A stretch of 64,000 nt of DNA from Nannobrachium achirus (Eukaryota > Chordata > Actinopteri > Myctophiformes > Myctophidae): NCBI GenBank assembly GCA_963921795.1, contig OY997655.1:14640594-14704593 (forward strand), written 5' to 3'. Under the pieces are notes generated by a model that made no database searches, was not told the origin of the DNA, and worked only from the letters and a program-made list of their open reading frames with translations. Made by a program: the position numbers and the translations under genes. Each line of letters opens with the position of its first letter. The first letter of the stretch is position 1. Positions 1 through 64,000 of the stretch are shown here, one piece after another.

Positions 1-54
1 ATGGTGTTCCGTGTCCTATGCCCATATATGGTGTTCCGTGTCCAGGCCAGTATG

Positions 55-76
55 TGACGTCAGTACTATGACGTCA
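55..76. promoter_or_regulatory. two full CRE-type palindromes (TGACGTCA x2)
   Basis: Two exact TGACGTCA octamers occur at 55-62 and 69-76, starting 14 bp apart. This is the full CREB/ATF consensus. They lie about 1.1 kb upstream of the cox7a2l start codon. Just before them ATGGTGTTCCGTGTCC occurs twice (1-16 and 29-44). Whether they regulate cox7a2l or belong to a repeat cannot be told from the window edge. Confidence 0.35.
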
Positions 77-226
77 GAGTACTGTAGACAGATGGCGGAC
101 AGACAGACATTCCGTAAATGAATAGTTAGATATTGAAGTGGATGGTAGCGTCCAGTGTGGACACTATACAATATTTTGTTTTCCATTATCTTTATCTTGC
201 CCGGTGGGATTGACCCTTAAGAAGAA

Positions 227-302
227 GTGAAAATAGCCGACTTACAAGCTCACAAAGCTGCACAAAGCGTTTCTTGTGAGCTTGTAGATCTGCTATTTTC
301 AC
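227..302. repeat. AAATAGCAGATC hairpin, copy 1
   Basis: First copy of the window-wide hairpin. The left arm GTGAAAATAGCCGA...CTTACAAGCTCACAA mirrors the right arm CTTGTGAGCTTGTAGATC...CTATTTTCAC around a short loop. The flanks (GAAGTGAAAATAG on the left, AACTTGTGAAAATAG as the complement of the right) are also mirrored. It lies upstream of cox7a2l. Stretch 303-756 holds AT-rich sequence with nothing recognised. Confidence 0.8.
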
Positions 303-756
303 AAGTTTGGGTTCCGGGCGAATTTCTCTTTTAGGTCACAGGCTAAAGTAAAAAGTTTGGGGACAACTAATTTAGAGAGATTTCACATTTAGAGCAGTAC
401 TTTGAGAAATGGCATGTAGCCTACAAAATAAATAAGTACACAATCATTAATAAGTAACACTCTCATCAACTGGACAGAGCATTCAATGTCACAAAAAAGA
501 AAATTACACTGTTTTGGCCCCACACACCAATTATTTTGACATTAAGATAGATAGTCCCAGAAAACAATTAATTGGCAGAAACCTGACTAAACAGTGTAGT
601 TAAACTAAAGAGCCAGTAGGGCAAAATTATACAAATGAATCAAAATAGAAAGAATAATAAAAATAGTGAAAAAACAAACAAACATGTGAACACAAGATGA
701 ATCTAGATACATGCCATATGCCTGTATTTTTTTAAGGATTTAAGCTTAATCTTTCT

Positions 757-800
757 GTCTGTGTGTGTGTGTGTGTGTGTGTGTGCGCGTGCGCGCGCGC
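757..800. repeat. (GT)n/(GC)n microsatellite
   Basis: A run of GT dinucleotides grades into GCGCGC, an alternating purine-pyrimidine tract of about 40 bp. Any open frame across it is repeat-encoded. Confidence 0.85.
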
Positions 801-1029
801 CTGCACGTCACGTGCTCACGTGCCTTTCTTGCAGGCCACATGGGGACAAATGTTGGTACAAAAAAAGAAGAGATAGGGGCCTATGGATGTCCTCTAGTTT
901 GCAAAACAAACGTGACGTGTAAATCTTTTTCTACGTTCCTTATATCCGACCCAGTATGATTAAGTAACTTTATTATGAGTATAATTTCATTTAATCAAAT
1001 CTTTAAAAAACATCCTTGCCTTACTACTC

Positions 1030-1192
1030 TTGAATTGTGATCAGGCAGTGGCAGAGACAAGCCCGCCACGTCATTTTCCGTCGACGACGCCGGTCCTTGG
1101 CAGCAGAAGGACCCCTCGCCGGGTGATTTTTTATTTTGATAACACATCATCATCATCTTCTTGTCTGTCAGTCCTTACTCTGTACCATAAAC
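1030..1192 (+). promoter_or_regulatory. cox7a2l: cox7a2l promoter/5' UTR region
   Basis: The 160 bp before the cox7a2l ATG are locally GC- and CpG-rich (GTCGACGACGCCGG and neighbours) in AT-rich surroundings and include an ACGTCA half-CRE. This fits a housekeeping promoter plus 5' UTR. The transcription start is not determined; no TATA box is obvious. Confidence 0.45.
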
Positions 1193-1264
1193 ATGTATCA
1201 TAAATTCAACGGTTTCACCCAGAAACTGACCGGATCAGCAGGATCCACAGCCTACAGTCCGCAG
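1193..1264 (+). CDS. cox7a2l: cox7a2l coding exon 1
   Basis: 24 codons from ATG to CAG, ending at a GTAAAC donor. The encoded [12 protein letters not shown] corresponds to the conserved COX7A2L start (human MYYKFSGFTQKL), which fixes the start codon. It is too short to be found as an open reading frame on its own. Confidence 0.92.
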
Positions 1265-4200
1265 GTAAACACATGACCTTTATGGTAATGCATGGTTAAG
1301 AATGACTTTACTTACTGTTGTTGTGACCTTCACGTGTTATCACTATGATCAGTGTTTTTCAAACGTTCACATTTCTAGGTCTTCTCCTTAACTCTGACAG
1401 TGTTGTCAGAGTTACAGACTTGTATGGGTCAATTTAGACCCCTCTAAAACAGTGTTTCTAAAACTTTCAAATGTCAAGGTCTCCCCCTTAACTCTGACAG
1501 TGTACAAATGGAACCAAATGAACCCTAACGGGTTCATTTGGTTCCATTTGTACACTGTCAGAGTTACAGACTTGTATGGGTCAATTTAGACACCCATACA
1601 TGAACCCACAGAGTCCCTGGAATCCACTTACCATACTTACCTTTCCACTGTAAATATGTTCTATCTATTTATATTTTTTATTATTTGTTCTTCTTTATGA
1701 CTGCTTCCCACCTCCCCCTTTTGTAATTGATCCTATGCATATACTGTAGCACTGTGTTCTATCCGTCTGTCTTTCAATGTTATATGAGATACATAAAGTG
1801 GTTCCTGTGTAGTAAATAAGCCGATAAACTTACTAGGATCTCCTTTTAGTTGACCTTAGTACCAGTGAACTGTACTGAGTGTCACAAAACTGTACTTTGT
1901 CCTATGGAACCTTATAATAAATTAATCAATCAATCAATCAATCAATTTTAAAGTTCAAACTTTCAAATTTCAAGGTCTCCCCATTAACTCTGACAGTGTA
2001 CAAATGGAACCAAATGAACCTGTGAATCCCTGGAAAACACTTTAAGTAAACACTGACTATGATAACAGTGGTGGGAAAAGTACTCAAATTTGTTTTGTTA
2101 TTTTACTTACAGCAAGTATCAATACGGCAATGTTGACATACTAAGTAAAAGACCGGACTCCGGAATTAAAATTGTAGGCCTACTTGTGAGTAAAAGTACA
2201 AAAGTATTGGTATCATGAGTGGCATAGTGGTTAACATTCACCAGGTTAGCATTCACCAGCGTAGGCAGGTTAGCATTTCACCAGGTTAACCCGCTCCCGC
2301 ATTTCACCACGATAACGTTATTATTATGCTGCTTCTGTGTGGCCTTTATGCTTCCCTGGAATAGGTGGTATCACACACTATAACTGGTGTTATATATATT
2401 TAATATGTAATTCTTTCATGACACTATTGTTCTGAAAGGTTTCCCGAGCCACCCGTTGATCTGACCTTCACTGTAACGTCAGAAATGCTATTGTGTGTTT
2501 ATTTAAGAGCTTCCCCCCAACATCCGCACGACAGCTGTGACCTTTACTGCTGCCGCTACTGTGCCTTTTTATTAGTGACAGTGACACCTGTTTGATATTA
2601 ATTCAAAAGGAAGATTTCACCTTTTTCTTTTTCCCATTAAGGCTTACAGAAGGACCTTGCCTTTTCTTTCCACACTGACCTTTGTCTCAGAGGTGGACTA
2701 TGGATTGGTTAGAACATTTGTATGACATTATCGTAGGTTCACACAAGACATTAAACCTTTTTTTTCTCTCCTTTATTTAAAACTAGCCCTTACCCGTTCA
2801 AAGATATGAGCTCCGAAATGATGTGCAGTGTGTGGATTATGGGATGTGCACTGTGCACACAGTATATGAGGGATGGAAAGTAACTTTAACTGGTGCTTGC
2901 ATGCTAATATGTAGGAGCATCAATGTAAGAAATACCCTTTCCATTTAACGGCTACAGAGATACTGTGTACCGATCTGCATGATTTTGGACAAGCCAGAAC
3001 CCCCCCCCCCGCCCGCCTGCCTGCCCGCCTGCACACACACACACTCCCCCCCCCCCCCATGTGTGTGTGTGTGTGTGTGTGTGTGGGTTTGTGTGTGATT
3101 GTGCATGGCCTGAACAACAGCGCCCCTCCCTTAACATGTGTGGTGACAAAAGGTACTGTAGGCTAAATAGATATAGATACACCATAAAAATGCAATTATA
3201 CAGCATACGATTTGTGAAAGTGACAAACGGCCTTCACAGTTATGTCAGGTGTGTTCATATGCTAATGGTGATGCGATTTCAGATCAATTGCTCCAGCCAC
3301 TGAGGAGAAACGCTGTTTCAGACAGACAGACAGACACTCAGACATTCGCAAAATTATAGTATAGATGATGGAACAAAACATTTATACTGGCAGGAGAATT
3401 GTTGTACACATAGGTCACTCCTTACATGGCCTATTGGCCTTTATTCTATAGCACAGAGTCAGCATCATCTGAAATAGGTTTGCATGAGTCGGCTGTTTTG
3501 TAAGGAGTTTGTCAGGGATGAACAGGTGATGATGTCTCCCCCCCCCCCCCCCCCCCCTTGCTGAGGATGACATCTTCTAGAAGTTGCATCTACCAATACT
3601 AAATACATTAAATTAATCAATACCACAATGACTATTATATGAATCTTGTCCACCACAGTGCCGACTTATAATGGGCGTTAGGACCAATTATATGAAGAAG
3701 ATATGGTTGAAGATAGATGAAGTGTTGTTCCTTTTAAGGGACTGTAGCTTTAACCGTTTGCCCTGAACCCCAGCAGCATTCATATTCTGGAGTGGGAGGA
3801 TCATCATCACAAACATGCAGTATGATGATGAGTCTCTTGATCCGAGAGTGAAATTAACCTGGGCAATTAACTAAAAATATATTTAAACCAACATTCATAA
3901 TCAATTATATTTCTTTCTTACAATTTTACAAATGCCTTCTAATAGGGCTGTCACAATTATTACATAATCGTCTAATCGCAATTATTTGACATAATCGCAA
4001 TTATTTTGTCATAATCGTCATAATCGTGAATGTTGAAAAATGTCAAATCAATGTCAAATCAAACATTTTCAGAAATAGTGGAAATAGCAGATCTACAAGC
4101 TCACAACGCGTCGCGATGCGACGCGTTGTGAGCTTGTAGATCGGCTATTTCCACTATCACTGTTATTTTTTAGTAGTAGTAAGTAGTAAGTTGTCAAATA

Positions 4201-7200
4201 TGTCTGTAATTTCTTTGTATATTTAGGTTATGTGTCATATCTGCCATGTGCAACTTCAAAGCCTAAAAGCCAAACAGAAATGTAATTGTCAACGACAAAA
4301 ACACAATTAAATCGTTAATCGCAATTATTTGAGTGACAATTAATCGTCATGTAAAATATCATATCGTGACAGCCCTACCTTCTAATTAGTTAGCTTTCAA
4401 GTTTTATCCAAAACATTTTCAGAAATAGCAGATGTAAGCTCGCAGGGGGACTGCCCATAAGTCCGAAGGTTCATTAGTCTGAATTTAGCACCGGCTTCGA
4501 CTGCTCTCTTCGCATTCAATCCGACTTTTTCACCATTTCTCAGACGTTTGAATGCAGAGAGTATGCACTGGGTATCCACGGAGGAGTATCCACGGTATCC
4601 TGTTCTCCGTGCACTTTGAAGTACGCATGCGCCGATATCTCTCGCCTTGAATATTATTCCCCTCAGGGGAATCGAACCCAAACCGTGGGTTTGTTGCATC
4701 CGTGCTCTACTGACTGAGCTAATGAACGGATGATGTGACTCCTTTTTTGTGCATTTATCTTTGACGTGGATAGTGGGGTAGGCGTGGATAGTGAGGGACT
4801 GAATATTTACTATTCTGTCCATAACGGCACATAACTCGGTAACGCGGCTGAGTGGGATTGGGCGCCGTTCCCACCGCTCGTCGCGGCAACTCGGCTCGCT
4901 AGCGCTCGCCTCGGTGGCGACTCACGGGGGTCATCGCCGCCCAATACCGCGCCGCTCCGTCGGGGTCTGTGGCGTGGGGCGTTACACCGGGGAACAGAGC
5001 ATACTTGGCATCTGGTTCGAGGCTGGGATTCACCTCAGGTTTTATTTTTGCGCTCCTCTGAGGTTGACCACTAGATGTCGACATTTTACTACTAATATCT
5101 CTGCATTTGGATACTGGATATCCAAGTATCCTGGATACTTTCTGCATTGAAGAGTCTGAAAGCACGTGAATATTTCGCATTAAGTGCGTTGATATCATTC
5201 GAACCAGGTGGAATTTAGTTAGGGTTACTGAGGTTAAGGTTAGGGTTAGGGTCTTAACAAATTCGGACTAATGAACCTTCGGACCAATGCCATGGCACCA
5301 GCTCGCAGTGCTGCACAAAGCGGCACGCTGTGATCTGCTACTTTTGAACAGCCAACGCCAGAATTAAAAATGACACAGATGCTGTTGCTCTGGAGGGACT
5401 TACAACTTTCCGATGGGACAGGAACTGTGCTCTCACTGGTAAATCTCGAGGGGGCGGGGTGTGCATTTACACTAACAATAGATGGTGCAATAATGCCACA
5501 GTGGTCGCTAGTCATTGCTCTTCTGACATTGAGTTTTTGACTATAAAATGTAGACCCTTTTATTTACCAAGAGAAATTACAAATATTGTAATAACAGCAG
5601 TGTACATTCCACCCAGTGCAAACATAAAAGAGGCACTTAATGTACTATATCGTTCCATCAGTGAGCTGCAAACCACACATACAGAGGGGATCTTTATTGT
5701 GGCTGGGGATTTTAACCAGGCTAACATGAAGACAGTTCTCCCTCAGTTCTATCAGTATGTGGACTTTCCAACTAGGGGCAAAAACACACTGGATCGAGTT
5801 TACACTAACATCAAGTGTGCTTTTAGAGCAGCCCCCCGTTCCCATCTTGGCTCTTCAGACCACCGTTCTGTGATGCTGGTCCCTGCATATAGGCCAATGC
5901 TCACTAGGACAAAACCTGCTGTGAAGCAGGTGAGGGTCTGGCCTGAGGGTGCCATGGATGCACTACAAGACTGTTTTGAGTGTACAGACTGGGACATGTT
6001 TAAGGAGGCAGCAACAGAGGGACAACGGACTGATGTGGAGGAGTATGCTGGTACTGTGTCTGCCTACATTTCCAAGTGTACGGAGGATGTTAGTGTTGTT
6101 AAGAACATCACAACACGAGCCAACGAGAAGCCTTGGATGACTAGCGAGGTACGGGAACTGCTGAGGGTGCGGAACAATGCTTTTAAAGCAGGAGGAGGTG
6201 TGGAGCTCAGAACAGCAAGAGCCAACCTGAACCGTGCCATCAGAGTTGCAAAACGTACCTATAGTCGGAAAATCGAAGGTTTCTTCCAGGACTCTACAGA
6301 CTCTCGGCGCATGTGGCAGGGCATTCAGTCCATCACAGGCTATAAGGGAGCACCATCACCCTGTGAGGACAATGAGGACTTCCTCAACGAACTCAATAAT
6401 TATTTTGCACGCTTTGAAGCAACAAACAACATCCCTGCAAGGAAAACCATTCCTCTTCCAGATGAGAAGGTACTCAGTCTGGACCTAGCTGATGTCCGGC
6501 GGACCCTGAAAGGTATCAACGCCCGGAAGGCGACGGGACCCGACAACATTCCAGGTCGGGTGCTCAAGGAGTGTGCGGATCAGTTGGCCCCGGTCCTCAC
6601 AGACGTCTTTAACATCTCACTAAACCAGGCTGTTGTCCCTTCATGTTTCAAAGCTGCTAGAATAATTCCTGTGCCAAAAAAGCCAATTATAACATCTCTC
6701 AATGATTACCGCCCAGTTGCACTCACCCCAATAACGATGAAGTGCTTTGAGAGGCTGGTAAAGGCACATATAGTCTCCAAACTCCCCCCCAAATTTGACC
6801 CGTTCCAGTTTGCCTACCGTGCAAACCGCTCTACAGAGGATGCCATTGCCTCTGTCCTGCACCGGAGCTTGGCACACCTAGAGGGGAAGAACACCATTGT
6901 GCGTCTGCTGTTCTTAGATTTTAGCTCAGCATTCAACACAATTATCCCTCAGCAACTGGTGGACAAACTGGACCCCCTGGGCCTTGGCACTCCTTTGTGT
7001 AACTGGCTGCTGGACTTCCTAACAGACAGACCTCAATCTGTGCGAGTTGGGAATAATAACTCCAACGTCATCTCCCTGAGCACTGGCTCTCCCCAGGGCT
7101 GTGTTTTGAGTCCACTGCTGTTCACCCTGATGACCCATGACTGCTGTGCGATGTTCAGTACTAACCATATGGTGAAATACGCGGACGACACGACAGTTGT

Positions 7201-8105
7201 GGGCCTCATCAAAGATGACAACGAGGATGCATACAGGGAGGAAGTGAGACAGCTGGTGGGCTGGTGCAACACACACAACCTGGTCCTGAATGTCAACAAG
7301 ACAAAGGAGATCATCGTTGACTTCCGACGGAACCAGCACAGCCACACACCACTCCTCATAAATGACACCGCAGTGGAGGTAGTGAGCAGCACCAAGTTTC
7401 TGGGGGTAGAAATCACAGACAGCCTGACATGGTCCTCAAACACGGCCTCTCTTGTGAAGAGAGGACAGAAACGTCTGTTCTTTCTGCGCCGGATGAGAAG
7501 AGCCCAACTTCCCCCTCCCATTCTCACCATGTTCTACAGGGCCACGATAGAGAGCATTCTGACAAACTGCATCTCTGTCTGGTCTGGTAGCTGCAGCGAG
7601 ACAGACTGGAAAACTGTGCAGAGAGTGGTGAGGACAGCAGAGAGGATAATCGGGACTACACTGCCTTCCACCAAGGACATTGCCCAAAATCGCTGTCTTT
7701 TAAAGGCAAATAAGATCATGTCTGACCCTACCCACCCACATCAGGGACTGTTCAATCTCCTGCCCTCTGGTAAAAGGTACCGCAGCATCGGGAGCAGAAC
7801 GGCCAGATTCACCAAGAGTTTTTTCCCCCAAGCCATAAGACTTGTGAACTCTGAAAAGGCTAAAAAAGCTAAAAAGTCACGTTAAAAGTGCATATCCCCT
7901 GACCTTTCTCCATATGACGCTTAAGAATCCTGTGGGCCATATCCATGAATTTGAATTTGATTTGTGTTTTTATTGATTAAGTGGTGTGTTCTAGTGTTTT
8001 TAGTTTTTAGTATTTTAACTTATTTTAACTTATTTTAACTAGGAGCCAGTGAAACGAAATTTCGTTCATTTATGCATTTCATGTATATGTTGAATGACAA
8101 TAAAG

Positions 8106-8138
<33 letters not shown>

Positions 8139-11100
8139 CCCAGTTGTATCAAGATAATGTATAAACGAATCAACACGAAATACATCTAACAGAATAGCAA
8201 GATGTACACGCTCACAACGGCTGTAGATGTGCTATTTTCACTATATTAAAAAGAAAAGAATGGTCACATATTGATTGATGTGAAGTCATATCGCCCCGGC
8301 TTGGCCCTAGTGGTGAGGAGAGAGGCTAGGCAGTGGCAGACCAAGGGGACCTTATTAACCCATTTAGGCCTAAAACTTGTGGGTGCTTTAACTAAAAAAA
8401 AAAAAATAGCAGATATACAAGCTCACAGCGCGGCACCGAGTGCCGCGCTGCGAGCTTGTAGATCTGCTATTTTTGAAAAAGTCGTGAAAATGTGTGCAAA
8501 TCTTTGAATATATGTATTTTTAAAGCGAACGTTTGTAACTCAAATTTTGCTTCTGGGGGGTCCCTGGAACTAGATATTTTGAGATGGGGGTCCGTGGCCA
8601 AATACATATCATTTTGGGGGTCCCTCACGTGAAAAGGTTTGAGAACCACTGACATAGTAGTCTCTCAAGAACAGACTAACTGAGCTCCAGTTAAGTGAAA
8701 AGAACCTTTTCTTTGACGATGGCTAGCCAGATTGCTGACATAGAAACATATGTTTTTCAAAAATATCTTAGAAGGATTCAAAAGACACTTATAGAATCGG
8801 GTCAAAATTCTAATTTTCACGATTTTTCAAAAATAGCTTGTATATCTGCTATTTTTCAATAGTTAAAGCATAAAGTAATGATACACAAAATGTGTACCCG
8901 TTCTAAATGGGTTAAATCATGGCCCTTTTAAATTATGTAAATGTTATTTGACTTCGCCATTTGATGAATGATACCATTGTGGTTAATGGGCCTGTGAGCA
9001 AAAATAGCACATTAATATAGCTTCTACCAGTATTGAACAGTACTATCAAACACTTGAACAGATGTGAAATTGAACACTTCATTTGAATTATGAAGCCGCT
9101 GATTATGTAGCATTCAAATAAATAGTTTTGCCTTTGGCCTAATCATGCATAATTTAGTTATATATACAGACAGACACATACAGTGTGCTGCTGTGCTCAC
9201 TGGTTTGAGATCTTTTAAGCTCTGAATTATACTGGAGAATTAAAAAAAGGAAATATAAACGGTCAAATCCTGTTGGTTACATTTGTTCGCTCTCAGTGAA
9301 ACTTATCACAGTGAAAAGTCCCTGAGCTGGACTGTAATGGTGTCTACTACGGTGTGATTGCTAGCCTTGATTTAATAACAGAGTCCAGAGAGAAGCACTT
9401 GTGTCCCAACAAAAATGTACAGGTGCTGGCTGAACTAAAATACGTACATTAGAAGGGGAAGGGAAGTCAGCACACTGCAATAGCTCACAGTAGAAACATT
9501 TATTCAAGTTTAAGAACGTTTTGGACCCTGATCTCTGCTGTCTGATTTACTGTGCATGATGCCAACTCCTTCCATTCCTCCCATGACAGACTCCCATTGA
9601 ACTGGATAATTGCATTGTTTGGTTTGGTTATTATTGTACAGTATGTCATTGAGATGAGATTACATTGTTGAAGAGGCCTCTCTTGCGCTTCAGCCGAACG
9701 GAGGTCAGTGCTCTCAGGAAGGACAGGACACGATATTAAAAACAAGTTATGTGGGCCACTTTGTAATCATTTTGATGATTTTTAATGTTCAGACTAGGAA
9801 AACTTTAATGTCTTCCGAGAGGCAATTTGTAATAAAGCGCAGCGTCAATGTGTAGACATTAGATTTAAAAGCCCATCAAACAACATCAAATAACAGTGAT
9901 TCCAAAATAATCTATAGCTTGCAACAATCATAAATATAATCACAGAGCAGGCAAACATTTTAAGTTAATGTCCACTGTCTACCCAGGCCTATTGTATTCA
10001 CATCAGCTAATATATAATAATATAATGGTCCATGGATTCCACATTTAGATTCCGCACTACCCAAAAGGTCTCCATGGCTGCCGAGTCTTGTTTAATTGAG
10101 TTATTTCCATGGGAATAAATTCGTTTTTTACTTGGTTGATTTTAATTTCAGAAAAACAAGATGAGGGGCTCGCAATAAAATTGTATTCACAGCACAGCAA
10201 GCAATAATGGGACTTTTCAACCTGGCATTCTTTTAATTTCAGGGCATTTATATTCAGTAACACCATTCAAAGTGGATGGGATGAGATGCATCTCCATGTC
10301 TCGTCTTCACCCGTTTAATAATGGTGCAAACAAACACAAACAAACTAAAGTTTCGACGCACAACTTATTCTTCAGCCGAACCACCCAGTTAAAGCACTGG
10401 AGTGAATTGGAAGGTCCAGTGTCGTCTTTGGGCTCAGTTGTGAAGATGTGTGGCCCATAGAACTGTTTAATGAGGTTTTAATGGTTTGGTGTATTGTGCT
10501 ACAGGGGCTGTGGCCCGGTGTTAACCCGTTCAGAACGGGTACACATTATTGTGTATCATTATTTTATGCTTTAACTATTGAAAAATAGCAGATATACAAG
10601 CTCACAGCCGCGCTGTGAGCTTGAAGATCTGCTATTTTTGAAAAATCGTGAAAATTAGAATTTTTCTATAAGTGTCTTTCTATAAATCCTTCTAAGATTT
10701 TTTGAAAAACCTTTGTTTCTACAGTATGTCAGCAATCTGGCCGGCCATTGTCAAAGAAAAAGGTCCTTTTCACTTCAACTGGAGCTCAGTTAGTCTGTTC
10801 TTGAGAGACTACTATGTCAGTAGTTCTCAAACCTTTTCATGTGAAGGACCCCCAAAATTATATTTATTTGGCCACGGACCCGCATCTCAAAATATTTAGT
10901 TCCAGGGACCACCCAGAAGCAAAATATGAGTTACAAACGTTCGCTTTGAAAATACATATAGTCAAAGATTTGCACACATTTTCACGACTTTTTCAAAAAT
11001 AGCAGATCTACAAGCTCGCAGCACGGCACTCTGTGCCGCGCTGTGAGCTTGTATATCTGCTATTTTTCACTGGTTAAAGCATTCAATAATTCTAGGCCTA

Positions 11101-13024
11101 AATGGGTTGTTAATGGTTCGGTACATTTCTTGGTGCTACAGGGTCTAAGGCCCGGTGTGCCCGCTGAGGGCCCAGCCATGGTCTTCGCCACGCCCACCAA
11201 GGTGGTGTCAGAAGCCGGTGCCACCGTGGAGTACTTGGGAGCCAACAGAGTACCCGACCTCCAGAGAATATTCCAGGTACGCAGAGAGAATCTTAAACAG
11301 CGTTTCTGTAAATATTATTCATAGCAGGAAGCTAAATAGTTTATTCAATATCTAACATTTTAGCCAGTTGGTTTTAGTACTCCATGCAGCCAATTTAACA
11401 TTTGTAATGGAGTCCAAACGATATCTGGTCTCCTTCCAAAGTGTCCGCCGGTTGGGGACATAAGGCTCACCATGCAGTCGATAGTATTTATTGGTATGTG
11501 GCTGGGGACTGGTGGTGTTTATTTCCCATTTTATATAACGACATTGCATTCCACTCCTCTCCTGAAAATCCATCACATGCAAAAGGCTTTGGGGGAGTGT
11601 AATAAGAAAGTCTGGGAATTGGAAGTGCACGATTAATCAAATAACAAATGGGAAATGCAATATTGACTCGTGCATTTCACATTTTTTAGTGCCATTTTCT
11701 TTTTTCTTCTTTCCAGAAGTAAACTTATTGTACACACAACAACCTTCTAAACGAGTGGTTCTCAACCTGTGGGCCTTTAGGGTATTCATTGAGAGTGGGC
11801 CCTCAAGTAATTGGCAAAACACTATGATTTTGATGATAATGTAACGTGAATATAAGAAATAATATAAATACTGACATGCTGTGTTAGTTCCGTTGAACCG
11901 AGCCAGAACACAAACGATCTTTCACACCTAGTCAGGGGATATTAATAAAACTTGGGAATAAATTCCTTACCAAACAATTTCCTCACCAATGTTTTCGTGA
12001 AGGTGTCTAGTGACATATCTAACAAAGATTGAAATTCAACATCCCTATGAGAATCTTTGACAGCTAGGGTAATTCAGGGTCTCATTCACTTACTATACAC
12101 TATACTATAAGAGAAAAAATTACTCCCAAAAAATATGCTTTAAGTAGCATGTGAGGGGTCTAACTAGGTGTTAAAAAAAAACATTCATTGGGCTAAAAAC
12201 AGCCCCCAAAAAAACGATGGTTTAGTGATGAGTCATCACTTTTCACAGTTGTATGGGGTCCATTTTTGGCCCAAGGAATGTTTTTAGTATTTAGTGTATA
12301 GTAAGTGAATGAGACCCAGAATTACCCTAGCTGTCAAAGATTCTCCGAGGGATGTTGAATTTCAATCTTTGTTAGATTATGTTACTAGACACCTTTACGA
12401 ACACATTGCTGAAGAAATCGTTTGGTAAGGAATGTATTCCCAGCTTTGGCTAACCTGACTTGCGTCAGATGGTGGCAGTAGTGCGTAGGCTACCGCTCTA
12501 CTTTACCATCTGAGATCTCTCGGGCAGACTCGATGTAAGGGGCGGGTGATTGGATGTGGCCGTCTCTCCGTCACAGTCTGGGAGTGCCAACTCCAACCAC
12601 TCATATTGGCCTGTCTGCATCCACGTGGTCTGCAATCAGACTCTATTGGCTCAGAGCCGCTCAGAGCCCGCCCGTAGCTGCCGCTGATTGGTCCGGCCCG
12701 GGGCTTTACGAGCGTTATCAACTCCCACCAAGAGATCTCAGATGGTAAAGTAGAGCGGTAGCCTACGCACTACTGCCACCATCTGACGCAAGTCAGGTTA
12801 AGCTTTGGCAGGCATTCTGATAATATTCCTTGACTAACCACATGTCTCCCTCTGTCTTCCTGTCCCTGTGTCTCCTCTTTCAGATTTCAGACGGCACCCC
12901 TGTGCATCTGAAGCGAGGCGTCCCAGACAGGCTTCTGTACCGCACCACCATGGCCCTGACTCTAGGGGGCGCTCTCTACTGCCTCGTGGCCCTCTACATA
13001 GCAGCCCAACCCAAAAACAAGTGA
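1193..13024 (+). CDS. cox7a2l: cytochrome c oxidase subunit 7A2-like (COX7A2L/SCAF1), complete 3-exon gene
   Basis: This gene encodes the mitochondrial inner-membrane factor that links respiratory complex III to complex IV in supercomplexes. Coding exons are 1193-1264, 11142-11276 and 12884-13024, all joined in phase 0, giving 24+45+46 = 115 residues (human protein 114). The N terminus [18 protein letters not shown] is the family's presequence. Exon 2 carries the FATPTK motif and the complex III-contacting segment. Exon 3 is the COX7A-like domain (VHLKRG, then [13 protein letters not shown]) with one membrane segment at about residues 90-109 and the ending AAQPKNK. Splice sites are CAG/GTAAAC, CTACAG/GGTCTA, CAG/GTACGC and TTTCAG/ATTTCA. 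Intron 1 is 9,877 bp and contains a LINE and several foldback elements; intron 2 is 1,607 bp and contains two nested foldbacks. Family recognition is by remembered similarity, but the whole protein matches end to end. Confidence 0.93.
1490..1565. repeat. perfect inverted repeat, about 36-bp arms
   Basis: AACTCTGACAGTGTACAAAT at 1490 is mirrored by its complement ending at 1565, with GAACCCTAACGGGTTC at the centre. A collapsed version (AACTCTGACAGTGTTGTCAG) lies about 100 bp upstream, and another copy of one arm lies near 1984-2020. It is a local palindrome inside cox7a2l intron 1, origin unknown. Confidence 0.85.
1660..1950 (+). mobile_element. 3' tail of a non-LTR retrotransposon, ending in (ATCA)n
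   Basis: The sequence around TGTGTTCTATCCGTCTGTC and TATATGAGATACATAAA is shared with 34130-34270, where it directly follows a LINE coding end. This copy ends in AATAAATTAATCAATCAATC repeats, as expected for a LINE 3' terminus. No coding part remains. 1951-3000 is otherwise unassigned intron sequence. Confidence 0.6.
3001..3086. repeat. poly-C/poly-CCCG and (GT)n low-complexity tract
   Basis: C-rich runs (3001-3058) adjoin a GT dinucleotide tract (3060-3086). A separate poly-C run of about 19 occurs at 3539-3557. Short open frames here are artefacts of the repeats. Confidence 0.85.
3943..4377. mobile_element. hAT-like non-autonomous element, copy 1 (TAGGGCTGTCAC termini) carrying a hairpin
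   Basis: 435 bp bounded by TAGGGCTGTCAC and GTGACAGCCCTA, with an exact 8-bp target duplication CCTTCTAA (3935-3942 and 4378-4385). The interior is rich in ATAATCG/CGATTA motifs, and a perfect-type hairpin of the window-wide family sits centrally at 4075-4157. Copies occur at 38700-39075 and 54655-55074. An 8-bp duplication with TAGGG-type ends is characteristic of the hAT superfamily. No transposase is present. Confidence 0.85.
4075..4157. repeat. AAATAGCAGATC hairpin inside hAT-like element
   Basis: Arms ATAGTGGAAATAGCAGATCT... and the complement ...GGCTATTTCCACTAT have 34 or more paired bases with a single A/C mismatch (GCAGATC versus GCCGATC) and a GAT loop within GTCGCGATGCGAC. Confidence 0.88.
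4445..5299. mobile_element. non-autonomous hAT-like element 'GTCCGAAGGTTCATTAG', copy 1
   Basis: 855 bp starting GGGGACTGCCCATAAGTCCG and ending GACCAATGCCATGGCACC. The inner parts of the termini are inverted (GTCCGAAGGTTCATTAGTC). An exact 8-bp target duplication AGCTCGCA flanks it (4437-4444, 5300-5307). The right part contains GGTTAGGGTT-type repeats (5216-5250), and a tRNA-like sequence lies inside. The second copy at 26699-27778 shares both ends but a different interior. No transposase frame was seen. Confidence 0.82.
4661..4733 (-). pseudogene. degenerate tRNA-like sequence (pol III A and B boxes)
   Basis: On the minus strand, TTAGCTCAGTCAGTAGAGC matches a tRNA D-arm/A box and GGTTCGATTCC matches the B box at proper spacing. 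The anticodon stem does not pair and the T stem has mismatches. It is a tRNA pseudogene or SINE head captured inside the element at 4445-5299, not a functional tRNA. Confidence 0.5.
5348..7885 (+). CDS. LINE ORF2 protein: endonuclease (partial) + reverse transcriptase, L2/CR1 group
   Basis: The frame is open from the 5' junction at 5348 to TAA at 7885 (845 codons) without a stop, although no proper start remains; the first GTG-initiated stretch starts at 5459. The C-terminal half of an apurinic-type endonuclease is seen first (VAGDFNQ, then SSDHRSVML), followed by reverse transcriptase blocks: [44 protein letters not shown] and the catalytic YADD at 7178-7189. The C terminus ends in a lysine-rich KAKKAKKSR. 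In life it would nick target DNA and reverse-transcribe its own RNA in the nucleus. The missing N terminus means this copy cannot encode a complete endonuclease. The lack of stops suggests a young insertion. Confidence 0.88.
5348..8134 (+). mobile_element. 5'-truncated L2/CR1-type LINE with (ATCT)n tail
   Basis: The LINE begins abruptly after the hairpin at about 5348, partway through the endonuclease, runs through reverse transcriptase, and ends with CAATAAAGCTATCTATCTATC repeats to about 8134. 5' truncation and a 3' microsatellite tail are typical of L2/CR1-group target-primed integration. It lies in sense orientation in cox7a2l intron 1. Confidence 0.88.
8190..8241. repeat. shortened AAATAGCAGATC hairpin
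   Basis: AGAATAGCAAGATGTACACGCTCACAACGG is followed by CTGTAGATGTGCTATTTTCACT, a compact copy with a shortened centre, 55 bp after the LINE tail. Confidence 0.65.
8355..8915 (-). mobile_element. TTAA/CCC...GGG piggyBac-like MITE, copy A (two hairpins)
   Basis: Bounded by TTAACCCATTTAGG (8355) and AAATGGGTTAA (to 8915). The left hairpin (8401-8476, GCGCGGCACCGAGTGCCGCGC loop) is intact and the right one (about 8828-8860) is reduced to one arm. The middle carries the GGTCCCTGGAACTA ... GGGGGTCCGTGGCCAAATAC block common to all copies. TTAA target with CCC/GGG termini is the piggyBac signature. Other copies are at 10521, 16621, 29453, 35075 and 45176. Confidence 0.75.
8916..10477. other. cox7a2l intron 1 segment with nothing recognised
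   Basis: AT-rich intron sequence. No protein family, RNA gene or clear repeat boundary was recognised. It includes a few short unconvincing open frames. Confidence 0.5.
10478..11157 (+). repeat. tandem duplication of the cox7a2l exon-2 splice acceptor, split by a transposon
   Basis: Unit 1 at 10478-10520 (TTAATGGTTTGG...GTGCTACAGGGG...GGCCCGGTG) and unit 2 at 11110-11157 (TTAATGGTTCGG...GTGCTACAGGGT...GGCCCGGTG) are about 80% identical over 43-48 bp. Unit 2 contains the real acceptor and the first 16 bases of exon 2. The piggyBac-like element lies exactly between them at the TTAA that starts unit 2. Confidence 0.8.
10521..11113 (+). mobile_element. TTAA/CCC...GGG piggyBac-like MITE, copy B
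   Basis: TTAACCCGTTCAGAACGGGT at the left and CCTAAATGGGTTGTTAA at the right. It carries two hairpins, at 10577-10640 (loop shortened) and about 10995-11075, with GAACTACTATGTCAG / GGACCCCCAAAAT blocks between them. The right end is 28 bp from exon 2 of cox7a2l, so the branch-point/polypyrimidine region is squeezed between transposon and exon. Confidence 0.78.
11142..11276 (+). CDS. cox7a2l: cox7a2l coding exon 2
   Basis: 45 codons, acceptor CTACAG/GGTCTA and donor TTCCAG/GTACGC, phase 0 at both ends. The residues [20 protein letters not shown] and the ending [10 protein letters not shown] match the middle of COX7A2L. Confidence 0.92.
11948..12830. mobile_element. foldback element with about 160-bp arms, interrupted by a younger element
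   Basis: The left arm (TTGGGAATAAATTCCTTACC ... ATTCACTTACTATACAC) is mirrored by 12290-12440 (GTGTATAGTAAGTGAATGAG ... GGTAAGGAATGTATTCCC). The central part (AAGTAGCATGTGAGGGGTCTAA) resembles that of the foldback at 49151-49527. The right boundary is approximate because the 12451-12800 element inserted at its edge. Located in cox7a2l intron 2. Confidence 0.7.
12451..12800. mobile_element. MITE with perfect 70-bp TIRs and 9-bp target duplication
   Basis: 350 bp starting TAACCTGACTTGCGTCAGAT. Arms 12451-12520 and 12731-12800 are identical as inverted repeats over 70 bp by eye. AGCTTTGGC is directly duplicated (12442-12450, 12801-12809). A 9-bp duplication with long TIRs suggests the Mutator-like superfamily. 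Perfect arms imply recent movement. It ends 83 bp before cox7a2l exon 3. No coding capacity. Confidence 0.85.
12884..13024 (+). CDS. cox7a2l: cox7a2l coding exon 3 (COX7A-like domain, stop)
   Basis: 46 codons plus TGA, after a pyrimidine-rich TCTCCTCTTTCAG acceptor. [20 protein letters not shown] matches the complex IV-binding COX7A domain, with the membrane helix around [17 protein letters not shown] and the conserved PKNK end. Confidence 0.93.
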
Positions 13025-13188
13025 CCTGCTGCTCGGGACACCTCACCCCCCCCCCCCCCCCCAGCCCAGTGGACACAAGGGCACAACAGCCCAAAGACCA
13101 AAAATGTCAACTGACTCTGCACCGTTTTATTACAACATCGCACCAATGGTTTCCATCAAGTACCCATGCTTTTCTGTCCTGCCAGGAC

Positions 13189-13633
13189 AAAGGACAACTT
13201 TGTTTTTTTTACAACAAAGGTTCATATTTTAGATTTTAATTAGAGAAAAGAAAAGATGAGTGTTAAAATGTTTTCATTTACTGTACTTCTTTCTATCAGT
13301 TTAGTGATTTTAACGATTTTGATTTGCATATAAGTGGCTAAATATGTATTTTTAGGCACAATAAGCCCATTCCCAAGATGCACCACAATCTTTCATGGGC
13401 AGATGTGACTTATGGGGGCTGGTGTAAATAGTAACAAAGACATTGACGGCTTATTGTCTCTAATTTAGCCACTTGTACGCATGCCCCCACCCACTGAAAT
13501 CAAAATACTAAAATTGCTAAAACAATAGAAAGCAGTAAATGAAAACATTTTAACACTCATCTGTTCTTTTCTCTAATTACAATCTAAAATATGAACCCTT
13601 GTTGTAAACGGGTTAGGGTTTAAAGTTGTCCTT
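13189..13633. mobile_element. foldback element (AAAGGACAACTTT termini), copy 1, in the cox7a2l 3' UTR region
   Basis: The left end AAAGGACAACTTTGTTTTTT and the right end GTTTAAAGTTGTCCTTT are inverted, and mirroring continues through GATGAGTGTTAAAATGTTTT / AAAACATTTTAACACTCATC and AGTGGCTAAATA / TTTAGCCACTTG. It starts 165 bp after the stop codon, so it probably forms part of the 3' UTR. Possible poly(A) signals AATAAA lie near 14424 and 14493. A copy is at 24928-25658. Confidence 0.78.
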
Positions 13634-14079
13634 TGAATGCATTCACCTGGCCGTCCCTTAGAATGAAACTGTGTATATAATATTTCCATTCATAGAAATG
13701 CTGTTCTTTGTTTCGATAATGAAGATGTGATGGTTATGGTATCCATAGCTGTGTGTTTGTCCCTCAGCACAATAGGTGGCTATGAACATGTAAAGCAGGG
13801 TGCTTATTTCTAAGTATATTATATATACTTTTATATCTATGTGGCGTCCTTTTTCTAGAATTCTAGCTGCCTAATTGGGGACTTAAGTTATAGATCAAGT
13901 TATAGATCGTGGACGCCAGGTGAATGCAATGAACTACCTTGTAGGAACCAGCAGCAGCAGCAGCCAAGGACCAGAGATAGGAAGCACTGTAGGCAGCAGA
14001 CAGGGCTGTATCACTCATTACATTAACCTATGCCAGCCATTCTGACACATTTACATTAACGGCCCTATTAATTGTTTTG

Positions 14080-14132
14080 GAAAACGATAGATCTCCAAGC
14101 TCACATTGTGTGTCATCGCATTTTCCAATGGC
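14080..14132. repeat. degenerate AAATAGCAGATC-type hairpin
   Basis: TTGGAAAACGATAGATCTCCAAGCTCACA on the left faces ATCGCATTTTCCAATGG on the right. The flank TTGGAAAA is mirrored although the core is worn. Confidence 0.5.
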
Positions 14133-14151
14133 CAAAGTCTAACATAGTGCT

Positions 14152-14383
14152 TATAGGAGTAGTTCACCTAAAAATGTATCCATCTCACAAAGCCTTGAAT
14201 TCGAATGATTTAATTACTGGTGGAGTCTCGTATTGACCGACGAGGTGGTCATCAAATTATTGACTCAGGAATAAGACAAAAAGAAAGAAATCTCCATGAA
14301 TTTAAGGTTTCACAGGGTGTGTAATTGATAGAATTAGAAGTCTAAAATAATATATTTTTTGGGGGGTGAACTACTTCTTTAAG
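14152..14383. mobile_element. foldback element with GTAGTTCACC termini
   Basis: TAGGAGTAGTTCACCTAAAA at the left is opposed by GGGGTGAACTACTTCTTTAA at the right. The middle contains GTCTCGTATTGACCGACGAG and TCATCAAATTATTGACTCAG, similar to the GATAGTTCACCCCCC elements at 18163, 23797 and 49822. Confidence 0.65.
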
Positions 14384-14639
14384 ACAAAGCTATGCTGCTG
14401 ACTGATGATATTGATGATGGTGGAATAAATATAATATGCAATGCCAGAGGAAGTCACAGGAATAACAGTTTGTCTTTATTGTATTTGTTGAAAAATAAAA
14501 TGTAACTGAATTTGAAGAAGAACACCGTGCTTGAACTCAATCCTTATACTGTCCTGTTTTCCTTCATCTGCCGACGTCGTGCCGCCTTCACTAGAACAAT
14601 TGCAGTGAGATTCAGGGCTGTCGGCTGGCAAGCAAGCAG

Positions 14640-14765
14640 CAGTCAATTCAATTAAATTCAAAGGGCTTTATTGGCTTGATAAAACATACGTTTTCATTGC
14701 CAAAGCAGAAGTGTAGTGTACACAGTGCAATACAATCAAAATATGTACAATTGAAAGGGTTGAAA
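14640..14765 (-). mobile_element. probable LINE 3' tail fragment (CAAAGGGCTTTATTGGC type)
   Basis: CAATTCAATTAAATTCAAAGGGCTTTATTGGC is a common fish retroposon 3' end read in antisense. Related stretches occur near 37470-37530 and 55750-55870. Only weakly supported from one window. Confidence 0.4.
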
Positions 14766-14956
14766 CAGTTTTCATGTATCGAGATTACTTGATGCAGACG
14801 CAAGGATGTATACGGTACCCCATGATCAGTAGTCTTTATGGTGGTTGGGTTCCATTTGATATCCTTCTATCACAGCAGCTCACAAATCTTGCTGATGTGT
14901 TTGCACATTGCAGTACTTCAGCAGTCACTCAGGCTCACTTGTACATAAGCAGCATC

Positions 14957-15066
14957 TAAAGTCCTTAAATTAGATCCTATTTCCTACACTTCTTTCCTAT
15001 TTCCTTGTATGTTGCAAGGTATTTTGATACAAGTTAGGAAATAGGATTTGATTTAAGGACTTGAGA
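14957..15066. repeat. inverted repeat AGTCCTTAAATTAGATCC
   Basis: AAAGTCCTTAAATTAGATCCTATTTCCT is mirrored by TAGGAAATAGGATTTGATTTAAGGACTT about 60 bp on. A small foldback of unknown type. Confidence 0.6.
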
Positions 15067-15226
15067 CGCAGCTATAGCATGTAAAAAAACGCCTATAGGG
15101 GAAGGAACTTTACCATTTCTCTCAGCTCTTATACATGTCGAAATAGAAAGTGAGCGGTATAGATTTTCAATTACCCACAGCTATATGAACAGGTTGCATG
15201 CAGACAGCCTTCTGTAACGCAGTGCT

Positions 15227-15581
<355 letters not shown>

Positions 15582-15582
<1 letters not shown>

Positions 15583-15780
15583 GGGATGGGACGATATGAA
15601 GATTTATTATGACCAAATAATTTACGATTTACGATATTATCGCGATAACGCAAATCCATTATTCTGGGGCTCAACATTTGCCAAAGAATTGCCGATCTAT
15701 AAGCTCACAACGCGTTGGGTTGCGACGCGTTGTGAGCTTGTAGATCTGCAATTTTTGTGGCAAAGACATCTGAGAGTGAA
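15582..15780. mobile_element. hAT-like fragment (TAGGGATGGGACGATATG) with a hairpin
   Basis: The TAGGGATGGGACGATATG end and ATTATCGCGATAACG motifs are typical of fish hAT-like elements. A hairpin of the window-wide family occupies 15674-15767: GCCGATCTATAAGCTCACAACGCG against its complement, with a mirrored flank TTTGCCA/TGGCAAA. Confidence 0.6.
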
Positions 15781-15812
15781 ACTAGAAGCAGTGCTCTTCC
15801 GAGCACAGGTCT

Positions 15813-16108
15813 CCACCAGGCCACACAAATCGGCCTGTTATAGCGCCACCATGAGGCTGATTTAAAAAATGTGGGGCAGAGGTTCTGAATTAGCATCCAG
15901 GGAGTGTGTGTGCTCAGTTTGGCAGCGATCGGGCCAACGGCGCCGGAGATTAGCTGGTAACAACCAGGCCACACAAATCGGCCTGTTATAGCGCCACCAT
16001 GAGGCTGATTTGAAAAATGTGGGGCAGAGGTTCTAGATTGGCATCCAGGGAGTGTGTGTGCTCAGTTTGGCAGCGATCGGGCCAACGGTGACTGAGATTA
16101 GCTGCTCA
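15813..16108. repeat. 148-bp tandem duplication
   Basis: CCAGGCCACACAAATCGGCC starts at 15816 and again at 15964, and the two units agree almost base for base through GGGCCAACGG. The TAGCGCCACCATGAGG and TGTGTGTGCTCAGTTTGGCA motifs resemble the repeats at 17255, 26800 and 32175, so this is the same transposon group. Confidence 0.8.
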
Positions 16109-16186
16109 CAAACTGCGAGGACGCACGGACGCACGCACGCACGGACGGACGCACGCACGGACGGACGGACGGACGGACGGGCGGAG
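16109..16186. repeat. (ACGC)n/(ACGG)n microsatellite
   Basis: ACGCACGGACGC repeats shift to GGACGGACGGAC, at the end of the 148-bp repeat element. Confidence 0.85.
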
Positions 16187-16620
16187 GGGAAAACATACTC
16201 TCCCTCAGCCTTCGGCTGGTGGAGACAAAAACATATCAAGTAGGCAACGTATATTATAAGTACCCTTTACCAATTCTAGAGGGTTTAAATGGTACTGGAT
16301 ATGCAGCTCAGCAAATAAAAGGTGAATTGAGCGTGCGTGCGTGCGTGTGTGAGAGAGAGCGCGAGAGACGAATGGTTCAAGAGAGACCTGCTGGCAAGCC
16401 CAAGTTAAAGCTGTTAATAAGACAGAAAAACGACCACATTGATCATCTCCATTGTTGCATTTCCTCCGCCTGTTATTATTGTCTATGTCTAACGGTGTCT
16501 ACTTGGCAGTGGTTCCCATGCTGCCTCTCCCTCTGGATCGGGGCCCACTCACAGGGGCATCACAAGGGGTAGGAAAGTGGGACTGAGTTACTGGGGCCCA
16601 AGGTGGAGGGGCCCTTTATC

Positions 16621-16970
16621 TATTGAAAAATATCAGATATACAAGCTCACAGCGCGGCACCGAGTGCCGCGCTGCGAGCTTGTAGATCTGCTATTTTTGA
16701 AAAGTTGTGAAAATGTGTGAAAATCTTTGAATATATGTATTTTCAAAGCGAATGGTTGTAACTCAAATTTTGCTTCTGGGTGGTCCCTGGAACTAAATAT
16801 TTTGAGATGTGGGTCCGTGGCCAAATACATATCATCTTGGGGGTCCTTGACATAGGTTCCTTGCACACATTTTCACGATTTTTAAAAAATAGCGGATATA
16901 CAAGCTCGCAGCGCGGCACTCGGTGCCGCGCTGTGAGCTTGTATATCTGCTATTTTTCAATAGTTAACAT
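16621..16970 (-). mobile_element. piggyBac-like MITE, copy C (internally deleted, ends lost)
   Basis: Two complete hairpins (16627-16700 and 16884-16963, both with the GCGCGGCAC loop) flank a shortened middle with GGTCCCTGGAACTAAATATT and TGGGTCCGTGGCCAAATAC. The terminal TTAACCC blocks are absent or worn. Confidence 0.7.
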
Positions 16971-17254
16971 TCATGGGGGGCCCGCCGTGAATCCTTGTAC
17001 CCAGGGCCCAGAATTTGGTGTGACGCCCCTGCCCACTCAACACGGCAGCTGAACGGCTGCCGTGTTGTTAAGTGGTCAGTCTGGGTGGGCCGCATGTTTA
17101 TTTTAATGATCAATCAATACAATTTGTTCCGGCTTGTATCAGTATGCTTTACCCACTGTTATCAACGATTATTTTTTTCAAGGCTTCAAAGAAGAAAATG
17201 GTAAATGGTGCATTTATTGCGACCGCCAGGTCGTAGTTATTACTATCAAATCCT

Positions 17255-17636
17255 CCACCGGCTGTCTGTCAGTCAGTCTGTCCGTCATGTCACACTTTTC
17301 AGCTGCTCATATCTCCGCCTCCGTTGCCCTGATCCATGCCAAACTTTGCAAACACACTCCTTGGCTGCCAAACCACAACCTCCAACCTCCTCATTTCTCA
17401 CATGGCCCTCTTCTAGCGCCATCATGAGGTAGATTCTTGCAAAACACATTTTTTGACACTGCTCCTACAGATTTTGCCCTAAAATCACGCAAAGCGGTAC
17501 ACAGTATCTCTACAGTCATGTCATCAACATGGATCTCTCCCATTTCACATATTCCCTCCTGATTGCCTACCATTGCCTTCTAAAATTTGTGTATGCGACC
17601 TGAAGGTCGCTTATCTCCCGATTAGGGAGTCTTACT
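17255..17636 (+). mobile_element. repeat with TAGCGCCATCATGAGG / GTCGCTTATCTCCCGATTAG, copy 1
   Basis: Starts near CTCCACCGGCTGTCTGTCAG and ends GAAGGTCGCTTATCTCCCGATTAGGGAGTCTTACTGGTA. It is the same family as 32175-32810 (same strand) and the inverted material inside 26800-27720. It contains one unit of the ACATGGATCTSTCCCAT repeat that is tandem in the other copies. Confidence 0.65.
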
Positions 17637-17882
17637 GGTATAGCGCCTTTATTCAAGACACTTTACAATGATTGTGCATCTACGACTACGTTCACACATT
17701 CACACACACAGTCATACACCGATGGTGGAGGAAACGATGCAAGGCACCAACCTGCTCATTGGGAGCAACTAGGGGTTCAGAGTCTTGCACAAGGACACTT
17801 TGACACTAACTCTGGGGGATCAAACTGGGATCCTTCTGGTTGCCAGGCAGCCACTCTACCCCTGAGCCACTGCCGCCCCCCC
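17634..17882 (-). mobile_element. tRNA-derived SINE
   Basis: On the minus strand it begins GGGGCGGCAGTGGCTCAGGGG (tRNA-like A box TGGCTCAGGGGTAGAG), has a B-box-like AGTTTGATCCC, then the conserved GTGCAAGACTCTGAACCCC and GCTCCCAATGAGCAGGTTGG body, and a TGTAAAGTGTC tail. This matches the common fish tRNA-headed SINE layout. A second fragment is at 24178-24292. Confidence 0.72.
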
Positions 17883-17949
17883 CCCACCGGGGTGAAGTGA
17901 ACGGTGTTGATGATGATGACAGACCCACATGACGTCTCATCATTATGTC

Positions 17950-18068
17950 AATCAGAAAGAGGACCCCCCGCCACCCTGACAAGCACATGGAATTGTATGA
18001 GTTGAGGCATTCAATTTAGTTTGTGAAAATAGCAGACTACAATAGCAGATCTGCTATTTTCAATTTTC
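17950..18068. repeat. GGACCCCCCGCCACCCTGAC element fragment with partial hairpin
   Basis: GGACCCCCCGCCACCCTGACAAGCAC and GAGTTGAGGCATT resemble 48590-48625. The hairpin GTGAAAATAGCAGACTACAATAGCAGATCTGCTATTTTC (18022-18060) is collapsed. Confidence 0.55.
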
Positions 18069-18162
18069 AATATCTTTTGGCAATTTGACCAGTTTGTGTA
18101 GTATAGTTCTTTTGTCTTTTGATGCAGTAATGGTCTTTTTCTTTCTTTTCTTTTTAAGGCAT

Positions 18163-18396
18163 TAAAGGGATAGTTCACCCCCCAAATTACTTTTTTTCTA
18201 TCGATTACTCACCGCATAGAGTTATTACTTGCACAAGCAGAGCGAGCAAGTACTGCGATCGGCTGCGTATGTATGTATGTACTGTATGTATGTATGTCTG
18301 TGTCCTCTCTTGTGTAAGAACATAGCATCTCTGGCAACGTCATCATTAACAGGCAATGAGGGACCAGTATTCCTGGTGATGTCATTGGCATATATC

Positions 18397-18476
<80 letters not shown>

Positions 18477-18727
18477 TAAAAAAAAATGATTCGGTGATGC
18501 CAGTGGTGAGCGCACCTCATGGCGTGCTCTGCTTGCTCACAAGTAGGCCTACTGGTGCGCAAGTTGACACCTTGACAGAGTGCATTTCTAGTTGTTTTTG
18601 TCGCATTCCTAAGCCAATAATTTGAGGAGACTCTTTGTGTCTCCATAGCATAAGGAACAAAGCAGGCTCTTTGTGTCTCCATAGGAAACCACTTCCGTAA
18701 AAAGTAATTTTGGGGTGAACCCTTTTC
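18163..18727. mobile_element. foldback element (GGGATAGTTCACCCCCC) with a (TA)n core
   Basis: AAAGGGATAGTTCACCCCCC at the left is opposed by AATTTTGGGGTGAACCCTTTT at the right, with matching AATTACTTTTT/AAAAAGTAATT inside. A TA dinucleotide run fills 18402-18472. GTCGCATTCCTAAG and TTTGTGTCTCCATAG are shared with 23797 and 49822. Confidence 0.7.
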
Positions 18728-18752
18728 TTTTTTGTCCCTTTATCATTGGCCG

Positions 18753-19097
18753 ACATGGGTGTCGGCCAATGAGGTGGCTGATTGGGGCATTGGGAGCACC
18801 TGGCCAGTACTCCTTGGAGCCCTATAAAGCCACCATGGCACCCTCATTCTCTCTCTCCCTCTCATGACGACAGCACCTATTGTTTTCCCTTATGCTTAGT
18901 TTATACACCTTACAACACCCCACACTACACTTTCCACACATACATACATTGCTGACACCACTGATTACTGATTTACACACCTCAAACTCTTTGTACATAT
19001 TATTTAAACCATATGTTAATAAATCATTGTTATACTTTAAAAGCCACTGCCTCGTGTCCTCCTCGATTTGTCATGGCCTAAGAGCCAGGTTGTGACA
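18753..19097 (+). repeat. 5' LTR, lacking its first ~86 bp
   Basis: From CATGGGTGTCGGCCAATGAG to AGCCAGGTTGTGACA it matches the 3' LTR. A CCCTATAAAGCC TATA-like box and an AATAAATCATT poly(A) signal region lie inside. The missing 5' part (TGTCACGGCCCC...) is replaced by CATTGGCCGACA, which forms a snap-back palindrome with TGTCGGCCAATG. Confidence 0.85.
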
Positions 19098-19100
19098 AAT

Positions 19101-19118
19101 TGGGGGCTCGTGCCGTTC
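19101..19118 (+). other. primer-binding site, tRNA-Pro-like
   Basis: TGGGGGCTCGTGCCGTTC follows the 5' LTR after AAT. TGGGGGCTCGT is the standard complement of the tRNA-Pro 3' end; the last bases diverge. Confidence 0.7.
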
Positions 19119-19899
19119 GTGAAAAGTTGGAACTCGGGTTGGCCGTGACATTTGTGACAGGTAAAGTAATCTTCCTGTTTTGTTTGGTGCTTTTTGGCAT
19201 TTTTAGTCACGGCATTAGGAGGAGGCGCTTGGTAGTGGTCGTTTGATTTATTTGAGTTAACAAGTTGGTTTTGAATAATTTGAGTTTGAGTTTGTTTGAG
19301 TTATTTAAGTTTAAGGATAAGTAAAAGTAATCTAAGTAAAAGTAATCTAAGTAAAAGTAATCTAAGTAATTGTTTGGGTAAATACAATTATTTTGGTTTT
19401 CTTTTTTTGTTTTTTGGGTTGTGCTGTTTATCAGTTACCGTGTGGTAATTGGGACAGGTGGGGCAGGTGTGTCTGGTACAGTCTGAGGGGCGGTACTCCC
19501 CACCCATGTAGGTCAGAGGTGTTACCCGCAGGGGGACGCACTGTTTTTTTTGTTTACATATTGTATTTTGTTAGACTCGGTCCCACACAAGATGGGATTG
19601 GGTGGTGACCACCGAGATTGCCATGGAGGTGTGGTTACTCGGGAGGCCCACTGAAGACCTAGGGCAAGTTGTGTTAGTTTAGTTGGTTTAGGCAGTTGAG
19701 GTAGGGGGAGTGCCGCTCCTGTAGGCGCACCTGTCTCACCTGTCCTAACGAGACAGAGGGGGAGCATTTGTTCCAGTTTGGAATTTGTTTTTCTATTTAT
19801 TAACAAATAGTAATTTGCTCTTTAAAAATTAACTACACAATACCTTGAAAATAAGTAAGTCACATTCTTTTTGTCTTTTGACCAGTTGAACTTACTGTT

Positions 19900-22332
19900 T
19901 TGAAAATGTCTCAGATTGAGGACTTTGTTGCATCTCCATGTGAAGAAACCTTAGATGATTTCACTAAGGACCAGCTACTGGGAGTAGCTGATCACTTTAA
20001 GATTGAAATTACAGACAGAAGGTTAAAGGAGCGTGTAAAGTCTATTTTGATCGCTAACTTAAAGGACAAGGGGATTCTTGAAGACTCTGTAGTTGAGGAG
20101 GAGGATGAGGAAACATTAACTGAACCAGTGACCATGCCTAAAATGCCCACTATCCAATTTACTTTTGAGCAACAGAAAGAGTTGCTTTTGTTGCAGGCAG
20201 AGGGGAGGAATAATCAGTTGGAGAAAGAGTTACAGGTAGGGAGGCTAAAAGTAGAGCAGTCTAGACTCGAGATTGAACGTGCAAAGCTTGAGCTAATAAA
20301 AGAAGGTAAACTTACAGCTGGGGATTTATCTGGTGGTAGGGCAACGCCCTCGGGATCTCAAACTCACGATTTTGACATTTTCAGTAACTTGCGCCTTGTG
20401 CCCAAGTTTAACGAAAAGGACCCGGAGACTTTCTTTTCCATGTTTGAACGTGTAGCCGATGTACGTAAATGGCCAGAGTCTGCCCGCACGTTAATGCTGC
20501 AATGTGTGTAAACAGGCAAGGCACAGGAGGCCTACTCATGTCTAAGTCCTGCTGACAGTCAGAAATACCAAGTGGTTAAGTCTACAGTATTGAAGGCCTT
20601 TGAACTTGTTCCTGAAGCCTATCGCCAACGTTTTCGGACGTGGCGAAAAATTGAGAACAAGACTCACCTAGAGTTTGCACGCGATTTGTCATGCTATTTC
20701 GCCCGCTGGTGTGCCGCCTTGGAAGTTAAGGACTTTGAAGGGTTGTGTGACCTTATAGTCCTCGAACAGTTCAAGAACACATTGCCTGAACATATTGCCA
20801 CTTACATCAGTGATCGAAAGGTGAAAACTGCTGCTGAAGCTGCTGCTTTGGCAGATGAATATGTGTTGACACACAGGCGCTCTTCTGGGGAGCGACGCTC
20901 CTTTGTCCAGTCCCGTGCTGGCAATGAGAGTGTCGAAATGGGCTCTCCAGGTAGTTCAGGCATGGCGGTTACACCGGAGGCGAACCCTGGTCATGGCACG
21001 CGTGAGGAGAAAGTATGTAACTTCTGTCATAGGAAAGGCCATTGGAAAGTTGACTGTTACGCTCTAAAAGCAAAGACTATGTCTACCTCTCCCTCTGCGA
21101 AAGGTGCGGCTATGGCTGTGCCTGCGCCAAGCTTGGAGGAGGTACAGGTTAAGGGAGTCAAAGGGTCAAAATGTGGAATATCAAAATGTCAAAGTCTTGA
21201 GGTTGATGCGTCCTACAGGCCGTTCATCAGTGCAGGTTTTGTGTCACTTGTGGGAAGTACTGTTAAAGTGCCAGTAAATATACTACGTGACACAGCAGCA
21301 CACGATACATTTATTGAGGCATCAGTGTTACCATTTACTAGGGAGAGTGCTACAGGGTCCTCTATTCCTGTGTTGGGGATGGGTTTAACTGTCCTCGATG
21401 TTCCTGTTCACAACATCATGCTCTATTCCAATCTCTTCCAGGGTCTGACAGGTGTGGCTGTGCGTCCCGCTTTACCTGTGGCAGGGGTAAATGTGATCTT
21501 GGGTAATGGGTTGGCTGGTGCACGTGTGTGGACGGATGTGCCACCACCTTTAGTAGTGGACAAGGTGCCTTTGCTAAAACCTGAGGAGAGTGAAACCGGG
21601 GTTCCTGATGTGGTCACAGCTGATGCAGTGACACATGCCATGTTCTGTGGTAATTCTGAAGCAATTGAGTGTGACCTTGGGAAGAAACAGAATTTGGGTT
21701 CAGGAGCAATGTTTTCCTTATCTGAAAGAATTCCTGCAATTGCCAAACCTTTTGAACATTTGTTCATTGATTGTGGGGGCCTACTCCCTCGCTTGAAATC
21801 TGGTGCAGTTTATTTTCTCACTGTAATGTGTTTACTATGGTTAATACTCTCAACCAGTGAGGTTGCGCAGCAAAGCACTGGGTTTAGTCGAACGTCTCCA
21901 AACGAACTGGTCCTTGGCCATACTGTACCATTAGTCATTTTGAGTAACCAGTGGAAGGCGATAGAGCCTCGTCGCAACTTACTTGACTATGTGAATGGGT
22001 TTTGGCACAGACCTTATTTAGACAGAAGCACTGAGCAGAGAGTTTCCAGCCCTGGTGATCGTGTGTTGGCACTGTTGCCCATCACAGGCTCATCATTTCA
22101 GGACAAATTTACAGATCCTCAAACAGTGGTTAAGAAAATGTCGGACTTAAACTATTTGTTTTTTACTCCTCAGCGGAGGAAACCCACCCTATTATGTCAT
22201 GTTAGCTTACTGAAGCCATTTCATGTTTGTGAATCCCGCCCACCGGATGTGCAGTCCAACTTGGATGTTAATGCAGCATGTTCAGCGGTAGCACGCATGG
22301 ATCACACTGGGCATCGCCTTGCCTTGTTCTGA
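19900..22332 (+). pseudogene. Gypsy gag-protease-(integrase remnant) reading frame, with in-frame stop
   Basis: A single frame runs from ATG at 19900 (MKMSQIEDFVASP) to TGA at 22332, broken by one TAA at 20509-20511, so it shows as two frames (19900-20511 and 20572-22332). The N part has a charged coiled-coil segment (about residues 85-145) and a gag capsid-like region (FDIFSNLRLVPKFNEKDPET). A CCHC zinc knuckle (CNFCHRKGHWKVDC) lies at about 21014-21057. Next comes a protease-like segment in which the expected D-T/S-G triad reads DTAA, so it is probably inactive. After about 21690 an integrase-like piece (FEHLFIDC) jumps to an integrase C-terminal piece (SPNELVLGHTV), a deletion that removes RT, RNase H and most of integrase. 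Gag would assemble particles; pol function is lost. Confidence 0.8.
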
Positions 22333-22861
22333 AGTCTGATTACTAACCTTTCTCAATTCATTGAAATGTCCCAATCAGGTTAATTTGCTGGTCCCTAATG
22401 TGGCAGTCTTATTGGCTCGACATTATATACATTAACAGGGTTGAAAATGTCCTTTCTAGGGTGCCTTAAATTGTAGGCAAAAATGTGACGTGTGGTTTTT
22501 TTGTCCCTTAGGCCTTGTCTGTCTGCTCCGTCCTCCTGATCTCCTCCTCTTAGATGCTCCAGGAATCCTAGGCAATCTTGGCTGCTGAGGAGGGGGGCCG
22601 GGTGTGCGGGTGGTAGACAGGACGGCTTGGGTTAAGTTTATTTGGGGGCAAATGGTATTGATAGTATTGAAGGGTATTTCATGGTATTTGTATTCACTAA
22701 TTTACACATGGGTTTTTTTTTTCTTCATTATTTGATAATATAATATGTATTAATTGGTTTTGTTTTTTCTCTTGACTTATTAGTTTGAATTGGTAATACT
22801 ACTTAAGTTAGTATTAAGACTGTCTCAGTCCCTCAAGGTCCCTCATTTTAAAGGGGGAGGG
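22333..22861 (+). other. LTR-element 3' untranslated region and polypurine tract
   Basis: Non-coding remainder between the last stop and the 3' LTR, ending in AAAGGGGGAGGG, a polypurine tract immediately 5' of TGTCACGG. Confidence 0.65.
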
Positions 22862-23289
22862 TGTCACGGCCCCTTGGCCTGGCCTTAGGGCCTGTGTTAG
22901 CCTATGCATGGGGGAACTCTGTACTTCTGCTTCTCCCCACAGAGCCATGGGTGTCGGCCAATGAGGTGGCTGATTGGGGCATTGGGAGCACCTGGCCAGT
23001 ACTCCTTGGAGCCCTATAAAGCCACCATGGCACCCTCATTCTCTCTCTCCCTCTCATGACGACAGCACCTATTGTTTTCCCTTATGCTTAGTTTATACAC
23101 CTTACAACACCCCACACTACACTTTCCACACATACATACATTGCTGACACCACTGATTACTGATTTACACACCTCAAACTCTTTGTACATATTATTTAAA
23201 CCATATGTTAATAAATCATTGTTATACTTTAAAAGCCACTGCCTCGTGTCCTCCTCGATTTGTCATGGCCTAAGAGCCAGGTTGTGACA
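22862..23289 (+). repeat. 3' LTR, full length (428 bp)
   Basis: Starts TGTCACGGCCCC and ends GGTTGTGACA, so TGTCAC/GTGACA form the terminal inverted repeat. It has the TATA-like CCCTATAAAGCC and a poly(A) region as in the 5' LTR. The flank GGACCCCCCTGGGGGTCCC...GGTTGAGAAGCACTG belongs to another repeat. Confidence 0.88.
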
Positions 23290-23796
23290 GGACCCCCCTG
23301 GGGGTCCCAACCCACAGGTTGAGAAGCACTGTTCTAGAGATGACCACACACACACACACACACACACACACAGTGGGAGGTCAGTGTGGCGCCCAGACCC
23401 CCGGCATCCCAGCTGAACGCTAACGGGCCATCAGGGTGGTTCACCACAGATTGCATTGACATATAGCATCTCCCACCGGGGGCTCACTGTCACCTGGGGT
23501 CAGGTTCATCACATCACGCTGCAGCGGACAGAAAGAACATCATATAGGATGCTATTTTTATATCCAGGCTTTCCTCACACTCTGACCTAGAAGTAAATTG
23601 ATTCTGAGATGGATGGATGGCCAATGGCCATGGACATGTTGTACATAGTACACAATTCTGCCTTTAAAAGTCAAGGGATTCTCCTAGCGTTAATGTCACA
23701 AGTTCTGAGTCACAACACAACGTACTGTACATCCTTTACGTCAAGGAATCCTCTAACCCCTACCCCTCCATCGTTTATAGCGTGTGACGACTCATT
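23290..23796. other. repeat flank and unassigned sequence
   Basis: A GGTTGAGAAGCACTG-type repeat end (23290-23330) and a (CA)n run at 23344-23372, then sequence in which nothing was recognised. Confidence 0.5.
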
Positions 23797-24180
23797 TAAA
23801 GGGATAGTTCTTCCCCCAAATAACTATTTTTTTTTTAAATATCGATTGGATGAAGCCCCATGGAGCCTTGAATTCAAGTAGACATTTTAGTTTTTGTCGC
23901 ATTCCTAAGGCAATAATAATTTGATGGCAGAGTCTCCGGGAGGCTATTATTGTATCCATAGGAGATGCCTTGTAAAGGAGCGCTTGTTTTCGGTGGGACG
24001 GCGTCTCAAGTCGCCGTGACGAGCATTACACAAGCCAATCACAAGCTACGGCCGACAAGGCATCTCCTACAAACACAATGATCGCCTCCGGTAGGCGACT
24101 CAAAGAGTCTCCAATGAGTTCGCCGGTCATCACATATTATTGGCCTTGGAATGCGACAAAAACCATGAATATAAGGCTTC
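23797..24180. mobile_element. foldback element (GGGATAGTTC), right end lost
   Basis: AAAGGGATAGTTCTTCCCCC starts it. GAGCCTTGAATTCAAGTAG...GTTTTTGTCGCATTCC is mirrored by GGAATGCGACAAAAACCATG...AAGGCTTCAAGG. The centre is GC-rich (GTGGGACGGCGTCTCAAG). A SINE fragment abuts its right side. Confidence 0.65.
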
Positions 24181-24292
24181 AAGGCACCAACCTGCTCACC
24201 GGGAGCAACTAGAGGTTCAGAGTCTTGCTCAAGGACTCTTTCGCACCCAACTCTAATGACGGTTTCTCTACCCCTGAGCCACTGCCGCCCGT
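24178..24292 (-). mobile_element. tRNA-derived SINE fragment
   Basis: GGCACCAACCTGCTCACCGGGAGCAACTAGAGGTTCAGAGTCTTGCTCAAGGA and TACCCCTGAGCCACTGCCGCCC correspond to the SINE at 17634-17882 with an internal deletion that removes the B box. Confidence 0.65.
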
Positions 24293-24760
24293 AATGATGA
24301 TGATTCTGCACACCTTGTTTTTCATGAACGTTGCTGCTTTCAAAAAAGGGATCCCCTGGCCCTGTGCCCCCCTTTCTATCACCTCCTCCTCCTCCTCTCC
24401 ACCTCTCCCACAACAACAACAGCCCTACCGGAGCTCCCACCCTGCTGGCACCAATAAAAACAGGGCCCCCTTTTTTTTTTAGCTCATCTCTCAGAGGCAC
24501 ACAGGAGGAGAAGCCTCTGTCTCACATGTTCGCCTCGTTGTTAACAAGGCAACCTGCGGCTCCTGCAACGGGAGTGTGTGATCGCACCGGATGGAGAGCA
24601 ATCAAAAGAGGATAGGGGAGGGGAGGGAGGGGGTCAATGGGGGGTGGGGGTTGATGGAAACAGGATAAGTGAGAAGGGGGAGAAACAGGGGAAATTAGCA
24701 AAAAGGCGAGAAAAAATAAAATAAAACAGGAAGTGAGATGGTGGGGGGTTGTTAAGGAGG
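24293..24760. other. purine/pyrimidine-biased sequence, nothing recognised
   Basis: CT-rich then GA-rich low-complexity stretch (CCTCCTCCTCCTCTCC; GGGGAGGGGAGGGAGGGGG). Open frames through it are compositional. Confidence 0.5.
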
Positions 24761-24831
24761 ATAGCGTCACTGTCGGGCAGAAACCTTGTATCTCCAAATT
24801 TCAAATGTGTGCGTTCTTTCACATAAGGCTA

Positions 24832-24911
24832 GTGAAAATAGACGATCTACAAGCACACAACGCCTCGCGCCTCGAGGCGTTGTGTGCTTGTAGATCTGCT
24901 ATTTTCACTAT
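24832..24911. repeat. AAATAGCAGATC hairpin (CGCCTCG loop type)
   Basis: TAGTGAAAATAGACGATCTACAAGCACACAACGCCTCG faces its complement ending CTATTTTCACTA. The arm has GCACAC instead of GCTCAC, and the same change is in both arms. This version is specific to the TATCGTCGTT host family. Confidence 0.85.
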
Positions 24912-24927
24912 TTTAAATCATGTTTTT

Positions 24928-25658
24928 AAAGGACAACTTGTATTTGTATTTAGGAAAAAAATAAAAGATGAGTGTTAAAATGTTTTCATTTAGCCTACTG
25001 CTTTCTGTCGTTTTAGCCATTTTAGCGATTCTGATTTCAGTGGCTGGGGGCATAAGTGGCTAAAAATGGCATTTTAGACACACTACGGCCCTTTGCACAC
25101 AGACGAAAAAAACGAACGATTCCATTTTTTTAAAGAAAACAATGATTCTCTATGACCTCATGCACACCGGCTCCGAATTTGCCATGCGGCAGGTGGCTGC
25201 GGCTGTGCGTTTTTTCCCCTATCGAACCCAGTTCGATTTTTGCGTCTTGTCGCATGCGGTAAAAACTCATTGACTCCTTTTATGGCTCATCTTCGGATCC
25301 GCAGTGTGGATTCCGCACAGCATTGCACACCAAATCCAATGCGTTTTAATCATGCAGCAAACGGAAAGAAACACAACGGTCAAAGCCCTTTAGCCGGTGA
25401 TTTCTTTATTACTATTTACAGTAACACTACTAGCCCCCATAAGTCGCATCTGCCCATGAAAGATTGCGGTGCATCTTGGGAAAAGGCTTATTTGTGTCGA
25501 AAAATACATATTTAGCCACTTGTACGCCCCCAACCACTGAAATCAAAATCATTAAAATCACTAAAATGATAGAAAGTAAACGAAAACATTTGAACACTCA
25601 TATTTTCATTTTACAATCCAAAACCCTTGTTGTAAAAACAAAAACAAAGTTGTCCTTT
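24928..25658. mobile_element. foldback element (AAAGGACAACTT), copy 2
   Basis: The same termini and arm sequences as 13189-13633 (GATGAGTGTTAAAATG ... AACACTCATATT; AGCCACTTGTACG). The centre, about 25085-25400, holds extra sequence starting CCCTTTGCACACAGACG that is absent from copy 1. Confidence 0.7.
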
Positions 25659-25910
25659 AAAGGAGCTATAGTCAACTTTTTCTTGAAAAACGGATGCTAA
25701 AATAAAAATTGTTTCGAAAATATTTTATAAAAAAATAAGCTTCATATATGTGTTTCTATTAAAAAATGACCACAAAAAGCGTAAAATAATGATAAAATAA
25801 CCATTTTGGCCATTGTCAGACCGACACTTTGTTTACATTCTAGTCTATAGACTAGGATGTAAACAAAGTGTCGGCCCTACAATGAAAAAGTTGACTATAG
25901 CTCCTTTAAA
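25657..25910. mobile_element. foldback element (TTTAAAGGAGCTATAGTC)
   Basis: TTTAAAGGAGCTATAGTCAA and its complement form the two ends. An inner palindrome CGACACTTTGTTTACAT / ATGTAAACAAAGTGTCG is centred on CTAGTCTATAGACTAG near 25850. 254 bp, no coding. Confidence 0.8.
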
Positions 25911-25965
25911 TGATAAATACAAAGCGAACGGTTTTGGACAAGGTTTCCACCCGACAACGACGATA

Positions 25966-26690
25966 GGCGGGTGGTGGTGGTGGAAACAGAGAGGGGGACT
26001 GGGCTGCTTTGCTGGGAGGAGGATGGAGAGAATGTTATGAGGTTGGGGGGGTGGCGGGGGGCTCCGTATGGCTGGCCACAAGACAATTCCTCATGAAATA
26101 TTAATCTGTCTATTACAGCTGGTGTTTACATTTTCCAAACCCTCAGAGGCTGCTATAGGGGAAGAAGAGGAACACAGGAGAAGGGAAGATGCTCGGGTTT
26201 GAGTGGCATTCCACTCACTCCATCAGTCTTCTTACTATCTATCGCCTTGGAACCCCCCAGCAAACCTAAACCCTACCACTAATAAATTCCCATTTTAAAC
26301 TAGAAATGACAAAAGTCATGATATGACTTTTGTGATATTTCAATATGATATTTTTTCTTTTGCTTCATTTCTGGAGAAAGCTTGGTCAATGAGAAGGAGG
26401 GCCATATACATGTAAAATAGCATTGTTTTATTTGAGATTATTTTGTTCATGATGTATTGTTCTTATGTTTATGGATTTGTTAATTTATAAAAAAAAAGGG
26501 CGTGGTGTAAACGCCGGAAGGACTATCGATGTCAGTTCACTTTGATGTCTAATGAGTCATATATATGGGATGGGCCAAATTGTGGCACGACACGGAAATC
26601 AAATTTTCATTCATTTCATTCAAAAACTTTCATTCATTCATTTTCATTCGATATAATCAGGTTGCACGTACTTGTTGTTTTCTTTAGCAT
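25966..26690. other. unassigned intergenic sequence
   Basis: GGT/GGA-rich stretch, then AT-rich DNA with TTCATTCATTCATT repeats near 26605-26645. No gene or RNA recognised. Confidence 0.5.
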
Positions 26691-26698
26691 AACAAAGA

Positions 26699-27778
26699 GG
26701 GGACTGCCCATAAGTCCGAAGGTTCATTAGTCCGAAGGTTCATTAGTCCGAATTTAGTTAGGGTTACTGAGGTTAAGGTTAGGGTTAGAGTTAGGCATAG
26801 TATTCTTAACCAGTGAGACTCCCTAATCGGGAGATAAGCGACCGTCAGGTCGCAGCGTGATTTTAGGGCAAAATGTGTTGGAGCAGTGTCCAAAAAATGT
26901 GTTTGAAAAAATATATGGGACAGATCCATGTTGATGACATGAGTGTAGACATACTGTGTACCGATTTGCGTAATTTTGGGGCAAAATCTGTAGGGGCAGT
27001 GTCCAAAAATATGTTTGAAAAAGTCAGCCTGATGGTGGCGCTATATGGGACAGATCCATGTTGATGGCATGAGTGTAGACATACTGTGTACCGATTTGCG
27101 TGATTTTATGGCAAAATCTGTAGGAGCAGTGTCCAAAAATGTGTTAGAAAAAATGGTCCTGATGGTGGCGCTATATGGGACAGATCCATGTTGATGACAT
27201 GAGTGTAGACATACTGTGTACCGATTTGCGTGATTTTAGGGCAAAATCTGTAGGAGCAGTGTCCAAAAATGTGTTTTAAAAAATGGGCCTGATGGTGGCA
27301 CTATATGGGACAGATTCATGTTGACGGCTCTCTTGGCGCCGCCAAGGCGGGTGCGTGGGTAACGGCCCCGGCTCTCCCGGTCGCTCCTAGCCCGAGTTAC
27401 GGCATTTTATGTGCGCTGCAGTGGCGGGGGTCCTCCACTAGGGGTGCGACCACTTTTGCATCCATTCTAGAGCACCAGGAGTCAGTGGTCCCTGGGAATT
27501 CCCCGTGAACAGCCCCGTTGGGGTGGTCATTGGTCATTTTAGCACTTTTTGGCGGCGGAGGGGTGGAGGTTGTGGATTGGCAGGCAAGGAGTGTGTGTGC
27601 AAAGTTTGGCATGGATTGGGGCAACGGTGGCGGAGATATGAGTTGGGGAAAAGTGTGACGTGACTGACAGACTGACGGACAGACTGCGACCGTCAGGTAA
27701 CTGCGACCTGACGGTCGCAATAAATTCTGACTAATGAACCTTCGGACTAATGAACCTTCGGACCAATGCCATGGCACC
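26699..27778. mobile_element. non-autonomous hAT-like 'GTCCGAAGGTTCATTAG' element, copy 2
   Basis: 1,080 bp starting GGGGACTGCCCATAAGTCCG and ending CAATGCCATGGCACC, flanked by the exact 8-bp duplication AACAAAGA (26691-26698, 27779-27786). The interior includes GTTAGGGTT repeats and an inverted copy of the GTCGCTTATCTCCCGATTAG repeat with 130-bp tandem units. Two independent 8-bp duplications (see copy 1) support one real family. Confidence 0.85.
26865..27330 (-). repeat. 130-bp tandem repeat, about 3.5 units
   Basis: ATATGGGACAGATCCATG recurs at 26913, 27043, 27173 and 27303, exactly 130 bp apart. Each unit contains GTAGACATACTGTGTACCGA and GTGTCCAAAAATGTG. Related units on the opposite strand are at 32340-32720. 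Confidence 0.9.
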
Positions 27779-27832
27779 AACAAAGAATAATTAAATTACA
27801 CCAACGTACAGGCTTTGTACGTCAGGGTGACC

Positions 27833-28182
27833 AGATGTCCCGGTTTTGCCGGTTTTGTCTAGTTTTCAAGCTGCGTGTCCCGGTGTCCCGACAAATATCT
27901 CTAAAACACTAATATGTCCCGGTTTTCAACATTCACTACGAACACCAGAATTAAAATAATATAGTAGCTGCTTTCAGTGGTTGCATAGACATTTAACATG
28001 TAGACTGTTTGTCAATCACTCACTGCCTGTATGCAACCCTGCGGTGTATATGTGCACGTGCACGAACGTTATAGAATGGGCACGTGTGTGCGCTGGAACG
28101 TGCGCATTGCTTTGAGGGTCCCGGTTTTAGGCAACAGTGGTTCGCAACCCGGTTTGAATTAGACCTATATATGGTCACCCTA
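27833..28182. mobile_element. hAT-like element (CAGGGTGACCAGATGTCCCG)
   Basis: CAGGGTGACCAGATGTCCCG at the left and ATATATGGTCACCCTA at the right are inverted termini, with internal GTCCCGGTTTT repeats. 350 bp with no coding capacity. Confidence 0.6.
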
Positions 28183-28295
28183 GGCTACTGTACAAAGTTC
28201 AAACAACGTCTAGATCAGCGGCCCGCAGGGGGCTACTGTCTGGCCCACACCAACCCCAGTAATAATGGTGGTATAAGAGCAGCAGAACACTAGTA

Positions 28296-28440
28296 TATCG
28301 TCGTTGTCAGGTGGAAATCTCGTATCTCCAAATTTGTACGTTCTTTCGCAAATCATACAAGGCCGTTGCACAAAAGTAGTGAAAACAGCAGATCTACAAG
28401 CACACAACGCCTCGCACCGCGAGGCGTTGTGTGCTCGGCT
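28296..28440. mobile_element. TATCGTCGTT-family element, truncated after its hairpin
   Basis: TATCGTCGTTGTCAGGTGG, then GTGAAAACAGCAGATCTACA and the hairpin (28376-28434, CGCCTCGCACCGCGAGGCG loop), after which the match stops. Confidence 0.65.
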
Positions 28441-28752
28441 TGGTTACCCTAGACATGATTCGGCCCTTGGGGAAAACTAATTGGGGAACCCTGGTCTATT
28501 AGGATATAAGTCACACAGACTCGCACACGCTCATCTGTGTCAGTGTTATGAGTGCAGCTCACACAGTCACAGAGACAACAGCCCTTTCTCAATTCGTGGG
28601 GTCACTTTCTAATGACTAATATATGAGTGCGCCTCCGGTAGCCATGGTGCATGATGGTGGACATCTTTGAATGCCCTTTGGTGACTAGAAATCGGTCTCT
28701 TCATAGAATCAGGTTTGACAACCTGATTAAAAACATAGCAGTGGCCACAGCT

Positions 28753-29452
28753 TAAAGGACAACTCCGCCCTTATTCACTTCTAGGCTCATTTTCCTACAT
28801 ATATTGATCAAAAAAGACTGTCCATGGGGTCTATTAGGCAACAAATGCCCCTGTTGTCCAGTTTCCCCAGCAGAACCCAGCAGCTCTCATAGCATAGAGT
28901 GGAGCCTATAAGCCTATCGCTTTTACACAATTTGTTGCGGTCAAAAGTGATTTCTTTTCTTTCATTCTTTCATGAATGTGTTACTATTTGTCATTACAAA
29001 CACATCCATGCCTTGGTTGTCCCACACAAGCCAAGCCACCACAATCTCATACATCAAGTTTTGGGTTGAGCATTCGGGCACAACTGCCAATCAAAGTGAC
29101 TGTACTGGCCAATAGCAGGGCATCTTTCCCGGGACTTGGTAAAACACATAAAAGGACAACATCTGTTTAGCAGAGTGAGATGGCTTTTGTGGGACAACTA
29201 TGGCATGGATGTGTTTGTAATGACAACTAGTAACACATTCATGAAAAATAAAAAGACTTTTGACCACAACAAATAGAGTAATAGCGATAGGGCTTATAGG
29301 CTCCACTCTATGCTATGAGAGCTGCTGGGTTCTGCTGGGGAACCTGGACAACAGGGGCATTTCTGCCTAATAGACCCCATGGACAGTAATTTTGGATCAA
29401 TAATAAGTAGGAAAATTAGCCTAGAAGTGATTTAGGGCAGAGTTGTCCCTTC
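28753..29452. mobile_element. 700-bp foldback element
   Basis: CTTAAAGGACAACTCCGCCC at the left and GGGCAGAGTTGTCCCTT at the right are inverted, and arms of about 290 bp mirror each other (CCATGGGGTCTATTAGGC / GCCTAATAGACCCCATGG; GAGTGGAGCCTATAAGCC / GGCTTATAGGCTCCACTC). It abuts the piggyBac-like copy at 29453. Confidence 0.82.
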
Positions 29453-29935
29453 ACCCATTTAGGCCTAGGATTATTGACTGCTTTAACTACTGAAAAATAG
29501 CAGATATACAAGCTCACAGCGCGGCACCGAGTGCCGCGCTGCGAGCTTGTAGATCTGCTATTTTTGAAAAATCATGATTTCTTTTGCAAGTCAAAGACTT
29601 GCAAAAGAAATCATGATTTTTCAAAAATCACTCACTATCTACTTAAAAGCTCACATTTGTAACTCAAATATTTGCTTCTGGGTGGTCCCTGGAACAACAT
29701 ATTTTGAGATGGGGGTCCGTGGCCAAATACATGTAATTTTGGGGGTCCTTGACATGAAAAAGTTTGAGAACAGTATGATTTCAGAAGAAGGATTTGGAAG
29801 TCGGGTCAAAGATCGGGTCAAAGATATTCAAAGACTTGCACTCATTTTCACGATTTTTCAAAAATAGCAGATCTACAAGCTCGCGTTTTTCTAAAGTTAA
29901 AGCATAAAATAATGGTTGAAGTGGTTAAAATCTAA
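29453..29935 (-). mobile_element. piggyBac-like MITE, copy D
   Basis: CACCCATTTAGGCCTAGG at the left and GAAGTGGTTAA at the right are worn termini. An intact hairpin lies at 29492-29570 and a right one is reduced to AATAGCAGATCTACAAGCTCGCG (29863-29885). A secondary palindrome ATCATGATTTCTTTTGCAAG occurs at 29572-29625. Confidence 0.65.
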
Positions 29936-30292
29936 CGCGACTCGGGCGCGTTCCAGGTATTTGAGAGTTAATTCTGAGAACAACCCTCTCTGTCTCCCGT
30001 AGTGAAGCTCTTACTCTGTTCTCAGCAGAGAACAAAGGCAAAGCTAGCTCTGCAAACACGAGGCGGGCAGCAGCTCTCGTCTTGCCGGGGAAAAAAATAT
30101 GGAGAGGGTGACAAATTACCTCTCTACACAATGAACACAATACACAGCACAGCCCAGCCCAGAGTACAAATAATGAATAAATAAAGTTCGCCGAGATTGA
30201 ATCAGGCAGGCAATCTGTGAAGATGTTGCTTTGGTGAGTGCGTGTGCGTGTGTGTGTGAATGGCTTTCAGCCCCCCCTCACAGATAAAACCA

Positions 30293-30543
30293 TATCGTCG
30301 TTGTCGGGTGGAAACCTTGTATGTCCAAAACCGTTCATTTTGTATTTATCATTTTAAAAATGAACTAAACTAGTGAAAACAGCCAATCTACAAGCACACA
30401 ACGCCTCGCACCGCAGCAGCGTGTGCTGTTTTCACTACTTTTGTGCGGCGGCCTTCTATGATGAAGCAGGGCTTTACTTTACGAAAAAACATACACATTT
30501 GAAACTTGGAGATACGAGGTTTCTGCCCGACAGTAACGATATA
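30293..30543. mobile_element. TATCGTCGTT-family element, copy with worn hairpin
   Basis: TATCGTCGTTGTCGGGTGG at the left and TTTCTGCCCGACAGTAACGATA at the right. The hairpin (30373-30438) has lost most of the right arm. 251 bp. Confidence 0.78.
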
Positions 30544-30719
30544 CGCATACCTCTCATAGGTAAAACCATGTCTTACTTTTTATATACTGTGTTTATATGT
30601 ACAGTATATCTTTAAATCCTTTTGTTTTTAAGTCTCTGGGTAGGTGTTGTGAATTATTCAGAGCATTTGGCATCTCACACTTGCACACACAATGCATCTT
30701 GTGCGTGTGCTGTGTACAA

Positions 30720-30983
30720 TATCGTTGTGGTCGGGTGGAAACCTTGTAAGTCCAGGACTGTTTGTTTTGTATTTGTCACTTTAAAATGAACTAAACTAGT
30801 GAAAATAGCAGATCTACAAGCACACAGCGCCTCGCACCGCGAGGCGTTGTGTGCTTGTAGATCGGCTGTTTTCACTACTTTTGTGCGACAGTCTTGTATG
30901 ATGAAGCAGGGCTTTACTTGGTGAAAAAAACATACAAACTTGAAACTTGGAGATACAAGGTTTCTGCTCGACAGTGATGATAT
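30720..30983. mobile_element. TATCGTCGTT-family element, full copy
   Basis: TATCGTTGTGGTCGGGTGG to TTCTGCTCGACAGTGATGATA, with an intact hairpin at 30799-30878 (GTGAAAATAGCAGATCTACA arm; CGCCTCGCACCGCGAGGCG loop). 264 bp. Confidence 0.8.
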
Positions 30984-31487
30984 ACTATGCTATGCTGCAC
31001 CAGTGTGATGTCTACTGTATGTCATAAACAATAAAATAAGCTAAACATAACAAACGTGGCTACGTAGACAGAATCGGAGGAAGTACCGAGGAGGACGGAG
31101 AAAACAGATGGTCCAATTTCTAGCTGACTTGACATGTATTATTCATCAGGTCAAGTATGATGAACGAATCATACTCGACATTGTTTGATTCATTCATTGA
31201 CAGCACATCGGGTCCCACTGATTTACTACAATGCATGGCTCCAGTCCAGACTGGCCATTTGCCACCAAAATATAATATTGGTAGAACTGCTACCACCTGA
31301 CTTTTTATGTTCTTCTATTTTTTAAATTATTATTTAAATACTAAACACATATTATTCAAACCATTTTCATGACCTCCTTTGAACTACAAAGTGGTGTCGT
31401 TTCTAATATTTCTAGTATAGGCAACGATGACGGCCCAGAGCAAACAGATAGTAGGTCGTCATCATTGCTGATCACTGATAACAAAAT
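30984..31487. other. unassigned intergenic sequence
   Basis: AT-rich DNA with an inverted CATGTATTATTCATCAGGTC/ATACTCGACATT area. No gene recognised. Confidence 0.45.
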
Positions 31488-31966
31488 ATTAAAGGTGATA
31501 GACCATGCATTTAAAAAGTATTTATGTCATATTGTTTATGTCCCAAAAACGTTTTTCAAAAGGTTTGAGGCTAAATTACCACTCCTGAATAGAGAGCCTC
31601 TCTCATTTTTGAATGGCTCTCAGAGCATTTTCAGCTGCAGTACCACCTTTGGCCTGAACTGCGCCACCCCCCCCCCCCCCCCCCCCCCCCAAAATCTTAA
31701 AAAAAAAAAAAAAAGAATCTTTGAAAAAAAAATTTTTTTGGATTTTTTTCCTTCAAAATGGCCGATGATGACGTCATCATCGGCAGCAAATCTGGACAGC
31801 CTGTTTTGAGAACCCGTGGGATGCTTTTAACCTCCACCTTCCCAAAACCAGAGAAAGACACAACGGTCAGAAATGGGACTTTGTGAGGATAGAAGGTGCT
31901 AGTGGGACCCCAAAAAAAGGTTTTAAAATAGGAAAAGTGAAATTTCATGGTGTATCACCTTTAAGA
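31488..31966. mobile_element. foldback element (AAAGGTGATA) with poly-C/poly-A core
   Basis: TTAAAGGTGATAGACCATG at the left is opposed by CATGGTGTATCACCTTTAA at the right. The core has a C run of about 24 (31667-31690), A runs, and a 24-bp perfect palindrome GCCGATGATGACGTCATC... at 31761-31784 that includes a full CRE. Confidence 0.68.
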
Positions 31967-32174
31967 TGCATGATGTTTTTCATTACGACTGAAACGCCCC
32001 ACCACCTGAGGCTATAACAAAGCCAGTGGAAACGTATTCAGACTTAGACAAACAACAGGCACAGGCAGAACAGCATGTACTTTCACCACATGAACCCTAG
32101 AGTCCATATACAGAAAGAAGTAAATAGGTGACCATCTGGAAAACAATAGACCATCTAAAGGTCAACTTGCTCAA

Positions 32175-32812
32175 AACCTCCACCGGCTGTCTGTCAGTCA
32201 GTCTGTCTGTCTGTCCGTCACTTCACACTTTTGCCCTACTCATATCTCCGGCACCGTTGCCCCTATCCATGCCAAACTTTGCACACACACTCCTTGGCTG
32301 CCAAACCACAACCTCATTTCTCACATGGCCCTCTTCTAGCGCCACCATGAGGCAAAACACATTTTTGGACACTGCTCCTACAAATGTTGCCCTAAAATCA
32401 CGCAAAGTGGTACACAGTATGTCTAGACTCATGTCATCAACATGGATCTGTCGCTTTTAGCGACACCATCAGGGCGATTTTTTCAAATACATTTTTGGAC
32501 ATTGCTTCTACAGATTTTGCCCAAAAATCACACAAAGTGGTACATAGTATCTCTACAGTCATTTCATCAACATGCATCTGTCCCATCTAGCGCCACCATC
32601 CGGCCGATTTTTGCAAAGCACATTTTTGGACATTGCTCCAACAGATTTTGCCCTAAAATCGGTACACAGTATCTCTAAAGTCATGTCATCAACATGGATC
32701 TGTCCCATTTCCCATATTCCCTCCTGATTGACTACCATTGTCTTCTAAAGTTTCTGTATGAGACCTGACGGTCGCTTATCTCCCGATTTAGGGAGTCTTA
32801 CTGGTAACTCAA
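32175..32812 (+). mobile_element. TAGCGCCACCATGAGG / GTCGCTTATCTCCCGATT repeat, copy 2 with tandem units
   Basis: Starts near CTCCACCGGCTGTCTGTCAG and ends CGGTCGCTTATCTCCCGATT...GTCTTACTGGTAA, collinear with 17255-17636 but with three tandem units of about 110-130 bp (ACATTTTTGGACA...ACATGGATCTGTC). The reverse orientation of the same units is inside 26699-27778. Confidence 0.7.
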
Positions 32813-33894
32813 ACATGTAGGATTGGTTATTTTTGACGAATGAAGCATTAGTTCATGCAGGACACAAGAGTCTTGCTTGTCTCCGCCGTAATCAGCTGTC
32901 AGTCAGCTCCTATATTCCTCATTCAAGGCTCTGCTGGTCATTGCGTCACTCTTTCATACTCCAATCAGAGCTCACGTTCTATAAATGAATCTTTAAATAC
33001 GTAGTTGCTTCCCAGCTGCTGCTGCTGCTTAGCTGCCTCCTCCACCTTTTGATCAGAGTCTGGCATAGGCTCAAACACTTGTGATTTGATGTCTGCTGAT
33101 TCAAGCTAATATGTCAATGTATTGCTAGTGTACTGTCACCCTATGGGGATTTTGCTTAATGTTCCCTGATTTCGTGGAATTCCATCACCAAAAGCTGGAG
33201 CCTTTTAAGGCCAAGTTTAACTGTATTTCATTTGTTGCAATAAATGGTTATATCTTCTTTGACATTAGTGTTCCTAACTGAAATATGTGAACATTCTGTG
33301 AGAATAGCTCCAACGACGGTAGATCGGCGATTTGGTGTTGAGGGAAATAAAGTAGGCGACTATGTGCTATCCAAATGACGTGCTTCTGCCACTAAGTGAG
33401 AAACGGCAGCGTCAAACGTTGTGCGGCCCTCGAGGACTGTGAGAATTCAGTAATATTACAACCCATGGCTCAAGAAACGACGACTAAAAGTGAAGTGCAA
33501 ATGTGTCCGAGGCCGTAATTGAGGTCATAGCAGGAGGTCACGTGGAGGAGGGCGAGGGAAATAGAAATTGGAGTGTAAAAGGGAGGTGTGTGCTGTCTTT
33601 CACCTTTCATACAAAAACCTCCTGGCCTTGTAGAGACCGTTCCTCTGGCAATTGTATCCAAGCCCAGACGCAGTAGCGCTACTGATGATCAACACAGCCT
33701 TGACCTCCGCGCAGTTCTGCGAAAATCTAATTGGAAATATGATTGCAATTCGATCTTTTTCCACTTTTTGCCCAGCAACCCGCCACACAATGTAATAATC
33801 TGAGATCTATCGGATTAATTCAAGGCTCAAAAAAAGGTCTGGGGAATAAAAAATAAACAAATAACTGTCCCCACACACTTACTATGAAACTGAC
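32813..33894. other. unassigned intergenic sequence
   Basis: No transposon end or exon recognised. Short open frames are below any credible threshold. Confidence 0.45.
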
Positions 33895-34281
33895 GCAGTG
33901 ATGCAGAGATGGTTGTTTTGTGGAAAGCCTTACCGAAGGCCATAAAGGAGTGTGGATCACTAGCATCCTTTAAAATTGCCCTGAAAAACCACTTACAGGC
34001 AGCAGCCCTTCGCAACTGGTAAAAAGACAAACCTAGCCCAGCCCTACCGCCCCTTCTTTGAATATACTTACTGTTTGTTCAGACTTACTGTTTTCTTCTT
34101 TTTATCTTTCATTTTATTTTTATTTACAAATCTACTGCATAGTACTGTGTTCTATTCGTCTGTCATTCAATGTTATATGAGATACTTAAATGGTTTCCTG
34201 TGGAAATAAGCTTAGTCTTTTCATGGATCTCCTTTTAGTAGACCTTGTACCAGTTAACTGTACCGTCATCAATGGTCCCAT
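33895..34281 (+). mobile_element. LINE 3' end fragment
   Basis: The last coding part and 3' UTR of a non-LTR retrotransposon. The UTR (TGTGTTCTATTCGTCTGTC, TATATGAGATACTTAAA) matches 1660-1950. Confidence 0.7.
33921..34022 (+). pseudogene. C-terminal fragment of a LINE reverse transcriptase protein
   Basis: Reads WKALPKAIKECGSLASFK and ends LRNW then TAA at 34020-34022. The LPxAIxxxxSLxxFK pattern is the usual C terminus of fish non-LTR retrotransposon polyproteins. No catalytic domain remains. Confidence 0.65.
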
Positions 34282-34862
34282 CCTAATTTACAGTACACTT
34301 TAAGACAGAATAAGACATTATAAAGCCATAATAAGAAATAATGAGTTAGTATTTAGAACTAATATGTTTTATTAGACAGAAAAAAAGACAGAATAGCAGA
34401 AAGAGCGAATACATTCTCTGGCACCGGCACCTGCCGACCGGAAGTTCGACCATCAGTCGTGCTGCATCGTCCGGCGATATGACCGGCGGCCGCCGCACGG
34501 AACTGTAGGTAGAGCATCGCTGGTAACTGCCGCGGCCACCACCGTACAGACCGGCAGTTTACCGCAATGGGACCTGCCGGTCCGTGTGGTGGCCGCCGGT
34601 CCTACTGCCCGGACTGCCGGTCGAACTGCCAGGCCTATCACCGGCGATGCAGTGCGACTGCCGTTCGAACTGCCGGTCGTGCGGCGCTACCTGACGCGGC
34701 AGTTCCGCGGCAGGTGCCGGTGCCAGAGAATGTATCCGCTCTTTCTGCCATTCTGTCTTTGTTTCTGTCTAATAAAACATATTAGTTCTAATTACCAACA
34801 CATTATTTCTTATCATGGCTTTATTATGTCTTATTCTGTCTTAAAGTGTACTGTAAATTAGG
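34282..34862. mobile_element. 581-bp foldback with a GC/CpG-rich core
   Basis: CCTAATTTACAGTACACTTT at the left and its complement GTACTGTAAATTAGG at the right. Mirrored arms of about 170 bp (GACAGAATAAGACATTATAA; CTCTGGCACCGGCACCTGCC). The core (34430-34720) is built of repeated CCGGCAGTTCG/CGAACTGCCGG motifs and is strongly CpG-rich within AT-rich flanks. It interrupts or abuts the LINE fragment's 3' UTR. Confidence 0.82.
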
Positions 34863-35074
34863 AGAGGCCGTTGTTTTTTGGGGGGGCTGCACTCACTCAC
34901 TCGCCTCACAAAGAAGACGAGATATATGTGGGTAGGTTGTGATTAACTTGTGAAAGGGAGAGAATTAATGTCCCTTAAAATGAAAGCAAATCAATATGGA
35001 CGCCTGGAGCCGAAGAGAAGGAACGAGGCGAGAGGAAAGGAAAAGGACGGTGTTGAGACGGAGCAGGAGGAAGA

Positions 35075-35671
35075 TTAACCCGTTCAGAACGGGTACACAG
35101 TACTGTGTGTTATTATTTTATAATTTAACTTTTGAAAAATAGCAGATATACAAGCTCACAGCGCGGCACCGAGTGCCGCGCTGCGAGCTTGTAGATCTGC
35201 TATTTTTGAAAAATTGTGAAAATTTGAATTTTGACCCGATTCTATAAGTGTCTTTTGAATCGTTCTAAGGTTTTTTGGAAAAACCTGTTTCTATGTCAGC
35301 AATCTGGCCGGCCATCGTCAAAGAAAAGGTCCTTTTCACTTGACTGGAGCTCAGTTAGTCTGTTCTTGAGAGACTAATATGTCAGTGGTTCTCAAACCTT
35401 TTCATGTGAAGGACCCCCAAAATGATATTTATTTGGCCACGGACCCCATCTCAAATTATTTAGTTCCAGGGACCACCCAGAAGCAAAGTTTGAGTTACAA
35501 ACGTTCACTTTGAAAAGACATGTATTCAAAGATGTGCACACATTTTCACGACTTTTTCAAAAATAGCAGATCTACAAGCTCACAGCGCGGCACTCGGTGC
35601 CGCGCTGTGAGCTTGTATATCTGCTGTTTTTCACTGGTTAAAGCATTCAATAAATGGCCTACATGGGTTAA
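35075..35671 (+). mobile_element. piggyBac-like MITE, copy E (best preserved)
   Basis: TTAACCCGTTCAGAACGGGT to TACATGGGTTAA, with a TTAA at each border. Two complete hairpins at 35134-35215 and 35557-35632, both of the GCGCGGCAC loop type. The middle has TGTCAGTGGTTCTCAAACC and GGACCCCCAAAATGAT. 597 bp. Confidence 0.82.
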
Positions 35672-35930
35672 TGGTTGTTTGAAGAACAGGAGCCGTATTC
35701 ATCACTAGTCAGCTTCAGGTGCCTGGCTGACTCTGTGAGTGTGTGTGTGCGTGCGTGGCGTGCATGCATTACTATACTTGTGTGGGCCAAAAGGTATAGC
35801 AGAATTTGAGAAATGGAACATTGTGAGGACAGTGCACGATTAGGCTTAGAATTAGGCTTTCAGTTATAAAAAGATTCAGTTTATGGGTAGGGACTAGGGA
35901 TTAGGCTTTTAGAGGTTAGGTTTAGGCGTT

Positions 35931-36170
35931 AAGGCCCATTCCCACTGGGCCAGATAACAGATAATAAAAAAATCTCTTTCTCCAGATATTTTTTCCATTC
36001 AAAGTGGATGGTAGATACAGATAAAAAAAATATCTGCCACAGATATTTCTTTTATCTGTGGCAGATATCTATTTTATCTGTATCTACTATCTACCATCCA
36101 CCTGAATGGAAAAATATCTGGAGAAACAGATTTTTTCATCTGTTATCTGGCCCAGTGGGAATGGGCCTTT
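35931..36170. mobile_element. 240-bp foldback, palindromic end to end
   Basis: AAGGCCCATTCCCACTGGGC is opposed by GCCCAGTGGGAATGGGCCTT, and the arms stay complementary to the centre (GATATCTGCCACAGATAT...). Few mismatches by eye. Confidence 0.85.
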
Positions 36171-36442
36171 AGGCTTGATAAAATGATAAATAAATAAATA
36201 AATGACATCGTAAAATGTTGATGTCAGAGAGAGAATACACTTTGTATTTTTTCTTATGTGTCTCTGTCAGTGTCTGCCCGCTCCGTTGCCCCTCTCTCTC
36301 TGTTGACAGTACTTCAGTAAATGGAGTTACTGTTAATACGGCTTACTGATTACTTACTATTACTTGCAAATGAGGCGAAAGCTTGATCAATCTCTTTAAT
36401 TTAAACAGACACACGCATGAATGCACACATGCACAAAAACAC

Positions 36443-36644
<202 letters not shown>

Positions 36645-36885
36645 AGACGATCAGAAGGAGAGTATTACAGTGCCATCTACAGGTTGGACTATTGCTTGGT
36701 GATGTTCAGTACAAAAACAAAGATGCAGATTACATAACGAACATTTTATTTGTGTCAAAAGAAAAAAGAAACCTTAGGGAACATGTTTAGCCTTCTTGCA
36801 CACAAAACAATGTTGCATAAAAGGTCTGTAGTTTACAAAATCTTCTTTCCTGTTGGAACGCAAAGGAACTGACGCATACATGGGC

Positions 36886-37388
36886 AACTGGCGGCCCGGG
36901 GGCCACATGCGGCCCCCACCTTCGCTTAATGCGGCCGCAGGTTAATACCGGAATACTGATATGTTATTGATTTCAGCTGTTACAATTCCAAACATGACCT
37001 GCTTTAATTCTGTCAGCTTAATTACAAGTAGTATTAAAATGTATTTTTTTTATGTCCAATGCATTTGTATTTAGGTTCTTAAAGTTAACATGAGTATATA
37101 ACTAAAATGCGTTTGAAATTAAATCAAAATGTTACATTTCAGGATTCCAATTAACAAATAACAAAAACATTATTCAGGATTCCAATTCAAAAGAAGCAAA
37201 AATAGCAGATCTACAAGCTCAAAACGCATTGCAGCCTGATGCGTTTTGAGCTTGTAGATCTGCTATTTTTGCTTCTTTTGTATGAGATACTAGAATGACG
37301 TAGGACACAGCAATATGCAATGTGGCCCTCTGGAGTGAAGGTGGAAATATAGTGGCCCTCGCCACCATCAAAGTTGCCCACCCCTGCC
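36886..37388. mobile_element. hAT-like element (GGGCAACTGGCGGCCC) with a hairpin
   Basis: ATGGGCAACTGGCGGCCCGG at the left and CACCATCAAAGTTGCCCACCCC at the right are the inverted ends of a common fish 'GGGCAAC' element. The hairpin is at 37187-37278, with flank CAAAAGAAGC mirrored as GCTTCTTTTG beyond the core. Confidence 0.7.
37187..37278. repeat. AAATAGCAGATC hairpin with extended mirrored flank
   Basis: AAAAATAGCAGATCTACAAG to the complement, with the additional inverted CAAAAGAAGC/GCTTCTTTTG outside the conserved core. Loop CGCATTGCAGCCTGATGCG. Confidence 0.88.
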
Positions 37389-37573
37389 ATAGATATAAAA
37401 AGCTAGATTCCTCACTCGCCACTCAAAAGTGACTACTGGCCAATTACAGCGTGTCTTTTCGGAGACTTATCAATTCCATTCAAAGGAGCTTTATTGCCAT
37501 GTTTACATTCCCAAAGCAAGCGTCAATATCAGACATGGAGTTACCAATCCAGGATTAGGGTACATTTAAAACA

Positions 37574-37987
37574 GGGGTCTTCAACGTTTTCAGGCCAAGT
37601 TGAGAGAGATGATGAAGCAGGGACCCCCACAACCCTTTCATAGATTCCATAGTTTCATCGTTTGACAACACAATCGTCAGTGTATTTTGGATTCATGTCA
37701 ATTTGTGTTTTCTGATATTTGACCACTTGAACCGTCAATACTTAATAAACTTGACCTTTCACTCTGTACTTAGTCTGCTCTTTTTCCCCTCTACACGAAA
37801 CATCTTTGCTGGAAATAGCGATCTACAAGCTCACAACGCCTCGCGCTTGTAGATCTGCTATTTTTGGCTAAAGTTCTCAGAGTGGTTAATATAAAAAAAG
37901 GGGGAAAAAGTCACACAAAGATTTGGAGGACCCCCTGTAGTAACTCTGAGGACCCCCTAGGGGTCCCGTACCCTCTGTTGAAGATCC
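37574..37987. mobile_element. GGTCTTCAAC-family element, copy 1, with a hairpin
   Basis: GGGGTCTTCAACGTTTTCAG to CCCTCTGTTGAAGATCC. Inside are CGTCAATACTTAATAAACTTG, a shortened hairpin (37813-37865) and GGACCCCCTAGGGGTCC. Copies at 43247, 53778 and (broken) 39731. Confidence 0.75.
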
Positions 37988-38690
37988 TTGATCTAAAATG
38001 TTGTGTCTGTTTGTACAGCCCCAAGCTGCTCATACACTGATCGTGTCTCTGGGAACCTGTTTAAACCGCAGTAAAAGACCATTTATTTTCACAAATCCGA
38101 GTGTTTGGCAAGCTGAGCTCCAGCTAACAGTTCCAGTTCCATCCAGTCCCTGTTGTTGCGAGGCTCAGCTGTTCTTAAGAGCTTTGTACGAAAAGACCCG
38201 CCCCTACCTGCCTCTGATTGGCCTAACGAACTTCCGTTTCTGTGACGCACGCGGACGGAAGCGTGCTTCAGAATTCCTTAACTCATTTACCGTCTCACCC
38301 GATAGTCCCGAGAAAATCCCTATGTTCCTCTCCGCCGGTCCCCGATAATCCCGAGACTTTAATATGCTTTAATCGCTAATAAAACATTTAAAAGTATAAT
38401 CGCTGTTTATCGAAAATCGGGCTCTAATCACCCTCGGAAAAGTGCTTCCAGTCGCATTTCCGTATCCAGTTTGATCGGTTTCTGTATCCGGTTCGGGGGC
38501 GGGACCATGGCGCAGCTACCGTTATATATCATGTAAACAGTAGCAGAGGGAGCTCGGCGATGGAAGCGTATTTTTTCAATGGGATTTTTTTTTATTTGAA
38601 AGCTGTGATCGGGTGTACACACACACGCCTGGTACACGATCCGTGCACAGATCGTGCGAGATGTGCACGCACACGCCCACGTTAAAAGGT
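37988..38690. other. unassigned, moderately CpG-rich
   Basis: An open stretch 37998-38348 (plus strand) has no recognisable domain. GACGCACGCGGACGGAAG and GATTGGC suggest promoter-like composition, but there is no supporting gene. 38595-38690 (GTGCACAGATCGTGCGAG) resembles 40740-40790 and 45890-45950, so part is repeat. On the minus strand, AATAAA at 38591-38596 could end pigf transcripts. Confidence 0.4.
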
Positions 38691-38699
38691 AAGGACAAC

Positions 38700-39075
38700 T
38701 AGGGCTGTCACAATTATTACATAATCATCTAATCGTGATTATTTGACATTATCGCAATTATTTTGTCATAATCGTCATAATCGTGAATGTTGAAAAATGT
38801 CAGAAATAGTGGAAATAGCAGATGCAACGCGTTGTGAGCTTGTAGATCGGCTATTTCCACTATCAATGTTATTTTTTAAGTAGTAAGTTGTCAAATATGT
38901 CAGTAATTTCTTCGTGTATTTAGGTTTTGTGTCATATCTGCCATGTGCAACTTCAAAGCCTAAAAGCCAAACAGAAATGTAATTGTCAATGACAAAAACA
39001 CAATTAAATCGTTAATCGCCAATTATTTGAGTGACAATTAATCGTCATGTAAAATGTCATATCGTGACAGCCCTA
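38700..39075. mobile_element. hAT-like TAGGGCTGTCAC element, copy 2
   Basis: 376 bp, TAGGGCTGTCACAATTATTA to ATCGTGACAGCCCTA, flanked by the exact 8-bp duplication AGGACAAC (38692-38699, 39076-39083). Its hairpin (38805-38865) has lost half of the left arm (AATAGCAGATGCAACGCG). Confidence 0.87.
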
Positions 39076-39302
39076 AGGACAACGTGGCGGTTAACCCCTT
39101 TCAGTCGATGTTTTAAAAGACAGTAAATGACACAAACATTGCCTTGCCTCTTTTACAGACACCCCAGAGCCGAAGGTGGCGTCTACTTTTCTAAGACTAT
39201 GGACTGACCCCCCCTCCCAATAAATAACCACTTAAACGCAGAAGGAAAAACAGCAGGAATACAAGACGTAGTCTTGATGCGACATTCATACCACCACACA
39301 TA

Positions 39303-39304
39303 GG

Positions 39305-39335
<31 letters not shown>

Positions 39336-39378
39336 CCACACCCACACACACACGTGTACACACACACACGCACACAGT
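39303..39378. repeat. (CA)n microsatellite in the pigf 3' UTR region
   Basis: CA repeats interrupted by CGTGTACA, ending 5 bp beyond the pigf stop codon on the minus strand. Confidence 0.9.
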
Positions 39379-39382
39379 TCCA

Positions 39383-53473
<14,091 letters not shown>

Positions 53474-53777
53474 GATGATGATGATTGATGGAGGACCCCT
53501 GGACAAGAAAGAGGGTTTACTATGGGGCTTTTAAGCCGTGACATCATTTTGTAGTCAGACCTCCAAGCAGATTTATCGTCAATATCTGTCCCTCGCTATT
53601 TCAACAGATCCGAGACAAAAATAACGACTAAAGTATAATTCTACCACTTTCCTTTCAACAACAAAGAGAAGAAAAATTAGTAAATCGTAAAAATAGTGAA
53701 AAGATTCGCTTTTTTGGGGGGGCAAAAGTTCTCCTCTGCCTACAAAATGATGTCAGACTTAACAGCCCCATAGACCA

Positions 53778-54592
53778 GGTGTCTTCAACAGGGGGTACGG
53801 GACCCTATAGGGCAGTGTTTCTCAACCACTGTGCCTGGGGACCTTTGGCGTGCCCCTGAGAAGGGTCAAGTGTGCCCCTTGAAACTGCTTGAAAGCCAGT
53901 ATTGTGTTTATCATTTTAAAAATGATTTAAACTAGTGTAGATCTGCTGTTTTCACTACTGTTGTGCGACAGCCGTGTATGATGAAGCAGGGTTTTACTTT
54001 GTGAAGAAACGCACACATTTGAAACTTGGAGATACAAGGTTTCTTCCCGACAGTGACGATATTTACACCCCCGTATTATGTTGGTGTGGGACATGGATTC
54101 TTGGGACATGAAAAGTGTGCCCATGCAGAAAAAAGGTTGAGAAACACTGCCCTGTGGGGTCCTAAGAGTTACTAAAGGGGGGCCACCAAATGTTTGTGTG
54201 ATTGGAAGCTTTTTTTTTTCTTTTTTTTTTATATTAACCTTAGCATCCCTATTCGGAGGAGAACTTTAGCCAAAAATAGCAGATCTACGTCACTATCTTG
54301 TAGATCGGCTATTTTCAGCAAAGAGGTTTGGTGACGAGGGGAAAAAGAGCAGACTATGTAATGAAAGGTCAAGTTTACTAAGTATTGACGGTTTAAACTT
54401 TAAGTGGTTAAATTTCTGAAAATACACATTAACAAACATGATACAACATGATAGTGCTGTCAAACAGAAACAAGTCTATGAAAATCTATGTAAAAGTTTA
54501 ATAAGCAAAACTATTTTATACACTGTAGGCTAATAGTGAGGGTCCCTGCTTTATCTCTCTGTCAGCTTTAATGGGGGTCCTTGGCTGAATAT
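53778..54592. mobile_element. GGTCTTCAAC-family element, copy 3, with nested element
   Basis: AGGTGTCTTCAACAGGGGGTA to GGGGGTCCTTGGCTG. The collapsed hairpin is at 54268-54318 (CCAAAAATAGCAGATCTACG...TAGATCGGCTATTTTC). It is interrupted by 53810-54152. Confidence 0.65.
53810..54152. mobile_element. nested element GGGCAGTGTTTCTCAACC
   Basis: 343 bp with 18-bp ends GGGCAGTGTTTCTCAACC and GGTTGAGAAACACTGCCC. It contains a partial TATCGTCGTT-family piece (53922-54063, GATTTAAACTAGTGTAGATC...CCCGACAGTGACGATA) with half a hairpin. Confidence 0.75.
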
Positions 54593-55112
54593 GACAGCCA
54601 TGGCATGGATCTGATATCCTTGTCCCACATGATGATGGAGGACTAGTAGAGGACTAGGCCTGTCACAATTATTACATAATACATCGTCTAATCGCAATTA
54701 TTTTCTCATAATCGTTTCCATGTTAAAAGCATAAGACGCGCTTTGAGCTTGTAGATCGGCTATTTCCACTCTCAATGTTATTTAAGTAGCCTATAAAATT
54801 GTCAAATATGTCAGTCGTTACTCGTTTCGTTGTATGTCTATGTGTCATATTTGCCATGTGCAACCTCAAAGCCATTAAAGCCAAACAGAAATGCAATTGT
54901 CAACGACAAAAACACAATTAAATTAGTTAATAGCGATTATTTGAGCGACAATTCACCGTACCAGTGAACTGTACAGTCATGAAACTAGACCTTTTCCTAT
55001 GCAAACTTCTAATATTAATACTTCAATCAATCAATGAATCGTGTAAAATGTCATAATCGTGACAGACAGCCCTATGGACCTGGACAAAAAGGAGGATTTA
55101 CTTACTGTAGAC
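54593..55112 (-). pseudogene. partial duplicate of the pigf first-coding-exon boundary, split by a transposon
   Basis: CATGGATCTGATATCCTTGTCCCACATGATGATGGAGGAC (54604-54643) and GGACCTGGACAAAAAGGAGGATTTACT (55076-55102) align to 53450-53520 (ATCTCCTGGTCCCACATGATGATG...GGACCCCTGGACAAGAAAGAGGGTTTAC). Only the exon start and acceptor region are copied. A hAT-like element separates the halves. Confidence 0.65.
54655..55074. mobile_element. hAT-like TAGGCCTGTCAC element, copy 3
   Basis: TAGGCCTGTCACAATTATTA to GTGACAGACAGCCCTA. The hairpin is reduced to the right arm (AAGACGCGCTTTGAGCTTGTAGATCGGCTATTTCCACT, 54732-54770). A LINE-tail-like piece (54955-55040) is inserted near the end. A clean 8-bp duplication is not visible. 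Confidence 0.7.
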
Positions 55113-55560
55113 TGACAGCCTTGTATTGTTAGTTTGTTGTTAAAGCATGGGGTGAACAGAAGACTGCAGACCATTCATTCCATAGACATATAAAAGGTTT
55201 TTATAATATATTTCATAATCTGTGATACGTTCGACCTCTTCTCTTCCGTCAACATTCAGCGCCACCGGAAGACAACGTCGAGTTCAAAAGTGCCACGTTT
55301 CCGTTTGCACTTCATAATAAAACGTTCAAGTGCAGACTCCAGTTGGCGTATTGCTGCCCCCCACTGTTGGTCTTTGGTACTGTCCTTTGTTTATACAGTA
55401 ACAAGACAGTACTACAGTATCAGTCAGACCTGTAGAGAAGAGAGCATAACCTAGGAGTGCAGCAAACAAAATGTTGTTGTCAATTATTTACATTTTTAAT
55501 GATAATCCATAATTTAGTTAAGTAATCGATGATCCATTTTAAGCTAAAACCATACAAATA
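55113..55560. other. pigf upstream region, possible promoter
   Basis: CTCTTCTCTTCCGTC and CACCGGAAGACAACG (55232-55280) are ETS-like CCGGAAG motifs on the expected side of pigf and might mark its promoter/5' exon. No TATA box. Not demonstrated. Confidence 0.3.
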
Positions 55561-55636
55561 ATAGTGAAAAGTACATATGTACAAGCTCACAACGAATCAA
55601 GATGAAAAGCATTTTGAGATTGTATTTCACTAGTCT
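55560..55636. repeat. degenerate hairpin
   Basis: AGTGAAAAGTACATATGTACAAGCTCACAACG faces GCATTTTGAGATTGTATTTCACT. Clear arms, worn sequence. Confidence 0.55.
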
Positions 55637-55747
55637 TGCACAACACAATAGGTTGAGATGTATTTAGGCTGTGACAATGATGATGATCAGTATTAGATTA
55701 ATCTGAAAATTAATATGTAGAAAAATCACTTAGAAAATCACAGATCG

Positions 55748-55880
55748 TTTCAGTTCAGTTCAGTTTATTTCCAGCTCTTTGGACAACAAAATACATAATA
55801 CAATGTGCATTAGTGCAGTATGGGCAACTTGAGCAAGGCCCAATCACATTAGAGAAGAAAAAAAAAGTCCAAGGCGCAAG
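55748..55880 (-). mobile_element. possible retroposon 3' end fragment
   Basis: CAGTTCAGTTCAGTTTATTTCC...AATACATAATACAATGTGC resembles other antisense LINE/SINE tails here. Weak. Confidence 0.3.
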
Positions 55881-56058
55881 ATGTCAAGTGTCCAAGATAC
55901 TGGAAAAGGGGACAGGGAGACCCTGGCTAGTTTCAGCACCAGCATCTATCACAGCTTTGACATTCCATCACTGCACAGTTCTGATCATGTCTCATGGAAA
56001 TGCAGGATAACATATCAGAATATACCAGAGGATGAAACGCATACCAACATATATCATG

Positions 56059-56668
56059 TTTAAAGTGATAGTTCACCTATTTTTGACATAAAGCTGTGTG
56101 AAATACTTGCCATTAAAACAGTGGTTAAAAATGTTTTAATTGATTACTAGAGTCCCGTGGTCAGAGTTCTGGTCAGTTTCTAATGAATATTAAGTAGTTC
56201 CAATGGGGTGGGGGCCATTTGGCGTGGCCCAATCATTGAAAATAGATTAATCCACACAACTAGCGTCATTTGTATTGTTGGCCTATTTCTACCATATAGA
56301 GCGAGGTTTCGTTCTGATCAGCTGCCTGCAAAGCACCTTGTTTTGGGGAAATACGTTGCAGCGGTGTAGTGATACTGGACACAAAAAATAGTACCATGTG
56401 ACAGAGGGGTCAAAGTTGAACGAAAGTTGGTCTATTTGGTAGAAATAGGTCAACAATACAAATGAAGCTAGTTTTGTGGATTCATCTATTTTCAATGATT
56501 GGGCCATGAGCCCCTGCCAAATTACCGGAACTACTTTATATTCATCTAAAACTGACCAGAACTCTGACCACGGGAATCTGTTAATGAATTAATACATTTG
56601 TAACCACTATTTTAATGGCAAGTATTTCACACAGCTTCATGTCAAAAATAGGTGAACTATCACTTTAA
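56059..56668. mobile_element. 610-bp foldback (TTAAAGTGATAGTTCACC)
   Basis: TTTAAAGTGATAGTTCACCT is opposed by AGGTGAACTATCACTTTAA. Arms of over 250 bp mirror each other (CGTGGTCAGAGTTCTGGTCAG / CTGACCAGAACTCTGACCACG). Confidence 0.85.
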
Positions 56669-56864
56669 GGATAGGATACAACAACACGATGTATAAAAAT
56701 GTGTTAACCATATCATTTTCAAACTACTGTACGTCAATCTGATTGTGGCAAAGAATCTCTTCTGTAGCAGATATATTTAATGAAGTCATGGAGGAGAGAA
56801 TAATAATTCAGTTCAATTAAGAGTTTGGTTATATTATAATTATTCCTCTATTTTTACAATCTTT

Positions 56865-56938
56865 ATGAAAATAGCCGATCTACAAGCCCACAACACCTTG
56901 CAGCATGACATGTTGAGAGCTTGTAAATCTGCTCCCTA
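56865..56938. repeat. AAATAGCCGATC hairpin, right end worn
   Basis: ATGAAAATAGCCGATCTACAAGCCCACAACACC...TGTTGAGAGCTTGTAAATCTGCTC. Last recognisable hairpin in the window. Confidence 0.65.
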
Positions 56939-56984
56939 TCCCTTTTTTTCTCCGCCCCCTGGCCCCTGCTACACAGAAGGCAAC

Positions 56985-57028
56985 ACACACAAACACGCAC
57001 GAACGCACGCACGCGCATGCATGCACGA

Positions 57029-57060
<32 letters not shown>

Positions 57061-57092
57061 CCACGCACACACTCACACACACACACACACCG
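56985..57092. repeat. (ACGC)n and (AC)n microsatellites
   Basis: ACGCACGCACGC repeats at 57000-57065, then ACACACAC. A separate (TA)n run fills 57409-57464. Between them (57093-57408) nothing was recognised. Confidence 0.88.
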
Positions 57093-57407
57093 GTGGCAAA
57101 GCTGTAGCTGCTAACTCGATAGCTCTGCATGAACGTCTCTGGCAACGTTGGTTTTTGGTCTTGGGAACCAGCGTGTGGTCGCGTCTTTTTTGCAAGTTTT
57201 GCACTGAGCTGCTGTTGGGTCTGTTGGCTTTGCTTTATTTCAGAGTTCACTCTGTTGTACTGCTGCTGTGGTCATTGTGCGTGATAGAAGTAGGCTACCG
57301 GAGCACTCCTGGAATGGAGTGCTTGTATCGGAGCGTTCTATCGGACATTTTAGCTGAATTACAATATGATCCGAGATACGTTTTTAGGCTCATATCGCGC
57401 CGATATG

Positions 57408-57465
<58 letters not shown>

Positions 57466-57732
57466 TATCACAGCATCACTAATCACATTGTAATAATCTG
57501 ATACAACTTAACAATGATCACAGCCATTACATTAAGTGTTATAATTACTGTCATCAGGACTAAAGAATAAATGCAAAATATGTTTCACATAGGTATAAGC
57601 GATTATTTAATGAACGGGGGAGAAGACAACAGCTTCCACGTGGCCTCCCATGCAAATAACAAGAAAATCTTGTGAAACAAATGTCGCCACCCAATCATGA
57701 AGGACATTGTAACAAATTCTTGTTAACAATGT

Positions 57733-59183
57733 TTACACTGGAAAGGTGTTTGTCCAGTGTGAGCAGTGAACACGCTGGTGTTGTCTCAGGTTCCCAGACT
57801 CACTGAAACTCTTGTCACAATGTTTACACTGGAAAGGTTTTTCACCAGTGTGGATACGCTGGTGTCCCTTCAGGTAAGATGACAGACTGAAACTCTTGTC
57901 ACAAAGTTTACAGTGGAAAGGTTTTTCTCCAGTGTGGAGACGCTGGTGTACCTTCAGGACACTTGACCGACTGAAACTCTTGTCACAATGTTCACACTGG
58001 AAAGGTGTTTCTCCAGTGTGAACGAACTGGTGTTTCCTCAGGTTCCCAGACGCACTGAAACTCTTGTCACAATGTTCACAGTGGAAAGGTTTTTCTCTAG
58101 TGTGGATACGCTGGTGTGCCTTCAGGTTAGACGACTTACTGAAACTCTTGTCACAATGTTTACAGTTGAAAGGTTTTTCTCCAGTGTGGACACGCTGGTG
58201 TGCCTTCAGGTCACATGACTGACTGAAACTCTTGTCACAATGTTCACAGTGGAAAGGTTTTTCTCCAGTGTGGACACGCTGGTGTGAATTCAGGGTAGAT
58301 AACCTACTGAAACTCTTGTCACAATGTTCACACTGGAAAGTTGTTTCTCCAGTGTGAACGCGCTGGTGTCTTCTCAGGTTCCCAGACTCACTGAAACTCT
58401 TGTCACAATGTTTACACTGGAAAGGTTTTTCTCTAGTGTGGATACGCTGGTGTGTCTTCAGGCTAGACGACCTATTGAAACTCTTTTCACAATGTTTACA
58501 GTTGAAAGGTTTTTCTCCAGTGTGGATACGCTGGTGTGAATTCAGGTCACATGACTGACTGAAACTCTTGTTACAGAGTTTACACTGAAAAGGTTTTTCT
58601 CCAGTGTGGACACGCTGATGTCTCTTCAGGTTAGACGACTGACTGAAACTCTTGTTACAGAGTTTACACTGGAAAGGTTTTTCTTCAGTGTGGACATGCT
58701 GGTGTGCCTTCAGGTTCCCAGACCCACTGAAACTCTTGTCACAATGGTCACAGTGGAAAGGTTTTTCTCTAGTGTGGATACGCTGGTGTGTCTTCAGGTT
58801 AGACGACTTACTGAAACTCTTGTTACAGAGTTTACACTGGAAAGATTTTTCTTCAGTGTGGAGTCTGTGGACACCTCCACTTGTCTTCCCCCAATCATCA
58901 CTGTCTTCAGTGTCAGATTCAAGTTCAACTTCAATTTCAGAGCGGTGTGAAGAGATGTCTTCAACATCAACTTCACCTTTCACTGCTAGTAATGTAAACA
59001 TTGACCCATCAGGCTCCTCTGGTCTTCGAAGTGTCTCCTCCTGTTCCTCTTTAACGTGTGGAGGCTCTGGTTCCTCCTGTTCCTCCTTAATGTGTGGAGG
59101 CTCTGGTTCCTCCTGGAGCAGACTGGAGCTCCTCTCCTGTTCAGGAGAAACCTCCTCTTTACACACGACCATGTGCAGGGTGT
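57733..59183 (-). CDS. C2H2 zinc-finger protein, main exon (13 fingers)
   Basis: A probable DNA-binding transcription regulator in the nucleus. On the minus strand the exon starts after a TTTTCCTAG acceptor and runs to a stop at 57733. The N part is acidic, with repeated [14 protein letters not shown]-type motifs common in fish zinc-finger genes. Then come 13 tandem fingers of the form FxCxxCxKSFSxSxxLxxHQRxH joined by TGEKPF/TREKPF linkers, from [14 protein letters not shown] to [12 protein letters not shown]. After the last finger the protein ends with [10 protein letters not shown]; this looks like a frameshifted or truncated 14th finger. The finger array is highly self-similar, indicating recent tandem expansion. 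The exact orthologue cannot be named. It joins the exon at 59581-59673 in matching phase. Confidence 0.85.
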
Positions 59184-59580
59184 CTAGGAAAAGAAACATA
59201 ACATAATAGTCAGCACTGGATGCCTACATGTAAACTGACCCAACAGTTACTTAATGAGAATATGTCTGCGTCTGGGGTCGATTTCACAAAGCACTGTACT
59301 GCACAACATTTAGTGTGTATGATGCCAGCAAGTATTTTACATCTAATATAATGTACTGCAAATCATGGCTATGTTTCAGTTACTTACAGATTATTTGATA
59401 GACCTGCTGCTTCTAATCTCATGTTATGTTTTTGTCTGCCAGGAAGTAATTATGATTGGGCCTTTAATGTAAAACTTCAACAATTATATGTTTATTCACT
59501 TATTGGCAATAACTGTTAACTGTTAACCATTATCAATCTTGGACAATTTTCCAAGATTATAATACAGTTTAGCTACGTAC

Positions 59581-59673
59581 TGAGTTGTGGATGGTCTTCA
59601 GGTTCCTCCTGTTTAATAGAAATGTCCGGGTCTGGGTTCATCTTCACCTGCAGTCTGGACTCCACACACTGGT
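59581..59673 (-). CDS. upstream exon of the zinc-finger gene
   Basis: Acceptor CATTTCAG/ACCAG and donor CTCA/GTACGT. The frame reads QCVESRLQVKMNPDPDISIK then QEEPEDHPQL and leaves one base (A) that joins the AC of the next exon to give Asn. A possible start Met is at 59641, but the frame stays open to the acceptor, so earlier exons are likely. MNPDPDISIKQEEPEDH-type exons are usual in this fish gene family. Confidence 0.7.
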
Positions 59674-60300
59674 CTGAAATGGAGGAATTGAATAAGGACT
59701 TTAAATATGGGGTTCCATGATTATTCATGTCACGATTATTGTTACCAAAGAAATGACGATGTACAATTTTATCGCGATAATCAAAATATCACCAACATCC
59801 ATTATCATGGGGCAGTGATAATGTAGTCGATTTTTCGCGGGACAATACGTTCATAATGGATTTTGGCAGGAGTTGCTTTCCTCTCATTCAAGGATCTCAA
59901 AACTCATTAAATAAAGACACTTTACAGATGTCCAATCAAGTAGGGCGCACAGGGAGCGCCCAGGCCCAGAATAGTCCATGGGCCTAACAAGATGTCGGTA
60001 TCGGAAAGGTGGCAAAGATTACCATGCATTTTTGAAAAGCTCTATATCTGTAGATTATATTTTGGTATCAAAACCCTTACTGAGACACAGCTAAATTGGT
60101 GTTATCAGTCGCTAGAGTTGGTGTCCCATTAACTGTCCCATTTGGTTACAGTTATGCAATGATATTGCATCTTTGTTTGGCGATGTAGCTCTGCTTTGAT
60201 AATCAAATTATCTGCGGCTCTCCAAGCACAAGACCAAACACTCACTCTCCCTCATTCAGTGCTAGGACCTCCAGCGTGCTGGGTGTGCGGGCTCAGACGG
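59674..60300. other. unassigned; possible 5' part of the zinc-finger gene
   Basis: Contains a hAT-like TTTATCGCGATAATC relic at 59765-59785. No further exon recognised. Confidence 0.35.
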
Positions 60301-60349
60301 TAAGAGATGCCACTATTCCTAAACCCCTGTGTATTTTTAGGAATGAGAA

Positions 60350-60793
60350 CATGATAGTAACTGTCTGTATCTGCTCCACTCCTAGGCAAACATGAACGAC
60401 ATTTAACCTAAGTAAAGAGGCCTTTACTCACCTGGAAGGAAACCCTGTGGAAGGAAGGAAAACCTAAACTAAACTCCTACCAGGAAAACCTGTGGAAAGG
60501 AAGGACAATGCTCACCTGAACCTACCTGTGTGGTAACAAAAGCGAACTTTATTGAACAACCTCCACAGAGAGTGAGAGGTTTCTATAGAGGGCACTGGGG
60601 AGGGAAAAGAAGCCAACAGAGACATTGTGGGACCCCGTTTGGGAAGAATCTATGTTAACGTTATTGTGAAACGCATTATTATTTACCGACATTTTCCCCT
60701 CCCTCTGATTGTTAAGTTATCCCCCCAAATAAAAATGCTTGTTTTTGGTTTAAACTGCACTTGCCTTGTGTTGTGTTTGGTTCAGTCTCTACA
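60350..60793 (+). repeat. probable 5' LTR of the second Gypsy element
   Basis: The 3' border is set by the primer-binding site at 60796. AATAAA at 60728-60733 suits an R-region poly(A) signal. The 5' border is a guess because the 3' LTR lies outside the window. Confidence 0.4.
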
Positions 60794-60795
60794 TA

Positions 60796-60813
60796 TGGTG
60801 GAGAATCCGGGTA
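60796..60813 (+). other. candidate primer-binding site
   Basis: TGGTGGAGAATCCGGGTA begins with TGG two bases after CTCTACA and precedes gag by 35 bp, as expected for a Gypsy-type PBS. The tRNA is not assigned. Confidence 0.45.
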
Positions 60814-60847
60814 GAAGCATTCCGGTAAACTGAAACCAGACCACACA

Positions 60848-61672
60848 ATGGAACATGCAGCGGCTTTAGATGCGCTCTTGCAGAGTCAAGCCGAACTACA
60901 CCAGGCAGTGCAGAGCTTAGTGGAGAAAATTCAAATTGATAGAGATGTCAATCCCTCTAGATCTCCTGGCGATGTACTCACCAAATTGTCCCCATCTGAT
61001 GATATTGAAGCGTATATTGAAGTATTTGAGCGCACTGCTGCCCGTGAGCGCTGGCCAGTAGCCGACTGGGGCTCAATCATTGCGCCTTTTCTTACCGGAG
61101 AAGCCCAGCGGGTTTGCCGCGACCTCCCTCTGGCAGAAGCCAGGGACTTTCGCAGACTCAAAGCCGCTATTCTAGCCAGCCAGGGCTGCAGTCTCCCTGC
61201 CAGGGTGCAGTGGTTCCACAATTGGGGCTACGTTCCAAACCAGGCACCACGTCCTCAAATTGCTGCACTCCTTCGCCTCACTCAACGATGGTTACTGAGT
61301 CCCGGTGAGCCGCCTCTCATAGAGCATTTAGTCATTGACAAATGTGTTCGTTCATTGCCGTCTGATGCCCGAAAATATGCATCACAAGTCTGCCCCACCT
61401 CGGTGGATGCGCTCATCGCGCTATTGGAAAACCACCAGGTGAGCAGTGAAATGATGCGGACCACCAAACCTGAGGTACCTAGAGGGTCAGGGGACCCCCG
61501 TTTGAACCGGGACCGCTCGCGGACCCCGGTGCCTCCCTGTCACCCCCCAAACAGAGCCAGAGCGGCGCGGAGCGCACGCTGCGTCCTACTCCCACGCCAA
61601 GAAGATGTTATGTCTGTGGGAAACAAGATCATATCTCCTGGGCCTGCCCTGCTCGAGACCGGGATGTTTTGA
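60848..61672 (+). pseudogene. Gypsy gag (capsid) reading frame, frameshifted at its end
   Basis: Starts MEHAAALDALLQSQAELHQ. The capsid-like core includes IEVFERTAARERWP and a helical stretch to HLVIDKCVRSLPSDARKYA, the gag pattern of fish Gypsy elements. After about 61550 the frame no longer encodes the expected nucleocapsid; the CCHC knuckle is in another frame (61606-61647: CYVCGKQDHISWAC), so one or two bases were gained or lost. It would form the particle shell. Confidence 0.78.
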
Positions 61673-62199
61673 TGCCCTCGGCCGGCCCCTCCGACGGAAG
61701 CAGGCCCTGCCTGCACAGCGGGAGCGACCGCCGCCGCCACATCAACCTGCCCGTCAAAATCAACGGCATCGACAGCCAGGCGCTGCTTGACTCCGGTAGC
61801 GTCGTCACCCTGGTGCGCAGCGACCTGGCGGGCCCCATCTCGACCGACAGCATCCCGGTGAGCTGCGTGCACGGCGACCTTCGCCATTATCCAGTGGCAT
61901 GCATCCGTCTACAGACGACAAAAGGCGACATCCGCGTCGCCGCCGGCGTCGTTCCCAACCCTCCTGTGCCATTACTCATTGGCACCGACTGCGTATTGTT
62001 CGAGCGCCACTGGGGCCCCGGCGCCGCCGCGCTGCCCCGGCCAAGGAGACGACGGCCCCGTCCAAGCATACGCCAACAAAATCCTCGCGCCGCCAGCCCC
62101 GCCTTCAGGCCGCCGAGCGATGAAGTGAGAAGCGAGAGCTCCCCAGAAGAGGAGAAGACTACAGGAGAGAGCACCCGTGGAAAGTGTCACCCCTCATAG
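61606..62199 (+). pseudogene. Gypsy zinc knuckle + aspartic protease
   Basis: The frame opens with a CCHC knuckle, then a retropepsin: HINLPVKINGIDSQALLDSG with the catalytic D-S-G at about 61789-61797, followed by SVVTLVRSDLA and the second strand LLIGTDCVLF. It ends TAG at 62199. The integrase frame overlaps it by 23 bp in another phase, which may be decay or a frameshift site. Confidence 0.75.
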
Positions 62200-63448
62200 C
62201 CCCGAAGAGGACACCTTCGCCGAGATGCCCAGGCCCGACGGTTCCGACACGCAGCACCAGGGCGAGTTCGCCACGCAGCAGTGGAGCGACCCCAAACTGG
62301 AGAGCGCACGCCACCGTATCCAGGCCATAGATGGGAAATTATGTGCGGGGGTAAGTGAGCTCAATTCTCCCTACTTTGTAGTGAAGAAAGGCCTAGTGTA
62401 CCGTGCTGTTAAATCAGAAATGGGCGATGTAATTGAACAACTGCTGGTGCCAAAACAGTATATTTCTCGTGTGTTATATTTAGCCCATACGCACCAACTG
62501 GGAGCTCACTTAGGCGTTAAGAAGACTTTTGACCGTGTCACAGCTCGCTTTTATTGGCCAGGGGTAAAAAGGGCCATAGAAGACTTTTGCAAAAGCTGTG
62601 ATGTGTGCCAAAAATCCGCCCCCCGCCCCACACAACGGAATCCACTAGTGTCGCTGCCTATTATCACTACACCATTCTCCCGAATTGGCATGGACATAGT
62701 CGGTCCACTCCCCAAGTCTGCCAGGGGGCACAAGTATATTTTGGTGATTGTAGACTATGCCACTCGATATCCTGAAGCCATTCCACTGTGCACTGCCTCT
62801 GCTAAGGCTATAGCACATGAGTTATTCATGCTGTTTTCACGAGTCGGCATTGCGGACCAAATTTTGTCAGACCAAGGTACATGCTTCACACAGACATAGA
62901 AAGGTAGACGCCTCTTCCGAATGGGGGGTGCTGGTCCAAGACTCCTGGCAAGCCTCCCAATAACTCTACGCAAGCCTCCAGAATTCTGAGGCGGGGCTCT
63001 TGGGAATTCTGAAGGACGCTTCCTTGTGCGTCACAGAATGGGAAGCTCGGTAGTCCAATCAGATGCAGGACTGGCAGGACTCCCTCTTTCCCATTGGAGG
63101 GGGCAGAGTGCCTTCCGCAGTTCCACAGTTATGCACTTCCGCCAGAGCTGTTTGACCTGTCGCGCTAATGAACTGCAGCGGCGGAGGAGGTATCTAGCTT
63201 TTTATATCTGTGATGCTTCATGTCTGGGGTTTTAACTCGACTTTATAAGTGGTTAAAGGTGGACAGGATTCGAACCTCAGTCTATCACCCTCAAACTGAT
63301 GGCCTAGTGGAGAGGTTTAACAAAACCTTAAAACAAATGTTGAAGAAATTGGTTGAGAAAGACAGGAGAGACTGGGACCAATGAATCCCCTATGTGCTGT
63401 TTGCAATCAGAGAATTTCCCCAGGCCTCCACTGGCTTCTCCCCATTTG
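62177..63448 (+). pseudogene. Gypsy integrase, split by a 341-bp insertion
   Basis: The N-terminal zinc-binding part (HTHQLGAHLGVKKTFDRV, then CKSCDVCQ) and the catalytic core (MDIVGPLPKS; SDQGTCF, the second Asp) are read from 62177 to 62895. The frame resumes at 63237 with RTSVYHPQTDGLVERFNKTL, which contains the catalytic Glu, then an in-frame TGA at 63382-63384 and a one-base insertion near 63450. Integrase would insert cDNA into the genome; this copy is broken. It follows protease directly, with no RT between. Confidence 0.8.
62896..63236. mobile_element. 341-bp insertion inside integrase
   Basis: The retroelement sequence is continuous if 62896-63236 is removed; AC occurs at both edges. 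The insert has GCAAGCCTCC pairs, CCAATCAG and CCCATTGG boxes and no recognised family or coding content. Confidence 0.65.
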
Positions 63449-63451
63449 AAG

Positions 63452-64000
63452 TTGCTCTATGGTCGACAGCCCCGAGCTCTGCTCGACCTTGCCAAAGAGG
63501 CCTGGGAGAGCCGGCCTTGCCCCCATAGAAGCGTGATCGAACACCTAGAACACCTGCAGGCCCGTGCAAAGAAAATATGGCCTATGGTAAGAGAGCACAT
63601 GGAGCAGGCCCAGCGTGACCAAAGCCGCACGTACAACAGAGATGCTACGGTGAGAGAGTTCCAGGTGGGTGACAAAGTATTAGTACTTGTCCCTATCTAC
63701 GAATGCAAGTTTCTGGCCAAGTGGCAAGGTCCTTATGAGGTGGTCGAAAGACTGGGACCGGTAAATTACCGCGTCCGGCAGCCAGGGCGAAGACGTGGCC
63801 AGCAGATCTATCATGTGAATATTCTTAAAAAATGGGTCGCTAACTTACCTGTCGCACTCCCAGCCCTACTAACCACCGTTTCCCCTCAGACCTTGCCACC
63901 CGTGCCCCTCGGAGATGAGCTGGGGCCCTCTCAAATGCAGGACATAAAGGAGCTACTGAGCCGTAAACAGGACCGTTTTTCTGAGCTGCCCGGTCGGACC
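63452..64000 (+). pseudogene. integrase C-terminal domain and pre-RT linker, continues beyond the window
   Basis: An open frame from 63452 to the window end (no start codon of its own). It encodes the integrase C-terminal chromodomain-like/GPY-type region (VGDKVLVLVP, FLAKWQGPYEVVERLGPVNY, IYHVNILKKW). It then gives DELGPSQMQDIKELLSRKQD and FSELPGRT, the segment that precedes reverse transcriptase in Gypsy polyproteins. So RT should follow to the right. Confidence 0.75.

Follow-up and report, generated by a model that had tools for sequence, protein, structure and literature searches.

How does a single hairpin come to lie inside transposons that have almost nothing else in common? This question is raised by the window analyzed here, a stretch of 64,000 nucleotides from Nannobrachium achirus in which matches to the core AAATAGCAGATCTACAAGCTC at three or fewer mismatches number 46, compared with 0 in dinucleotide shuffles (n = 100). 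A profile built from 25 hairpin copies was searched against the window and 20 sample stretches at E ≤ 0.1, with reversed sequences as the control. It returned 156 hairpins or pieces of hairpins, 36 of which are in the window, and none in the reversed sequences; the two weakest of the 36 lie at 14,081 (E 0.03) and 41,203 (E 0.1), and 35 still pass in a larger profile search. The shuffled and reversed controls rule out chance as the origin of this recurrence. The first-pass annotation had listed 39 sites as more than 35 recurrences of a conserved hairpin of 70–85 bp. Each site is indeed a hairpin or a decayed piece of one, 36 by profile and three (18,022; 41,958; 53,935) by eye. The length describes the full unit, which is mostly 73 bp with a stem of ~35 bp and a 3-nt loop, but only 20 of the 36 profile matches reach 66 bp; the remainder are halves or carry inner deletions. 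In some hosts the hairpin is extended by the host's own inverted repeats. Table 1 lists the hairpins and hosts of the window.

Table 1 Hairpins and host transposons in the window, in order of position
Feature	Position	Strand	Details
Near-complete hairpin, host I (provisional ends)	229..301		profile
Host A, hAT-type (TAGGGCTGTCAC)	3943..4377	+	8-bp duplication CCTTCTAA
Hairpin of host A	4080..4152		35-bp stem, one mismatch, 3-nt loop
Decayed hairpin, split by 854-bp element	4423..5344		by eye; profile for 5300-5344
Decayed hairpin	8192..8238		profile
Host B, TTAA CCC...GGG type	8355..8915	+	hairpins 8402-8474, 8835-8855 (latter mostly deleted)
Host B	10521..11113	+	hairpins within end repeats: 10581-10639 (inner deletion), 10995-11067
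Decayed half hairpin	14081..14119		weak profile match
Host D3, hAT-type TAGGGATGGGACG, left part only traced	15581..15830	+	hairpin 15684-15756
Host HC, hAT-type CAGGGGCGTCAC	16552..17031	+	8-bp duplication CCCACTCA; hairpins 16626-16698, 16885-16957
Two-hairpin block of HC, common to TTAA host B	16614..16967	+	identity 91-94%; block reaches 14 and 12 bp past hairpins
Decayed hairpin, H-like surroundings	18024..18061		by eye
Hairpin in host C, reverse orientation	24834..24906		profile
Host C, truncated	28296..28435	+	hairpin 28381-28435, end of right arm gone
Host B-like, decayed ends	29453..29940	+	hairpins 29493-29565, 29861-29884 (half)
Host C (TATCGTCGTTGTCGG)	30291..30544	+	damaged hairpin 30375-30440
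Host C	30716..30985	+	hairpin 30801-30873
Host B, TTAA	35075..35671	+	hairpins 35135-35207, 35559-35631
Hairpin in host E	37198..37270		within 135-bp palindrome 37167-37301
Host D1, hAT-type CAGGGGTCTTCAAC	37572..37995	-	duplication ATTTAAAA/ATCTAAAA; hairpin 37812-37865, inner deletion
Host A	38700..39075	+	8-bp duplication AGGACAAC; hairpin 38811-38858, inner deletion
Half hairpin in decayed D-type host	40474..40495		profile
Half hairpin, host I	41203..41225		weak profile match
Half hairpin	41953..41975		by eye; adjoins fragment that also occurs within host B
Host D1	43238..43712	+	hairpin 43397-43469
Host B, broken up by other sequence	45166..46191	+	hairpins 45226-45298, 46085-46157
Hairpin in host L (provisional TATCCAC ends)	47045..47107		profile
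Half hairpin in host H	48646..48682		profile
Host D2, hAT-type CAGGGGTTTTCAAA	52076..52590	+	hairpin 52331-52403, unbroken 35-bp stem; duplication lost in this copy
Host G	52600..53231	+	9-bp duplication CAGTACAGT; truncated hairpin 52846-52897
Host C, right part	53935..54062	+	hairpin deleted
Host D1, degenerate	54150..54580	+	hairpin 54273-54315, inner deletion
Host A, degenerate	54655..55060	+	half hairpin 54735-54766
Decayed hairpin, C-like flanks	55566..55635		profile
Hairpin	56867..56939		profile

The hairpin is not confined to the window. Across the 1,658,514,493 bases of the 1.66-Gb genome, the exact 21-base core occurs 65,362 + 65,177 = 130,539 times, and the reversed pattern 0 + 0 times. 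In a systematic sample of 243 kb the density is 0.58 hairpins or pieces per kb, which extrapolates to a genome-wide total of about 0.8–1 million. No Rfam family matches the window at gathering score, which speaks against a known structured RNA, and RNAalifold returned no base pairs for the mixed hairpin alignment. In a viral collection, a 17-base pattern matched 48 contigs, none with paired arms, and a two-arm pattern matched none; the latter gave four matches in a bacterial collection, which we take as chance. A literature search with the letters of the hairpin found only an unrelated match. Among the titles and abstract openings listed in searches of the open-licence literature, none describes a hairpin common to several transposon superfamilies, and repeat libraries may still catalogue it.

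The hairpin occurs in nine host families whose ends could be identified. Six are of hAT type and duplicate 8 bp, one is of TTAA type, one of ATAT/TA type, and the last duplicates 9 bp. The families were defined by clustering each flank separately, as single-linkage on whole flanks had merged them. In the hAT-type hosts (A, D1, D2, D3, H, and HC), an 8-bp target-site duplication lies at the element ends in one or two copies each; the duplications are those of A, D1, and HC in Table 1, a second one for HC (CATGAGGT), and those of H (GCCTAGAG), D2 (GTCTAGCG), and D3 (ATCCATAT). The two sides of the D1 duplication agree in 7 of 8 letters. Judged by sequence, host B is a piggyBac-type MITE with TTAA duplications and CCC...GGG ends (three copies read), and host G, in its one copy, is Mutator-like with long end repeats beside its 9-bp duplication. 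Several copies of host C have ATAT on both sides, where TA and ATAT duplications are indistinguishable.

We compared eleven hosts (A, B, C, D1, E, G, H, the one-hairpin form of HC, I, J, and L) in 55 pairs. With hairpins left in place, 38 of the 55 pairs match at E ≤ 1e-6. Once the hairpins are masked, only B–H (65 bp, 69%, E 1e-3) and D–H (44 bp, E 6e-3) match at E < 0.01, and both of these matches touch the ends of H. The hosts differ in their ends, in duplication lengths and in nearly all other sequence, which shows that one homologous palindromic module of ~73 bp resides inside unrelated transposons. It has multiplied with at least nine families of short DNA transposons, whose target duplications are of three or four kinds at a minimum. 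On this point, the proposal of the first-pass annotation that one hairpin inhabits unrelated families holds. It is very unlikely that a single ancient element with the hairpin inside gave rise to all hosts and that only their ends have since been replaced, given how little the masked hosts have in common. That reading draws on a few similarities beyond the hairpin. D1 and D2 have 31 bp in common adjoining it, D1 and D3 are weakly similar over 80 bp (69%, E 1e-4), and roughly 350 bp, spanning two hairpins, form a block common to B and the two-hairpin form of HC.

This block has been observed once. It is common to a hAT-type and a TTAA-type transposon, and its edges lie 12–14 bp beyond the hairpins; B has extra sequence in its middle. 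The one-hairpin form of HC equals the two-hairpin form minus everything between the hairpins. Exact probe words for chimeras between families found none joining C-left to D-right and none joining H-left to C-right, counts that apply to copies bearing those exact words. A single chimera joins C-left to H-right, and it is without C's end. The near-absence of chimeras between named families counts against free exchange, and junctions between families are rare today.

The hairpin itself bears marks of fold-back template switching. Among 70 full copies in family C, the loop reads ACC in 42, GGT in 14 and otherwise in 14, and its orientation combines with arm states in many ways. Both sides have changed in 12 of 35 stem pairs. 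Paired stem changes fill 33 cells compared with a shuffle mean of 12.5 (0 of 500 shuffles reach 33) and 2–6 in slid controls. One stem position is mismatched in 11 of 19 copies, which indicates that correction of the arms is incomplete. Symmetry extends into host sequence outside the core, reaching 0.57–0.58 at positions 4, 5, and 7 versus 0.31–0.37 between families, with no clear excess from position 8 outward. A separate tally of the types of inner stem gave noisy results, and only its symmetric classes were retained. Symmetric flanks could alternatively have arisen from past insertion of the hairpin into palindromic sites. Mirror-image flanks occur in 53 places, plus 5 places, and in some copies an inverted duplication, tens of bases long, starts at the hairpin. 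Fold-back structures were read at four loci (L090, L092, L096, and L097). Two observations weaken this evidence: in 6 of 10 places read the mirrored 12-mer is only two substitutions from normal copies, and of the 50 mirror places listed, 24 have one common centre. The three of these that were read (L092, L096, and L097) lie in the same surroundings, so that the class probably represents a single event copied along with a larger repeat.

Spacer inversion and paired changes in the arms, as in quasipalindrome template-switch hot spots, are both found here. In excerpts of the literature, arm homogenisation and spacer inversion are described as the traces that template switching leaves when it occurs between inverted repeats, short inverted repeats are reported as more conserved than their surroundings (PMC8604942), and template switching is shown to create and mend hairpins (PMC8794818). 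If the marks are correctly read, fold-back template switching would become countable, since one genome holds thousands of copies in which flipped loops, corrected arms, deletions, and duplications are recorded.

Alternatively, the hairpin might be a tiny palindromic MITE consisting of two ends only, inserted by a transposase from elsewhere, with its duplications later erased by fold-back conversion. We consider this rather unlikely, although the hairpin is short, palindromic and very abundant, its edge (AAATAGC...GCTATTT) is much alike in most hosts, in host B a direct 5-bp TTGAA lies on both sides of it, and symmetric host bases and fold-back copies provide a route by which duplications could be overwritten. 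An initial search for direct repeats gave an excess of 5-mers around the hairpin (25 of 93 versus 15% in the control), and its repetition in all hosts found repeats of at least 5 bp in 29 of 93 versus 20%. With the B and HC clusters removed, the count is 8 of 58 versus a control of 15%, leaving no excess. Precise empty sites in hairpin-less host copies, the check suggested at first pass, are equally lacking: in families C and E, short copies retain 7–30 bases between the flanks, and 0 of 66 and 0 of 28, respectively (0 of 94 in all), are clean, among copies that retain the flanks the probes need. The results thus run against the earlier suggestion of a mobile hairpin that targets transposons.

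A third possibility is that the arms are kept alike because they are useful to the hosts; they might, for example, bind a protein or stall replication forks, and so increase transposition or help the host evade silencing. Measured on 45-bp flanks (110-bp flanks overran host ends), variation within families is 0.046 in the arms versus 0.099 in adjacent host sequence. The arms are about half as variable and lower in 8 of 9 families, and the paired changes preserve the stem. However, copies were detected through their arms, and switching of template can by itself keep inverted repeats conserved, in line with the conservation of short inverted repeats reported in PMC8604942. Hairpin-deleted copies also persist in the genome, whether or not they still move. 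We regard such a function as improbable. If the template-switching reading is right, copying by itself can maintain inverted-repeat symmetry and compensatory change, features usually taken as evidence of RNA function.

The explanation we favour, with moderate confidence, is that repair or replication switches template at the palindrome and that the product is then amplified along with the host. We infer a founding transfer of the hairpin into each host family. In such an event, copying across a transposon, whether in replication or in repair (gap repair after excision, for instance), would jump to a hairpin elsewhere as its template. Because the arms are self-complementary, two broken ends could anneal regardless of their source, and the host's transposase would multiply the resulting element. 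Copying of one arm onto the other by template switching would then keep the palindrome near perfect. Excerpts of PMC4168063 describe defective copies that arise from gap repair by template switching. Acquisition by recombination or template switching, the other option raised at first pass, accords better with the reshaping marks and the block common to B and HC, but the chimeras that it might leave are almost absent (0, 0, and 1), and the 31 bp common to D1 and D2 also count against it. All hosts are known only with the hairpin already acquired; none has been seen before and after.

A bolder reading, speculative and in our view less likely than not, makes the hairpin a transposon parasite with no need of a transposase or an insertion site. 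Its self-complementary arms would act as a universal junction around which broken or replicating transposons of any superfamily could be rebuilt, families would be born carrying it, and its approximately one million copies would reflect co-copying. If the favoured explanation is right, a single palindrome would connect transposons thought to evolve separately and would offer a concrete route for the assembly of short non-autonomous elements and the exchange of their parts.

Like ordinary MITEs, the hosts are short elements bounded by end repeats and by duplications of the expected kinds (8 bp or TTAA), and no coding content was seen in the host copies read. Unlike ordinary MITEs, hosts of different superfamilies have one palindrome in common here; we know of no interior sequence common to ordinary MITEs of different superfamilies. 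Angel palindromic elements, which are a few hundred bases long, recur in teleost genomes, and the hAT element Tol2 contains an Angel-like internal repeat. The resemblance is that of a palindrome present many times over in fish genomes and also within a hAT element; the hairpin is shorter at ~73 bp, and nothing here indicates a sequence relationship with Angel. Quasipalindrome hot spots, as presented in excerpts of PMC8604942 and PMC8794818, resemble the hairpin in arm homogenisation, spacer inversion, and compensatory changes. Those are separate loci, whereas here one palindrome has been spread by transposons to the order of a million places. Galileo, a Foldback-like element of Drosophila, also has long inverted repeats, and gap repair with template switching is given as the cause of its structural turnover (PMC4168063, in excerpt). 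The inverted repeats of Galileo are its own ends, whereas the hairpin is mostly internal and common to unrelated elements. Hairpins can also be interrupted by other elements: the 854-bp element that splits one decayed hairpin in the window (4446-5299) is flanked by a 9-bp duplication, AGCTCGCAG.

The window contains a palindromic module of about 73 bp that is real, very abundant, and common to unrelated DNA transposons. Its core, AAATAGCAGATCTACAAGCTC, matched 46 times in 64 kb with up to 3 mismatches, compared with 0 in 100 shuffles. A profile made from 25 copies recovered 36 hairpins or pieces (20 of at least 66 bp) and 0 in the reversed sequence. The first-pass annotation had placed the hairpin at 39 sites, 36 of which were matched by the profile; the other three (18,022; 41,958; 53,935) are decayed copies recognised by eye. 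Five full copies were folded as DNA, with energies between -36 and -44 kcal/mol and z-scores between -12.8 and -18. Four gave 33-35 stem pairs closing a 3-nt loop; in the copy from host E the stem was 32 bp and the loop 9 nt.

In the 1.66-Gb genome (window, C18:14640594-14704593), the exact 21-mer core occurs 65,362 + 65,177 times and its reversed-pattern control 0 + 0. The 243,131 readable bases of twenty-five ten-kb stretches, sampled at fixed positions, contained 141 hairpins or pieces, 71 of them near full, which covered 2.9% of the bases at 5.64 per stretch (standard error 0.93). Genome-wide, this density corresponds to ~0.96 million hairpins or pieces; the 24 exact 21-mers in the sample, used as the scale instead, put the number at 0.77 million. 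Among 184 copies (35 from the window, the 141 sampled, and 8 from further loci), 129 have at least one flank similar to that of another copy; these form 38 flank clusters, some of which derive from one tandem array in locus L070.

The host families differ in their ends and target duplications (table); hosts E, I, J, K, L, and M were also observed, with limits that are approximate or unsettled. Hosts are named hAT, piggyBac, or Mutator-like by the conventions of duplication length and end letters rather than by a transposase. Eleven elements were compared in 55 pairs, using the one-hairpin form of HC and approximate limits for E, I, and J. With hairpins unmasked, 38 of the 55 pairs matched at E<=1e-6 with 69-94% identity. 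Masking left two pairs with E<0.01: B-H over 65 bp (69%, E 1e-3) and D-H over 44 bp (E 6e-3). Each stretch reaches the ends of H, and the B-H one reads as a hAT piece within B. This near absence of other similarity speaks against a common ancestral host, and the claim that one hairpin resides in unrelated families was borne out. Beside the hairpin, D1 and D2 share 31 bp (83-87%), and D1 and D3 show a weak 80-bp similarity. Among the few symmetric inner stems scored, those of C (5), H (1), and D (1) had type GCCTC, those of B and HC (13) had GCGGC, and that of A (1) had GCGTC. That these types follow hosts would fit a founding hairpin per family. Judged from open-licence papers, a palindrome shared inside MITE-like elements appears to be new, although repeat libraries may already list it.

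Divergence was measured at non-CpG positions in the 24 outermost bases of both arms and in 45 bp of host flank (2-9 copies per family). Arms diverged by 0.046 within families (mean of nine family values); across 611 pairs from unrelated host groups they diverged by 0.100. Host flanks within families diverged by 0.099, more than the arms in 8 of 9. Hairpins of unrelated hosts differ about as much as host sequence does within one family. Because copies were found through their arms, which lowers the apparent arm divergence, and because template switching by itself keeps arms alike, these values are not taken as proof of recent transfer or of function.

One proposal for this distribution was a mobile hairpin that inserts itself. 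Among copies spanning both model ends, 29 of 93 were flanked by direct repeats of at least 5 bp, where mismatched pairs gave 20%. The excess vanished when the B and HC clusters were left out (8 of 58 versus 15%), so only B and HC stand out, by their TTGAA. Of the two spacing classes counted, 0-30 and 55-85 bases, the left and right flanks of family C fell in the shorter at 66 places genome-wide and in the longer at 1,629. At least 7 bases remain between the flanks of all short places, and in nearly all of these the ends of the arms can be recognised; at one, a left-flank copy takes their place. Family E has 28 short places, each with at least 10 bases between flanks. Clean empty sites numbered 0 of 66 in C and 0 of 28 in E, using probes that demand present flanks and would miss sites predating flank symmetry. 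Among the matches listed, those hairpin-poor host copies in the sample that were readable were also scarred. With neither a duplication excess outside B and HC nor a clean empty site at these 66 and 28 places, self-insertion was not upheld.

The alternative proposal, acquisition by recombination or template switching, fits better. One-hairpin HC aligns to the two-hairpin form through the first hairpin and resumes at the second, everything between being absent. The two-hairpin block is 91-94% identical to the TTAA element B, from 14 bp before the first hairpin to 12 bp after the second; B carries ~177 bp more in mid-block, and the host ends of neither matched in the other. At C18:53,674,775, ~25 bp from the left flank of C is joined to the right half of H at a rearranged hairpin, and the end of C is absent. 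Searches limited to copies with exact probe words found no C x D or H x C pairings. One C/H join and the B/HC block, against zero in the other pairings, indicate that families do become joined at hairpins, but seldom.

Arm homogenisation and spacer inversion have been described as signs that template switching has taken place between inverted repeats (PMC8604942, PMC8794818). Loops in 70 full-length family C hairpins (from 100 listed) were ACC in 42, GGT in 14, and other in 14. Arm state-loop combinations were A-ACC-C 17, C-ACC-A 17, C-GGT-A 6, C-ACC-C 5, C-GGT-C 4, A-GGT-C 2, and A-GGT-A 1, the remainder being other. In the stem, 12 of 35 pairs were altered on both sides, with 33 paired-change cells versus a shuffle mean of 12.5 (0 of 500 shuffles reached 33); one position was mismatched in 11 of 19 copies. 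Bases outside the core mirror one another within a copy, in a host-specific way, as far as about position 7; the mirroring clearly exceeds the between-family control at positions 3, 4, 5, and 7, though not at 6, nor at 8 and beyond. C-left flank lies on both sides at 53 places and C-right at 5; of ten inspected, six have normal length, with a mirrored 12-mer two substitutions away from the usual one. L090 carries a 48-bp inverted left-flank copy and, likewise inverted, a portion of the right flank. In L092 the left half and ~30 bp from outside the element are both present as inverted copies, and L094 and L095 have more complex structures. Since L096 and L097 share the surroundings of L092, whose centre is common to 24 of 50 listed mirror-flank places, this class is probably one event copied along with a larger repeat. 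A window copy of B has, adjoining its hairpin, a 69-bp, 96% palindrome (29560-29628) absent from other inspected B copies. The module thus bears marks of template switching in its loop flips, paired changes, and fold-back copies, and has spread mainly by host amplification; cross-family joins are rare, and its first entry into each family is a step that we infer.

Hairpin-bearing hosts and other features (window positions, or positions in sampled or retrieved loci, L0xx)
Feature	Position	Ends	Duplication	Remarks
Host A		TAGGGCTGTCAC	8 bp, CCTTCTAA, AGGACAAC	
Host HC	16,552-17,031 (two hairpins); L061 6818-7046 (one)	CAGGGGCGTCAC	8 bp, CCCACTCA, CATGAGGT	
Host H		CAGTGGTTCTCA	8 bp, GCCTAGAG	
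Host D1		CAGGGGTCTTCAAC	agrees in 7/8 letters	
Host D2		CAGGGGTTTTCAAA	8 bp, GTCTAGCG (L056)	duplication lost in window copy
Host D3		TAGGGATGGGACG	8 bp, ATCCATAT	
Host B		TTAA, CCC...GGG		one hairpin within each end repeat
Host C		TATCGTCGTTGTCGG	ATAT or TA	
Host G			9 bp, CAGTACAGT	single copy
Inserted element, 854 bp	4446-5299	GTCCGAAGGTTCATTAGTC-like repeats	9 bp, AGCTCGCAG (by eye)	within hairpin arm; read by eye as hairpin serving as insertion target
Tandem arrays	L070 6535-6730; L078 7024-7134			hairpin arm within repeat unit; seem to be minisatellites born from hairpin
Telomere-like repeats GGGTTAGGGTTAG	L067 2634-2678			in place of a few bases within hairpin arm, as if healing a break
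Palindrome, 78 bp (95%)	1489-1566			related piece 1985-2023; no relation to hairpin
Self-inverted stretches, ~580-700 bp	28754-29451; 34281-34863; 56060-56668			76-79% identity to own reverse complement; likely foldback-type elements
Open frame, 808 codons	5459-7885			reverse transcriptase domain; begins shortly past right piece of decayed hairpin
Open frames	20572-22332; 60848-62899			SCAN-like and integrase domains; probably retroelements
Open frame	57733-59199 (-)			C2H2 zinc-finger array, 13 matched stretches
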